Source: Kappaphycus alvarezii
Lineage: Eukaryota; Rhodophyta; Florideophyceae; Gigartinales; Solieriaceae
Length of the DNA stretch: 64,000 nucleotides
Direction: 5' to 3'
NCBI GenBank assembly: GCA_002205965.3
Contig: NADL03000128.1
Span: 166,833-230,832 of the forward strand
The position numbers were made by a program, and so were the translations under genes. Positions 1 through 64,000 of this stretch are shown piece by piece; positions within the stretch are counted from its first letter, which is position 1, and every line of letters begins with the position of its first letter. A model generated the notes under the pieces. The model saw nothing but the letters and a program-made list of their open reading frames with translations. It was not told where the DNA came from and did no database searches.

Positions 1-124
1 TTCAGCTACTGTGTAACACCACAAATAAACTCAGGCGCGTCCGCTGCAACATATCTTGCGCACAAGTAAATTGATTTCACGAGGCAGTGAACGTGCGAAA
101 GCTCTGAACGGCAACCTTGCACAG
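1..124. other. Unassigned flank
   Basis: No gene or repeat is recognisable here. It is the host sequence to the left of the first MITE copy. Confidence 0.4.
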
Positions 125-570
125 CTAGTGTCTATTGGACCGTTGTCCTCATATGAGGACAACTTTTAGCCCTTTTTTTCAATACAATTCTTTTTTACCT
201 CAGCGCATTTCTTGTCCCTTAGCATTAGTTCATGAGTGTAGATGGCCGATCAAAACAAACTTTTCAAGATTATTGGCCTCGGTTAAGGCTAGAGCAATTT
301 TCCCTCACCAGCTTCCGCTCTTCGCAAGAAGTTGTGAAAACGACTACGTTTTGGAAGGTAAATAGTTCGTATTGTCGTGGGGGGTTTCAGAAACGAGGGC
401 GCACGTACAGTAAAAATTATTGCATTGTAACTTAACATGAAAAAACTGTTTTCCAGTAAAAATTTCGGCCTTCCAAAACATTTACCTTTCCAAAATATAA
501 CAGAAACTGTCCTCATATGAGGACAAAGTGTGCCTCATATGAGGACAGAGCATGGTCGTATAGACACTAG
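125..570. mobile_element. 446-bp MITE, copy 1
   Basis: The segment begins CTAGTGTCTA and ends TAGACACTAG, so its termini are inverted repeats. Just inside each end lies the palindrome TCCTCATATGAGGA, twice near the right end (about 510-546) and once near the left (about 147-160). A second copy lies at 32598-33044 and aligns along its whole length with scattered substitutions. There is no coding capacity. The size, terminal inverted repeats and lack of genes fit a non-autonomous DNA transposon. The target duplication is either TA or the CTAG tetranucleotide; the ends alone do not decide. The short open frames inside are not conserved between copies. Confidence 0.8.
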
Positions 571-692
571 CAGGGACGTGAAGGAAAATGAAAAGCGAAG
601 AAAAGGGGTTAAAAATATTTTAAAAAATAATTTTTTTTGCTCGTAGGAAATGTCATCAACTGATTACATATGTCGATAGTATGTACTTGTCG

Positions 693-704
693 AATAGACA
701 CTAG
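693..704. repeat. Solitary MITE terminus
   Basis: The 12 bases AATAGACACTAG repeat the right terminus of the 446-bp MITE that ends 123 bp upstream. No matching left end is visible nearby. It may mark an abortive, excised or nested copy. Confidence 0.4.
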
Positions 705-714
705 CATCCCTCAA

Positions 715-940
715 GTGGTGCCGTCCAGCTTTCTTCATGCTGGACCATCCAGCATCTATCGAGCAGGGCCGTCCGACATCCGTCAATCTAATCCGTCCAG
801 TTTTCCCACAGCTGGGCCATCTAGCATTCGTAAAGCTGGGGCATCCAGCATCCGCCTAGCAGATCCGTCCAGCACCTGTCAAGATGGACCGTCCAGAATC
901 CATTAAGCTGGGCCGTCCAGCTCTCCTCAAGTCGTACCGC
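715..940 (+). repeat. 30-bp minisatellite, about 7-8 units
   Basis: Degenerate 30-bp units built around CCGTCCAGCATCCGTCAAGC recur in phase. The period is a multiple of three, and one frame stays open from about 670 to a TAA at 906, reading roughly GPSSIRKAG per unit. The array continues two units beyond the stop. It lies just upstream of the decayed coding segment at 964, so it may once have encoded a Ser/Pro-rich repeat in the same protein. No homologous family is recognised. Confidence 0.7.
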
Positions 941-963
941 CGAGCACCACGCCAGTTGAACCG

Positions 964-1219
964 ATGACTTCCTCGCTTTCCGATTTTGATGGCGAAGAAA
1001 ACTCAGAGTACAGTCGGAAAGAAGTGCAGGCAGGAAGGGAGCTCATCAAGAAGAGCATGGAGCACCTTAGTCAGAAGGAGTACGATGAGAGAGAGAAGTG
1101 GACAGCACTCGTGCTTGCTTTAACAAACCTCTTTGAAATGAGGTGATTTCACGAAGTGAGGCACCCGAATTTTTCGCATGAGCGTTCCGGTTGTGGTGGG
1201 TTACAGATGGGGTCCGCCA
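964..1219 (+). pseudogene. Decayed unknown gene, family A copy 1
   Basis: An ATG frame runs from 964 to a TGA at 1146 and encodes an acidic, charged peptide. The segment around ELIKKSMEHL, EYDEREKW and, past the stop, EVRHPNFSHE is shared with 12362-12555. Reading through the stop continues the similarity (frame HEVRHPNFSHERSGCGGLQM), so the TGA is a nonsense change in an older, longer frame. Similarity ends exactly where micro-element sequence begins at 1220. Function is unknown; a retroelement gag-like or host repeat-family protein are both possible. Confidence 0.5.
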
Positions 1220-1254
1220 GGTATTTTACTCTTGGAAGATATAGCCGATAGGGT
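1220..1254 (+). repeat. Micro-element copy a (truncated)
   Basis: It contains GTATTTTACTCTTGGAAG followed by ATATAGCCGATAGGG. This matches the right two-thirds of the micro-element consensus; the GGGGAACG end is missing. It sits at the point where the similarity between the two family A copies breaks off. Confidence 0.6.
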
Positions 1255-2085
1255 TAATGAAGTTAATATTCAGGAAATCAATCCTGCCATGGGATCCCAC
1301 TGCTTGAATGTCTGGGCGCTGACGATGTCCAGCTCATGGTCTGTTGTTTACCACAGGTTGGCGGACGGCTTTGGAAAAATCGGCCACCAATTATCGAACT
1401 TGAGCGTCATGACGAGCAATGCGACATCTGTCGTACTGACAGGTGGTCCCCATGAATATCAACATTGACAGGGCATGAGGGCCTGGGGCAAGGTGTGTCC
1501 GGTGCAAACAACGGGACACGTCTCTTGAATTGAGACCAACCAGAAAACTCCCTGGTAGGGATGTGTGTCCGCAGACCGAGTTTCGGCGTGCAGTAAATCC
1601 AGTCTTTTGCTCCTGGAGAGCAATCTGTGTTGGAAATAGTACATGACTGCCCCTGCGTGGATCAGCTCACCGCCATGCTTCGACTGCTCGAAGCAGTCCA
1701 GGTGAAAACGTTCGACATGTTTGGAGACAACAGCAAGAAATAGCTGACTATGTTTAGCAGGCATCGCCAGCGCAAAATATCGACAAGGCACAGTACCGGC
1801 TCAGGAGATTGCTGGACACATCAAGTAACGAAGCAGCGAAGAGTGGGCATTCAACGGAACTGGAACAATCAGATATACTCCTTCGACGCCCTGCATAAGC
1901 TGAAGAAATCACAACGCAATCCGTAGAAGCACAGAACGAGTCCGGCGCATCGCAGCTAGCTACATATAGGTCGGCGACTCCTCCCGTTCAACCCGGTACA
2001 CCACAAAGAAACGTCATTCTGGAAGATTCTGAGGACCAGACCCAGCAGCAGGCGCCGCAAGCGCCAGCTCGCCAACATTGAGTCA
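1255..2085 (+). pseudogene. Degenerate coding region of unknown origin
   Basis: No frame is intact. Two stretches look like former protein on the plus strand. Around 1291-1455 a frame contains HGIPLLECLGADDVQLMVCC and CDICRTDRW. Around 1911-2081 a frame without ATG reads through a Gln/Thr/Pro-rich tail ending APQAPARQH before a TGA. A 110-codon frame on the minus strand (1459-1791) is probably a shadow. Its position next to family A suggests one broken gene. No function can be assigned. Confidence 0.3.
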
Positions 2086-2189
2086 ATAAATTCATAACAT
2101 GCAGTTAAAATTGGCTACATTCAGTGAGCATCGGTACACAATGGCTAAGTAGAAGTCAAGAAACTCGCCTCCTAAGTGCACGTGTTGGG

Positions 2190-3080
2190 TGCATATGAGG
2201 TCTTGCTCCGAGTGGCAGATGGTACGACCAGCCAGGTATCACATACACTCAGCACATACACTTCGCCTCCATCCTGTCTATGTCTGCCGACGCTCGTCGG
2301 CTGTCGACGTCGCGCCCGCCTTGGATCCAAGCGGCCAGTACCTTTGACCCGCAAGCGCGAAGACGGCATGAATTGGCGGCATTAACTCCTTCGCAATGCT
2401 CTCGCTCGCTTCTGTACGGAAGTCGGCATCGCTGCACTCGTCGAACATACGTTCCGCATCCAGGGTCTAAAATCGTTTATTCATTAGGAGTCCCTTCCAT
2501 TACGAATGGAAATCTACATTCCGGGTGCGCATGGTCTCAGCCGCCCGATTGCCGTCAGTTTATAGCCTCGACGCCTTATCGCCCGCCTGCTAGCCAACCA
2601 ATTTTCGGCTGACCTATCATCCCAATATTTCACAACAAATTCAGAGTCCGAGTCAAGAAAGGCACAGATGCTGTCATTCGCGCGGTCCGACGCGTGATCC
2701 AGCACCCTGAATTTCGCAAGCACGTCTTAATGCAACCGAATGTTGACAACGCATTCAACAGTATTTTTCGTTCACACATTCTCGACGCTGGCATCCAGCA
2801 TGCCCCTGGTCTCGCCTCCTTGATTTATTTATGATACAGAATCGCGTCTTCCCCGTATTCGGCGATTTCACTATCCTCAGCGCAACTGGGACTCAACAGG
2901 GTGACCCCATTGGACCTCTAGTTTTCGCCATCGCCGTTCACCCGTTAGTCCTTTTCTTTTAGGAGCGATCCAGCCCTTCCTTGAACGCTTGGTATACAGA
3001 TGATGGGAATCTAATTGACTCTCGCCCTTCTGCTCTCGCTGCCCTCAGCAACGGGTTGGGCTTCAAGGTCAGAGATAAAT
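2190..3080 (+). pseudogene. RT/RLE LINE relic, rearranged
   Basis: Two pieces of the same LINE type as at 15.3-17.7 kb lie in the wrong order. At 2265-2560 a frame contains VCRRSSAVDVAPALDPSGQ, the Cys/His knuckle region, and then the start of the endonuclease. At 2640-3075 RT sequence follows, with KKGTDAVIRAVRRVIQHPEF, a GTQQGDP-like motif and a TDDGN-like catalytic site, interrupted by stops and frameshifts. Normal order is RT, then knuckle, then endonuclease, so these are two truncated copies side by side or one rearranged copy. Not functional. Confidence 0.65.
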
Positions 3081-3536
3081 TGAAAATAAGATGATCAAAA
3101 TCGTTTTTCCTTTGTGGGTTTGCTCGCTTGATAGCATGGTAACCAACTTTAACGGGTGGATTCAACGTCTTATATAGCTTCACTCCGCGTAAACCTGCCG
3201 AAACTGCGGAACACAAAGTCCCTAACCTTTTGGAGGGTCATTAACTATGTAGAAGAAATGAGATATACAATTACGGACGCAAATGCACGCATACATAAAA
3301 CCTAGCAAACGGATAAATAACTAGGCACCAAAAGAATCGCAGCGAGCTACTTCCCAAGGAGGAGACTATGCACTTGTCGCTTACCTAAAGGACCTTAAAT
3401 TCTCACATTAATAATGCCCTATCTGCACTCAGACGTGTATTCAACCTTGGTGTTAACCATAACACTAAAAAAATGGTAGTCATAACTCTTTACAAGCTCT
3501 ATAGTATGGCAAAGAAGCGTGCGGAGGATATTTAGA
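3081..3536. other. Unassigned stretch
   Basis: No gene is recognised here. The minus-strand 85-codon frame at 2959-3216 overlaps the RT relic and shows no family features. Confidence 0.3.
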
Positions 3537-3588
3537 AATTAGCTACGAATGCGGGTGGCGGGTGGAAATCTGTCGGGCCTGCATCACT

Positions 3589-3643
3589 GGGATAGATCGG
3601 ATATATCTTCCAAGAGTAAATCACCCAAACGTTTTCCCCTCCG
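3589..3643 (-). mobile_element. Micro-element copy b (55 bp)
   Basis: It begins GGGATAGATCGGATATATC and ends AAACGTTTTCCCCTCCG. The paralogous LINE at about 5920 (minus strand) reads GCATCACT joined directly to TGGAGAC. Here exactly this block lies between those two strings. No target-site duplication is visible at this copy, so it is either older or mutated at the edge. Confidence 0.85.
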
Positions 3644-4063
3644 TGGAGACTATACGCAGAACAAGTAACGAAGTCGCGAAGCTCCAGTTGAGGAGAGGAA
3701 CAGCGAATGGAAGCAGCGAAGGAAGCAAGGCGGCGGAAGAAACCCTGGCCGTCGTCGCCCAAGGCGCCATAGATATCAATCTCGACAGGGGAGATGCGCA
3801 TATCGTTTTGGGCGCAGTAAGTGCCGTCATGACGATGATTCTCGCGCTCTGCGAGAGTCGCGACAGTACCTGCGGTAACCGTACTTGGCGAGATGTGGCG
3901 GCGAGCGGAAGGGTGGGCACCAGTTACGCCGACGGCGATATCAGTACTATGAAGCCCATAAGCAGCGGGAATGTAAATGTCCATTCGTAACGCGGGAGCA
4001 TACCGCCCAAAGAGAAGATCCAGGTACTAGCGCAATGCCGAGACAGAGAGCCAGAGCGATATT

Positions 4064-4114
4064 GGGGAACGTTTGGGTGTTTTACTCTTGAAAGGTATAT
4101 CCGATCTATCCCAT
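4064..4114 (+). mobile_element. Micro-element copy c (51 bp), 8-bp TSD
   Basis: It starts GGGGAACGTTTGGGTG and ends CCGATCTATCCCAT. It is flanked by a perfect direct repeat GCGATATT at 4056-4063 and 4115-4122. The paralogous LINE (minus strand of 5593-5615) reads CCAGAGCGACTTTCCACGCA with one copy of the target. The insertion and its 8-bp target duplication are therefore directly demonstrated. This copy best defines the full-length element. Confidence 0.9.
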
Positions 4115-4135
4115 GCGATATTCCACGCAGAGCTA

Positions 4136-4317
4136 TTTAGATTTATGTATACAATTTGGCAATTTCGTTCTTTCGAATGGCCGAATTATGCCACAACCGA
4201 CCATATTTTTCGAATATTAGATCACCCCACATTTTCCCCCTTCTCCAGATAGCAGCCTCCAAAAGCATGGTGCTGTTATAAATTCTCCCGCAGATTTTTG
4301 CCGCCAATCCGGTACAG
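4136..4317. other. Spacer between LINE fragments
   Basis: AT-rich, non-coding sequence of about 180 bp between an inverted LINE fragment and the next LINE copy. No feature is recognised. Confidence 0.4.
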
Positions 4318-6034
4318 TATCCCCGCCACCCGCTCCTACCTTCTGCCCCATCAGGCCATGTTAGGCGTCAAGAACGGCACCGATGCAATAATTCATTCTG
4401 TTCGTCGTCTTTCCCAGAGATCCGAGTTCCCAGATCACGTCTTGGTCCAGATCAATGCTCGCAACGCTTTCAATTGCATCTCCCGCCAGCGCATTCTGGA
4501 AGCCGTACAGACACATGCCCCAGGCCTCGCACGGTGGGTACACTCTTGTTACGATGCTCCTACAGAGCTTGCTTTCGGACCCTACTATGTCCGTAGTTCA
4601 GAGGGCACTCAGCAAGGTGATCCCCTCGGTCCCTTGCTCTTTGCCCTAGCCCTCCATTCCCTCTTGCTATCGTTACAGGAGAAGTTCTCACCTACTCGGA
4701 ACGCTTGGTACGCATATGACGGTAACATTGTTCTTCCTCGGTCCCAAGCCACTGCTGCCATCCGTTTCATCCAGCTTGAAGGGGGTCCAATAGGGTTCCA
4801 GCTCAAACTTGCCAAGACCCAAGTTTGCGGCTTCTCCCCTTCCCACTCCCCTTTGGCACTTCCTTGCCCCTTTTCAACCCCCCCCTGGTTTTATCGTGCT
4901 GGGATCCCCGATTGGCTCGGACGCTTTTGTTTCCCAATTTTTCGCAGGCCGCCAAAACGCAGTTGACCGCATCTTCCCCATCCCTTCGAGACTTGGATGA
5001 TGCTCAATTGGCTTTCCACTTACACCGCTTCTGCGCGAACGCCTCCAAGGTCATGCACTTGCTGCGTACGCTTCCCTCCACTCAATCTGCGGTTCTCGCC
5101 GCTAGCTTCGATCAGAAGCAGAGGGAAGCGTTCCACCAATTGCAGCTGCCCTGTCCAGAGCTAGCCTGGCTCCAAGCCTCTCTCCCATTCTCCATGGGCG
5201 GTCTAGGTCTCCTGCAAACTTCAGATATTACCGAGACTGCATACGCAGTATCTGTAATTAATTCTTTTGGACATATCTCCGACCTGCTTACTCTATCCCA
5301 GGACGGCCACTTCGAAGAGATCCCTCGGTCTGCCATCTCACTCTTATCCTTCCGCCACCCGCAGCTGTCTTCGTCGCTTACAGTCTTCGTCGCTTACAGC
5401 GACGAAGACGGTCCCCGGCGAAAGGCTCCAGTCTGCGATCACAACTGAACTCATGCTATCGAAGTGCGATAGGTTGTTCTCGTCTGCGGCAGACCACGAC
5501 CGAGCAAGGCTCCTCTCCGTGCGCACATCATCCGAATCGTCTGTTTTCTCTTCGCTTCCTCGCCCCAACCGCGGTACGTACATGTCCTCTTCTGCGTGGA
5601 AAGTCGCTCTGGCTCTACGTCCTGGCATCGCGCTTCTCCCGGGATCTACTCGCTGTCCGGTCTGCTCCCGCCGCTCGGCCGACATCGCACCCGTCTTAGA
5701 TCCAAGTGGTCAACACGCGTTGACCTGCAAATAGGGGGAACGTTTGGGTGTTTTACTCTTGAAAGATATATCCGATCAAATACGAAGACGGAATGACTCG
5801 CCGTTATCACATCCTCCGCAACGTTCTTCCCCGCTTATGCAAGGAAGTTGGGATCGTCGCGGTTCCTCCCTTCAACAGGAGCTCCGCGACTTCGTTATCC
5901 GTTTTGCTTTTAGTCTCCAAGTGATGCAGGCGCGACAGGTTTCCACCCGCCGCCCGCCCCCGTAGTTAATTTATGAATACCCCCGCACGCCTCTGTGCGA
6001 CATTGTACAACCCATAAAGATCTATCACCACAGT
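4318..6034 (+). pseudogene. RT/RLE LINE copy 1, truncated and dead
   Basis: The frame opening at about 4298 aligns almost base for base with 15716-17740. RT blocks are visible: LLPHQAMLGVKNGTDAIIH, QINARNAFNCISRQRILEA and GTQQGDPLGPLLFALALH. The catalytic YADDG box reads YAYDG, so one aspartate is lost. The polypeptide continues through a thumb region with MGGLGLLQTSDITE and the knuckle CPVCSRRSADIAP with DPSGQHALTC. About 346 bp of endonuclease is deleted between two TCGTCGC repeats. A micro-element interrupts it at 5734. The 3' end is AATAAAGATCTA-like followed by CACCACAG, shared with the other copy. Several frameshifts are present. Confidence 0.9.
5734..5776 (+). mobile_element. Micro-element copy d (43 bp), 6-bp TSD
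   Basis: It starts GGGGGAACGTTTGGGTG and ends ATATATCCGAT. It is flanked by CAAATA at 5728-5733 and 5777-5782. The paralog at about 17124-17140 reads TGCAAATACGAAGACGG, with a single CAAATA. The insertion creates an in-frame TAG in the LINE frame. It is 8 bp shorter than copy c at the CCGATC end. Confidence 0.9.
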
Positions 6035-6166
6035 ATCTGCGGTGACACTTTTCACAACCGGGTGTGCAGTAACTTTCAAATTTGAGTGCGTACTTATACG
6101 ACAGCCGCGGAGATTACTACTGTAGCTCTACGGAATTTGACTGGATCCATCTAGGTAGTACTTTTG
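6035..6166. other. Junction between LINE and DIRS-like element
   Basis: About 130 bp of non-coding sequence. No target duplication is evident, as expected for tyrosine-recombinase elements. Confidence 0.4.
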
Positions 6167-6437
6167 GTGAAATGATTGGAAAATGATGGGTGAATATGAT
6201 AAAGGGGCTTCGACGTGGCTGTGATCCACAACTGGAAGCAAGTCACGCTGTCACGTCTGCATCTCGGTTGCATTTGCATCCGCTGGACTGTAAGCCACTC
6301 GAGATATGGCCACGTTGGCAGCTTACCGTTGCTCAAGGACTTGATGTGCGATCAGAACCCGTCGGACAGGTCTATATAACCGAAAACTTGGAAACCTTTG
6401 GCACAACTTCTGGTCCCTCAAGTCGTCGCTTGTTCTC
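6167..6437 (+). repeat. Left direct repeat of DIRS-like element
   Basis: It runs from about GGTGAAATGATTGG to CGTCGCTTGTTCTC and aligns with 10377-10648 with only a handful of differences. The short frames in it, on both strands, are duplicated by the repeat and need not be genes. It carries a TATA-like box near its 3' end. Confidence 0.85.
6371..6380 (+). promoter_or_regulatory. TATA-like box in left repeat
   Basis: TCTATATAAC lies about 125 bp upstream of the gag-like ATG at 6504 and is repeated in the right copy. Its place inside the terminal repeat is where an element promoter would be expected. Inferred from sequence only. Confidence 0.45.
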
Positions 6438-6503
6438 AACCTTCAAACCAGCTCCGGGCGAATCCTCGTCTAGGCCGACATTCACAAACACGTCAACAAC
6501 ACC

Positions 6504-7343
6504 ATGACTAATGACTCCTCCTCCTCCTCTGCACCATCCTCTCAGTCTCGCATCGTCACTCTCGAGAACAAGGTTGCCGGCATTGAAGGCCAGCTCTCCA
6601 AAATCGTCAACCTTCGTCGCTCGAACTCAGGGAACGCAGCCGCCCCTACACCAGCTGCGACTGCACGTGCCGCCGCGGACCCGTCGGACCCGCCTGCCGA
6701 CAAATCTCCATCTGCTGCGGAAGCCTTTCAGTTGGGAAGTCTACAGTTTTCATTACCAACCCCTTCCGCCGAACACGTCGCTGACACATTTGCAGCGCGA
6801 AGAGCTTACGCAGCTACGGGGAAATTCAACAAGTTTGGGAAACCGGCAACTACCGCGCCATTCCCAGCCAAGAGGTTCATTCCGGAACCAGAAGGGCTAT
6901 TCGGAAGGATCAAGTCCGCAGATCTCCGGGACGGTTGGGAAGCAGAAGTCTTGTGGAACATCGTTGACACCTGTGAAAACGCCCTCACCACCGCGCACAA
7001 GGTCACAGAAGCTCTCGCCGCCAAAGACTTTGACGCCGCCACCGAGGCCTTCGCAGTGCTCAACCACTTACTTCAAGCATCCTACGACCGGGTACTGGAA
7101 CGTGTGGACTTCTTCGCCGACGCTCTCGAATCAGACAGAACGGAGGCTATTCTCCTACGGAAATATCTCCGTGAAGACGACTACCCCTACTCCTCGGAAC
7201 TGTATCATTCAACCAAACAGAAGTTCGCTGAGCTCCGCTCTCAAGCATACGCCAAGGAGTTCAATAAGCAGCAAGCTGCTTCGGGAGGACGCAGACAGGG
7301 CCGCGGACAACGAAGTTCTGAGCATAAGCCCACTCGCAAGTAA
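6504..7343 (+). CDS. gag-like ORF1 of DIRS-like element
   Basis: 279 codons from ATG to TAA. The N terminus is Ser-rich with a short heptad-like stretch (ENKVAGIEGQLSKIV), then an Ala/Pro-rich linker. A folded-looking alpha-rich core follows (about residues 95-255), and the tail is basic (GGRRQGRGQRSSEHKPTRK). This is the usual profile and position of ORF1 in DIRS elements, which is thought to package element RNA. No zinc knuckle is present. RT starts just after it in another frame. Confidence 0.7.
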   Translation: MTNDSSSSSAPSSQSRIVTLENKVAGIEGQLSKIVNLRRSNSGNAAAPTPAATARAAADPSDPPADKSPSAAEAFQLGSLQFSLPTPSAEHVADTFAARRAYAATGKFNKFGKPATTAPFPAKRFIPEPEGLFGRIKSADLRDGWEAEVLWNIVDTCENALTTAHKVTEALAAKDFDAATEAFAVLNHLLQASYDRVLERVDFFADALESDRTEAILLRKYLREDDYPYSSELYHSTKQKFAELRSQAYAKEFNKQQAASGGRRQGRGQRSSEHKPTRK

Positions 7344-7375
7344 AACGGTTGCTGTCGCGACCTTTTTCTTTTGGT

Positions 7376-8740
7376 ATGTCGCACGTCCTCTGGCACAATA
7401 CCAAATGTGCTGCTCCCTTTTGGTCCAATACCCTCCATGCCTCCGAATTCCTACTCCGAGCCCTCCGCTACGGGGTCTACGAGGCTCCCATCAAAACATC
7501 TCTTCACCATACTCAATTCTCTCTCCCTCAAATCATTATTGCCCCAGAAGGCAGGGACTTATTCGACTCAGCCATCGCCGACGCTCTACATCGGAGAACT
7601 TACGAAGAAATTTCACCAGACACTGCACGAAGGCTACACCGCGAGGGTTGCCCAATATCCAACGCGTTTGTAGCCGTGTCAGGAGACAAGCAGCGGCTGG
7701 TTATCAACCTATCTCGACAATCAACGCTGTTCCGCGACATGCCTGTGAAGATGGAAACTCTCGAAGGGTTCGCTCTGGAACTCAAACAAGCGGACCTCAT
7801 GTTCTCTTTCGACATCGCCAAAGGATATCATCATTTCCGCCTCCACCCAAAGATACGGAATTGGTTTCTATTCAAGGTCGACAATCGATACTTCCGATGT
7901 ATTGCCCTCCCTTTCGGCTGGAAGCTCTCAACCGCCTACCTCGTCAAGTTCATGCGCCCTATGGTTCGTTACATACGCCTCCACCTCCGACTACGCATCT
8001 ACCCTTACATGGACGACTTTCTCATCGCTGTAAGGAGTCGTACCCGACTACGAAAGGCCAAGCAACAAATCGACCAGTTGCTACAGGCCTGTGGGCTGTT
8101 GCGGAAAGAAGACAAGGGAAATTGGACGGGAACTCGCGGTATCGAGCACCTAAGGTTCGTTATCGATACCTCTCGAATGGTTTTTGGAATTACGGCTCGA
8201 CGGATGGACAAACTGCGCGGTATTGCACAGCAACTGTTGCGCCAAGGCCGCCGAAACAAACGTCTCGTCAACGTCCAGCTACTACGCCATTTCACAGGGG
8301 TAGCGATTTCATGCTCGCTCGCTATGCCGCTCGCCCGGTTCTACACCCGGTCACTGTACGACTCCATGCAGAACCGACCAACGAAGTCAGGAAAACGGGT
8401 TCGACTGCTCCACGCTGGAATGAGGGACCTCAGGTTTTGGCGGGATCTCGCCAAGCACCCACCCGAACGGCTAATGTCAACTCCATCCCCTACCATGGCT
8501 CTCTACTCCGACGCGTCCACATCGATCGGTCAGAGGGGTACTGTAGGGTCGGATCTTCGACCAGGGGCCCAAGGGACTTGGGAAGCACGGGGACTATGGG
8601 ACCCGGCACTTCGCGTGAAACCAATCACGTTCCTGGAATTACGCGCGGTTACGGACAACATTCGGTCCTTCGCAACAATGCTACGCTCAGGACACATCTC
8701 AAAATCTGGGAGGACAACCAAGCGGTCGTGGCAATCTTGA
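7376..8740 (+). CDS. Reverse transcriptase and RNase H (DIRS type)
   Basis: The open frame runs upstream to about 7349; the first ATG is at 7376. RT motifs are clear: QRLVINLSRQS, MFSFDIAKGYHHFRLHP (motif A), LPFGWKLSTAYLVK and YPYMDDFLIAV (catalytic box). RNase H begins with MALYSDASTSIG and continues through TFLELRAVTDNIRSF. The frame then breaks. The third RNase H acidic motif (IWEDNQAVVAIL) lies in another frame at about 8704-8740. The product would copy element RNA into DNA. The order RT then RNase H then recombinase, and the HLHP context, place it in DIRS rather than gypsy. Confidence 0.85.
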   Translation: MSHVLWHNTKCAAPFWSNTLHASEFLLRALRYGVYEAPIKTSLHHTQFSLPQIIIAPEGRDLFDSAIADALHRRTYEEISPDTARRLHREGCPISNAFVAVSGDKQRLVINLSRQSTLFRDMPVKMETLEGFALELKQADLMFSFDIAKGYHHFRLHPKIRNWFLFKVDNRYFRCIALPFGWKLSTAYLVKFMRPMVRYIRLHLRLRIYPYMDDFLIAVRSRTRLRKAKQQIDQLLQACGLLRKEDKGNWTGTRGIEHLRFVIDTSRMVFGITARRMDKLRGIAQQLLRQGRRNKRLVNVQLLRHFTGVAISCSLAMPLARFYTRSLYDSMQNRPTKSGKRVRLLHAGMRDLRFWRDLAKHPPERLMSTPSPTMALYSDASTSIGQRGTVGSDLRPGAQGTWEARGLWDPALRVKPITFLELRAVTDNIRSFATMLRSGHISKSGRTTKRSWQS

Positions 8741-9300
8741 ATGCCATGACCACCAAATCCAGACCTCTCATGCAAGAGCTCCGAGTGCTACACCGCTTGC
8801 TGGACCGACTTGGAATCTCAATCGAGTCTCATTATCTCCCTCCGCCGTGAATCAATTTGCAGACCGGTTGTCCAGGCTCCACACGCTCGACGATTGGAGA
8901 ATCAACACGAAGGCAATCCAACCCCTTCTCGAATCGTTTCCACAACCATCGACCGTTTCGCCGACAGCACCAACAAGGTATGCAGCCGATTCAACAGCGA
9001 ATTCGCATCTCCTGGCTCCCTCGGGATCAACGCACTCAGTCAGGATTGGAGTACGGACATAAACTTCTGGAATCCGCCGCTCAAGCTACTGCCACTCGTA
9101 GTCAAGAAAATCTGTCACGAACAGGCCAAGGGAATTCTCGTCACACCGTACTGGCCCGCGCACCAATGGTTTACTCGCTTGCTCCACATGGCACAACCGC
9201 GGGTTTTACGCAGAAGACCTTTACCTACCCCCTGTTTGGGCCGCCGCAAATGCCGTCGCCACCGTGGAAACTCGCCGTTGGAAAATCTAACTGACGACGC
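8700..9300 (+). pseudogene. RNase H end and linker domain, frameshifted
   Basis: Three frames carry consecutive parts. WEDNQAVVAILNAMTT with IESHYLP ends at 8850. VNQFADRLSRLHTLDDWRIN reads from 8845. Then TIDRFADSTNKVCSRFNS, SLGINALSQDW, NFWNPPLKLLPLV and VTPYWPAHQWFTRLLHMA read to about 9190. These are the conserved blocks of the domain that follows RNase H in DIRS elements. At least three frame changes are needed, so this copy cannot make a full Pol protein without correction or shifting. Confidence 0.75.
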
Positions 9301-9419
9301 GGCCTCGCTGCCGCTGGCCGTCACGTTACAACAATCGGTGCTGGCTGCCGCAGGCATGGGTCATACTTCAGGAGGGACTACGATTGCACAGTTGATGCAC
9401 AAAGCTAGAGCCCGAACAC

Positions 9420-10322
9420 GTGGCGTTCGAACGAAATCTTGTGGAAGAAATGGTTGCAATTCTGCTCAGAAGACAAAATTGACCCACTCGGGGATCAGAA
9501 AGCTCTTTACTTCGATACCTTGGCTGGCTGTTCAATCAAGATAAGGTCAGTGCTTCGTCAGTCCGTAACTACATTTCCAACGTCGTTACCGCACACTCAC
9601 GCATCGGCCGGACTTTGACCTATACCCCTTTAATCCAACTCGCTATCTCCGCATATCAACAAGCAGACCGGGAACGGAAATTGATCAGTGATCCAACACT
9701 GGCCTCCGAACGTCGCGCGCTACCCAGCTCTGTGGCTCGCCAAGTGTTTACAGCTGCGCTTGCCACAACCGATAAGATATTTCTCCGAAATGCAACTGCT
9801 GTATTGGTCAGCTACGTGTTCTTCGAACGAGGTGAAGCTGGTGTGTCGTTACTTCTCAGCAATATTTCGGTGTCTCCAAATTCCGTGGATATCGCTATTG
9901 CACTACGGAAGAATCAACAAAGAGTGGCTCACACCCTTTCGTATCGTCGGAATCCCAATTTCGAGACGAGTTTGATTGACCTCGTTGCTCGATATGACGT
10001 TATTCGCAGAAGAAACCGCACAACCAGCAACTATTATTGGGCCATCCCTTGGACCAAACTGTCTACAAGTGCCAGAACAATTACAGTTTGGCTCCGCTCC
10101 TGCGTAGAAGAACTCATGGTGGCTCCTCCTCCTCAAGTGTCATGGTCCTCGCACTCGCTGCGCATGGAGGCAGCCTCGGAATGTGCTGCCATTGGTGTTC
10201 AAGAGTATGGAATTTTGATTTGGGGTGATTGGACAGCCAGCCGCACGTTCCGAGAAGCTGATTTGGATGCTCGTGTTTTACAAACGGAGGATTCGCTCTT
10301 TTTCTTCGGTCACTTGTTGTAA
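9420..10322 (+). pseudogene. Tyrosine recombinase (DIRS type)
   Basis: The N-terminal core-binding part starts in one frame (TWRSNEILWKKWLQFCSED, about 9419) and continues after a shift as FRYLGWLFNQDKVSASSVRN. It then reads openly from 9615 to a TAA at 10322. The catalytic domain shows the first arginine (FFERGEAGVSLLL) and the H-x-x-R pair in WSSHSLRMEAA. A GDW block corresponds to the GGW/H position. The nucleophilic tyrosine is not evident where expected (the sequence reads TASRTFREADL), which suggests decay. In the family this enzyme integrates circular cDNA without target duplication. Confidence 0.8.
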
Positions 10323-10376
10323 CCTCACTCTCGAATGCTCCCTACGGTCATTTAATTTTCTCAAATTGTTTAATTC

Positions 10377-10648
10377 GGTGGAAGGATTGGAAAATGATGG
10401 GTGAATATGATAAAGGGGCTTCGACGTGGCTGTGATCCACAACTGGAAGCAAGTCACGCTGTCACGTCTGCATCTCGGTTGCATTTGCATCCGCCGGACT
10501 GTAAGCCACTCGAGATATGGCCACGTTGGCAGCTTACCGTTGCTCAAGGACTTGATGTGCGATCAGAACCCGTCGGACAGGTCTATATAACCGACAACTT
10601 GGAAACCTTTGGCACAACTTCTGGTCCCTCAAGTCGTCGCTTGTTCTC
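10377..10648 (+). repeat. Right direct repeat of DIRS-like element
   Basis: It repeats 6167-6437, beginning GGTGGAAGGATTGG and ending TTGTTCTC. Similarity stops abruptly at 10648/10649, where a C/T-rich stretch starts. It includes the same TATA-like box. Confidence 0.85.
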
Positions 10649-11489
10649 CCGCCTCCCTCCCTCCACTCATCCTTCATGGCCCAATCACAAGCCGTCTTTT
10701 GTTCTTGATTTATGTTATGATTTATTTATGATTTGTTATTTATGGAATTCTGATGATTCAAGTATTACGCAAACGCAGCAACTGGTGGAAGTTTTGATTT
10801 GGTTCTGGTCAGATGATCATCACGCATGAGGTCACGGGCGTATGACCGCGCTACTCTTCTTACAACTCTTGCGACGCGAACACACCAAATCTAAATAGTT
10901 TACCCAAGCGTACGCATGATGGAACGAATGGAACTGGACAAGGATCTCAGCATCTGGGGAGACACGCCTATCTACTCATCCAATTCCACCATTCCATTAC
11001 TCCCGGTCATTTATCTCGGTCCTGGCAACTCACCTGCCTCTCGCTGGAACATCCTCTCCCCTTCGTGTGCCTCCCCAGGCCGGCCATTGCTGGCAGCGTA
11101 CGTGCACTCAAGACAAGTAAGGTTGGCACCAAACGGAAGCTGTCACACTACACCCCTTTGAGGTACCATCCCCGGAAGAAGCGCCCCGCGCCCATGGCCG
11201 CTGTACAGCAGCATCCGGAGATTCGAGTGATCAAGCATTTTTAACCCTGCCTTCACCAGTTCTGTCTCGAGCAAACGTCCAACACAAAGGTTCAAATCAA
11301 TCCCAACTACTGGAGCAAGTAAGCTGCATAAGTTATCCCTGATTGCTGTAATGCGTACTTATTTAGTTATTCCTGTTGCTGTTAGCTATTTGCTTTGATA
11401 AAGTGTTATATGTTTCCCCAAATTTTTTAATTCACAGTACCACCGCCCAAAATTTGACTCTTTGGTTCATTCTTCATTCCAACATCACG
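10649..11489 (+). other. Unassigned region with possible intron
   Basis: No family is recognised. A frame at about 11117-11243 contains KVGTKRKLSHYTPLRYHPRK and ends with a stop. At 11319-11437 the sequence has GTAAGC at one end and a T-rich tract then TTCACAG at the other, 119 bp apart. That is compatible with a spliceosomal intron just upstream of the ATG at 11490. It may be a host gene's leader, but there is no independent support. Confidence 0.25.
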
Positions 11490-11822
11490 ATGGCTAATCC
11501 TTCCGAAACAGAACGATCTGCGAGCCAATCCGAGGAAGAGCCGTTTTCTCCGTTCACAGAAGGACAACTTAAAGCGCTGCGTGAGCGAGGAGATGAACTT
11601 GTCTCTCTCCACCATGGAACGAGAGATTCAACGATTGCAAGATTTGGAATGGAGCTGCCTATGCACTTCGACGTTCGAGCACTTCCCGCGGATTTGTCGC
11701 CGGAAACTCGAGAGGGAAAACTCGTTATTGACTTTTACACAAGAAAAACACCTCGCCAGTGCACAAATGTCTTCTGCAAGAAGATAGAAATTGGATTCAT
11801 TGATATTATGGTAAGCATGTAG
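11490..11822 (+). CDS. Hypothetical acidic protein
   Basis: 110 codons from ATGGCTAATCC. The product starts with a Ser/Glu-rich segment (MANPSETERSASQSEEEPFS), then a charged helix-like part and a His/Asp stretch, and ends without a recognised domain. The candidate intron ends 53 bp upstream. It lies between the DIRS-like element and family A copy 2. It could be a first exon, a gag-like fragment or a chance frame. Confidence 0.3.
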   Translation: MANPSETERSASQSEEEPFSPFTEGQLKALRERGDELVSLHHGTRDSTIARFGMELPMHFDVRALPADLSPETREGKLVIDFYTRKTPRQCTNVFCKKIEIGFIDIMVSM

Positions 11823-12180
11823 TGTTTGAGGAATGTGGTATGATATATGATCCGTTGCGGGTGAGATTATTAACATGTAATCGCTTCACCGTTTTGTTCC
11901 TGGAACCTTGCCATGACTTCCGGGGATCGGGACTACTTAACGTGACATACAACTACAACAGAAGCACCAGATGGACCACGGACGATACTGCAAACTATTA
12001 TGCCTTGCCCCCGACTGCTATGCAGTGTTCCTTAAGGTGAGGAACGTAAACGCCACAACTTGAAGTAAGTTTATTACTCTTCATTGTATCTAGTGGCAGG
12101 AAGACTGGAGATAATTTGGATGCTATCATAGTGTTTACTAATCGTGTGCCGATGTGCGAATTAGCCTACACTTTGAAAAG

Positions 12181-12224
12181 ATCGGATATACCTCCCAAGA
12201 GTAAAACACGAAACGTTCCCCCTA
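12181..12224 (-). mobile_element. Micro-element copy e (44 bp), 7-bp TSD
   Basis: It begins ATCGGATATACCTCCC and ends ACGAAACGTTCCCCCTA. It is flanked by TGAAAAG at 12174-12180 and 12225-12231. The GGGATAG end present in copies b, c and o is missing, as in copy d. A short frame now reads straight through it and should not be taken as a gene. Confidence 0.85.
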
Positions 12225-12231
12225 TGAAAAG

Positions 12232-12640
12232 AAAACGAAGAATTCCCCAACGAGTAATGGGAACGTTGGTAGTGGTGAACGTTCGAAAGATGAGGGTACT
12301 TTTGAAGGAGAAGCTGCCGAGGAAAAGCCTGGTAAGAATGGAGACCCGGAAATTACGGCTGCAAGGGAGCTCATCAAGAAGAGCATGGAGCACCTTGGTC
12401 AGACGGAGTACGATTAGAGAGAGAAGTGGGCGGCATTCGTGCTCACTTGCTTCAACAACCCTGTTCAGATGAGGTGTTTGCGCGAAGTGAGGCATCTGAT
12501 TTTCCCGCATGAGCATTCTGGTGGCGGTGCCTTACAGATGAGGTCCACTAGAGAAGCTGGAGCGGGAAGGTGGGGAGGACGAAGGGTTCTACAATACGTA
12601 CGTTATGATATCTTGATTATTATGTAAAGTTATGAATGAA
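12232..12640 (+). pseudogene. Decayed unknown gene, family A copy 2
   Basis: From 12362 to 12555 the DNA matches 1040-1215. It encodes ARELIKKSMEHLGQTEYD, a stop, REKWAAFVL, then (shifted) MRCLREVRHLIFPHEHSG. The upstream part is Lys/Arg-rich. The two copies differ by point changes and small indels, and the stop codons fall at different places, so both decayed independently. Function unknown. Confidence 0.5.
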
Positions 12641-12879
12641 CATTAGGGTTTTGATGCGAGTGAAATGCCAAGAAGAAGACTAAGAAGAAGAAGGCTTTAC
12701 CAAGCAGGACAGGGGGGCTAGCGGCCCTCAAAAAGGAAAAAATCTATCCGAGCCAGGAACGGTTGAGTAGTCGTCGGTTTATCGCGACAGAAGTTCGTTG
12801 TCGTATGAGCGAACTGATAATCGTGAACAAGCGATCGCGCTCGAAGGCAGGGCTACTGCCTTTACGTAGTGCGATGTAC
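12641..12879. other. Spacer before minus-strand LINE
   Basis: Includes an AAG/GAA-rich stretch (about 12665-12695). It is likely the 3' untranslated end of the minus-strand LINE plus flanking DNA. No gene is seen. Confidence 0.35.
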
Positions 12880-15130
12880 TCAGCAATTCGTCACCGGGGC
12901 CGGAAGACCCGTACATATCGAAAGCCATGGGTGGAAGTCGATACGTAGTTCGACGCAGAGGCGGCCATAGCGGAGAGATTTCGCGCGCTCAGATGCAGTA
13001 AGGGAAGCGAGGGGCGTGTGAATCCGCTGTTGGGCGTATGGAGAGGAGTGGGGGCTGATGGCAGTGACGTCGTAGCCCTGCGGGACGGGAGAGAACTGGA
13101 CATCATTGATGTAGATGTCGAGGCGGCGGCGGAAGTTGGAAGGCCGGGGAAAGTCTTGCGGGAAGGTCCATTCCCGGACAGGGCGAATCCCAATTGATAA
13201 GCGTGATACCTCGGAAATGGGGCGGCCGCGAACACAATTGTGGTGGTGCCGAACGGAGCCGTCGAAGCAGGGACAGACAGAGGCATGGTGTCCGTAGGGA
13301 TCCAGGGTGGGGACAGTACGGAAGTGGGCGGCGGCGCAATAGGTGCAGGGTTGTGTGCCAGAGGAGTTGGGGACACCAAGGCGGAGGCAAACCATGGTTC
13401 GCCATACTTCAGGAGCGGCACGGGTACCGAGATGGCTCTGCGGGAGGTTGTGAAAGGGACGGGAGGCGTGGGAAGAAGCGACGGAAGCTAGGCGGCGGAG
13501 TAGCCGGGAGCTTTTCGGAGGAGGAGAGGTCGACGGAAGAGAGAAGTTTGGCGCGAAGCGCCTTTGTGATCTCAGCAGTAGCGGTTGTCTGGAAGTCAGA
13601 CAGGCCGGGGGAAGAAGAGGCGCGGAGGCCAGCAAGGACGGCGGGGGGGGGGAGAAACTGTCGGGGAGGCTGTATTTGGCCCGGATAGAGGCGAGAGGCG
13701 TTGAGATCAAGGGCGAGACGTCGAAGCAATCACCGAGGAGGAGGCGAAGAAGTGGGTAGGAGGAGAGAACAGAGCCAGCATAGCATGCCTCTGCGATGGT
13801 TTCGGTTAGGGTAAGTCCGAGCCCTCCCATACGGAGTGGAAGCTGGGCGGTAAGCCAGGCACTGTCTGGGAGACGACGGGGCATGTACTCGAACACCCTT
13901 CGCATTCCAGAGTCAAGGGTTTGAGCTCCGGAAAGAGTAAGATGCGGCGCTGTGCAGCGAAGAACATAGATCAGGCAGCAGGAACTGGCACAATGTCGCA
14001 GTAGTTGGTAGCCCAGTTGAGGGTCATTCAATCCGGAGATGCGCGACCAAACCTCGGAAGTGGCATGTACGCGGTAGGCAAGAAAAGACTGGCAGCTTTG
14101 AGGGGTGCCGATTGCGGAACCGAGGACTGTCAAGGAATTGTGAGAACGTATCGGCCAGGGTATGGCACACCGAAGGGACGCGGGGAGGGGATCCGGGCCA
14201 GGACGCCATAGCATTGTTTTCGCCATGTTGATAGAAAACTCGAGTGGCTTTCCACGGTCTGAGATGAAGCGGAGAACTTCAGAAGCGAGGTTGACAGGGA
14301 CGATGACGGTACCGTCGTCGGCGAACCAAGCGTTTAGGCGTATGGCGGGAAAGCCTGATGAGAGCTGGGTGACCAATGGATGGATGCCAAGGGCAAACAG
14401 GATGCTTCCGAGCGGATCTCCCTGGTGGGTGCCTGTGCGACTGTGCAGGATGTGTGAACCGAACGTGAACGTGGAGTCACCTCCATACAAGTAGTACACA
14501 AACCTGGCGAGGTCGGGGATATGCTTGGCCGTCTCGAGCAGAATGTTGTGGCGCTCGATTTTGTTGAACGCGCTTGACGCGTCAATTTGAAGGAGAGCGA
14601 AGCTGGCGCTGTCAGGGCGGGTGGAGAGAACCCGTGTCGCACGAATGATGGCCTCCGATCCGTGGCGGGCTCCGACGGCGAGCTGGTGAGGAAGGAAATA
14701 AGGGACGACGGTGGGTTGTGTAGACAAGCGCCGAGCGACGAGGCGGCAGATGAAGCGTCGGAGGACGGTACCCATGGCGACGGGGCGGAGACTATCGCCG
14801 CGGTCCTTTGGGATGCCGAGTAGGGTAGCCCCGGCGGAGAGATGACGGAGCTCAGTTGGGAGTCGGCCGTCCATGGCAGAGTTCACAAAGATTGTGAGCT
14901 GAGACAGGGCGGGGCGATCTGCAGTATCACCGCCTAGTGCATGGGATAGGGATCTGAAGACGGATGGGCGGGGGGCGTCAGGGCCCGGAGAGCAGTGGTG
15001 TGGTAGGAAGGCGAGCTGACGGCGAACCTCAGCCTCCGCAAAGACAAAGGCGGGGGCAGCGAGTGGCGCGGAGTTGGGGTAAACGGGACACTTGGAGAGG
15101 GATGCAGGGAAGCAAGGGGGAATTTGTTAT
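12880..15130 (-). pseudogene. RT/RLE LINE with intact catalytic box
   Basis: The minus-strand frame is open from about 15130 to 12880, with the first ATG at 14886. Domains in order: RT fingers (EVRRQLAFLPHHCSPGPD in the ATG-less part, then LLGIPKDRGDSLRPVAMG); motif A (LLQIDASSAFNKIERHN); GTHQGDPLGSILFALGIHP; catalytic NAWFADDGTVIV; MGGLGLTLTETIAEA; a CCHC-like knuckle (CTYCAAAHF with DPYGHHASVC); and RLE (RRRLDIYINDVQFS, YDVTAISP). The family makes a nick with the endonuclease and primes reverse transcription there. Upstream sequence (SVAALCSTTSPALATLHNKF, about 15130-15185) lies in another frame, so the copy is 5'-truncated and frameshifted. It is the best-preserved member here. Confidence 0.85.
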
Positions 15131-15185
15131 GGAGAGTAGCTAGTGCCGGTGAGGTGGTAGAGCAGAGGGCGGCGACAGATTTAGC

Positions 15186-15345
15186 AAGGGCCCCTTACAA
15201 ACGAGTCAATGAATAGTACAACACTCGTCCAGTACTGTACTGTAGTACACTGTTCTGTACGGTACGGTACGGTACGGCACATGCACTGAGCAGTGCTATG
15301 CTGTACGGAACAGAATATCTTTACGAGTTTACAGTTCAGCATCCC
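15186..15345. other. Head-to-head junction of two LINEs
   Basis: About 160 bp between the 5' ends of divergent LINE copies. It contains a TACGG pentamer repeat (about 15254-15276) and the palindrome-like string CAGTACTGTACTGTAG. Both neighbours are 5'-truncated, as is common for target-primed retrotransposition. Confidence 0.5.
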
Positions 15346-17740
15346 CCGCCCCCCATCCCAATCACTCCCATGCCCCCTCACGGTTTGCCTCCGGCGCTAA
15401 AGTTCTCGGTCTCGGATGTCCGCCGTGCCATTCACAGCCTGGATCCTTCAACCGCTCCCGGGGCCGATGGTCTATCCCCAGTGTTCCTCCGAATGCTGCT
15501 TCGCCCGGCAGGTGGGGTCACGCCCGCGAGGGATTGCCTACATGCCCTGACAAAGTTCCTCAACCTCTGTTTGAACAGCGATCTGCCGGCCGCGTGCCGC
15601 CCGTATTTCTGCGGAGGCCGTCTTATTGCGCTGCCGAAGCCAAACGGGGGAATCCGTCCGATTGCGGTTGGGCTTCTCTACCGGCGCCTAATTTCTAGGC
15701 TCGCGGCACACAAAGCCGCCCCCGCCATCCGCTCTTACCTTCTGCCCCATCAGGTCGGGGTAGGCGTCAAGAACGGCATCGATGCAATAATTCATTCTGT
15801 GCGTCGTCTTTCCCAGAGACCCGAGTTCCACGATCACGTCTTGGTCCAGATAGATGCTCGCAACGCTTTCAATTGCATCTCCCGTCAGCGCATTCTGGAA
15901 GCCGTACAGACACATGCCCCAGGCCTCGCACGGTGGGTACACTCTTGTTACGATGCTCCTACAGAGCTTGCTTTCGGACCCTACTATGTCCGTAGTTCAG
16001 AGGGCACTCAGCAAGTGATCCCTCGGTCCCTTGCTCTTTGCCCTAGCCCTCCATTCCCTCTTGCTATCGTTACAGGAGAAGTTCTCACCTACTCGGAACG
16101 CTTGGTACGCATATGACGGTAACATTGTTCTTCCTCGGTCCCAACCACTGCTGCCATCCGTTTCATCAGCTTGAAGGGGGTCCAATAGGGTTCCAGCTCA
16201 AACTTGCCAAGACCCAAGTTTGCGGCTTCTCCCCTTCCCACTCCCCTTTGGCACTTCCTTGCCCCTTTTCAACCCCCCCTGGTTTTATCGTGCTGGGATC
16301 CCCGATTGGCTCGGACGCTTTTGTTTCCCAATTTTTCGCAGGCCGCCAAAACGCAGTTGACCGCATCTTCCCATCCCTTCGAGACTTGGATGATGCTCAA
16401 TTGGCTTTCCACTTACACCGCTTCTGCGCGAACGCCTCCAAGGTCATGCACTTGCTGCGTACGCTTCCCTCCACTCAATCTGCGGTTCTCGCCGCTAGCT
16501 TCGATCAGAAGCAGAGGGAAGCGTTCCACCAATTGCAGCTGCCCTGTCCCAGAGCGAGCCTGGCTCCAAGCCTCTCTCCCCTTCTCAATGGGCGGTCTAG
16601 GTCTCCTGCAAACTTCAGACATTACCGAGGCTGCATACGCAGCATCTGTAATTGATTCTTTTCGACTTATCTCCGACCTGCTTACCCTTTCCCAGGACCG
16701 CCACTTGGAAGAGATCCCTCGGTCTGCCATCTCGCTCTTATCCTCCCGCCACCCGCAGCTGTCATCGTCGCTTACAGCTACGGCTCTTTTCGAGCGTTGT
16801 TCATCGCCGGTCCCCGGCGAAAGGCTCCAGTCTGCGATCACAACTGAACTCATGCTATCGAAGTCCGATAGCTTGTTCTCGTCCGCGGCAGCCCACGACC
16901 GAGCACGGCTCCTCTCCGTGCGCACATCCTCCGCATCGACTGTTTTCTCTCCGCTTCCTCACCCCCACCGCGGTACGTACATGTCCTCTTCCGCCTGGAA
17001 AGTCGCTCTGGCTCTACGTCTCGGCATCGCGCTATTCCCTGGATCTACTCGCTGTCCGGTCTGCTCCCGCCGCTCGGCCGACATCGCACCCGTCTTAGAT
17101 CCAAGTGGTCAACACGCGTTGACCTGCAAATACGAAGACGGGATGACTCGTCGTCACCACATCCTCCGCAACGTTCTTGCCCGCTACTGCAAGGAAGTTG
17201 GGATCGTCGCCTCGTCGAACATCCGCTCCTCCACCAGGTTCCCGACTCATCTGGGCATTCGGAGTCCCCCGTGCTACGAATGGATATCTACATCCCCGCT
17301 GCATACGGGCTTCACAGTACCGATATAGCCGTCGACGTTACTGTTGCCCACCCCTCCGCACGCTGCCACATTTCGCCAAGTACGGTTACTGCCGGCGCCG
17401 CCGCGACACTCGCAGAGCGCGAGAAACATCGTCATTACGGCACTTACTGCAACCGAAACGATATCCTCCTCTCCCCCGTCGGGATTGATATCTATGGCGC
17501 CTTGGGCGACGACGGTAAGGCTTTTTTCCGCCGCCTTGCTTCCTTCGCTGCTTCTCGTCGCGGTTCCTCCCCTCAACAGGAGCTCCGCGACTTCGTTACC
17601 CGTTTTGCATTTAGCCTCCAAATAATGCAGGCGCGACAAGTTTCTACCCGCCGCCCGCATCCGTAGTTAATTTATAAATACCCTCCGCACGCCTCTGTGC
17701 GACATTGTATGACAAATAAAGATCTACCACCACAGTTCAG
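15346..17740 (+). pseudogene. RT/RLE LINE copy 2
   Basis: It starts in RT fingers (VRRAIHSLDPSTAPGADGLS, LIALPKPNGGIRPIAVG) and aligns with copy 1 from about 15716. A one-base loss turns GTQQGDPLGP into GTQQVIPRSL, shifting frame. The catalytic box region is ACGCATATGACGGT, i.e. YAYDG, exactly as in copy 1. Unlike copy 1 it keeps the endonuclease, with the knuckle (CPVCSRRSADIAP, DPSGQHALTCKYEDG), MDIYIPAAYGLHSTDIAVDV and YGALGDDG. The 3' end is TAGTTAATTTATAAATACC and then AATAAAGATCTACCACCACAG. Not functional. Confidence 0.9.
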
Positions 17741-17757
17741 TACAGTACCGTAGCATA

Positions 17758-18090
17758 ATGTATTTCCAACAGTGCTTCCTATCCAGGGGAGCCCGGGAAG
17801 CGCGTGCCGCCGCCAATGCGGTAGAACGATGGAAACTGAGGGACTTTGCGACTATAATCGCCTCCATTCTTGGCCATGCTTCACCTGGACGCTCGCTTCT
17901 CGGCTGGCAGTTTGTCCCGCTATCCTTCGATTCCCTGGGATGCCCATCGGAGACCACATCCAAGGTGGTTGACGAGTATGCGCCGCCATCGCGGCCCATA
18001 TCGGAAGCTTTACGGCGAAGGTATCCTCTCGGCTGTATCAAAAGCTCATTTATGCCATTTGTTCCACGTGTGTAGCTTCAGCGATGGGTC
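17758..18090 (+). pseudogene. Possible endonuclease-tail fragment
   Basis: A 105-codon frame directly after the LINE 3' end contains EARAAANAVERWKLRDFATI and FVPLSFDSLGCPSETTSK. The pattern of a Lys/Arg helix, then FVPLxFxSxG, then SETT resembles the C-terminal part of restriction-like endonucleases in LINEs. It could be the tail of an unrelated LINE, joined here, or the host insertion site. Family assignment is by pattern only. Confidence 0.35.
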
Positions 18091-20160
18091 ACAGCAAGCA
18101 GCATGCAGAAGTTTCCCTCCCGCTCACAAGCTAGTCAATTTTAGTGCCCCTTTACAAGTCAGGTATTGAAGAAAACTAACGAGTAGACCACAAATAATGT
18201 ACGGTACAGTGCAGTTCAATGCACTCAGTATTTCCAGGGAACTGCGCACAGTACAGTTCTGCATGTACCGAATTGCCAATGATAGTGTCGGTGCTACGTT
18301 TTGCGATTTACAAAACTTTGAATGAATAGCGCAGCGACAGCGATATTTTGTAAGCCGTAAGGCTTGACCGTGTAGAAATTTGGAATTAAACAGATTTGTT
18401 GTTGTTTCTTCGGTCAGTCAGTAAGACACCTGGAGTGTCCTTTTATTGGGAACGTTTGTCGAGGGCTGCTAGAGAGTTTCGGTACCTGAGAAGCAGTGAG
18501 TGTTCCGACTGGCTACCATTCTCATGTCCAGAGGTGCTTTTCAGGAAGGTGCTGGTAAATAAGAAAATAGGTACTGATTGGGGTTTATAAATTTAGCTCT
18601 TCCGTGAGCCACTGTACGTACGAAAAAAAGGCCTGCTCTTCCCTTTTACGCGTGAATATTCTGATGGCACCATATTTTGCACAGTGCTGAAGAAATAGGT
18701 CTCGTTGTATTATAAAAGTGATTTTTTGGGTTTTTTTCTTTTTTTGTAAATAATTCAATGGGTTCAGTGTTTCTACGCTAGTTCAATGTTTCGGGGCAGT
18801 ACTCAATTCAAAGCAGAGATGATATTTGGGATTTCTCGTTGTTTTCGTACGCCAGGTTCCTCCGATGTTTCCGGCGGGAAAGATGTATGCACAGGTTAAC
18901 TTCTGAGCTTAAACGAGTGCAACACTCACTATGGAGGCGGTTAGTCCAGACAGAGGGATCGGAGAGGTTGATGTGACAAGTTACAGCGTTGAGATGCTTG
19001 GGACCGGCTTTGTGGGCCTCAAACTGGCCTTTGCTCGGCGTTCGGAAGTTGCACATCTTGCATTGGTGGCTCGCTACCCTCTTCTTTCTTCTGGTCTTCT
19101 TTCCCTACTTTTCCTAGTTAAACGTGAGTGCCATTAAACAAGCGCGACTTACGTTGACCGTGGATGGTCCAACAGTGGGATTTGGGACACGCGGCTTGTG
19201 GGCAATTTGTCGTGTCAGCGAGAGTTTACCTTTCATCCTTCTACAGGCGACTCCCCTTTCCTGTTCTTGCGCTGAAGTCGCTCCCAGTACAAAGATGTCC
19301 GTATGTGTTGCCTTTCTAGGTACAGTTGGGAGTGTCTCAGTCCTACCTTTCGGACTTTTCGGCTGCCGACTAACCCTGGCCTTCCGGTGGTTACGGATGG
19401 TTCCATCTTCCGTAAATTTTCAATTTGTTACGGAATTTTCCATTTGTCCGTAACGTTCCATTTTGCCGTTATCTATTTCCATCATATTCCAACGGACCAA
19501 ATGGCAGTGACAATACGGTGTACAATATTGCAACAAAATGAGTCCTTTGCAGAATTGCACCTCACCATGAACACAATCTGACTGAGCCACTATGGAAATC
19601 AGTCAAACTGTGATGAAAAGTGGTCCGATGGGGGACCCGAAACTGAAAGAGGGGTCTGGGCACAAGGGGAGCAGTTTTGGTCCTGTTTGATTCCATAATA
19701 AAAAGTTGGCGGTCAGTTTCTTCACAGAAATAAGTAAATGGTCCGGTTCCCTTGCATAGACGAGATAACCCGGTCGATCACAAGAATCAATTCTGAACCC
19801 CGATTTAAACAGCAGCTCGTGCAACTTCGTAGTGGTATTGGCTGAGTCGGCTCATTATAACACCAAATAATAAGAAAACAAAGATATACAATTTTTGAAA
19901 TGGACGTGCTTCTACTTCTTTTTATTACATAAACAGGAAGAAAACAATTATCCGGTACAATTACGTAATTTAAAAGTGATGAGTACAATATCACCCGTAA
20001 AGAGATGGGATTTTACTCATCATACATAAACTTAAATGTCGGTGACCTTTTTTCTAAGTCAGCTTGATGAACCGATCCCCTAGATTAGCGAACGCAGCAC
20101 ACAAATAATTGATCGAAACAAACACTCCCTTAGCAAGCGAATAGCTCGAAGTGCGGATGT
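18091..20160. other. Unassigned intergenic DNA
   Basis: About 2 kb without a recognisable gene. Frames are short and overlap on both strands. A tandem-like TTACGGA/CCGTAA motif occurs around 19393-19460. The minus-strand frames at 19603-19994 have no family features. Confidence 0.3.
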
Positions 20161-20166
20161 TCATCA

Positions 20167-21907
20167 GTGCTTTGCAAAATCAATTGTGAGCGACGAATGG
20201 CGGAAAAATTCCTTAAGTGCATCAGTTGCCCTGCCACATACAGTCTCGATACTGGAGCTTCAACGCTTCGATCGCACGCTCGTGAACACGGGTTTCTGCT
20301 GGATAGAAAAATCCAAAATTGGCTTATAGGTGGTGGCACAATGAAGGCCACAGTTTAATTATCAAAAAATGAGCATACAGAAAGTGTGGAAAAACAAAAT
20401 TGCCTATGGCTCATCAACTCAAGCTTTTCTTTAAATTCTATAGGGACCAGCGAGTTCGTAAAGACCATTTTTATTTGATAAGGACCTAAAAGTACCGTCT
20501 AGAGTAAGTGCGAGCCGCAGAATCAAATTGATACATCAATAACTGTGACTGCAGCTCCAATCTTTGCTCTCTAACATTCTCGGGCAAATAAGCTCTACAA
20601 CGGACGCGTGGTCCCTTAAAGTTTAAAGGGATATCTACATATCACTTCGCATTGGATTAGACAAGATGGGACGTTGCAGTCTACAGTCTTGGACCTTTTA
20701 CGGTACCAAAAACCGCTCACTGGAGAGGCTACATCGGCGCTTCTGCAGGATATCATTTCATCATGGGATGTCTGCGGAAAGTTTAAAGCAATCAAGACAG
20801 ATATTACCAGTGTTATCTGGAGTAGGATATCAAAGTTACATGAAAAGTTTATCTCAAACGGACACAGTTACGCGCATTTGGAACATTTTCACATTCGGGG
20901 TACTGCGCCATTCGTCATTATTGCAGTCCAAGAGTGTTTAATTATGATGAGGACTGATAGAGCCTCAATAAGACTAAAAATCAAGTCAACGAGGGATTAA
21001 GTGAAGCTCCATGGACTTTTCGGAAAGGTTAAAGTGGAACTCGAGGAGATGGAGCGATTGGCCGTATTGGACATTGAGACTCGTTGGTTTCTAACTTTTC
21101 ATATGATCAAGACTGCTTATGCAGCCCGCAGACTTTTTAATACAGTTTGTCGAGATTGGCGGGGTTTTATAAGCCGTTTGTCACCAAATAAACGCTTTAG
21201 GTGACTTTAACGTCCACGAATCCGAGTGGAAAGGAGCGGCAAATGTTTTCTTCTTTCTGGAAACTGCACTGTCGGTAACGGAACTACAGTCCTGGTCACC
21301 GTATTTCATGTTAAGCAAGGCTATGAAAGCATTTAATATTCTAAAGAAAAAGTGAGTAGTCACTGTAAATGGAGACAACCATATGCTGTTTCAGATAGCG
21401 CAGACAATAATGCGTAAGCTGGAAACATACGAACGGCTGCTGTGTTCTGATTTATCAAGGTTTGTCCGCGTCTCAAAACCTTGTTTCTCAGCTAACGTTA
21501 TATGTGACTCTTACTTGCTTAGAAAATAAGTAACAATTCCGAATCTTGAGCCAAGCAGTGCACAGACATTGGAGGCTGCTGCAGTGAAGCAAACCATTTT
21601 CGGGTAGCTATTGAATCGAAAAAGTGCGGATGTTGTCGAGAAAGATGGATTAAGGATTTTTTATTAGAGCCATATCATGTTGTAATAGGGGCACAGACCC
21701 CTTACTGTGGTGGAAGGCAGACCATCACAGATACCTCAATGTTGCTACTCTTGCGAAATATATTTTAGCGGTTGGCCGTCCTCAGTTATTAGTGGGAGCA
21801 ATTTCTCCTGTGCTAACCGGTTGCTGTACCAAGCTCGCTATCGGGTGATCGATGAAACTATAACCACTTCAGTGTTATTGAAGTCTTGGAGTAGGCTGTT
21901 TTCCTAA
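20167..21907 (+). pseudogene. hAT transposase pseudogene
   Basis: Three conserved parts occur in the right order. A BED-type zinc finger (KFLKCISCPATYSLDTGAS, with HAREH) lies at 20210-20290. The core shows STTDAWSLKFKGISTYHF, LQSTVLDLLRYQKPLTGE and IKTDITSV, then LDIETRWFLTFHMIKTAY. The C-terminal hAT dimerisation region shows DPLLWWKADHHRYLNVATLA and SGSNFSCANRLLYQARYR with LLKSWSRLF. Stops and frameshifts separate these blocks. hAT enzymes cut and paste DNA and typically produce 8-bp target duplications. No terminal inverted repeats were identified. Confidence 0.75.
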
Positions 21908-24655
21908 ATACAAGGACAGTTGGTTTTGTAAACATTTACTGAGCACGTCAATGCGTGCACAACACTAGTATTGTTGTGCAAACCAATTGTCATAGGAGGC
22001 TAGAATCAGTGTTCGACACTTAACCATAAAGAAGGAGGGACAATTTATTGTTTTGTTTCATCCGTTAACGGTCTTGAGAGTGGAGTTGAGATTCCCATGG
22101 AAAGGCGTATTCAAGATTTGGGCAGAGCATATTCGAGAAAGGGCAGTAAAGAGTAGATTTTGTCTGTCAGGTGGTTGTTTCTACGCAGGAGACCTTCTCA
22201 GGATTGTAATTGTATTGCGCGCTGCTCAATGGGGGTCTGACTGTGGGGTCGTCGGATTGCGGGAGTGCATGCATCTCGGGCAGGGAGTGGCACAACTGAA
22301 AAATAGGAATTCGTACATTATTAGATACTACCGGGCTACCTACCCTTCGAAAGAAGTTGGCCATTTCTTTCAATGGATTGCTGGTGAATAATATCAGACC
22401 TACCGGTCATGTTTTCTCATAATGAAGAATTCATTAGATTTAATGAGGTCCAATGAATTCCTCACGGCTGCATTCATGACATGATTTGCATAATAACATC
22501 TTATATCGGATTGCATTTCTTCGTTGTTTTTGGAAGAGCTTCATGTCGACATATAATTGCGTAGTACGAGGAGAAAAGGCTCTATTTTGTTCAATATCTG
22601 TGCGTTTCCTCAAAAATTTGATATGCGATGGAATAGGGAGTTAATGACGTGTATTTACGGGTGGTGATATATGGATTGAACAGCAATATATACGTGCAAG
22701 ATATGCAAAGCACTTTTTCATGATAACACGCGGACGGTTAAACGAATGGTTCGGCTTGTCGGCCGAGCTACCAGTTCGGTTCGACATCAGAGGTCTACCT
22801 ATCCGTTCGGTTTGACGGCAGTGATGGAGCAGCTGGTTTTTTATGTATCATGACCCTGCACTGGTTCAGTTTCGAGATTACAGCTACGGGTGCAAGTTTG
22901 AAAATAATATGAGGGTTCAATTAACAGCACAGTCTGCATCAACTGTTGAGATCAAAATCGTTTTACCTGGACGTAGTCCTGTTCCTTCGTGAAGGTTTGA
23001 AGTAACCTAAGCGCTTACGGTTCGTCATCAACTAGATTGGTTGGTTATAAACTATTACTAAGGTATGCCAGTTCGGCTGTACAGTAATAAGTGCGCCGTT
23101 TTTTGGATCGTTATGGGGCAGTGATCATAGTGAATTACAGCTATCAATTGGTTTCAACACAGTACAGTATTGTGGCGGCTACTACGAATAGTTAGCCACA
23201 AGCGTTTGACCAAGTTGTGTTTTCACAATCTGATGTCCTCTCTAGTCTAGGACCACGGAGGCACAAGCGATTATGTAGACTTCATAGATGACCCTAGGGG
23301 CACATTTCAGCTATCTTATAGTAGCAGTCAAACAGATAAATAATTGAATACAAAATACAAAAAATACAGTAAAAACATTTGGACTAAAAAAACTACCGCT
23401 AAATACACCCACACGGTGTCCATCGCACGAAGCCAGACATCCGGGCGATGGGAAGCAGTGAAGGTAAGGAATTCTCTGACTTGACCTTCGTCAACCCACT
23501 GGCGCCCTCCCACAGGAGGGCGCAAACGTTTAATCAGCTCACCCCGCTAAATGCCTCCGCGAAGCATAGAAGATATGATTATTTTATTGCAACCTCAGGG
23601 AGAAGTAAAAGGGTGCCAGTACCTATATCTACTCTCGGAGGGTGTGGAAAAGAAGGTCGGGGTTGTGCACATTGCCCAGGGTGCTCTTCTCATGAGCGCC
23701 TTGGAATCTACTGTAGGGTGTAACATGGCAGTTCCATCGCAGTATTACTGCCACATGTCAGATGGATAAGCAGCTTAGGCTAAGACGATGGGGGTTGTAG
23801 GCCACCAGATCTTGTAGCGTAATGGGTAGATGAATTCCAAGACGTTTGGCTCCTGGTGAGGACAAAACTTCGATAGCCTTGAGTAATGCGGTGTTTTAAG
23901 CTATAACATAGCCATCATCATGGTACGAAAGTCCCAAAAGCAAAGTTTCCATTCTTTCCTCCAACTCCATCTTATTTTCAGTGGACAGAATCTTCGATTT
24001 CAGAGCATTTTTCGCAGATCAACAACTGTTATGTTCCAAAGTTTATCAGCTGAAATTTTATCAATGCGGAGCTAAAACCTGGGGCTTTGGTTCGCCAAGT
24101 TTGGGCGAACTTTTTGTTAATGCTTTCCCAGTTTTTTCGGGCGTTTCTTGGATTGACACGTTCCCAAACAGATCCGCAGTTGCGTCCACAGGGTTTGAAT
24201 CTAACTATCTGTTAGAGCCTTCCGCACCCCTGCTGCCCAATTGCTCTTCTCCTGCTGGACACTCAAGCCCAGTGGTATTAGTGTTCGGATCTTCGTCATC
24301 ATTATCAGAATCAATTGTTTTATCCTCGCTATTCGCTTCCGAATTACCACATGTCCCACTGATTGCCGGAAACGCCATTTAATTGGTGGATGCTGATGTG
24401 CGCAAAATTTGCACACGAAAAAAATCCAGAAGAGGATCAAATTTAGGTACAGTATCGGAATATGCAAGATATTTTTACATTTTTTGAATTTTCAAGATGT
24501 TATTAAGTCGGATGAGTGTTGCAAATGCATGGGTTGATATTTTATTTTAAGACATGGTGCCTTTAATACGTTTCAAAACACGTCGAAGGTCATCATACTT
24601 TTCGAAAAGTTGCAGTATTAAAAGATCAAAATAGACGTCGTTGAAATCTAAATAT
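21908..24655. other. Unassigned intergenic DNA
   Basis: No recognised genes. The longest frame is 112 codons (22053-22391, plus), with no known motif. Frames at 23448-23769 (plus) and 23981-24382 (plus) also lack support. From about 24470 the DNA becomes AT-rich as the mitochondrial insert is approached. Confidence 0.3.
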
Positions 24656-25162
24656 GCGCGTTTTTTTGTTTTAAAAACTTGAGCCTTAAATTTTTATTTA
24701 AATCTCTTGAATCTACAATTCATCTATAAGCCTGCAATAATATGGCAGGGCCTAAATACTTATCTTGATTCCACCAGTAACTAGGACAGCTAGCAGAACA
24801 ACAAGCGCAAAGTATACATTCATATAAGCCGTCTAATTGAGACCTTTTTTTTTTTTGATTGAAAATGTTCTTTAAAATGCTTAGTACTTTCATTTAAAAA
24901 TCATGGCTTTAATGTCTTGTACTGATTATAAAAATTAGATAAATCGGGTACTAGATCTTTAATTATATACATATGAGGAAGTGGATAAATTGTTATAAAC
25001 TTAGAGTTAATGCCTAAATTTTTCAAACAAGCGAGAGTGTTAACACCATTTATATCCATTGAACAACTCCCACATATTACTTCCCTACACGATCTTCTGA
25101 ATGCTAAGTTAGAATCTCGTTCCCCTTTTAATTTGATTAAAGCATCTAGAACCACACCCCCC
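24656..25162 (-). pseudogene. sdhB: Mitochondrial sdhB insert (NUMT)
   Basis: The minus strand encodes a succinate dehydrogenase iron-sulfur subunit fragment. It contains [41 protein letters not shown] and [20 protein letters not shown]. It continues with QYKTLKP, a TGA where tryptophan is conserved, and FLN. After a 12-T run that shifts frame, [16 protein letters not shown] follows, then [19 protein letters not shown], a second TGA at a conserved Trp, and IVDSRD. The TGA codons are complement(24901..24903) and complement(24720..24722). The 2Fe-2S motif CREGICGSC carries G to V. In the family the protein passes electrons from SdhA to quinone. Here the gene is truncated at both ends and cannot work in the nucleus. 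Confidence 0.9.
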
Positions 25163-25206
25163 TCCATCAACTAACCCATCGGTTAACCTCTTTTTTGGCC
25201 CTTAAC

Positions 25207-25591
25207 ATGACCAACCTCCGCCCTTCCCTCACAATCACCAAGTCATCCCGAGGCCGTCGTCCACTCAACGCTCTGGCCATAATCTCAAATGTTCCAACAG
25301 ACTACGGTGATTACTGTAGAAGCTTGGACCCGGGAACGCGTTCGGGAGTGGGTCCGCCGTACCTGCTTCGAGCAGACAGAAGAAGCAGAAGAGGAGGAAA
25401 AAGAAGAGGAGGAAGAGTTGGAAGAGGAGGAGGGGGAGGAGAAAGATAAGGATAAAGAGGAGGACTGGGTGGACCCGTGGGAGCCCCTTGTGTACAACGG
25501 TCGGGGGGCTTCCATGGGAAACGCAGGGGAGAATGTGGTGAATTTCGGTCAGACTGAATTTGAACTCATGCCTCTTACCAACTTACAGTAG
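25207..25591 (+). pseudogene. Unknown acidic-protein gene, copy A
   Basis: It starts MTNLRPSLTITKSSRGRRPL and reads to DYGDYC. It then shifts frame to EAWTRERVREWVRRTC, followed by a long Glu-rich run, DWVDPWEPL and VYNGRGAS. The same order occurs at 28501-28932, which shows these were one protein. The acidic run is about 35 residues. No known domain is recognised. The copy begins about 45 bp past the edge of the mitochondrial insert. Confidence 0.5.
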
Positions 25592-28500
25592 CAGAAAAGA
25601 TAGTCCACTGTCAAAGTTGTTGAAAAAAGAATGGTGGATTGAATAGAGAAGGTTTGAAGTTTGATGTCATGAGATGTGAGTCTTGTTGCATCTTTTCGAA
25701 TTTACTTGAGAAAGCTCCAGCCACTGTTTACGTAGAAAATATTTTGACGTTCTAGCACTCTACTCTATTTTCTACTGAACCAGAGTCAACCGACATGTCA
25801 CTCGAATACTTCATTATCCACTCGTACCGGTATGAATATACCTGGGTATACTGCACAGCATGTCAATCTGTGCAACTAGCACACGTGTGTAGCTGTGCAT
25901 CTAAATAGCTATACACGCGTATCTAGAAGCAATATGCCAAAATCAAACACGTGTAACTACGCTGTATACGTGTAAAGTGTGGAAACAATAAATAGAGCTA
26001 AAACTGTTCAATATCAATTTCTTGAAGTTTCTTGCCCATGCCAACTGTATCTAACGGTATAAAGATTGCAAATTACCGAAAATATCTCAATAAGGGCTCC
26101 AAAGGACTACCTCCAGCAAAATTGACAGCTGGACCACATACAGAAAAATAACCATTAAAGATAAAACACCATATTAATTTGATTTGCCCTAGACGTGTTT
26201 AGTTCCCAGTCGGAAACAAAACACGTATGACAGATATTAAGTTCAAAAAAAGATGGACGATATATCTTCCAAAGTAGCATCTCGGACAAAAGTGCGCTTC
26301 AAGCGCGCTTATCTTCTTATAGATATTGGTACTGTTATTATAAGAAGCAATAGATGGGCTCAACCGTTGGATGTAAGCTTCAAAATGGCCTTCATTACTA
26401 CATATAGCGGCCATGGCCGGAGTGCTGCAACAGGCTCGCAGCCCTTCTCCGCTGCACTCCGGTCTTACCCACGCAGCTTCGCACTACTTCTTGAGTACCG
26501 TCTGCTGCTCGTGTTCCGAACGATTTGACACTTCCTGAGGCAGCTTCAGACTCATCCAGTCCAACCGATACACAGCCCATCCCGATGCTACTCCTCCGAT
26601 TTTCCATCGCCGCTACCTCATTAAACGGCCCGAGGAGACAGCTGCTCCCTCTCTTTCCGACAATATGCACTACTCGAAGTCTCGATAGGGAAATGAGTTG
26701 TGCGGGACAATACGAGAAATAAACCATGTAAACGGAAAATCATTGCAGTTTACTTGTGTACCGAGTACAAAGTACCAACCATAGCAATCGCACAAAATGT
26801 TTCTGAATAGTAGTGAAGTAAAGCTCTTGACCTACGAAAAAGGTTCATTAAAAGAAGCTGGAGGCCCCGCGTGACGATGAGACGGTTAGGAACAACCATG
26901 AAACAAAGAATAGCCGGCTACAAACGCTAAATATTTTGTCGGGGAGAATTCCCTTTTAATTTTTCGTTTCCAAACTGCTTTCTCCCTTGTTTTCTAATAC
27001 TTGATCAACAGAAAATAACTGAATACAGTACCGAAGCTCAGCAATCCAAATTGCAGAAGCAGTCTTGACAAGCGTGGTTGTAAACCTTGCAAAATTAGAG
27101 GGTATCCGACGGTTTCATCGAATCCAAGGGAAATCTGGTTGCTTCCGTCGAAGTGTTGTCTCCAACGATCAGTCTCATGACTGCAATTTTTGCAAAGATT
27201 TCCTTCTGTTCAATAAATATATCTGATGATAAGTTTCTTCCTATCCATGGCAATAAGTAGGTCTTAATTCATATTTCAACTGCATCTTATATTACTGCGG
27301 GGGATGGTAGAGTGTTCAATTCTTGTTCTTTTAAACATGAAAGAGCATCAAAGAGTGAAAATAGAGATATCAAACAAATGCTCCCATAATATCCAGTGAG
27401 TATTTCAGGTAAACATCTCAACCAAATTTCCACTTAATTTCAGTTATATTTTGTTTTGACAAATAAATTCCCAATTGCCTTCCCAATTTTTTTGTTTTCA
27501 AAGCGAGAAAAATCACAGTAGTAGGGGAAGTGGCCAGTTTTGTGCAGCAAAGGAGAGCGCAGAATTTTCCATTTTAGGTACTAGGTATTACAATGGAGAA
27601 TTTTTGCATATTTACAGTCCGCAGGGCAATTCAAACGAAGGAGAGAATGAACCTTTGTCATGTGATTGTAGTAGAGATATTTTTGGGGCATTGCTACACC
27701 TGGCAATTACTAATAGGTCTGAAATTGCATGTGCGACCCTTATTCTGTCCTGCTGTATGCAAGAATCATAAGAATGCAGCGGAAACTGTCCTTCGCAGCC
27801 TGAAGGGCACATGAGATGTTCAGTAACATAAAATAACTTTTCCGATACACTCTGGGCTGCAATGACTCTGATTTTGCTTGAGACTGATCTCATCGTCATT
27901 CAATTAATGGCTATATGTCCATTCACGCAGGAAGAGGCGCCTCTTAGATAAATTAAAAACAAAAACGAGGCGCGAAGTCAACCGTTAACGCCGAGCACGT
28001 GGATATAAAATTCACAGATAGGGGGTTTCTATAAATAACGTCTTTATAAAAACAGTCCCTTTTTTAGGAGAGCGGTCCTCTCTACAAACTTCTGTCAAGT
28101 TCATCCCGAAACTCTGGTTTTTAAAGACAATTCTTCCCACAAATTTTATTTGAAGAACAAAATCATGAAAGGTATTTTTCTCATGAATCCAAGTTCATTG
28201 TATATATCCATTTCCATTTTATCTCTGAGGATTTTGATCTTCTTTTTTCGAAAGAGAAGTATTTCGATCCGTGATCCGATTGGTCCTCCAAATTCAGTTT
28301 CGAAATTTTATCAGACAGATTTGTACCTATCGCCCTGATTGCATACATATTCAAAGCTGTGGCGTTGCCTCATACTTTTAATTTGTCCCAGGTCGTGAAA
28401 CGTCTTGAAGTCATCGCCTTTTTAAAACTCGAAAACGATTTCGTAGAGGCAAGACCCCGCCATCAACCACTTTATCGCCTCACCTCCATTTTCCCTCAGT
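25592..28500. other. Unassigned intergenic DNA
   Basis: No clear gene in about 2.9 kb. Around 26430-26710 the base composition rises and frames are open on both strands, which may be a gene fragment of unknown type. The stretch about 27515-27610 is weakly repeated at about 29490-29560 (GGAGAGYGCAGAATT). Confidence 0.3.
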
Positions 28501-28932
28501 ATGACCAGCCTCCTCCCGTCCCTCACCATCGCCAAGTAATCCCAGGGCCGACGCCTCCTCAGCTTTTTGGCCTTGATTGCCACTCTTTCAAGAGACTATG
28601 GCGATTATTATAGAATAATGGACCGGGAATGCGTTCAGAAGTGGGATTGACTTCACTGTCTCAAGGAAGCAGAGGAGGCAGAGGAGAATGTAGAGGAAGA
28701 GGAGATGAAAAAGAAGGGGTTTGAGACTAAAATGGAAGGATAGGAAGATGAAGAGGAATGGATAGACTCGTAGTAGCTACTACCGTACAAAGGTGAGAGA
28801 GCTACTGTGGAGGACGGAGGGGAGAAGGAGGGAGTGTTCGTTATTTTTGACTCTTCTGACAGGAATGAAGAGTATGCTGAATGTTTTAAGGAGTGATTGG
28901 AGGAGCTAGATATGTCCGAGAGGGCTCTCTAA
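28501..28932 (+). pseudogene. Unknown acidic-protein gene, copy B
   Basis: It starts MTSLLPSLTIAK and shows the same blocks as copy A: QGRRLLSFLAL, RDYGDYYRIMDRECVQKW, EAEEAEENVEEEEMKKK, EDEEEWIDS and LPYKGERATVED. It adds a tail with FVIFDSSDRNEEYAECFKE and LDMSERAL before TAA. Five or more in-frame stops make it non-functional. The tail is missing from copy A after its frame break. Function unknown. Confidence 0.5.
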
Positions 28933-31571
28933 AATTCTGATCCATTCTATGGGATTTGTAGGGACTGCATTGGGGTTATAGATATTTCGGAATAATTCTC
29001 GGGCACTGGTCTTGAGAACAAAGATTGGGACAAGTAAATATAGATATTTATCCTGATGGGATCTGCTGTTAGTCTTTCTCGTTCAAAAGATTCCCTATAA
29101 ATCATTTTATGATACATAGTATGTCTGGTTGACAAATTTATGGTTAGCCAAAAACAAGCCTGTATAAGCTGAATAAACTGCTTCCTCTTGTGGAGGTCAA
29201 GCAAGTGGGCAGAAAACTTCAAGTCAAGTCCCGAGTAGTTAGGAAGCGGAGAGTGAACTTAAGACCCAAGAAAAGTTTTCTTGCGCTGGTCACAGAGCAT
29301 TAGAGATAGACCCTGTCCCTTTTAAATTCTTTAAAAATCCCTCTCAACTTTCGTCGGGCTACGACAAAAAGATGGAGGCTCGGCGAACCGGTGAGATGGA
29401 TAAGAGCGACCAAAGAATAAGGATAAACCGACTCCAAACGGTAATAATTTCCATTGGACATATTTTCAGTGACTATTTCACGTACGGTAGAAGGTTAAAA
29501 AGCCATTTGTGTGCAACAGGGGAGAGTGCAGAATTCTGCTTTGTATTTATTGTAGGAACTTTCATGCGTAGTTTACAGTAGAGAGGGAAATTTGAGCTTA
29601 TTTGAATATACGGAGGATATGATTGGCTGAATCCAAGCCTCCGGGACAGTTCGGTACAATGTACCATATGGCGCACAATATACTTCATTCGTCATTTTCT
29701 CCTTATCTGAAATTTTGAGCAGTCAAATATTTGAGCAAAGAACGGTACGATTGAGCTAATTTAACTTTGAGAGACATGCTTTCATTGTTTCTTTTCGGGC
29801 GATATAGCAGAAAAATGTGTATAAATTCCGCTTTTCAATCATCTGGTGCCCCTTCCCTCGCCCAAACTGTGGACTTTCGTACTTTATACCGACTAAGGAA
29901 ATCTTTCTGAGTTAATAGACTTGAATATTTTCCGGAAAATCCTCAAAAACGAGCCCTTGCTTCCTTGGCTCTGTTATATTAAAAGAAACAAGGGTTCCCT
30001 TTCCTCTTGTGCTCGTCTATTGTTTGAAAAATATGCCCGCTGAGAATACCTCTGCAAGTACCACAAAACAAAATGTCACAATCCATGCCCAGACTGCAAT
30101 GTTCTGCAAGGATTCGTGCAACTCGATTCTTCTGGAAATCTGGGCCAACCAAACCTAATCGCTACCATGGCCAGGAAAATCGATGCATTCCATACGGAGT
30201 GGTTTCATCGTTTAGTCGCATAAAGAAGGTAAATATTTATTCATGCAGTGCTACGAGCAGTCTTTTTCTTTTAAAAAATAGATTATACTACCGAATCTCG
30301 AAACCCTCGCTAGGCGTTGTCGTGCGTCGCGTCCTTTCGAGCCGTCCCGAGTTTTTCAGTATTTTCCTTCTCAATGAGAAGAGAACAGGGGCTTTCTGTG
30401 GAATGGCTGTTGTCAAATTTAGAACAGAGGCAAATAAGACAGTATCCCAAGTCTGATTGAGGAACTTTTTCATCAACAAGAGCAATAAAATAGCATAGTA
30501 CCGCCGTTTACATCACGCAAAGCGAGAGAACGTATGTAAGCGCCAAATGCGACTCACGGGAAAATTTGAGTCACATCGCAGCATTAATCATCATCAAACG
30601 AGTGGTAGGGGAAAAGCAGCTGAGATAAGTCACCATGAAAATCCTGTTGAAACCCAATCATATTTGTAGGGAGACGTGGTCATGCTAGAAAAGGAAATGA
30701 AAGTAGTATTCCGAAAGAAAAGTAAGGTGGAGATCAGGTAAGGGAGACGGATATTCGTAGACGTGATTTGGATTATTCAGAGCTCGCCTAACAGAATGGC
30801 GATGTAGTTAGAGATATTATTTCTGATCCATCTCTCATCTCTTACGAGAGAAATAGGTCACGACTTTTGCGGTAGTCTGGGTTTGAGTCACACCATCCTT
30901 GCCAAATCACGGCCTTATGTTTCTGCACATCACTAAGGACCTAGTCAATAAAGGATATGTGGGTAATATATATATTTTCAGAGTCACCGTTGGTATCATC
31001 CAGAATCTTGCCTTCTACTGTCATCTATTAATGCCAGAATGTCTTAGAAATAGTTAACTCATGAATTTGCCACACTCATCCAAAGTGAACTACCTCTCAA
31101 CTTCATATACTGGAAATTTTCCTTTCTAATTCAGATATGGTGTCTGGAAAAGTTCCTCTTCAAGATTCCTTTAGCGGTCGGAAGTTTATTGCATACCAAG
31201 GACCAGGCCGCTTGTAGTGTTTGATGAAAAGTCTGAGTGTCCTTTCCCTTATCGCTTACAACCGACAAAAAGACAAAAGCCAGCTAGCAAAATTAACGCC
31301 GCTATTTTGGGGAAAAAACACCTAAATTTGCCGGCCTTGCTAAAAACGTTGCTCTTGTTCCAGAAACAACCAGACCGGTATGACTTGATGGTTTGGCACG
31401 GTCGAAGTCACTCAGGGAATTTGCACCACAAGAACGTAGGCTGATATCTTCCTGTTTTGCTCAGATTAAAGATCGCTTGCAGGTAAGAATCATTCATGCT
31501 TTTACATAATCGGACATCGCAGTCAAAAAATAATTGAGAGGGACGCAATAAATACAGGACTATGAACATTT
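28933..31571. other. Unassigned intergenic DNA
   Basis: No gene is recognised in about 2.6 kb. The longest frame is 127 codons at 30073-30456 (plus), without motifs. Confidence 0.3.
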
Positions 31572-31619
31572 GGGGGACGTTTGGGGAGTTTTTACTGTCT
31601 AAAGATATATTCGATCTCC
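31572..31619 (+). repeat. Micro-element copy f
   Basis: GGGGGACGTTTGGGGAG, then TTTTTACTGTCTAAAGATAT and ATTCGATCT. About 80 percent like the consensus by eye. No target duplication is seen. Confidence 0.7.
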
Positions 31620-32485
31620 AGCAAAGTGGACTATGGCATTGTTTTCGCGCGAAGGGCATTTCATATATGGGCTAGCATAAAAGTTGTTATTCTGATCGAA
31701 CAAGTGGGACTGTACTGGCTTGCCCAGTTGCGGAATATGGGGAATGATAGGGTGGTTTACATTGTCCTCTGATGGTTCTAGTTAGGGGTATCTAAACAGA
31801 GTTTGCGGAGAAGGGAAAGATATTTGGAGACTGGTTGCGCTATGTAAAATAGAACAGGAAGAAAATTAATTCTGGTAAAAAGACGAGTTGAGTGGTCCAT
31901 AAATTTTAAAAAGACCATTGATGCAGGATCCGAGAGGAGAGAGTAAAAGCAGAAAATCATCTTTGTGTGTTCTGGAGATGATTGGATACAGTTGACGCAG
32001 CACAGTTTGAAATGTTTGGTGAATAGCTGAGGAGAAATTTTGGGTAGAGCTCTGTTATCGTGGATTCTACTAGGAATTTTTTTGGATACAGAAAAATTGT
32101 TTAGGTAAGTGTTTTGGTTTAACCCTGGATGCTTCCTTTCCACTGAGGGCTCAGACCTTGGGGTATTTGGTATACAGGAAAGCAGATAGCCCTAGCTGGT
32201 GTAAGCACGCTCTATACTTCAGACTACATGATTATTAGTGAACAGAATTCAAATCGCATAGAGAAGTCGCCGATCTTCTGATGGATGTGAGTGAATCTCA
32301 GATGTCAGGACAGCCACTACCACACAGAATTTATCAATTTGGTTCCAATACTTACGTGAGGTACCTTTGTGGGCACTAAAAACACCCAGCCTAAGATTTC
32401 CTTGGCCAGGAACAATGGACGTTCATGTTTACCACCTGATCCATTGCAAATATGGCCGACATATAATCGCCCGCCACCACGACAA
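31620..32485. other. DNA between two inverted micro-elements
   Basis: About 870 bp flanked by copies f (plus) and g (minus). The minus-strand frame at 31778-32143 (121 codons) has no recognised domain. Confidence 0.3.
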
Positions 32486-32520
32486 TGGATATCTCTTACA
32501 AGAGTAAAACACCAATACTT
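32486..32520 (-). repeat. Micro-element copy g (partial)
   Basis: ATGGATATCTCTTACAAGAG followed by TAAAACACCAATACTT. It keeps the centre of the element; both ends are eroded. It lies 78 bp left of the second MITE. Confidence 0.55.
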
Positions 32521-32597
32521 TACTTTACGACCAATTATATACACTTGGAACCGACCTTGCACTTGCCGCAAGGTACCCCACACTTAAGCCAAGAATA

Positions 32598-33044
32598 CTA
32601 GTGTCTATTGGACCGTTGTCCTCATATGATGACAAATTTTAGCCCTTTTTTTCAATACAATTATTTTTCACCTCAGCGCATTTCTTGTCCCTTCGCATTA
32701 GTTCATGAGTGTAGATGGTCGATCAAAACAAACTTTTCAAGATTGTTGACCTCGGTTAAGCCTAGAGCAATTTTCCCTCACCAGCTTCGCCTCTTCGCAA
32801 GAAGTTGTGAAAACGACTACATTTTGGAAGGGAAAATAGCTCGTATTATCGTGGGGGGTTTCAGAAACGAGGGCGCACGTACAGTAAAAGTTACTGTACT
32901 GTAACTTAACATGAAAAAACTTTCTTCCAGTAAAAATTTCAGGCTTCCAAAACCTTTACTGTTCCAAAATGTAACGGAAACTGTCCTCATATGAGGAAAA
33001 AGTGTGCCTCATATGAGGACAGAGCATGTCCGTATAGACACTAG
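32598..33044. mobile_element. 446-bp MITE, copy 2
   Basis: Starts CTAGTGTCTATTGG and ends CGTATAGACACTAG. It aligns end to end with 125-570, including the TCCTCATATGAGGA palindromes near the right end. The left palindrome has one change (ATATGATGAC). One open frame inside matches a similarly placed frame in copy 1 only because the DNA is repeated. Confidence 0.8.
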
Positions 33045-35560
33045 GCAAACACAAAGCCAGATAAGACATCAGGACTACTTGTGCCACCGGGGACACCAAT
33101 TGTTTTGCTTTCACATTTTTGAACCCCTTGGCACCTTCACATCAGCGGACGGGGACCTTGAACCCCCTTAATACCTTGGAGGTTGCCTACGTGGAAAAGG
33201 TTCCGAAATGCTTGAAGTTCACTACTGGTTTGCCGGTCAAGAATGGACTGCTTCCCCTAATAATCTCTATTCTCGGCCATCTGCTGGCACCCAGTTGCCT
33301 TTTCTCTCGATACGTAGGTTTCAATGTGCTCAATCACTGCTGGGACATGACAGAGGGCTGCAATGATAGGGCTAGTGCGAGTCAGAATAGAAGGAGAGTT
33401 TTTAAAAGAAAGAGGAACTTGGGGATGCTGCTGACTAGTTCGTCCCGGTCTGCCCTCTTTTTTTCGGTTCTTCTGTGGATGGGACGCTGCTTCTTCATAA
33501 ATAAGAAAAGAACTTATTCCAGTCTCCTCCACGGGTATTCAGACATCGCTGTGGCGAGTAAGTATAAACGGATGCTGGAGCTAGGTCAATACAGTTAAAG
33601 ATCGGAAGCCTAAGGCGCATTCCGGGCTGGAGCTTATCCACATTGATGCTCCTGCGCCAACGACATACGGCTTTTCGCTGCTAGGGCACGGTAGCTCAGG
33701 TTCTAAAGAAAAGAGAAAAAATCTTAATAGGTAATTGTAGAGAGTTGATAACGTGAAGTTTATCACTTTCTAAAATCAAAAACGGAAATATGTTCGGTAC
33801 TCTGTAGCATTTTTTCTCGTCTCTTCCAATGCTTCTTAAAACATATTTGCAGATATTCGAAGAGTACATATTATCTCGCCAAGAGGTAAACAGTTTCACA
33901 GTCTCGGTTTTCTTCATCTAATGGCCCTTCGCTGTCTTGTTTTCCTTAATTTGTTCATCTCTGGGCAAATGGCGGCCTCATGCCGGCCGATCCTGTATCA
34001 ATAGTCAGCTAGACATGATCTGAATTACCCCGTTTGTCCATAATGTAGGAATGAGAGAAAAAGGTCGCCTTTCATCCTTTCCTAAATAATTCGACACGAA
34101 ACCATGGGTAAAACGTACACCGATAAAATAATTCTCGTATTCGATCTACTGTAATAGTTTTCGCGAGGTCTGTTAGCTGTGTTTATGGTGCAGTACAACA
34201 AGCTCAGTCGCTAAGCGTGCCACAGTACAAATTATCAAGGTCATAGAGACCTTCTGCCAGCGGTATATTGCATTAATGGTTTCTTCGAACGCCGCATGTC
34301 TGCTGAAAGGGGCGACATTAGCTTTTTACTCACCGTTCAAAAACACACCCATTTTCATCCTAGTGTTTGCTGTTTACTGCAGGTACCAGTACCTTCAACA
34401 GTATTGCATTTGGTTCCCTTCTCTCGTACACAATACTTCTCTATAGGCACCACTCGAGGACCGAGCTATACTCCGGCTGCTGTAATCTTCATTCAAATGC
34501 CGGAAAATTTGTTGGTTAATCTCGAATATCACATGCGGCTCTTCATAATTTTCGGTATGTTATGCATTAATGCTTGTAGCTTACGCAGATTTACGCCTTG
34601 CTGAATTGCTGTATGCAACTTTATCCGCGAATCGTTGTGTATAACTTTCTATGGATTTATTAACCCTTTCTTCTCAGCCACTCTAAGCCTTCTATGCGGA
34701 TCCATGCGGTTGGAACTATAACAACTAGTTGTGACATAAATAAATCAATTTGACTTATCCCTACAGCCTGCTTTCATAACAAAGTACGGACTCTTGAACT
34801 TGAAGCATTTTTAGAATGGAGATATGCCTATCATTGCAGTCTGCAGTTCCATATTAGCCATATTCAATTCCAATGGAGGGTCCTCTAATATTTTATCGCT
34901 AAAAACTGCAATGGTATGGGATAGAGACGGAATCGGGAGGCTTCTTTTTTCAATATTGATAGTTGCATGAATATAGATTGAGGGAGGGTGAGGAGAGGGG
35001 AGTGGTGGGCCCCAGGCAAAACAGGCTGGAGAATAAACGGGAGCGAAGGGTATGGAGAAAAAATATGAGATGTCGTCAGCGTTGATGTTATGGGGGATCT
35101 ATATTTCGATGGATCGTGTGAAATTGAGTGCTGCCAGTTGCAATTTATATTGACACCACAATTGTGTATCAATGAACTGAGGAGTGGTCTCGGTTTCGAG
35201 CCAGCGACACAAAAGTTTTTTTGTCAATAATATTGGTTATGATTAAAAATGTTGATGTTGGCTTTGCTTTGTTCAAGCTTTATCTCATCCCAATCATTTT
35301 TTGTACGCATGCCATAAATACCGACAAACAGCTGCTCCAATCGACCACAGCAAGGCTTTGAAGTTATGTAACCGTTGGGTATATCATTGACTCGTCACGT
35401 GCAGTATAACACAGCGTAAAAAGTGCCCTGTTGCCTGCGAGAAAGGGGAAGATATTAATTCAGTGTCCTTGAAACATTGCTTCTCTTCGCTGAAAAATTG
35501 GAGGTTTCGAATCTGTCGAGTTATCAAAAAATAGAAGGTAAACTAAAGGACTTGGCAATC
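33045..35560. other. Unassigned intergenic DNA
   Basis: The largest frame is 159 codons at 33119-33598 (plus), starting MNPLAPSHQRTGTLNPLNTL. A frame at about 23500 has a faintly similar start (NPLAPSHRRAQTFNQL). Neither is recognised, and the similarity may be chance. Nothing else is supported. Confidence 0.25.
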
Positions 35561-36009
35561 TTTTTATACAATTCAAATTTTGTAAAAATTATTCGAAATA
35601 AGTAGACCCAAAATATATAATTTCAAATAGAAATTAATTGGCAGATATAAAAATTAGTTCATGTCTAATACAGTATAAAAAAATGAGTCAGTGAAAATCT
35701 GTGAAACTACATTCCGATGATTCAAAATAAATAAAAATGTTTGGCCTCTGATTAAATTTTGTTCTACAATTTGTCATCACTTTACTAGATCTACAGAACA
35801 GACTAAATAGTTTCCAATACTATTTAGTAAATGTTTTTTAATTTTTCACAGCATTTATCATTCGAAAAATAGAATCTTACAAATTATAATTCCGTTCACT
35901 GCAATGAATCACTAGATAAATTATTGCTCACATCAGTCGGTATAGATCCATTAAATAAAAGAAATTTTTGGATAACTTAAATTTATTTATATCGATCTTT
36001 TAAGATTAG

Positions 36010-36380
36010 CTTCGTTGAAATTAAAAGATGCGGGATTTTGTACGATTGCACCAAACTGGTAAAACTTCCCAAGTTCTTGAATCAATAGCACCTTATTTAT
36101 TTCCGTCAGTAACAAGAATTTCATTAACCAAATTCATTACAAGTAGTTATAATGACCCTTAGGAGAATATAAAATAGAATTGAGGGATATAGGCCAAAGA
36201 TTTTAAACTAAGATAAAAATATAGTATCCGAATGTAACTCCAATTTACCATTCGTATTAACTAGACCACTAAATTTATATTTCCGTGCGTTTTCGAGGAG
36301 GCCTTACATTAACATCCCGTGGTGCTGATGCAAATTGTAAAAATGCTGATTTGAGATCGATATTTGATAAATTCCATTTC
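36010..36380 (-). pseudogene. copia-type RT fragment
   Basis: The minus strand of 36285-36375 reads SNIDLKSAFLQFASAPRD followed by VNVRPPRKR, the copia RT block with catalytic aspartate. The minus strand of 36222-36275 reads SGLVNTNGKLELHSDTIF, matching the YGLxNAxxKWQxxSD block. Further down, FGAIVQNPASFNFNEANL resembles the usual continuation. Frameshifts and stops are frequent. Confidence 0.6.
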
Positions 36381-38334
36381 AAAAATTGTAGCAACCGACA
36401 AAACAATTGTTAATGCCATTGGAGAGCAAGATTCTAAATATGTCTTTAGATTATTTTTCCCTATGTACTCATTTCTGTGTGGAGCAATTCGTACTAGCAA
36501 AAACATTTTTTATCAACCAGAATACTACTTTTGTGTAGAACTTGACTTGATATTACATTTGAGTTCGGAGGAATTTTCGAACAGGGTCCCAGATTTTTTT
36601 ATTTATGTATTTGAAATAATATGACGTGTAGGTCCCTATGCTTGATAAGGTAAAAACTATTTAGATCTAAAACTCTTAGAATAAATATCCAGATCTTGTT
36701 TTTCCCGATTTTCAATTTTTCTTTTTCAGGTCATATCATGATTATCAACTTTGCCATTTTCATACAATGGAATTCCCATTAAATAAAAGGAAAATTATTT
36801 TCGGTTTCAGTCGTTGCATGTTCAAGACGTAATACATTTTTAGAGTATGAAATATTTTCATTACTTTTTCCTCAATTTGATTAAAATCACAATCATCAAG
36901 ATGTTCTTCAATACTGTTCTCGCAAAAATTCCTTATTTCATGAGTACAATTTCGTTCACAATTATCTCAAATTTCATCAACACACTGATTCGTCCAGGAA
37001 TCCATTCGCTTTTTCAATTTGATACGCAAGTTCATTTGAAACGACTGAATTAAGAACGTCTTCAATTTCTGCATAAATAAATCTGCCATAAGATCGGGGA
37101 ATTGTAACAAAAAGGGTTTTTTGTCGAATTTAGGACCCTTTCTGGAGATGACCACGATCCTCATTTTTAGTTTGGGAGATGAATGAAACATTTATAAAAT
37201 ATCCCTAAAATGAATTGCAATATCAATCACAGACTTCAATTTCAGGATAAGATTCAATTTCTTCTTGTCAACTAGCTCATCATTAGTCCTTTTTAAATCA
37301 TACGGTATAATTTCAGGATCAGCACTGTCAATAGATCAGGTGTGACCAGTTGCGAGTTCATATGAAGAGATAACATCGCTTTCATATAAATCATTCTATA
37401 TGTGAAACATTCGGGCAACGCGAAAAGTATCACATTCATAGGGTTCACATAATTTTGAACGTAGGTAAATATCTCTTCATATTTTGTATTTTAATTCAAT
37501 AGAATTTTCGTTGCGGTGGCGAGAGCCAGTAGGACGAAAAAATCCTTTTTTCGTGTATATAGCTTTTAAGAATATCATTGTCAAACACCTGATCTCCCAT
37601 TATGTTATTACGGTCCCGAAAGGATGTTAACCAGGGACTTTCCAAAGAATTAATACAAATTTACATTTTCAAGGAGGGCAGAACAACACCAGTAGAATGT
37701 ATTGTAACTAAGTCTATAATGTGAAATATATCCAAAGTCTTCACAAAGAAGAAATCCACACATAAATTCATTAAATCAGAGAGCGAGAGAATTTATATAA
37801 ACTGCACAAAGATGAAATGTTTTTTCTGTGACATCGCGAAATTTGCAGTAGTCAACTATGTTTGATAAATATTTTGCAATCATCGTCCCGAGTAAAATTT
37901 GTTTGTAATAATAATTTCATATCATCATAGTTTGAGTGATTAGATACATTTTCGTAGACCTTATGAAATATTTTCTTTTTTCTGATCAAGATAATTGTTT
38001 TCTTGTACTGATACTGCTGGAATATATTCTTGATAGAAATTAATTTTCCATTCAGCTGGAGTTTTGTATAAATATATTTCCGATAACAAAAAATGATGAC
38101 CATGATCCACCAATGTTATTGAATAAATTGATTTTTTTTCGAAATTGAACTTTATGCGGTTATCCGTCATACAAATAAAATTTGACTTTCCTAAAATATT
38201 TTTTAAATTCGATTGCGATGGTCAACTAATTACCAGATTCCTTATTTAGACCTGGTTACCAATATCTGAAATAGTTGAGTCAAATATAGAGCCGATTATT
38301 TTCCTCTTTTGCTTCAATGAGCTCCATTTCCATA

Positions 38335-38835
38335 TTACCAGAAGAGAGTTTCTTTCATAGATTCTGGAAGATCATGTATATTTGCATTCCATTCAGGTGA
38401 AATAAATTTTGAAAGTTCTCGTATTTCGACGATACCCATTCCAATATACGGTGCTTCATCATCAAATAACGGACTTGGGTAAATCTCGTTTGATCGAGAA
38501 TTAACCACAGTTTTAGCTATATGAAATGTTACAGAACCATACATATTTTTCTTTTTAGTATTTTTCGTATTTTCTATCTTTTCTGATGGCTCTTTAAAAA
38601 TAATTTTAGTACTCTTGCACTTATCTTTTCCATAAGCCCGATGACTCATTTCACCACACCAATCACAAGATGATTTTGCATTGAGTACAGAAATTTTTTC
38701 TGAGCAAAGTTGATGCCTGGGGTTTTTCTCGAAATTCTTCGTTTCTCCATGTGAACTATTTAACTGATTTGAAGAAACATATATTTTTTTAATTCTTATA
38801 ATCATGTGTAACTTTTTTCGATTTATTGCATGCAC
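38335..38835 (-). pseudogene. Zinc knuckle and protease-like region
   Basis: 166 codons. It contains CDWCGEMSHRAYGKDKC (a CxxCxxxxHxxxxxxxC knuckle). It then has FDDEAPYIGMGIVEIRELSK and WNANIHDLPESM, which correspond to the DxGAPYSxxGxxEL block of copia-like proteases. The catalytic G is replaced by E (DDEAP), so an active enzyme is unlikely. The equivalent region of the 53-kb element reads DGALYSAYGQVEL. Confidence 0.55.
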
Positions 38836-38859
38836 AAGTAATAGATGAAGTTTCGGAAT

Positions 38860-39330
38860 ATTTGATTCGTTCTAAATATTTTCCATTTTCCATACCGGCT
38901 TCTTCATTCTGCATCGGAGACGTGATATCAAAAATAGATACTAACTGGTTTGAGTTAAGTTTCGAGTTAGCCAGGAGTAGAAATGATACCAGCGCTTCAG
39001 ATAATTTCGAAACTAGAGTAAAAAAGGTGGTTGAAAACGGGCAATTTGAGATTCAAATCGTGACTTAAAAGTTTTGAAAGACTCATTATCACCACTATTT
39101 GTGTGCAAAAGATCCGCAAATTTTTGAAATGTACCACACATGGATGATAGAAGATCAGCGTTATGAATGTCGTTGTAAATCGCAAATACACTGTTTCCAG
39201 ATTGAAGTTCTGTATCTATAGTTTTCTTGGAGATATTAAGAGCTCCTCCATATTCTTATGATTGTAAAACAAGACCTTGTACTGTTTTCGGAACCTAATC
39301 AGAATTGGAAGCTGTAAATCAATAATGGAC
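38860..39330 (-). pseudogene. copia-like gag fragment
   Basis: The minus strand reads TELQSGNSVFAIYNDIHNAD, LLSSMCGTFQKFADLLHTNS and SFKTFKSRFESQIARF. This matches the pattern of the gag at 53.9-54.2 kb (AYRAFKRLWNTRRSNSEM, FKSRFTAQRA). Interrupted by stops at both ends. Confidence 0.5.
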
Positions 39331-39450
39331 AGATTCCCATTTGTTTACAACATCCAAATATTTTTCTTGGGGTCCTTTAGTATCTGTCCGAGGAGCCGTT
39401 CTGAGATCCGATGAATACTTGGCCCTTAAAGGAAGTTCGGGGCGATCTGA

Positions 39451-40489
39451 ACCAATAACTGAAAATGTCAAATGATATTTCTAGGTCCAAAATAGATAAT
39501 TCAAAACAAATGAATGGTAAAATACCTGGATATGATTGAGAAAATAATATAAAGAAAACTAGGATTTATGGATCGAAGGGAATTTCTCGATGTCCCAAGG
39601 CTTGCTAAATTATTCTAACAGTCTAAGAATATTTATACCTCAGGTCAGAATAAAAACCTACAAAGATGATTCCGCCAGTATGATAATAATTGTAGACCAA
39701 ATTCATGCTTAATATTAAGTGCAGACCAAATTCATACTCAATAACAATTATAGAACAGTTCTCCAAGTGAGCATTAATTTCTATCCAAATAATAATTTGC
39801 TGGTAAAATAACTAACATTTATTACAGCTTCAGAATTAAAAAAACTGACAGAGATAGAAATTTCGTCAAGTGTAATACAGTATCAAACATAGCCCAGTGA
39901 ATACAGATAAAATTATTTTCGTTGACTCAAAAAAAAATTAGTGGCCTCTGATGAAATATTGTTCCACTGGTTCTCATCACTTTATTTGATATGGAAAACA
40001 AATGAAATAGTTTTCCAATAATTTTAAAGTACTTTTCCAGTTTTCACTACTAATTTAAAAAACAATTGACACTCCTACGAGCATTCCATAATCAATTGAT
40101 GCCTTGATATTGAATCAGTTAGAGGATATCTCCCATTATGAAAAAATCATACCCCGGCATTAATGGGGGAGATATCGAAAACAGAGTAAGCTTTACTACT
40201 TACAATTTCATTATTTGCAATTATCTCGCTTAAGAACATGCAAAACACACTGCTAACAGAAATAATACTGCTGATACAGTAGGGAAAGAATACGGGGCCC
40301 GTTCTTTAAAGCTGTAACTTTTCGTGTGCCACTAAGGCCAGGATCCAACACACCCTTGCATCTTACCTGATGCCAACGGACAGCGACTTCTAATTGCCAC
40401 TGTGCAACAGATAAAAATATTCACTTGGAATTATGCAATTCATTCACCTCCTATTGTAATAATGGACCTTATAGAATAATAAAAGGGGG
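39451..40489. other. AT-rich unassigned DNA
   Basis: No gene is seen. It may include the unrecognised 5' end or LTR of the AT-rich copia relic. Confidence 0.3.
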
Positions 40490-40790
40490 ACTAACTGCAC
40501 CCTGTTCGGGAAGTTCTGACGATAATCGTGCGCCGCCGCTTTTCAGTGCCGTTTGAAAAGCAGCGCCATCCTTTCATGCCATACGTGGTAAAAGTCTACC
40601 TGTACCATCGAAGACGTATCGACAGGAGCGCGGCGGTAGTGGTATGATAATGTGTAGTGGAAATGGACTAGATAGCCGGTAGCTGCGCCTTAAACCGACG
40701 ACATGTCGCAAGGGGTGGGTGCCGAGAGAATCTTTAAAATAAATTTCCGCAGTGATTGGATTGTCCTTAAAAGTTCATAGCATTTGTGGG
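40490..40790 (+). repeat. Dispersed repeat R1, copy 1
   Basis: It aligns with 44150-44440: ACCTGTTCGG, then CGCCGCTTTTYRGTGCCGTT, and near the end ACGACATRTCGCA and GGGGTRGRTRCCGA. Overall identity looks moderate, with small indels. No frame is conserved between copies, so a non-coding repeat or transposon fragment is more likely than a gene. Confidence 0.5.
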
Positions 40791-41149
40791 AATGTAAAGT
40801 GACCTATCACTCACTCTTTTTTTTGACTGAACTTCGATAATTTACTCTCGAAGATTCTGTGTACTTGATTCAGCAACAATTGAGTCTGTTAAGCGTTTCA
40901 TTATCCACAATAGCTTGAATGTTCCAATTGTCTTTCAAAAATCCCAGTAAAAATGGAAACGGAATGTTTGGGTAAGAGCTAGTAGACTGATGGCATTTGG
41001 TAGAAAAATTGCTTCAAATGGACGTTTACAGTCTCTTCTGTCCTGGTATTTGTACCGAGAGGCTGTATTTTATACAGTAGTTTTAAGTCCAGGCTGAGTT
41101 CTGGTTCAGTAAACAGTTATACAAGTGCTAGAAGATTTTTTTAATACAT

Positions 41150-42100
41150 CAAATCTATACAGTAGCTAATTTTCCGTTCTCTGATCTCATTTAGAGCAAA
41201 TAATCTGAAAAGCCTCTCAACTTCTCTTTTTCGTAATTGAAGAACAGAGAGGCACCACGACTTAGCTGGCCTAATATTATATTTATGTAACTATTCTACT
41301 ACATATTCACATGTAGCTTCCAACTCCGCAGTCGAAAGCTGAGGCAGTATCGGAGAGATGTTTTTGCACCTACCATTCTCTCAATATCATGATCGATATC
41401 ACGCTCTAGTGGTAGCGCTTCAGGAAGCTCCTCCTGGAAGACATGCCCTTACTTTCCTATAATTCTCCTCAGGATTGGATTGTAATTGTTCATCAACTCC
41501 TCTTTTCTTTCACATCACAATTCTTCTTGTCCTAAGACAAATTGATCACTTGAACACCTGGAAAGACTTGAAAGTCTTCGCTATGGCCCTTTCCTCTCAG
41601 CGTTATTCTGAACTTCTTCACTGAAAGTATTGTCACTTGAATCTTTTTTAATCACTAAAAAGTACATCATTATATGTATCTTGCTCCTCATAAGAAGACC
41701 ATGATTTTTGTTTCTCCCCACAAAACCTCAAAACACATCCGTGGTGATATGTTCTGGGACTATTGGCAGCACTTTATGGCATACCCCAAAGAAAGCCGTG
41801 TTTCCAGCTTGCCAAAGTCCAGTTCGATTTAAGTTCATAGGCTTCAATACCAGTAGTTCCTCCGATAATAACCTCCCTAAAGTCTTCTCTTCTCTTATCT
41901 ACTTCTTTGAGTGTATCACTGTAGAAGGCATCATGATAATCGGAAACCGATCCCGATGATTTTCAATGAACTTTTTAGGTAACACGCTGTTGTTACATCC
42001 ATATTTCTTCAATGCTCCGGCTCGAACTCTAATGAGTGTCTCTTCGAGCACGACAAAATTAATTCAACCGGAACTTTCCTTGAATAAATTTCATCATCTC
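41150..42100 (-). pseudogene. Ty3/gypsy-like protease/RT relic
   Basis: On the minus strand, in order: a retropepsin-like region (TLIRVRAGALKKYGCNNSVL, HRDRFPIIMMPSTVIHSK); then VFQEELPEALPLERDIDHDI; then, after a shift, PQLSTAELEATCEYVVE and YNIRPAKSW; and FRLFALNEIRERE. These follow the gypsy order LPxxLPxxRxxDHxI, then LSxxELEATxxYxxELL, IRPSKSPY and DYRALNxIT. The first RT catalytic block is lost. Several frameshifts. Confidence 0.5.
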
Positions 42101-42889
42101 AATTTCCAAAAGTTGTATTCATCTCGACAGAGTCATGCGAAATCTCTTGTTCAACATCACCTTGATGCTATGCGCGGTAATTCGAAACACACTTCTCAAG
42201 CAGTAGGTCTTTCATCTCATCGCTCACATGATTCTCTTCGGGCATTCATATCAAATCCTTTTCTCATCACGTCCACCCTGAGCGCCCTTTTTTTGGTTCT
42301 ATCCGACAGTCTCTGTCTCCTTCTATCATTTTGTAATTCTACCCAAAAAATTTCAATCGATAAATGATTCACTCGTCTATTATCTTCATCACCTTCTTTC
42401 TTTTAATCATTGTGTTTTCATGATCTGAAACCAATATTTGGGTAGCAACATCAAGCATTGTTCCTCAGTTCTTATTAACCATTCTTATTCTAGCTATTAG
42501 AGTTCCGTGTCCCCATTAAGGTCTCTCCAATATCTATGCGGCCCAAGATCCGGATATTCCTGCATTTGAGAGCAATGTAGCCCGATATTAGGCATTTTTA
42601 CCATCCATAGTAATATCAACAGCGGTTTCTATATTTTCCATACCACTTTTTATGACTTCTACACGAACGTGATACTTTAACCCTTCACGGAGACAATCAA
42701 TGTTCACAATCCGTCATATCTGATATCTTCATCATTACATTGTGAAATTCAGTACCATAAACAGCGGCAGAACCTTTCTGCTTTACTGTCTTGATCATAT
42801 CTCGGGTTTGCCTTATATTTGCAGTACAGATGATCTCGGCTCTTTCAAGTTCCTTACACTCCGAATATGTTTTTGTAACTCGGTTACCT

Positions 42890-43330
42890 AAAACTTTGAT
42901 TTAACACCAACAAGCCGCAGTATCTGCGAAGGAAGACGAAGCATACGCTTACTTGACGTTGTGCGCGAAGAATTAGGGATTGCCAATCTGAAACCAGAGC
43001 TAGATACTCACGTACTTGATACAAACAAGAGGTCAAACCAAAACATTACTTCTTGCACTTCAAGGCATACGTCTTTTCGGTTTGATCATGTTCATCTCTC
43101 TGCTAAGTCACAAAAACTGTAATTTAGCAATTCAGACTACAACCGAAGACGCAATCTGTCCTCTCGAAAATTCAGTAGAAGTTCAGTCGGTACTTCTCAC
43201 ACAGCGACTTACAACCTAGCGATGGTACTAATGAAACGATGAGGTCAGGCCAGAGCTACTACACTGGTGAAAGTTGGTGACGAAGGCCATTTAAATGGTC
43301 AATGTCCAGTATTTTTGTGCCGATAACAAA
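42890..43330 (+). pseudogene. Possible gag fragment
   Basis: Plus-strand frames include AYLTLCARRIRDCQSE-like sequence (shifted). Around 43245-43315, KVGDEGHLNGQCPVFLC resembles a CxxCxxxGHxxxxC knuckle with the first cysteines lost. Orientation is opposite to the gypsy-like RT nearby, so it belongs to a different element. Weak evidence. Confidence 0.25.
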
Positions 43331-43911
43331 AACTTGCCCTCTATATGAGCAAATTGAACCCAAACAGTGCTCTCGAAAAAAGTGCTCTGGCATAGCTCAC
43401 AAGTAAAAATTCTATGAAATTGTAAAAACTTCAGTCTTTCAACTAAACGACTGCAATGCGCCGTTTTTCAGCCACAGAAAGTTTTAACTGCCCACATATT
43501 TTGTAGAAACTTACTACTAATCACAACGCTCATCTGCAAGAAAAAAGTTTATTTGGAATCACATTTGGCTTTTTCGAAGCTGTGACAAGATTTGATGTAG
43601 TTAGGAGTGGATGCCTAAATGTCTAGTACCTGGGCAATTGATGTATTGGCAGGGATTAATAAACAAGGTTTGGCCGCTCTCATGTAAACCCCTGAAGTGC
43701 GTATTATTCACCTTCCAGTCGACAATACTAACATACGGAACAAAAAAATGATGCGATATCGGTATTCTGTAAGCTACAGTTGAAAACAGTAAATATTTCT
43801 TTTATTTGAGGCAGTTGCGGTTGTCTGAAAAAACTTTGGGATAGATGGGAAAATGATGACTTAGTTTAATTCATCGTCCAACACTTCCAACCGGGGGATC
43901 TCAGGGGCTTT

Positions 43912-43960
43912 ATGATAGATCGAATATATCTCTCAAGAATAAAAGCATATAAACCATTCC
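43912..43960 (-). mobile_element. Micro-element copy h (49 bp), 5-bp TSD
   Basis: ATGATAGATCGAATATATC, then TCTCAAGAATAAAAGC, ending AAACCATTCC. It is flanked by GCTTT at 43907-43911 and 43961-43965. A diverged copy whose edges still agree with copies c and o (start ATG..ATAGATCG). Confidence 0.65.
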
Positions 43961-44149
43961 GCTTTGAGCATAAACTGTTCATATACACCTGAGCCTAAGA
44001 TAAAAGGTAAATTTGCATCTTACAGGCTGCCCCAGCGCAGATACTGCTTACTGCTGCCTTATAACAGTTTCTAGGGTTCATTTGGAATTCCTCAAATGTT
44101 TCATCTTTGACTGTAAGAACGGACCATACAGAAGGATACAAGGGCGAAA

Positions 44150-44440
44150 AACTGCAACCTGTTCGGACATACCTAAAAATAACCATGCAACGCCGCTTTT
44201 TGGTGCCGTTCAAAAGCAACGCAATCCTTCCTTGCGATCCGGAGGCAAAGTATGGCGGTGCTATTGAAAAATTTATTTACCTGAGCTGTTCATGGAAAGA
44301 GCAGCAGTTGTGATATGTCGATCTGCGGGGGAATCGGACTAGATGGTCGATAACAGAGTCCGCAACAGACGACATATCGCATGGGGTAGATACCGAAAGT
44401 GCCCAAATATGATGCTCTGCAGTAGTTGAGTTTACTTCAA
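44150..44440 (+). repeat. Dispersed repeat R1, copy 2
   Basis: Second copy of the repeat at 40490-40790. It lies between micro-elements h (minus) and i (plus). Confidence 0.5.
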
Positions 44441-44468
44441 AGTCTTGGGTGATGTTAGGAATGAAAAA

Positions 44469-44516
44469 GGGAAACGATTTGTTTGTTTTACTTGTGGAAG
44501 ATATATTCGATATGGA
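44469..44516 (+). repeat. Micro-element copy i
   Basis: GGGAAACGATTTGTTTGTT, then TTACTTGTGGAAGATATATT and CGATATGG. Moderately diverged. No target duplication is seen. Confidence 0.65.
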
Positions 44517-45014
44517 AAATAACGCATCACTTGCTCCTCCTACGCTACCACCTTCGAGATTTTCTTCCCAAAAATTATATGCACTTAGCCTAGTAACAAC
44601 ACTTGGGCCTGGAGATCAATCCGTTGTCATCCATAGCCTGAATATCTCTTTTGTCTCTCACAAATACCATTCGAAAGTTTTCATTGCTCACATAATGTGT
44701 CGAAACTTGATTATAATTAAAACGCTAATTTTAAAACGCAACAGAGGATCAGACTTCGTTTTGTCGAAGATGTGACAAGATAATGAACAGTTAATGGGTA
44801 GTTACTTAAGTAATAGTATATAAAGTGATTTTAGTACACAATTCCGATCAATTTGATCTGGTTTAAAGGTTTGGGTACGGAAAAGTGGTTGAAACCAATT
44901 GGTTGGCTGGGCCTTATACTAATACTGAAAGGCTTATACAACTACTACTAGAAGTTGATCGATATTGCGATCTTCTTCGTCAATCAACCAATCATTCCTT
45001 TTGATTAGAGCCCC
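44517..45014. other. Unassigned, left of the Harbinger-like gene
   Basis: Non-coding by inspection. It may include the transposon's left terminal region, but no inverted repeat was identified. Confidence 0.3.
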
Positions 45015-46190
45015 ATGAGAAGCCATAATCTCCCCACACTCATTCTCAACGCCCGACACAGAAATCCCCAGATGACATACCTATCTTTCAAGGCAAATCT
45101 ATCAAATGTTGCACGAAAAATACGTGATGGACGCATCAAAAGAAGAACGTTTCAAAGCCCGACCATGTCGGCATTGCCACATTTGCTTCAAATCGGCTGC
45201 GATCAGTCCCTAATTTGTTCAACAGGCTTCGATAATCGCTCATTACATCAGCTAAATTCCCCCTTTTCAGATCTGTATAACCGTTACTCCTCATAATCCC
45301 TGGATGAGTTTATGAGGCTTATTCATTTACGCTCTGTCAGATTTAGATGCCCACAGAGCATGAGTGCTTTACATTGTTTGGGATTTGTTCTGGCATGGAC
45401 AAGAACGAGGGGCTCAGAAATGGTCTTGTGTACAATATTCGGTGTGATAGCGTCAGTTTATTCGCTTTCCTTTCGCTTCAGGAGGCGCTTGTTTATTCAT
45501 ATGCTATCTAGGGATGCTAACGCCGATGTCGAAATTACAACCCCTACAAAGAAAGAAGAATACAAAGCAGCTATTACGGCGGGCTATTCCCAACTCAAAG
45601 ATATCTATTCAGTAGCAGATGAAAATAATATGCATTTAGAGCAGCCAGGAGATACCTATATACAGAATCGGTTCTATAATGGTTGGAAACATGACCACTA
45701 TGTGATCAATGTTCTCGTTTTTCCTTGTAGTTGCTAATGCCCTTAATGCACCCTTCTCCATGTATGATTTGCCAATTGCAGAGTGGGGAAAAGTATATGC
45801 GAAAATTGAAAAACGCTTTTACATGAACGTGTGGTATATGCGTTGTAGATTCTGCATTTTGAAAACTAATCACCATTTCCTCCTTAAATATGTTCAGTAT
45901 TACATAGTCGTCACAGATGATTCTGCTGGTGTTTTAAAAATGAGTCAATCTACTTCAGCAAGACAGGCGTCGGAGTGGGGAATGCGGGCAGTCTAGGGTT
46001 CATTTCCTCGAATGAAGGACAGAATAATTTACGAAAAACGAGGGGAACAGTCACTGATTTTAAACAGAGTAGTACTTCTTTTCAACTTGTGTTGCAGGCT
46101 TTTTGGCATCAATTAAAAGTTTTAAACCTTTATGCAGCCATTGTCAAACGAGGGGAACTAACTTCTCCACTGATTACCTTCTAACAAGAC
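45015..46190 (+). pseudogene. PIF/Harbinger-like DDE transposase
   Basis: Conserved blocks in order: SLDEFMRLIHLRSVRFRCPQ; CLGFVLAWTRTRGSEMVLCT; IFGVIASVYSLSFRF; EEYKAAITAGYSQLKDIYSV with ADE (first catalytic region); NRFYNGWKHDHYVINVL; a shifted block with PIAEWGKVYAKIEKRF; and STSARQASEWGMRAV. This is the layout of the DDE_Tnp_4-type nuclease of PIF/Harbinger-like transposons, which cut and paste DNA. At least two frameshifts break it (near 45735 and 46000), and catalytic residues in the second block are eroded. Confidence 0.7.
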
Positions 46191-46359
46191 AATGAAAATT
46201 TAGCTCCCCGACCACTCTTGAGAAGACTATTTCATCATCGAAAAATCACCACCATAAACTGCGTACGCCATGCACTTTCCTCTTCGCGTCGCGCTCGCTC
46301 TTTCTCACATCGAGCAGGGTCCTACTCCTTTTTGTACTCTCTCAGCTTTCGGTCCTCCT

Positions 46360-47130
46360 TACGCTGCGTTATTGCGTCCTTCCTTCCTCTCTTCCTGTTT
46401 TTGCTTTTGCTCCTGAATGAGGGAATTTTTGAAGACTGACGAAAGGCCAGTTTCTTCATTGGGGGGATTCTCTTTCCCCAAACTGCGCCTCCATACTAGA
46501 AGACGTCGAGCCGGACTTGATCCGCGGCTTGCTGAGTGAACGTTAGCAAATATATTTGAAGTAGCAAATTTCTGATCAACTTCTACTTTTGATTCGGTGG
46601 GCCCTAACTGAGCATTAAGATATTCATCAAGTTCATTGGCTTCCACTTTGTCAACTACGTCTGTTATACTTTCCGAAATATGCGGCTAGGCTTCACTGGG
46701 CTACGAATCAATAGCATATTCTTCAGCGTCCTCTCCGTTCCCTATATCAGCACGTTCGATCATTTGCTTCATAATAGGGGGGAAGGTTTAGGTGTTTTAA
46801 TCTTAGAAGATATATCCGGTCTATATGCTTAGCTAAGAGAGGGGATCCCCGGTCGGCACCTCATTGCGGTGCAAAGTGAATACTTTTCGTTTAATTGATT
46901 CAACGGTACGGTCACTTTCCAGAAATCTCGAGATGTGCTTACACAGAACATACTTCCACTCGTCTTTGCGCAACGGCATGTGTTCCTCTAGCAGCTCTAG
47001 AAGATTGTCGGTCTCCATATGAGTGAAGCCGGACCCGCGTCCTCCGTTGGATGGGTTACTCTGTTTTCACCCCCTAACTGAACCTTTGTCCCGACGACGT
47101 TTCTGGATGGCGAGACGGAAAACGGAACGC
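46360..47130 (-). pseudogene. SANT/DUF6818-like gene, broken
   Basis: The minus strand encodes GRGSGFTHMETDNLLELLEE, then HMPLRKDEWKYVLCKHISRF, RTVESIKRKVFTLHRNEVPT and GDPLS. This resembles the small Myb/SANT-like domain (DUF6818 type) common in repeat-rich algal and oomycete genomes. After the micro-element at 46776-46824 the frame resumes as KQMIERADIGNGEDAEEYA, which matches the expected continuation. It ends with a Glu/Gln-rich helix near 46360. A Pro/Arg-rich frame at 47000-47377 may be the former N terminus. Function unknown; DNA binding is inferred from the fold. Confidence 0.5.
46776..46824 (+). mobile_element. Micro-element copy j, inside a gene
   Basis: GGGGGGAAGGTTTAGGTG, then TTTTAATCTTAGAAGATA and TATCCGGTCT. 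It lies inside the broken SANT-like gene, splitting conserved blocks. Target duplication is unclear. Confidence 0.7.
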
Positions 47131-47711
47131 GATGGAATCGGGTGGACGTCTGGCGTCGCGGTGGAATGGAGATATCGGTCTGAATTTTCAGCCGTCGTCG
47201 GAGCGGTGTGGTATTCCAGTTGATTTGGGGAAGAATTGGGGGATTAGGTGCTATTGGAATGGGAATCCGGCGCTGAGAGGCTCTTACCGGAGGCGTTTTG
47301 TCGTTTCGGTATGGAATCGGATAACTTCCGCCCCTATACTTGATCTGCACCCCGGAAGAGTCAAGTTCGTTGTTCAACGTCGTTGTAGTTTCAATCTCTC
47401 CGCAGGGTCAATGTGAGGGAAGTTTTGAGGGGATATAAGCGGGTTGCGAAGGAGGTGAAAACATGTTTAGGGCTTATGTTGCAGAGGTGTTCGATCGAAT
47501 TTGACATGATTTTGTCTGGTCTTGTGGAGGTGGTTGATAAGCTTTAGCGGTGAAAAAAGCGCAGGAGAGCGATTTGTGTACATACACATCAACCTCGCAC
47601 GTCCTCGAGTCACCGACAAACCTTGGACTTGTTTATGTACAAATCGAATTTGTACATTGCACATATACCAAAAGAGGGAAACAAAAAAAATCTGTGATTT
47701 CAGCAACGACC

Positions 47712-47760
47712 CCGATAGATTGGATTTATCTTCCAAGAGTAAAAAACCTAAACCTTCCCC
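47712..47760 (-). repeat. Micro-element copy k
   Basis: CCGATAGATTGGATTTATC, then TTCCAAGAGTAAAAAACC and TAAACCTTCCCC. Complete at both ends. Copy l follows after 10 bp in the same orientation. Confidence 0.75.
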
Positions 47761-47770
47761 ATTGTAGTAA

Positions 47771-47808
47771 ATCAGATTTATCTTCCAAGAGTAAAAATAC
47801 CCAAAACG
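47771..47808 (-). repeat. Micro-element copy l (tandem with k)
   Basis: ATCAGATTTATCTTCCAAGA, then GTAAAAATACCCAAAACG. It shares with copy k the variant GATTTATC, where others have GATATATC. The two probably arose by local duplication. Confidence 0.7.
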
Positions 47809-48371
47809 ACTCAATAGTGTATGCGGTAAGCTTCAGTACCTGGGCAATGGATGTCCAGTACTGTCAGGGACAGTTGTACATTACAGTACAACTCAATAGT
47901 CAGTGTGACATAGGCGCAACCCACGTACGCGCATATCACAGTACTGAAGATTGGCCTGTAAACGCCACAGTTCCTAACAGTAGCTGGAAGGTAGCATTCA
48001 CCCTAGCCAAATACTGTAAACTCGTCGATCGTCTCTGTTCTCCTGGACTTGGCGGCATCGTCATCAGAGGCGAAAAAACAAAAAAACGCCAAGCCCAGGA
48101 CGGTCACCCCAAGGCAGGAAGCAAGGGCGTAACGGATGACTTTCTGTAGCCTGTAGGAACCGCAAAACAAGCATGTCGGCGAGCATGATGGTAGCTGAAG
48201 TCTGTATGTAATCATATTTACTTCATGATTTACTAATCTATACAGTTTCCACTCACTATGGCGACCGTTCGAAGCAATGGTTAATGCATGCGGCCGATCA
48301 AAAAAATAGTAGCTAGAGGTCTGCGGTGTTTTGCCTTTGGGACGGTTTGAGATATGTAAGTAGCAAGAGAG
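47809..48371. other. DNA between micro-elements l and m
   Basis: Overlapping frames on both strands (plus 47550-48149, minus 48003-48215) have no recognised domain. The minus frame has a hydrophobic stretch (LGVTVLGLAFFCFF). The plus frame is unlikely to be a gene because it begins in unrelated sequence and passes through two micro-elements. Confidence 0.25.
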
Positions 48372-48422
48372 AGGAAAGGTTTTGGTGTTTTACTCTAGGA
48401 AGATATATGAGACCTGTCCCAT
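48372..48422 (+). repeat. Micro-element copy m
   Basis: AGGAAAGGTTTTGGTG, then TTTTACTCTAGGAAGATATA and TGAGACCTGTCCCAT. Both ends are recognisable. No target duplication is seen. Confidence 0.75.
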
Positions 48423-48761
48423 GGGTTTCTAGTAGCAAGATGAACCCGGTTCATTGGTAGTAAAGGTGGGGTCTCATGTTTTTCGGGGAAGAGGAGAGTA
48501 GGGGTGCGTTTAATACGGGAGTTCGGATGGTTGAGACAAGGGCGTTTTGAGAGGAAGGCGTTGTGCAAAACGTATTGTAAATTATTTATTAAACTCAGCA
48601 TTTTGAATACAATGTTGACAGGTCTAACGTCGCATTTACCACGACAGGAACTCCATTTGTCTCAATATGTGATAAAGACTCAGTATTGTCTGGCCTTACG
48701 CTAAGTAAGTAGCGGGAACTACAGTAAGAGATCTTATTCATTTCAATCTGGTCGACACATT

Positions 48762-48901
48762 CTAACAATAGCCTGTGCGCTGAGTCGAACTGGTCGAGCT
48801 AACGGTATGTAGAACATTGCACACAACAAGATGCGAGGTGTGCGGAGGGCATACCATCGAAGTTTACAATCAAAAGACAATGTTACTTATATACCATAGT
48901 A
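48762..48901 (-). repeat. 3' LTR of copia-like element 1
   Basis: About 140 bp matching 54524-54662, from CTAACAATAG through CTGAGTCGAACTGGTCGAGC to ATATACCATAGTA. It is the downstream LTR because the coding strand is minus. Confidence 0.8.
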
Positions 48902-49107
48902 CAATAAAACATAGACAGTTATTAAAAACATAAACGGTTACCACTAAGAACTTATTGCATGAACCGTGATGCAATCAGTCGGGCACATTGCATATAACAG
49001 TAGACGGTTGTAATTGCTGGTTCATGTCTACTACCAGTAGTAGCAGTTGTGTATTCAAATTTAAATTCCTACTCTTTTATCCAAAGTTCTTCTGAGAATT
49101 TTGCGTT

Positions 49108-49345
49108 TCACAAAAGACTTCGAAGTCGATACAGAGTCGATCTGTAAATAGTGAGGCTACTGTCTTTCTTCGTTAAGGGATCAGCAAGGTTGATATTACT
49201 GGGTATCCAAAATATTTTCTCTACAGCTCTAGTTTTGAACTCGAATTCTATGCAACCAACGTCTCCACGGATTGATTTGTGGATGGAGTTCTTCTTAGTG
49301 GACAAGAAGTGGATAGATCTTTCGAGGCTACGCAAAAGGGTAGCT
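49108..49345 (-). pseudogene. copia RNase H, C-terminal part
   Basis: Minus-strand frame with RSLERSIHFLSTKKNSIHKS, IRGDVGCIEFEFKTRAVEKI and FWIPSNINLADPLTKKDSSL. IRGDV and NLADPLTK are the usual end of copia RNase H. The N-terminal half lies beyond the hairpin-dense insert. Confidence 0.75.
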
Positions 49346-50345
49346 TAAATGTAGAGCAATGCACTATGCGCTTTAGCGCCGGAAGTGGAAGCAAATTTTT
49401 CGCTAAGTCCGGGAGGGACTTTGTGTTTGCCAAGGTGGCGCACTTGCATGTAAGCGTAGATTGTGTAATTGTAGTGTAACCTAGCCTAGATAGTATGGCA
49501 CCACGTGTGCCAGTGTATGGTAGGTGTTACACACCTTTTTAGTGTTAGTTAGTCTAACAAGGTCGCGAGACCTTCTGTAATTGTGTCGAGTTGGCTTATA
49601 TAAATGAGCTCACCCACTTGACTTGTAAAGTAACCGAGTTCGAGGAGAGAGTTGCACACCCTGGGTTTGAGCCTTTTCGAAGGAAAACAAGCTCTCCTTT
49701 GTCAACTGCAACGCCTTTTTGGCTCAGTCCCCCTTTCGTTTACGGAAACACCCATTCTACGAGTGTCCCCTTATTCCAACCACGGCTTTCGCCTTTCTTT
49801 TTGTTTACTAACGGTTATTACCGTTACCCTTTTTCGGGTCTACGAGTGCGTCCCGTTTTTCCGAAGCCTCTGCCGCGGAGTTGCGACTCCGGGAGAGAAG
49901 GTACCCGTGTCCTTGGTACGTGTTACATCGTTGAGGTGTGGTATTACCTCAAGACTGGGTCGATCCTCGCTACGAGGAGGAGTCTAGAGAGACTCAAGTC
50001 CGCTTTTTTGTTGGCTTAAGTGCCAAAACACCGTAGGAGTCTTCCCGAGCATCTGGAAGATTGCCCTCCGTGGCTATTTCAAGCGACACGTTCTTGGACC
50101 GCAAAAGCGATCGGCCTTACAATCCGGCTTTAGTGCATTGATTGCACAACGACAAACATTGCCGTCCACAAGTCTATACCTACTAAACACACCTGTGTGT
50201 GTGTGTTGCTGAGCAACTGGGACCGCAAGGTCCCTTAAAGAAGACAGGGGGAATCCGAACGCCCCGTGGTTGTTTCGCTCATCACTCGCCGTCAAGGCTG
50301 TTGTAATCTTTTCGTTGGTTGTGGGTTTCGTCCCGTGGTTTGCAG
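49346..50345. other. About 1-kb hairpin-dense insert
   Basis: This block separates the two halves of the copia RNase H and has no counterpart in copia genes. From about 49496 to 50270 it holds at least fourteen short stem-loops. Examples are TGGCAC/GTGCCA (49496-49512), AAGGTC/GACCTT with a GCGA loop (49559-49574), TAACGGT/ACCGTTA (49809-49826) and CGGAGT/ACTCCG (49876-49891). A TATATAAAT box lies at 49597-49605. Frames inside are short. It could be a structured RNA gene, the leader or LTR of an unknown retroelement, or a new element type. Edges are placed from the copia reading frame and are uncertain by about 20 bp. Confidence 0.55.
49597..49605 (+). promoter_or_regulatory. TATA-like box in hairpin-dense insert
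   Basis: TATATAAAT lies just after two hairpins. It may be the promoter of a structured transcript running to the right. Sequence-based inference only. Confidence 0.3.
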
Positions 50346-50640
50346 GCCCGTTGCACCACATTAACATCAATACTGAGTACTTCTGAGTAAGCCTTTGAAA
50401 CTGCCTTACCATCATCGATGCCTTCAGAAGCAGCAAATATCTCATCAGCCGTACACTTCTAACCGTTTTTTGCCTTATGTGAAATCCAGGATACAATATG
50501 ATAAATGGAGTTGATTTTCATCTCTCCAACTAAAAAAGCAGCCTGATCACCGAGCTGACCGCAGTCATCAATGCGAGAGGCATCTGCAAATACAAGCACA
50601 GTTAGTTGATACTGGCTTTCATCTGTTGGCCTCGGGTAGG
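50346..50640 (-). pseudogene. copia RNase H, N-terminal part
   Basis: The minus strand reads LTVLVFADASRIDDCGQLGD, QAAFLVGEMKINSIYHIVSW, then, after a stop, EIFAASEGIDDGKAVSKAYS and EVLSIDVNVV. ADAS is the first RNase H acidic motif, and the EIxAASEGID block carries the second. Similarity ends at the hairpin-dense insert. Confidence 0.7.
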
Positions 50641-50844
50641 CAATTGTAGTCCCAAGTTTCTTTAGCTTTCGTAATCTGTAACTTGCTCGACAACATGAAA
50701 AACCTTCAGGTCAGGTGATTTCTGTTGTAGATAGCTTGCATAGAAAGAACAGAAGGGAGATGCAGCAGTCCATGTCCATCCCAATGTGCTATTTGCGGAG
50801 ACAAATACTAATTTCTCAATATTGTTAAGAGTCTGATCAGACTG

Positions 50845-51785
50845 CTTCTATCTGTGTCGAGTGAGTGGATACTCTGTCATAGCTTCTAAATTATCATCAG
50901 CATCCGGCTCGATAGTTTGATCACTATTTTGCGTGGTATTGATGCCAAAGTATCTTAACTTTCGGGGTCCATGATTTACATCACAGAACTTCGAGCTTTT
51001 TTCAAATTCTTCAATAACCTTTTGTACACGGTCTCCTCCACCGGCCACTTTAAAATAAAATAATCAACTATTTTGGTACAACGAGAACCAACATTCCTCC
51101 TTCTTTCGTATAAAAGAGCTGAGGGACATGTGTAGACTGTGAAAGACCAATGTCATGCATGAGTTGGTCTGACTGATTTTGCCACTTTGCATTTGCATTT
51201 ATTAGACCGTAGGATGCTTTTAGAAACAGCCATAAATGCCTATATTTCATTTGGCTTTATTTCGGAGGTCGAACATAGTCATCTCTATGGGTCTCTTCGG
51301 CTTGAAGAAATGCCAGTTTCACACCAGCTTTATACATTTTCCAACGAAATAAGGATGCGAAAATCTCAAGAATTCGTAAACCAGTTGGAATACAAGTTGT
51401 ACAATATTTGCTTAGCATGTTCTTCATGTCATCTTCATTCCCATGTGGGGCAATTATTGCTTTAAGCTTGAGATTTAGGTCATTACTTCATTTGATATTG
51501 TACAGAGTGTGGTCGCTTATTATTTTAACCTCATGTAGAACATTGCCATGCGGCACAGGGGGGAGCTGTCTTAAAAAGGTCTTCTCTTCCTTATTATAGG
51601 CGTTTACCAGTGGGTATTGGTTAAATACTTGGGCTTGATGCTTCAAGAACGATTTATTTCCAAATAAATCCAGAACTGAAGAGATAACACTACTCTTCTG
51701 ACATGAAACTTCTAGTTGAGGGGAAAATGCACTGGAGCTTGCAGGTAGTGTATCACTGAATTTCCATACTTCCTTCGACATTTCT
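50845..51785 (-). pseudogene. copia-like RT
   Basis: Minus-strand blocks in order: RQLPPVPHGNVLHEVKIISD (about 51.55 kb); FRWKMYKAGVKLAFLQAEE (motif A region; the expected D reads A or G); FLKASYGLINANAKWQNQSD; LSQSTHVPQLFYTKEGGMLV; then a stop, and GGGDRVQKVIEEFEKSSKFC with VNHGPRKLRYFGIN. The catalytic YVDD box is not present as such: after LVLVVPK the sequence stops. This enzyme would copy the element's RNA. Not functional. Confidence 0.75.
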
Positions 51786-52327
51786 AAACTTTCAGTATCC
51801 CTATCTTAAAAATGTATATTGAGATGTCCATCATCACCCTCGGAGTGAACTGTGACAGGATAGAATTAGGCAACTATGGGCCAAAACACAGAAAAAGTAA
51901 CCCCGACGGCTGGTTCAACATTTAAGGACTGCAACGACAAATCTGCACCAGTATAGCATTCAAGCTGCTCATGATGATTTGAGTCATCCTTAGTAGGATC
52001 TGTAGAGTCCTATATCGCATTTCCAACGTCATGTAAGGCATCAGGTAGAGAGTCAATGCCGTTTTGAACGAAATGGCCCAACGTTCTCTTGCGGCAAGGA
52101 AGACCTGGTCTCTTCAAAAGCCACAGTCAATTCTCAACCTCCTTTTCCGGTAACTATAATAGAACGGTCCTTTTGGTCTACAGATAAGAAGGGCATGGAA
52201 CAGGTCCATTTACCCCTTTTTCGTGATCTTTCTTTTGGTATATACCGACAGTGTCACTGACAGCGAGCAGAGTTTCAGTTACAGCTTCCCAGTTCAGAAT
52301 TAGTGCCAACTTTCTTCGAGCATGTGG
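51786..52327 (-). pseudogene. Linker between integrase and RT
   Basis: Degenerate sequence between recognisable integrase and RT. No conserved block was identified, which is usual for the poorly conserved copia integrase C terminus. Confidence 0.4.
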
Positions 52328-53194
52328 CTAGTTACGAGCATTTCGAACATCATCGGGCACAGCAATATTAAATGGCTTAGACGCAACTGGCTTAGAGAAG
52401 CCTTTACCCAATTTGAAGGCTGACATTATATCATTACCATAAAGTTCATTCTGGATAGAGACAGCCTTGTATGAAGTGAGGAATGGATCATGATCTGCAC
52501 AAAAATAACGTTTCAAACGAACAAAAACACTTCCAATGGCGGTATGCTTTGGCTCAATGGCAATTTTAGAATGCCGACCTGGCGGAACTGATTGCAGCAG
52601 AATGAACATTTTGTCTGCATACTCTTTAAAAACTCCCGACTGGAAGGCTTTATCCGCACGAATAGAGTCTGAATACCAAACTTGATATATCCAACATGCC
52701 TCGAATGCAACGACAGCTTCCTTAAGTGCAGCAGAGCTAACCACGTGAGATGCCGAGTATCTGGAAACGAGGTTCATACAGTGCATGAAGCGAACATCGT
52801 CAAGATACAGATGATCATTACAAAGAATTTCATTGCATTCCTTTGATAAAGAGCTTATAGATACTTTGCGGCTTAGCTCCGGGTAAGATGTAGACCGACA
52901 AGCTGGAAAATTTCTAATAGTTTGACCAAAGTATGATTCTACGGCTTCGTTCCATATGCCATTACGCTCGAGTAATAGCATAAATGCAGTGAGACTAATA
53001 TGTCCGCAGACATGCTTGTGAACCTTGTCAATGAATGCCTTGATCTCCGACCAAGGTGAGGCTTCTATTGCGACTGCACTGAGAAAAAACAAAGTAGAAC
53101 CTGCCTTGCGATAGGATTCAAGGTGATCAAGGAGTGTAAAACTTAGAGAGTTGTCATCAGTGATTGATATCGAGTCACTCTTGCCATCAACCAT
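52328..53194 (-). CDS. Integrase of copia-like element 1
   Basis: 288 codons, open from ATG to TAG. The zinc-binding H-H-C-C part shows HKHVCGH and FPACRSTSYP, with the first Cys of the CxxC altered. The core shows the first catalytic region DHLYLDDVRFMHCMNLVSRY, the second IRADKAFQSGVFKEYAD, and the glutamate in KIAIEPKHTAIGSVFVRLK. It would join element cDNA to host DNA. The upstream part (SISITDDNSLSFTLLDHLES) is the protease-integrase linker. The open frame is surprisingly long for a dead element, but it has no intact partners. Confidence 0.75.
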   Translation of the reverse strand: MVDGKSDSISITDDNSLSFTLLDHLESYRKAGSTLFFLSAVAIEASPWSEIKAFIDKVHKHVCGHISLTAFMLLLERNGIWNEAVESYFGQTIRNFPACRSTSYPELSRKVSISSLSKECNEILCNDHLYLDDVRFMHCMNLVSRYSASHVVSSAALKEAVVAFEACWIYQVWYSDSIRADKAFQSGVFKEYADKMFILLQSVPPGRHSKIAIEPKHTAIGSVFVRLKRYFCADHDPFLTSYKAVSIQNELYGNDIMSAFKLGKGFSKPVASKPFNIAVPDDVRNARN

Positions 53195-53577
53195 ATATAA
53201 AATTGCATTTCGGTAATATGTTTTAAGTTATCTCTGCGCGTAACATTTCTTCCAATGACCCACTGCGGGGCGCCTTCAGAAACTAGGTGGGTAATGCGGA
53301 CCGGATTTCCATTGTCAGACTCAGACGTGAGGGTAATAGATCCAAGTATGCGACGAGCTGGACTAGCATGCTTCCCTTTCCCGTATTGCCAATGGGTATG
53401 ACCTAACAATGACTTTGGAATATCGTCAAGTCTGGGGTTAGACGGTAGGCCAAAGTGATCAACCAAGAGATTGAGCTCGACTTGCCCATATGCAGAATAG
53501 AGTGCACCATCCTCTACTTCTAGACTGAGTTCAATCGAAGGCAAGGTACTAGCTAAAGAGCCCATGAGATTGGCCAT
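53143..53577 (-). pseudogene. Protease region of copia-like element 1
   Basis: Contains ELSLEVEDGALYSAYGQVEL (protease-like loop, with D-G-A), HTHWQYGKGKHASPARRILG, LVSEGAPQWVIGRNVTRRDN and LKHITEMQFYIW. The same blocks are seen in the AT-rich relic. It is joined to the integrase by a short overlap in another frame. Confidence 0.65.
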
Positions 53578-53719
53578 ATTAAACGAGATGGTTTTCTTTC
53601 GAGCATTGCCATCCTAATTCTGAGCAGAGGCAGAATTACACGATCCGGGGCGGGATCGAGTAGAACTACTCATAGGACGATCAAACGATTTGATATGCGA
53701 TAGTAGAGATCCGTCAGGA

Positions 53720-54530
53720 TTATGGTTTCGTATCAAGTTCAAATTTGCCACACAGGCCGCATGGGTACTTTATTGAAGGGTGCTGTCTCTTTTCGCTACC
53801 CTTCTCCATTATATTTGGTACGCCTATGTCTGATACTACTTGAGCTGCGCTCAACAGGTCACCATCGTGATTAGTGTATGATGCCTTGTCCCACTGCAAA
53901 ATAGCTGAAGATACGGACTGAAATGTAATAGCACCAAGAAAATCGTCCTTGTGCGGATTGTTCATTTAGTTTATCGTCAGACGGGGCTGCTGCAGCCATT
54001 ACTGACACACTCTGAGAGTCGTCAATTGCGGAATTAGATAATACAATCAGGGCTGTATTGCACTCCGGTAGCTTGTTTGCACTGGAAATTGAGTTACACG
54101 TAGCCCTTTGGGCAGTGAATCGAGATTTAAAGTTCTTTATCATCTCTGAGTTGCTTCGACGAGTATTCCATAGCCGTTTAAATGCTCGGTAGGCTTCACT
54201 GACAACTGTGATTGCGTCTCGCTGATATATTGTTCCTACAATCAAATCAACAGCGCCATCTCCGGTTAACTGCTAATCCTATATACACGAACAAAAATCC
54301 TTCTTCCTACCATACAACTGTCATTTGAGGCATATAGCCTGCAGTTCAGAAGGAATTTTATTGCTGTTAGAGTCGGGTAAGGTATTGCGAAACGTCTTCC
54401 AGAGCCTGAAAGCGCTTTTTTCCTCTTCCTGGTCACCCTTCGCATCTGTCCATGGAGAGGGCTTAGCATCCCGAGAGAACTTGGCCCGCGAGGCCAACGC
54501 TGGGTGGGGTGCTGAGGCCATAACTAACAA
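53720..54530 (-). pseudogene. gag of copia-like element 1
   Basis: The minus-strand start ATGGCCTCAGCACC (about 54519) follows the LTR by only a few bases and gives MASAPHPALASRAKFSRDAK. Later blocks are AFRLWKTFRNTLPDSNSNK, LTGDGAVDLIVGTIYQRDAI, AYRAFKRLWNTRRSNSEM, FKSRFTAQRATCNSISSANK, LPECNTALIVLSNSAIDDSQ and a CGLCGKF half-knuckle. Stops and shifts interrupt. The protein would package element RNA. Confidence 0.65.
54511..54525 (-). promoter_or_regulatory. Possible primer binding site, overlapping gag start
   Basis: On the minus strand AGTTATGGCCTCAGC directly follows the LTR. It resembles the copia-type site (GTTATGGxCC) that pairs with the anticodon arm of initiator tRNA-Met. It also contains the presumed gag ATG. 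Weaker than the site at 63109. Confidence 0.4.
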
Positions 54531-54662
54531 TAGTCTGTTTGCTGAGTCGAACTGGTCGAGCTAACGGTGTGTAGAACAATGTACAACACAAGCTGCGAGA
54601 TGTGCGGAGGGCATACCATCGAAGTTTACAATCGAAAGACAATGGTACTCATATACCATGGT
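54524..54662 (-). repeat. 5' LTR of copia-like element 1
   Basis: 139 bp matching 48762-48901 with several substitutions. On the coding strand it begins near TGGTATATGAG and ends CTATTGTTAG. Confidence 0.8.
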
Positions 54663-55159
54663 AAGTATCACGCTACTCTCACTTTCGTTTTACTTCTCTT
54701 CGCACCATCCAAAGTCACGTAGACTTCGGTGCCCGGCACCCCCCCCCCCGGCTTCTCTTTGCCAAGGCGATCGCTTAGAATATCGGCACCCCGGCCGCGC
54801 TTTCTTCATTGCATCGCCCATCGGCTATCCCGCAGGCTCCCGTCTCCTCCGCTGACGAGGACAAAATTTCAAAATTCTAAACGGTCAATTTCGCTGCACC
54901 GTATTGATTGCATTGCTGTATCAACTGACAGTGAAGCACGGTGACCATTACAGTTTTGAACAAGGAGGTTGAAGTGCATGCTGACCGTACAGGACAGGAA
55001 TTCCCGAGGATTGATGAAACTTTACTTCATTGAGTATTGGCACACTTTACAGTACAGTACTGTACAGTAGTAAGTACAATCGCTTAGTAGGGTGTACTGT
55101 TGTAGGACCTCAGTTGATTGGAAAATTGTCACTAAGCTTACTGGACTGTTCGCGCTTAC
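54663..55159. other. Unassigned, between copia-like 1 and the C2H2 LINE
   Basis: Contains a C-tract (about 54739-54750) and the palindrome-like string CAGTACAGTACTGTACAGTA (55052-55071). No gene. Confidence 0.3.
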
Positions 55160-57060
55160 AGCATCATGGCTCAGGCCGTAGGCAAGAAGAATACTTTTAC
55201 TCTTGAGCATCGGCCTTCGAGTGACAACGGCATTTACTGGCTCTCAACACGCAACATGAAAAGGCCCCAACCCACCTGGGAACTACCTACTCCGGTTATT
55301 GTATCCTCTGCAGCAGGCCCCAGCCGCAACTCCAGACTGTTGCGAACTTGCTGGCCCATCTGCGCACGACGCACACGCCACAATCCTAACACGGTCTGCC
55401 CCGCCGCCATGAGATCCACAAACTGCAGAAAAGTCTAGCTCAAATCAGATACTGGTACTGTGCCTGTCATCACAAATATCTCGGCTCCAAAGTACTTGGT
55501 CCGGACCCGCAAGGACTCTACTCGTTCTCGTAGGTCCGCTGCCCTCAGTGTACCGTAGATGCAAGGCCAAGGCAGTACGCCCCGTTGCACAAGTTGCAGT
55601 TGCAGGCGGATGAGCCCCGCCAGTCTTCGGTCCCGTTCCACGCCCGATCGCCGACGATCAACCTCCGCGACCTGCACACACGACTGGACGCGCGTCAGAT
55701 TAGCAACCCTCACCAGGGCACGCTCCGCTCCATGCGCAACCCCTGCCCTGCCATGAGGACATCTTTACGACCTACATTCCTGTGTTGTATCATATCCCCA
55801 CACGATTCCGATCAGCACTGAGTGACTCCCTGTCGGTCGCCATGCATGACGCTGCGTGGGCTTGCGCACACGGACATAATAATGCGGAAGAGAAGCTCTC
55901 TAAAGTTTTTCTTCTTCCTTCAGTGATGCTTTCCAATACATCACCTTCCTCCGGTGCTACCGGTTCGAACCTCGAAACGCAAGTCCAACCGACTAGCGAC
56001 TTAGTAAGAGAAACCGCTCGAATTGGGAATGAAGAACAAATCCAAACCTTATGGAGAACGCACTTCACTAAGGGACCTCCCGAACAGAACGAACTTTAAC
56101 GCCCGGGAACGAAACAGCCAACATCCGTTGTACCATGAGACTAGCCCGCGAAGGAGCATTTGGAAAGCTGCACAGGCTTTAGGATCTCTAGGGTGTTACC
56201 GGCAACTAAATCGGTTTCTGACGCCCTCCGAGCTAAACATCTTCAATCTTCCTGGAGGATGAGGAACACCCCCAACCGCCTTCCGCACCCCCTGACATCT
56301 CAGCGATCACAAAGGATGAGGTTTTGAGAGCAGTTCGCTTTTCAAACCTGGTTCAGACCCGAGACCCGGACTTCGCCTTTACGCCGAAGAGCTTCTACGG
56401 ACACCCACATCTTTGTCGCACGGGAAATCTTGGATTCATTAACAGAACCGCCGAACGCCCTGGCTTCCGGAACGGCTCCTACTGTCCTCGCCTTTTGGAT
56501 CGCTGGAGCCCCACTAACACTTTGCGAAGAAAGACATGACTCCCACCCTATTGCAGTAAGAGAGACTTTGCGATGGTTAATTAGTAGCTGCCTTGCTACA
56601 GAGTCAATGAAAAGGCCGCTACTTACTTCCAGCCTCTTCAGGTTGGTATCACTACAAAGTCGGATATGATGCAGTACTTCACGGTGTTCGACGCATCGTG
56701 ACAAGTTCGGTACATGCTCTGAATATGCGCTCTTGACGGTCGACATGAAGTATGCGTTCAACTGTGCAGCGTGCTTCCTTTTTAATGCAGTCCAGACCTC
56801 TTTCCCCAGTTGCTTCCTTGGGTACTGTATTGCTACAACAACGACCAGTTCCTCTCTGCACGGGATTCGAGACTACACGGAGTGTTGTGGGTACCCAGCA
56901 AGAAGACCCGCTCAGTGGATTTCTTTTAGCTTTTGTATCCCCTTATCGCCCTAAACATCAAAGAGCTACTGTCGGATCCCGACGAGGACAAAGGGTTACC
57001 ACGCTGCTTTTGGAGATTTGGTATCACGAGACTACATTGTAGCCAACAAGAGGGTATATG
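55160..57060 (+). pseudogene. LINE with C2H2 finger and RT (second type)
   Basis: Near the 5' end, in one frame, YCILCSRPQPQLQTVANLL followed by AHLRTTHTP gives a C-x2-C...H-x4-H finger. Then VFLLPSVMLSNTSP, KAAQALGSLGCYRQLNRFL and the RT core follow: LQVGITTKSDMMQYF, LLTVDMKYAFNC (motif A) and SVVGTQQEDPLSGFLLAF (the QQGDP block with G to E). After RVTTLLLEIW the expected LDD region is degraded. Frames change many times. This order (fingers, then RT, no early endonuclease) differs from the RLE family at 3-17 kb. Confidence 0.65.
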
Positions 57061-57779
57061 TGAAATTGACCAATAATTTATCTCTATCTCGGTGTCCTAC
57101 AGGGGGAAATTTGGTGATGTGTAAGAGCGCCTAAAGTCTCAGCTTTATTAAATATGAAATACTGTATGTGGCCGAATGGATCTAGTAGAGGGGAAATTTT
57201 GGGGTGTTTTTAATGCATGAAATAATGGTCAGCTTTTCCATGGGGAGTCGTGATGGTAAAGGCTTACAATGTAAGAAATGCAGGAAGCGTCAACGCTACA
57301 CTACGTGATGCTGAATTGTGGAGCTATTTTTATTGGCACCACAATTTAAATTTATTGTGAATCATCAGGAATTTTTATCTATTTTAGAATGGCACCATTT
57401 TATGCTGAATGCAGTGTGTGATAATTTTATGTTCTACAGTTAGGTTTTTGTATTATATAGGCTATAATTCTTGTATTTATGCTACCAACAAAATATTATC
57501 TGGATGAGTGATTACCTAGAAAATACTGCAATGATTATTGCTAAGCCTGAATCATGTTACTAAAATTACTGTACGGCTTACCTCATTTTTGTAGCAGGTT
57601 CACTCTGGTGTAGATAATAAGTAGCCTAGGCTGTTAAAATATTTCTACATCATCGGGTCATCGTAATATTCCTCTCGATCAGATTCTAAGTCCAATTGTG
57701 GCATTTATTTATTTATTCAAGTTGGAAGCATTTATTTTCTTGGATCTACAATGCATTATTTTCAATACACTCAAGGTAA
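57061..57779. other. AT-rich insert within LINE
   Basis: About 720 bp of AT-rich, non-coding DNA between two parts of the same LINE. It holds two short strings (57102-57125 and 57189-57220) faintly like the micro-element's GGGGAA...TTTTA part, too weak to call. Confidence 0.35.
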
Positions 57780-58297
57780 TCGATGTTCTGTCTTCTCCTG
57801 GGGTCAAACGCCGTAGTCTCCATCTAGCAGTCTCGAAATGCAAATTATGGTGACCCACTGTCCCCTCCGCGTTGGTTCAGTCCGCATACCCCTCCGATAT
57901 GCCGCAGGAATACAGTGCTGGAACTTCTGTTTTGAACGCGCCAATCTGATCCCAAACGTTCATGAAGCAATACTTCCAGGACCATGTACACTCCCTTGAG
58001 CCTTTAATTAACGTTGTCCTGGAAATCGAGGACGCACATGCTTCATTCCAACTACTACGCAGCCAATTAGGGGTTTGTAAAGTGAGATATTTTGCAAGTT
58101 GTGGCGCCCTTCTTTACGCGGAAAGGGGCCGAATATTTCGACAGCTTAATCGAAAACTGCTGCCGCACTTTAGCGGGTGGAATGCTAGACAACTGTATAT
58201 TCAAGGAGCTGCAACTGCCCATTAAGCCACTACAGGAGAAGCAGCCGTCATGTCCACTGCGGCCTTCTCGGTGGCTGGCCTGAAGGTAGCATTTCTT
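57780..58297 (+). pseudogene. C2H2 LINE, RT thumb part
   Basis: Reads SKCKLWWPTVP, TSVLNAPI, then FMKQYFQDHVHSLEPLINVV, IEDAHASFQLLRSQLGVCKV, RYFASCG and, after a shift, KGAEYFDSLIENCCRTLAGG. This matches the post-catalytic region of LINE RTs (KCEVWWP, LGxPIGS, DxxxAFxLLRxCxGxxK, FDxxI). It ends where the copia LTR begins. Confidence 0.55.
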
Positions 58298-58756
58298 TGA
58301 TGACTGGGAATGTGTTACTGATTCTGTTATGGTGGTATATCAGTTGTACCCAAAACTTTACTCAGACTAGATTTAAATACCCTCACGTTGGGCAAAACAC
58401 GAGAGTTGTGGCACAGAAAAACCACCTAACCTGAGCTATTCACGTCGACCCATACCGCCACGAACGTGGTAGGAGACGGTGCTGGCCTCTGAAGATCTCC
58501 ACAACTCAACCTGATTCCCTCTCCGGTAAATCTTGTCCACAGCCTCGAAATATCCATCTCAACCCGGACCTGGCAACGGCTGAGACCTGCTGGTTTCGGA
58601 CTCGGACAAGGAATGCCATCAGAAAGACTGAGACTCATCAACACTGATATGCATTACAACATAAAAATAACTATCAAAACACAGAATAACTATCAAAACA
58701 GAGAATAGCAGTCAAAGTACAGATGCGAGAGAGATTCGCACAAACTGGTGTACTCA
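58298..58756 (-). repeat. 3' LTR of copia element 2
   Basis: About 458 bp, nearly identical to 63128-63581, from TGATGACTGGGAATG to GTGTACTCA. The two LTRs differ at about two dozen positions including small indels, so the insertion is not very recent. Confidence 0.9.
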
Positions 58757-58759
58757 ATA

Positions 58760-59535
58760 TTCCCTCTTGCGGCTCGATCGATCTATTCGTCAGACGCATT
58801 GGTGTCTCGAATTTGGAGACTGTCACGGTTGTTGTCGAACATCAACTTATGCAGAGCGTTCGTAAGAATGTCCGTAGTCATCTTACTTGTGGCTCAGTAT
58901 GTCACGCGAATGATGCCTTCATCCACCTTCTCTTTGACAAAATTGTGCGTAATAGCAACGTGCTTTGCGTGCCTGACACCTTCGTCAGACCAAACAACTG
59001 CACCCTGATTGTCCTCGCGTACTTCAGTGGCGCAAGTATGCTTGCAGTCCAAATCTGAGAGAAGCTGCCTGATCTATATCACGGACTTCGTGCATTCACG
59101 TAATGCGCAGAACTCGGCCTCAGGGGTAGAGAGGGCAACAGATCCCTGCTTGAGAGTCCTCCATGAGACGGGTGAGTTTCCGATCAGAAGCAGAGTACCA
59201 GTGGTTCACTTCCTGTCTGCATAATCACCTGCCCAATTTGAATCACAGTAATCCTTGAGATTGGTCTCTTCCTTCCTCTCAAACCGCAGTCCGAACGCCT
59301 TAGTCCCTTGCAAATACCGCAAAATCCTCTTCAATGCGACCCAATGTACTTGGAGAGGTACTGAAGTAAAACGACAAAGAATGTAAACGGCAGCTGATGT
59401 GTCCGGACGAGTCCTCTTGGAGACAAACAGGAGACAACCAATTAGCTCCTGGTATTGTCCTCAATCAACAGTAGCTCCATTCGCTGATGAAATCTCACGC
59501 ATCGCACCTTCACTCATTGGAGTAGAGACTGGCTT
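58760..59535 (-). pseudogene. copia RNase H (element 2)
   Basis: Minus-strand blocks: LGCLLFVSKRTRPDTSAAVY; LKRILRYLQGTKAFGLRFER; DYCDSNWAGDYADRK (first acidic residue); LSTPEAEFCALRECTKSVI (second); VREDNQGAVVW (third); HAKHVAITHNFVKEKVDEG. The TSKMTTDILTNALHK end matches TKxxxADxLTKxLxK. A stop after ADRK and one after IRVTY break the frame. It would remove RNA from the RNA-DNA hybrid. Confidence 0.8.
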
Positions 59536-60240
59536 TCATGACGACATACTGAAACGTTCGAGTACTTGTGTCACGTAGTGCGCCTGAGAGAGCCAGGCCC
59601 AGGAAGAATCTCTTCTGAACATAGTGCCTAAGAACATGCCAAGTGCGCCGATGTCCTTCACGTCGAGGTGCTTCCTAGTTTCCCTCTTAGCCTGAGACAC
59701 ATCTCTATCGTTTTGCCCAATGAGGACAATGTCATCAACGTACAGCAGGAGCCATACCGATCCTCTGCGGTATAAATAGTGGTCTGAGCGTGTTTGAGTG
59801 AAACCCAAAGTCTTCATTACGGCTCTGCACTTCTCGTACCATAGCCTTGGGGACTGCTTTAGGCCGTAGAGTCCCCGCCGAAGTTTCAGAGTTTCATTCT
59901 ATTTGCATAGATTGAGTCTCTCAGGTGCTTTGATGTGCAGTTCTGCGTTCAATGCACCATGGTAGACAGCTGTACGTACATCCATTTGCTCGATGACGTA
60001 ATCCCTCTTGATTGCAACAGTAAGGCATGTCTTTACAGTGGAGAAATCAACCACTGTGGCAAAAGTGTCGTGAACGTCTCCCTGGAGGTACCCCTTGGCA
60101 ACTAGTCGAGCCTTATATCTCATGACTCTACCCTCAACATCTCTCTTACGCAAGAATAAATCTCGTAGGTAGTTCGCGTACTCCCTCAGGCCGACGCAAC
60201 ACTTACCATGTTCCATGACTACAGAGTGAGGCAAGATCTG
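59536..60240 (-). pseudogene. copia RT (element 2)
   Basis: In two frames: RYKARLVAKGYLQGDVHDTF; DYVIEQMDVRTAVYHGALNA (motif A, with FLxG changed to VYHG); KAPERLNLCK; then KTLGFTQTRSDHYLYRRGS and VWLLLYVDDIVLIGQNDRDV (catalytic YVDD intact); LDVKDIGALGMFLGTMFRRD; LSQAHYVTQVLERFSM. The region between (about 59820-59900) is broken. Copies element RNA into DNA in the family. Confidence 0.85.
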
Positions 60241-60313
60241 AGTCGATAGCCTCCTGCCACGTCATGGCATCATCCTGACTGAGCGCCTGCTTCATCGTAG
60301 TCGGTTCTGGATC

Positions 60314-60967
60314 CTAGGGATTGGATGAATTATGAGTTGAGACTACTGTCATTACGGCTGCAGGAGAGTAGTACTCTGGTGCCTTCCGTTCTCTGCGTGA
60401 ATAACGAGCCCCCTGAGCGTCGTCCTCGTCGAGGGGGAGGTGAGAGAGCAAGTTATGTACCGTATCAGGAGTTAAATCAGCCTCCTCTTCATTTTCTTCA
60501 TCAGCTGTGCCTGCTTCGTCAGGAGTAGATCCGAATGTGGTGTCATCCCCAGCTGCCAATCCTTGACTGCCGGTGCCAGTGCCAGTATTTGGGCTTGGTG
60601 TCTCCTCCTCTTCGGCATTTAAAAGCGTGGGAGCTTTCTCTTCCCTGTTCCAGTCTCGTGCAGGGAACTCCCTTTCAACAAACGTGATGTCCCTTGCCAG
60701 TACCGCCCTGTTTCGTGACGGGATCCACAGCTTGTACTGGCTGCTCTCATAACAAGCAACCAAAATACCAATCTCTGACTTGGGGTCCAGCTTCTTTCGA
60801 AGATTCTTCGGCACGTGATACCATCCGAGATACCCGAAGAACCTCAGGTATCTTGCATCCGGTACTTCCCCTGACATAGCTTCGTGAGAGGATTTAGTCT
60901 TATCCTGTGAACTCGGAAAAAAGTTCCTCAACGTTGCGGAGTTGACCACGGCTTCCGCCAAAAACAC
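60314..60967 (-). pseudogene. Integrase C terminus and linker (element 2)
   Basis: 217 codons. The start continues the integrase: FLAEAVVNSATLRNFFPSSQ, KTKSSHEAMSGEVPDARYLR and FFGYLGWYHVPKNLRKKLDP correspond to the TPxExxxGxxPxxxxLRxFGC and VPKxxRxKLDPK blocks. NRAVLARDITFVEREFPARD follows. The rest is a low-complexity acidic linker. It is split from the integrase core by one stop. Confidence 0.8.
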
Positions 60968-60976
60968 TCGAGAGAG

Positions 60977-61827
60977 CTAAGCGTGCTCCAACATATACCT
61001 AGCCGTCTCAACAATGGTCCTGTTGGTTCTCTCTGCTAAGCTGTTAGAGTTCGGAGAGTATGGTGGTGGCCAAAAATGCTCGATTCCATTCTCGTCGAGG
61101 TAATCCTTCATAGCGACATACTCCGTCCCATTGTCACTCCGCAGACACTTGATGATGCAGTCGAATTTATTTTCTAGCCATGCTTTAAAGAGCTTAAATT
61201 TCTCAAGCACTTGGCTCTTTCTCAAGATTGGTACTACAACCACGTACCCGGAGAAGTCGTCGACAAAGGTCACGAAATACTTTGCTCTAGAGAAGGATTC
61301 TACGGATATTGGCCCGCAAACATCGGAATGAATATCGGACCCCCTCTGCTTTGATCTGTGCGTATTAGTACGCAGAGTATGCCTCGTCTGCTTGCCGCGC
61401 ATGCAGCTTGGACAAACGTCTGATTTCGGGTTTTTCTGTCAAATCCTTTTACCATCCTCCCTAGTCTCAATTTCCTGATTGATTCCGTGTTTGCGTGGCC
61501 GAGCCGACTGTGCCATAGCCCCATGTCCGACCCGCAATCAGCATCTCTCGAACCCACGGCTGAGTAGACAGCTTCATCCCTTGGCAAGGGATATAAGCTG
61601 ACGTGGTAGACCCCTCCGATGGCCTTACCGACAAACTGCGTGATGCCATTCTTCATGCCACTGCAATTGTCCCTTCTGAAATTGACTCGGAACCCGTCCA
61701 TGCATAGACCTGCACATGACAGTAGGTTTTGATGGAGACCTGGGACAAGAAGAACGACTCGAATCAAAAGAGTTCTTCTGTACTCATCTTCTGGAGCAAT
61801 GTACATTCTTGCCCTGAGTTCAGTCAC
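60977..61827 (-). pseudogene. GAG-pre-integrase and integrase core (element 2)
   Basis: In two frames: LLVPGLHQNLLSCAGLCMDG; DMGLWHSRLGHANTESIRKL (H-H zinc ligands); then, shifted, CPSCMRGKQTRH (C-C ligands); SDVCGPISVESFSRAKYFVT and FVDDFSGYV (first Asp); KCLRSDNGTEYVAMKDYL (second Asp); LAERTNRTIVETARYMLEHA (Glu). The D-D-E set is intact; the protein is broken by one frameshift and one stop. Inserts element cDNA into host DNA in the family. Confidence 0.85.
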
Positions 61828-62194
61828 CTTGATGTGTGGCGGACAGTACCCTTCCGTCCCCGAGCACTATGCTGAGCCTCTCAATTTCCACTATTCCTTC
61901 CAACCAATCCGCATCTGATACCATGTGGTTGGATGCTCCGGAGTCCAGCAAGAACGTGTGCATGTCGCAGTCACGTGTAGTGGCCCTCCCTGCTCCCAAG
62001 AAGATTGCTTCATTTCCGCAGTTGCGGTCGGATTCATCTACTGCCCATTCAATATCTGTGCCGCAAGTGGGCCGACAGTCAGATCCGGATCTGACCTCAG
62101 TGCTTTGCGCAGTGAGAAGCCGGGCAGAGTGAGCTGCCCCGTCCTGAATTATCCCTCTTGTCGATCTCGTCGACGAAATTGACTTTTCTGCCAC
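61820..62194 (-). pseudogene. Protease and zinc knuckle region (element 2)
   Basis: The frame has MHTFLLDSGASNHMVSDADW, the DSGAS active-site loop of copia proteases, and LSIVLGDGRVLSATHQGD. Just upstream, in another frame, CFGCNRIVHLKRNCPNKRA is a CxxCxxxxHxxxxC knuckle (about 62205-62255). Cuts the polyprotein in the family. Confidence 0.8.
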
Positions 62195-62230
62195 CTGCCC
62201 TCTTGTTCGGGCAGTTCCTTTTGAGGTGAA

Positions 62231-62948
62231 CTATTCTGTTGCAGCCGAAGCATCTGCGCCTTTCCGGTCTCCCGCCTCCTTGGCTTGCTTGTCGACCTCC
62301 CCTCTACTCCTGAAATCAGCCGTCAGGGTGTGACCATGGTCCTCACCGCGGAGTTTGCTTCCTCCTCCACGCATCAGTTGCTCCTCATACTCTTGCAGGA
62401 GTGTGGATATCACCGTTTCACAATTAAGAGATCCTGCCCTAGTCTGCAGCGATGCAATGACTGGTCCAAACGGGGACGACTTCTTGTCTCCGAAAGCTGC
62501 TAAAAGCATAGCAACTTGAAGGTCTTCTGCGACCTTACTGTCCTTTGCCTCCAATCGGTTGGAGGTCTGCTCAAAGGCGTCCACAAAGTCTTTTATGGAC
62601 TCCCGCCGTAGCTCATCGCCGAAAGCCTTGTCTGGAGCTGTACCTTGGTGGCTGTTTACACACAGCGTACCTGTCCTGAAGCTTCTTCCACATTACGTAC
62701 GTATTTCCTTTCACTGCCAGGCACATTTGCAGAGGGCGATTACCGAGTCCTTGAATCAAGACTGCCCTAGCAGTAGCAACATCCCTGCGATCCTCCGCAC
62801 TTATCTCTCCTTCCTGACTGAGAACGTCTTTCTGGATCATGCGAAGCACCGAATTTGCCTCCAGTGCTGCTTAAGTCCGCGCACACCACAGCTGGAAATC
62901 CTTGGCAGGACGGCCGTGGAACTTGTACACCTTCTTGTATTGTTCCAT
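62231..62948 (-). pseudogene. gag (element 2)
   Basis: ATG at 62948 gives MEQYKKVYKFHGRPAKDFQL with WCART, then a stop. It resumes as LRMIQKDVLSQEGEISAEDR, GLGNRPLQMCLAVKGNTYVM, WKKLQDRY and, shifted, KDFVDAFEQTSNRLEAK-like sequence, VAEDLQVAMLLAAFGDKKSS and LLQEYEEQLM. This is the UBN2/copia gag layout (WxxLxxxY; LLxxLPxxY-like). Packages element RNA in the family. Confidence 0.8.
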
Positions 62949-63108
62949 AACAGAACAAAATGAAAGAAAACACAAGTCCTTAAAACTGTCGACGAAGGTC
63001 AGACAGTCACCTACCAGTTTTTAGTCAGACAGGGAGATAGAGGAGGGAAGAAGAAAAGGGTGAAGTGACGGTTGGGGCGGGGAAGGGAGTCGTTTAGGTC
63101 GATGGGTA

Positions 63109-63124
63109 GTCTGGGTCCATAACC
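63109..63124 (-). promoter_or_regulatory. Primer binding site (initiator tRNA-Met half)
   Basis: On the minus strand GGTTATGGACCCAGAC lies three bases after the 5' LTR. It matches the type of site known for Drosophila copia, which pairs with the anticodon arm of initiator methionine tRNA rather than the tRNA 3' end. Recognised from memory of that motif. Confidence 0.65.
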
Positions 63125-63127
63125 TTT

Positions 63128-63581
63128 TGATGACTGGGAATGGGTTACTGATTCTGTTATGGTGGTATACCAGTTGTACCCAACACTTTACTCAGACTAG
63201 ATTTAAATACCCTCACGTTGGGCAAAACACGAGAGTTGTGGCACAGAAAAACCACCTAACCTGAGCTATTCACGTCGACCCATACCGCCACGAACGTGGT
63301 AGGAGACGGTGCTGGCCTCTGAAGATCTCCACAACTCAACCTGATTCCCTCTCCGGTAAATCTTGTCCACAGCCTCGAAATATCCATCTCAATCCGGACC
63401 TGGCAACGGCTGAGACCTTCTGGTTTCGGACTCGGACAAGGGATGCCTTCAGAAAGACTGAGAATCATCAACACTGATATACATTACAATAAAATAACTA
63501 TCAAAACACAATAACTATCAAAACAGAGAATAGCAGTCAAAATACAGATGCGAGAGATATTCGCACAAACTGATGTACTCG
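63128..63581 (-). repeat. 5' LTR of copia element 2
   Basis: About 453 bp matching 58298-58756. The + strand starts TGATGACTGGGAATG and ends TGATGTACTCG. The terminal CA of the partner reads CG here. Confidence 0.9.
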
Positions 63582-63662
63582 ACAATTTTAGGGAGCGTAG
63601 TTCCTTCCCCATTGCCGTGTCGGTGTACCGTTTTTAAGTCGATTGTGGTTGTCGGGAAAACC

Positions 63663-63714
63663 ATGGGATAGATCGGATATATCTTCCAAAAGTAAAACAC
63701 CTAAACGTTCCCCC
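63663..63714 (-). mobile_element. Micro-element copy o (full length)
   Basis: ATGGGATAGATCGGATATA, then TCTTCCAAAAGTAAAACAC and CTAAACGTTCCCCC. One of the best-preserved copies. Flanks AAAACC and TACAGG do not match. Confidence 0.85.
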
Positions 63715-64000
63715 TACAGGAGGAGTGGACCTTGGAATCGGCCTCTCCTTCGCGCGAGATGTCGCCACCGCTTGGCTCTTGCGTCTAGTGCCGGGTCGCA
63801 GCAGTTATGCGAGAAGTCTTTGCCGTCCTGTGTTCAAGACCTGACGTAGTACGAGGATGCTAAGCCGCCTTTACCACATGGGGAGCCTCTTGTCGACCAG
63901 CAGAACGAATTCCGTTTAGCGAATTCTGCTTCTCCAGCCCACCATCGCCGAAGAAGCTAACAGATTCAATTCATGTGGCTGCGCAAGGCCTTGCCGCTCG
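63715..64000 (+). other. Possible continuation of the C2H2 LINE
   Basis: Shifted frames show VDLGIGLSFARDVATAWLL, then LASSAGSQQLCEKSLPSCVQ and NEFRLANSASPAHH. These look like the GGLGxRxAxxxAxAAYLASxxxS region of LINE RTs, and would match the LINE that stops at 58297. If so, copia element 2 split it. Weak, by pattern only. Confidence 0.3.

Follow-up and report, generated by a model that had tools for sequence, protein, structure and literature searches.

A short string recurs throughout a 64,000-nucleotide stretch of the Kappaphycus alvarezii genome (contig NADL03000128.1), which we refer to as the window. The question is whether this string is a very small non-autonomous transposon with two ends of its own, as the original prediction held, or a piece of something longer. 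We conclude with high confidence that it is the 3′-terminal 43–51 nt, seen on the cDNA strand, of a LINE-type non-LTR retrotransposon, and that the short copies, or stubs, are 5′-truncated copies of that element.

Copies of the string in the window

A one-sequence profile search at E<0.1 identifies 14 copies in the window, in agreement with the at least 13 copies of a dispersed element that had been predicted. GGGGAACGTTTGGGTG has 8 matches in the window at up to three mismatches, against a shuffle mean of 0.32; TTTTACTCTTGGAAG has 14 matches against a mean of 2.84. For GATCTATCCCAT there are 12 matches against 5.05 expected; 1 of 100 shuffles reaches 12, and this segment is therefore only weakly above chance. 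The string and its dispersion through the window are real. All copies are short except one of 129 bp (13 of 14), and the stubs themselves have no coding capacity, as predicted. A scan of viral contigs, from which records of this genome were possibly excluded, gave no match to the string. The copies and one coding remnant of their LINE family are listed below, with flanking repeats classed by eye as clear, shorter or imperfect.

1215–1249, plus strand: LINE 3′-end piece (model 13–42), directly followed by LINE coding sequence at 1244–1616 (read on the minus strand)
3588–3640, minus strand: stub of ~53 bp, cleanly inserted into a copy of another LINE with no duplication; the paralogous empty site lies at ~5913–5923
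4064–4114, plus strand: stub of 51 bp, clear flanking repeat GCGATATT (4056–4063 and 4115–4122); comparable uninserted site near 5593–5607
5734–5776, plus strand: stub of 43 bp, clear flanking repeat CAAATA; paralogous empty site at ~17127
12182–12224, minus strand: stub of 43 bp, clear flanking repeat TCTTTTCA
31572–31617, plus strand: diverged stub within an insert of ~60 bp, clear flanking repeat GGACTATG
32487–32521, minus strand: diverged stub lying within a LINE ORF remnant (32286–32597), flanking GTCGT of the shorter or imperfect class
43912–43960, minus strand: diverged stub of ~49 bp, flanking AAAGC of the shorter or imperfect class
44469–44511, plus strand: diverged stub of 43 bp, imperfect 8-bp flanking repeat ATGAAAAA / ATGGAAAA
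46779–46824, plus strand: stub with only a weak flanking repeat, TGCTT
47714–47805, minus strand: two stubs head to tail (47714–47760 and 47769–47805) inside one GTCGTT repeat of the shorter or imperfect class
48373–48432, plus strand: stub in an insert, clear flanking repeat AGTAGCAAGA
55737–58277, plus strand: coding remnant of this LINE family, found by tblastn with the proteins of loci L023 and L013; resumes at 63731–63986 past a copia-like insertion
63585–63713, minus strand: 129-bp LINE 3′-end copy adjoining a copia-like element; no flanking repeat seen

Flanking repeats and insertion sites

Many of the copies bear the marks of insertion that the original prediction had described. Summed over 13 insertion sites in the window, with the adjacent pair at 47.7 kb entered as one site, the longest flanking repeats are matched by only 2 of 20,000 re-pairings. 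Across the genome, flanking repeats of at least 5 bp occur at 53 of 109 independent copies, compared to 6.9% for mispaired flanks. By length, these are 22 of 35 copies up to 60 bp, 24 of 44 copies of 61–150 bp and 7 of 30 copies above 150 bp, the low value for the last class arising partly because their far end falls outside the 660-bp model. The duplications vary in size, mostly between 5 and 13 bp. Uninserted paralogous sequence can be compared for three window copies (3588, 4064 and 5734); the copy at 3588 has no duplication. The GGGTTA repeat at 1215 is not valid evidence, since the copy there runs straight on into LINE coding sequence: it is part of an internally deleted LINE copy and not a separate stub. 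The pair at 47714–47805, whose GTCGTT repeat was read by eye and missed by the automatic repeat test, represents either a nested insertion or a template jump.

Stubs and longer copies share a target preference. The base at –1 is G in 58% of cases and A prevails at –5 to –2, and this is the same in both length classes. The microhomology at the junctions averages 1.66 bases, a value somewhat inflated by the choice of the longest repeats, compared to 0.345 by chance and to 0.75 for the highest of 2000 random placements.

The string belongs to the 3′ end of a LINE

The GGGG edge is constant across genome copies, whereas the opposite edge differs from copy to copy. It lies between 43 and over 659 bp from the GGGG edge, reaching into the LINE 3′ UTR and the C-terminal ORF, and the copies grade into LINE coding sequence without a break. 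The predicted full form ending in GATCTATCCCAT thus does not hold, as in the genome the variable side usually extends further; of the edges and duplications expected genome-wide, repeats of at least 5 bp and one sharp edge are found, but not a second sharp edge. The fixed 3′ edge, the graded opposite edge, the flanking repeats, the target preference, the microhomology and the internal variants that stubs share with longer copies are hallmarks of target-primed reverse transcription and 5′ truncation, and the window stubs would be insertions in which copying stopped almost at once.

The copies at loci L003 and L023 have 655 bp in common, with 96.8% identity, and continue into an ORF that ends ...SNAACLMAGLKVAF-stop, some 130 bp short of the LINE 3′ end. 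Related C-terminal proteins can be aligned with the LINE C-terminus. A Cys/His stretch is conserved there, and an R-P-D motif was recognized by eye in the protein alignment. The C-terminus has no sequence match in Pfam or the PDB, and its structure model has a mean pLDDT of 42.4, too low for use. Upstream, a coding piece of the parent LINE in L023 matches stretches of reverse transcriptase (RT) from other window LINEs. Among these LINEs, one has a match to solved R2 retrotransposon proteins (E=1.5e-6); the parent LINE's own RT piece gave no match when searched directly. Read here from partial copies, the parent LINE possibly carries RT, a zinc motif and a C-terminal nuclease in that order. Two database searches gave proteins from unnamed or environmental sources, with one transcriptome entry in each, and 9 of 22 relatives of another window LINE carry plant names.

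The LINE is numerous in this genome. Searches with 42-mers at up to three mismatches give 2584 matches at model positions 1–42, 3135 at 44–85, 978 at 170–211 and 491 at 481–522, and none for the reversed-pattern controls. That 1–42 gives fewer matches than 44–85 runs counter to a survival curve; matches at 1–42 were probably lost through subfamily variants at positions 7 and 32.

Lengths of the copies and alternative origins

In the 109-copy set, which is not random because most loci were chosen for holding the string, 29 copies end at 40–55 bp and 19 at 56–100 bp. This cluster, together with the short copies that make up 13 of 14 in the window, resembles a distinct class more than a smooth tail. 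In a sample of 27 copies selected without regard to length, 7 are at most 60 bp long, compared to 4.0 expected at a constant stop rate, which is not significant (P=0.09). Set against a flat distribution over 43–150 bp, the same sample gives 7 of 19 (P=0.028). The stop rate in the sampled copies is about 0.9% per base.

Such a class would be expected if the LINE machinery used a discrete 43–51 nt RNA from the LINE 3′ end as a whole template and this RNA formed a family of its own, and the full target duplications on stubs would also agree with this. We nevertheless consider a separate family of this kind very improbable. The length-blind sample has no clear stub excess, the ends are scattered across 43–55 and do not fall at one point, and the predicted stub fold is no better than those of shuffled sequences. 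Nor does any base separate stubs from long copies at the two variable positions compared: at 7 and 32 both bases are present in short and in long copies. Counting against plain truncation, G at position 32 is less frequent among short copies (6 of 36) than among long ones (27 of 86), though a G copy served as bait in the first search. Equally hard to credit is processing of the LINE 3′ tail to an RNA of ~43–51 nt preferred by the LINE enzyme, with near-minimal retroposons as a regular product. Were the short-RNA reading true, this would to our knowledge be the shortest retroposon class. A SINE derived from a small RNA was rejected as unsupported, with no Rfam match at the gathering score and no tRNA (ARAGORN, bacterial code) in the window. 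A spliced-leader or intron-like origin was dropped on reading alone, because the copies sit within transposon sequence and merge gradually into the LINE ORF.

Early truncation might itself be patterned, with RNA hairpins stopping the reverse transcriptase at preferred points. Predicted hairpins do lie near the groups of ends at 43–55 and 105–120, but circular shifts reach the observed value in 33 of 157 cases for 3′ arms and 51 of 157 for all pairing, which is not significant, and the folds are no stabler than shuffles. We therefore regard this refinement of the truncation account as unlikely. The minimal DNA transposon (MITE) originally proposed drew on flanking repeats and on a 4–5 bp imperfect terminal inverted repeat, GGGGA / TCCC. 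That inverted repeat is incidental, because its TCCC side is internal to the LINE, and most genome copies run past it. DNA transposons have one target-duplication size per family, whereas the repeats here range from 5 to 13 bp. This explanation, to which we attach practically no probability, was rejected on the variation of the second edge. The string is a piece of a single longer repeat, the LINE 3′ end, not matched to a named family, and one edge differs between copies; in substance, this is what the original prediction had named as speaking against it.

Proposed mechanism

As judged from the sequence, we propose that the LINE moves by means of its own RT and nuclease. The LINE protein, with a nuclease of presumed type, would nick DNA after an A-rich stretch, usually one that ends in G. 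The LINE RNA would end in ...AACGUUCCCC, without poly-A, and the free DNA 3′ end may prime reverse transcription at its CCCC end. The reverse transcriptase would then tend to fall off early, at about 0.9% per base, so that very short copies are common. The end of the cDNA would pair over one to four matching bases with the cut target and be sealed, leaving a target duplication of mostly 5–13 bp.

Comparison with known elements

In place of a candidate smallest transposon there is thus a LINE family with copies down to 40–60 bp. Stubs of this size could easily be missed by repeat annotation, yet they enter other elements and leave target duplications, and they form a large natural set of junctions for the study of how LINE cDNA starts and ends. 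The family is apparently undescribed; the mechanism is known, and many of the stubs are remarkably short. We found no description of this element in the titles and abstract openings of the open-licence literature, which is no proof that it is unpublished.

Some SINEs have a LINE-like 3′ end and are short, non-coding and flanked by target duplications. The stubs resemble them in all these respects, but have no small-RNA head in the window and grade unbroken into LINE coding sequence.

In Drosophila R1 and R2, 5′-truncated insertions have a fixed 3′ junction and variable 5′ truncation, with microhomologies of 1–5 bases or extra bases at the 5′ junctions, and truncated R1 copies have target duplications (PMC2718515). 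The LINE stubs in the window are alike in their fixed 3′ junction, variable 5′ truncation, junction microhomology and target duplications. While R1 and R2, as described there, insert mainly at one site in the 28S rRNA gene, the present LINE is dispersed and many of its copies are 40–60 bp (PMC2718515). For R2 and R2-like elements of the German cockroach, truncated copies have been ascribed to early termination of reverse transcription, as we propose here; the truncated copies analysed in that work lie in rRNA genes (PMC7650587). Utopia is a non-LTR retrotransposon with a C-terminal restriction-like endonuclease (PMC4640811). The present LINE has no Pfam or PDB match at its C-terminus and no fixed target gene was seen; with its Cys/His stretch and R-P-D motif it may share with Utopia an arrangement of RT, zinc motif and C-terminal nuclease.

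A LINE 3′ terminus as the source of the dispersed string

The 43–55 bp string that the original prediction took for a micro-transposon with target-site duplications is the cDNA strand of a LINE 3′ terminus. The genome comprises 336,021,096 bases in 884 contigs, and seven further copies from it (loci L002–L008) are identical at the fixed GGGG edge, from which positions and lengths are counted, and differ in how far they continue: about 52, 69, 87, 96, 111 and 118 bp, and more than 655 bp in L003. L003 and another locus, L023, have 655 bp in common at 96.8% identity. Longer copies pass a stop codon, some 130 bp in from the edge, and then enter an ORF ending ...SNAACLMAGLKVAF*. L013 holds a longer coding copy of a relative; among the 8000 best candidates scored from the protein collection, 11 are relatives of the protein of that copy, and Cys, His and R-P-D positions are conserved in them. 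The parent is therefore a LINE-type retrotransposon, and its RNA would end ...AACGUUCCCC. In L064 the copy, once extended, proved truncated at about 1.4 kb. No family or structure matches the parent’s reverse transcriptase (RT) piece directly; the piece does match other LINEs of the window, and one of these matches solved R2 proteins. Sequence searches for the nuclease type of the parent were negative and the structure model was unusable.

We counted 42-mers with at most 3 mismatches across the whole genome, each with a reversed-pattern control. There are 2584 matches to positions 1–42, 3135 to 44–85, 978 to 170–211 and 491 to 481–522, and none to any of the four controls. The lower count at 1–42 than at 44–85 probably reflects subfamily differences at positions 7 and 32, and the series therefore describes decay into the element rather than an exact survival curve.

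Insertions in the window

A profile search of the window returns 14 string copies at E<0.1. Of the three sub-strings named originally, two are far above chance and the third weakly so (window search, shuffle controls). Direct repeats flank many sites, and their summed longest lengths at 13 insertion sites are reached in 2 of 20,000 re-pairings. Three insertions of short copies (stubs) can be read against paralogous window sequence:

5734–5776, stub; empty site CAAATA at about 17.1 kb
4064–4114, stub; GCGATATT duplicated, uninserted site near 5.6 kb comparable, not identical
3588–3640, stub; clean insertion without duplication

The claimed insertion events are sound, because the flanking repeats and these three comparisons both support them. 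Further copies are:

1215–1249, adjoining LINE coding sequence at 1244–1616; an internally deleted LINE
32487–32521, nested within a LINE ORF remnant
47714–47805, a pair inside one 6-bp repeat (read by eye); may be a nested insertion or a template jump
63585–63713, 129 bp long

Other elements and loci

Stubs have landed in copies of a second LINE family, the RT of which gives a match to solved R2 retrotransposon proteins (E=1.5e-6). Within L023:3605-4345, a stub with an 11-bp flanking repeat, CCTTTAATAAG, interrupts the part of a LINE of the parent’s kind that encodes the RT, with in-frame read-through (...GERLGVLLLEGISDLSHGFPF...). Locus L012 (G000:C565) has three tandem units of ~2.3 kb, each with two LINE 3′-end copies. 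A coding remnant of the stub-making family is split (58250 | 63731) by the Ty1/copia-like element. The ORFs at 52328–53577 are probably part of a transposon, because one of the 21 relatives of the first has an rve integrase domain. The element at 6163–10648 is presumably DIRS-like.

12880–15126 (−), 4298–5982 (+), 15298–17683 (+), second LINE family
6163–6437 and 10374–10648, direct repeats (98%) of the 6163–10648 element
6504–7343, its gag-like ORF
7349–8740, its RT ORF (PF00078)
9615–10322, its ORF with no Pfam match
58296–63580 (−), Ty1/copia-like element; repeats 58296–58595 and 63126–63425 (98%), rve integrase piece
52328–53577 (−), two overlapping ORFs with no Pfam match
125–570 and 32598–33044, dispersed repeat, 90–95% identical, containing 22-bp tandem units with palindrome TCCTCATATGAGGA

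Stubs and long copies

Are stubs a separate class? Among 27 independent copies chosen solely by an exact 42-mer (from 30 loci, with 3 duplicate insertions removed), 7 end at or before 60 bp and 2 extend past 300 bp. If the stop rate is constant at 0.0089 per base, the value fitted to the longer copies, 4.0 are expected against the 7 observed (P=0.09); with a flat distribution over 43–150 bp as the comparison, 7/19 gives P=0.028. A second set was drawn from 179 profile rows in the window and further loci (L001 and L015, both duplicates, and L064 left out): after removal of 57 rows not anchored at the GGGG edge and 13 duplicates, 109 independent copies remain. This set is not random, because most loci were chosen for containing the string. 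In this biased set 29 copies end at 40–55 bp and 19 at 56–100 bp. Mean divergence over the first 42 bp is 8.4% in stubs versus 4.6% in long copies. Predicted RNA hairpins do not account for the ends, as 33 of 157 shifted placements do equally well. A reverse transcriptase that releases early and often would leave short copies; we favour this explanation, which does not fully account for stub abundance in the window.

One mechanism probably produces stubs and long copies. Flanking repeats of at least 5 bp occur at 53 of the 109 copies, compared with 6.9% of mispaired flanks: 22/35 up to 60 bp, 24/44 at 61–150 bp and 7/30 above 150 bp (window copies, 6/12). In both length classes A predominates at −5 to −2, and G is the base before the GGGG edge in 58%. 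At positions 7 and 32 both alternative bases are present in stubs and in long copies, in differing proportions (36 short and 86 long rows, duplicates retained). At the truncated junction, target and element have on average 1.66 bases in common, against 0.345 in random placements (44 copies with repeats of at least 6 bp), the former somewhat inflated because the longest repeats were picked. Taken together, these features resemble those of R1 and R2 insertions that are truncated, whose 5′ junctions are marked by microhomology and additional bases (PMC2718515).
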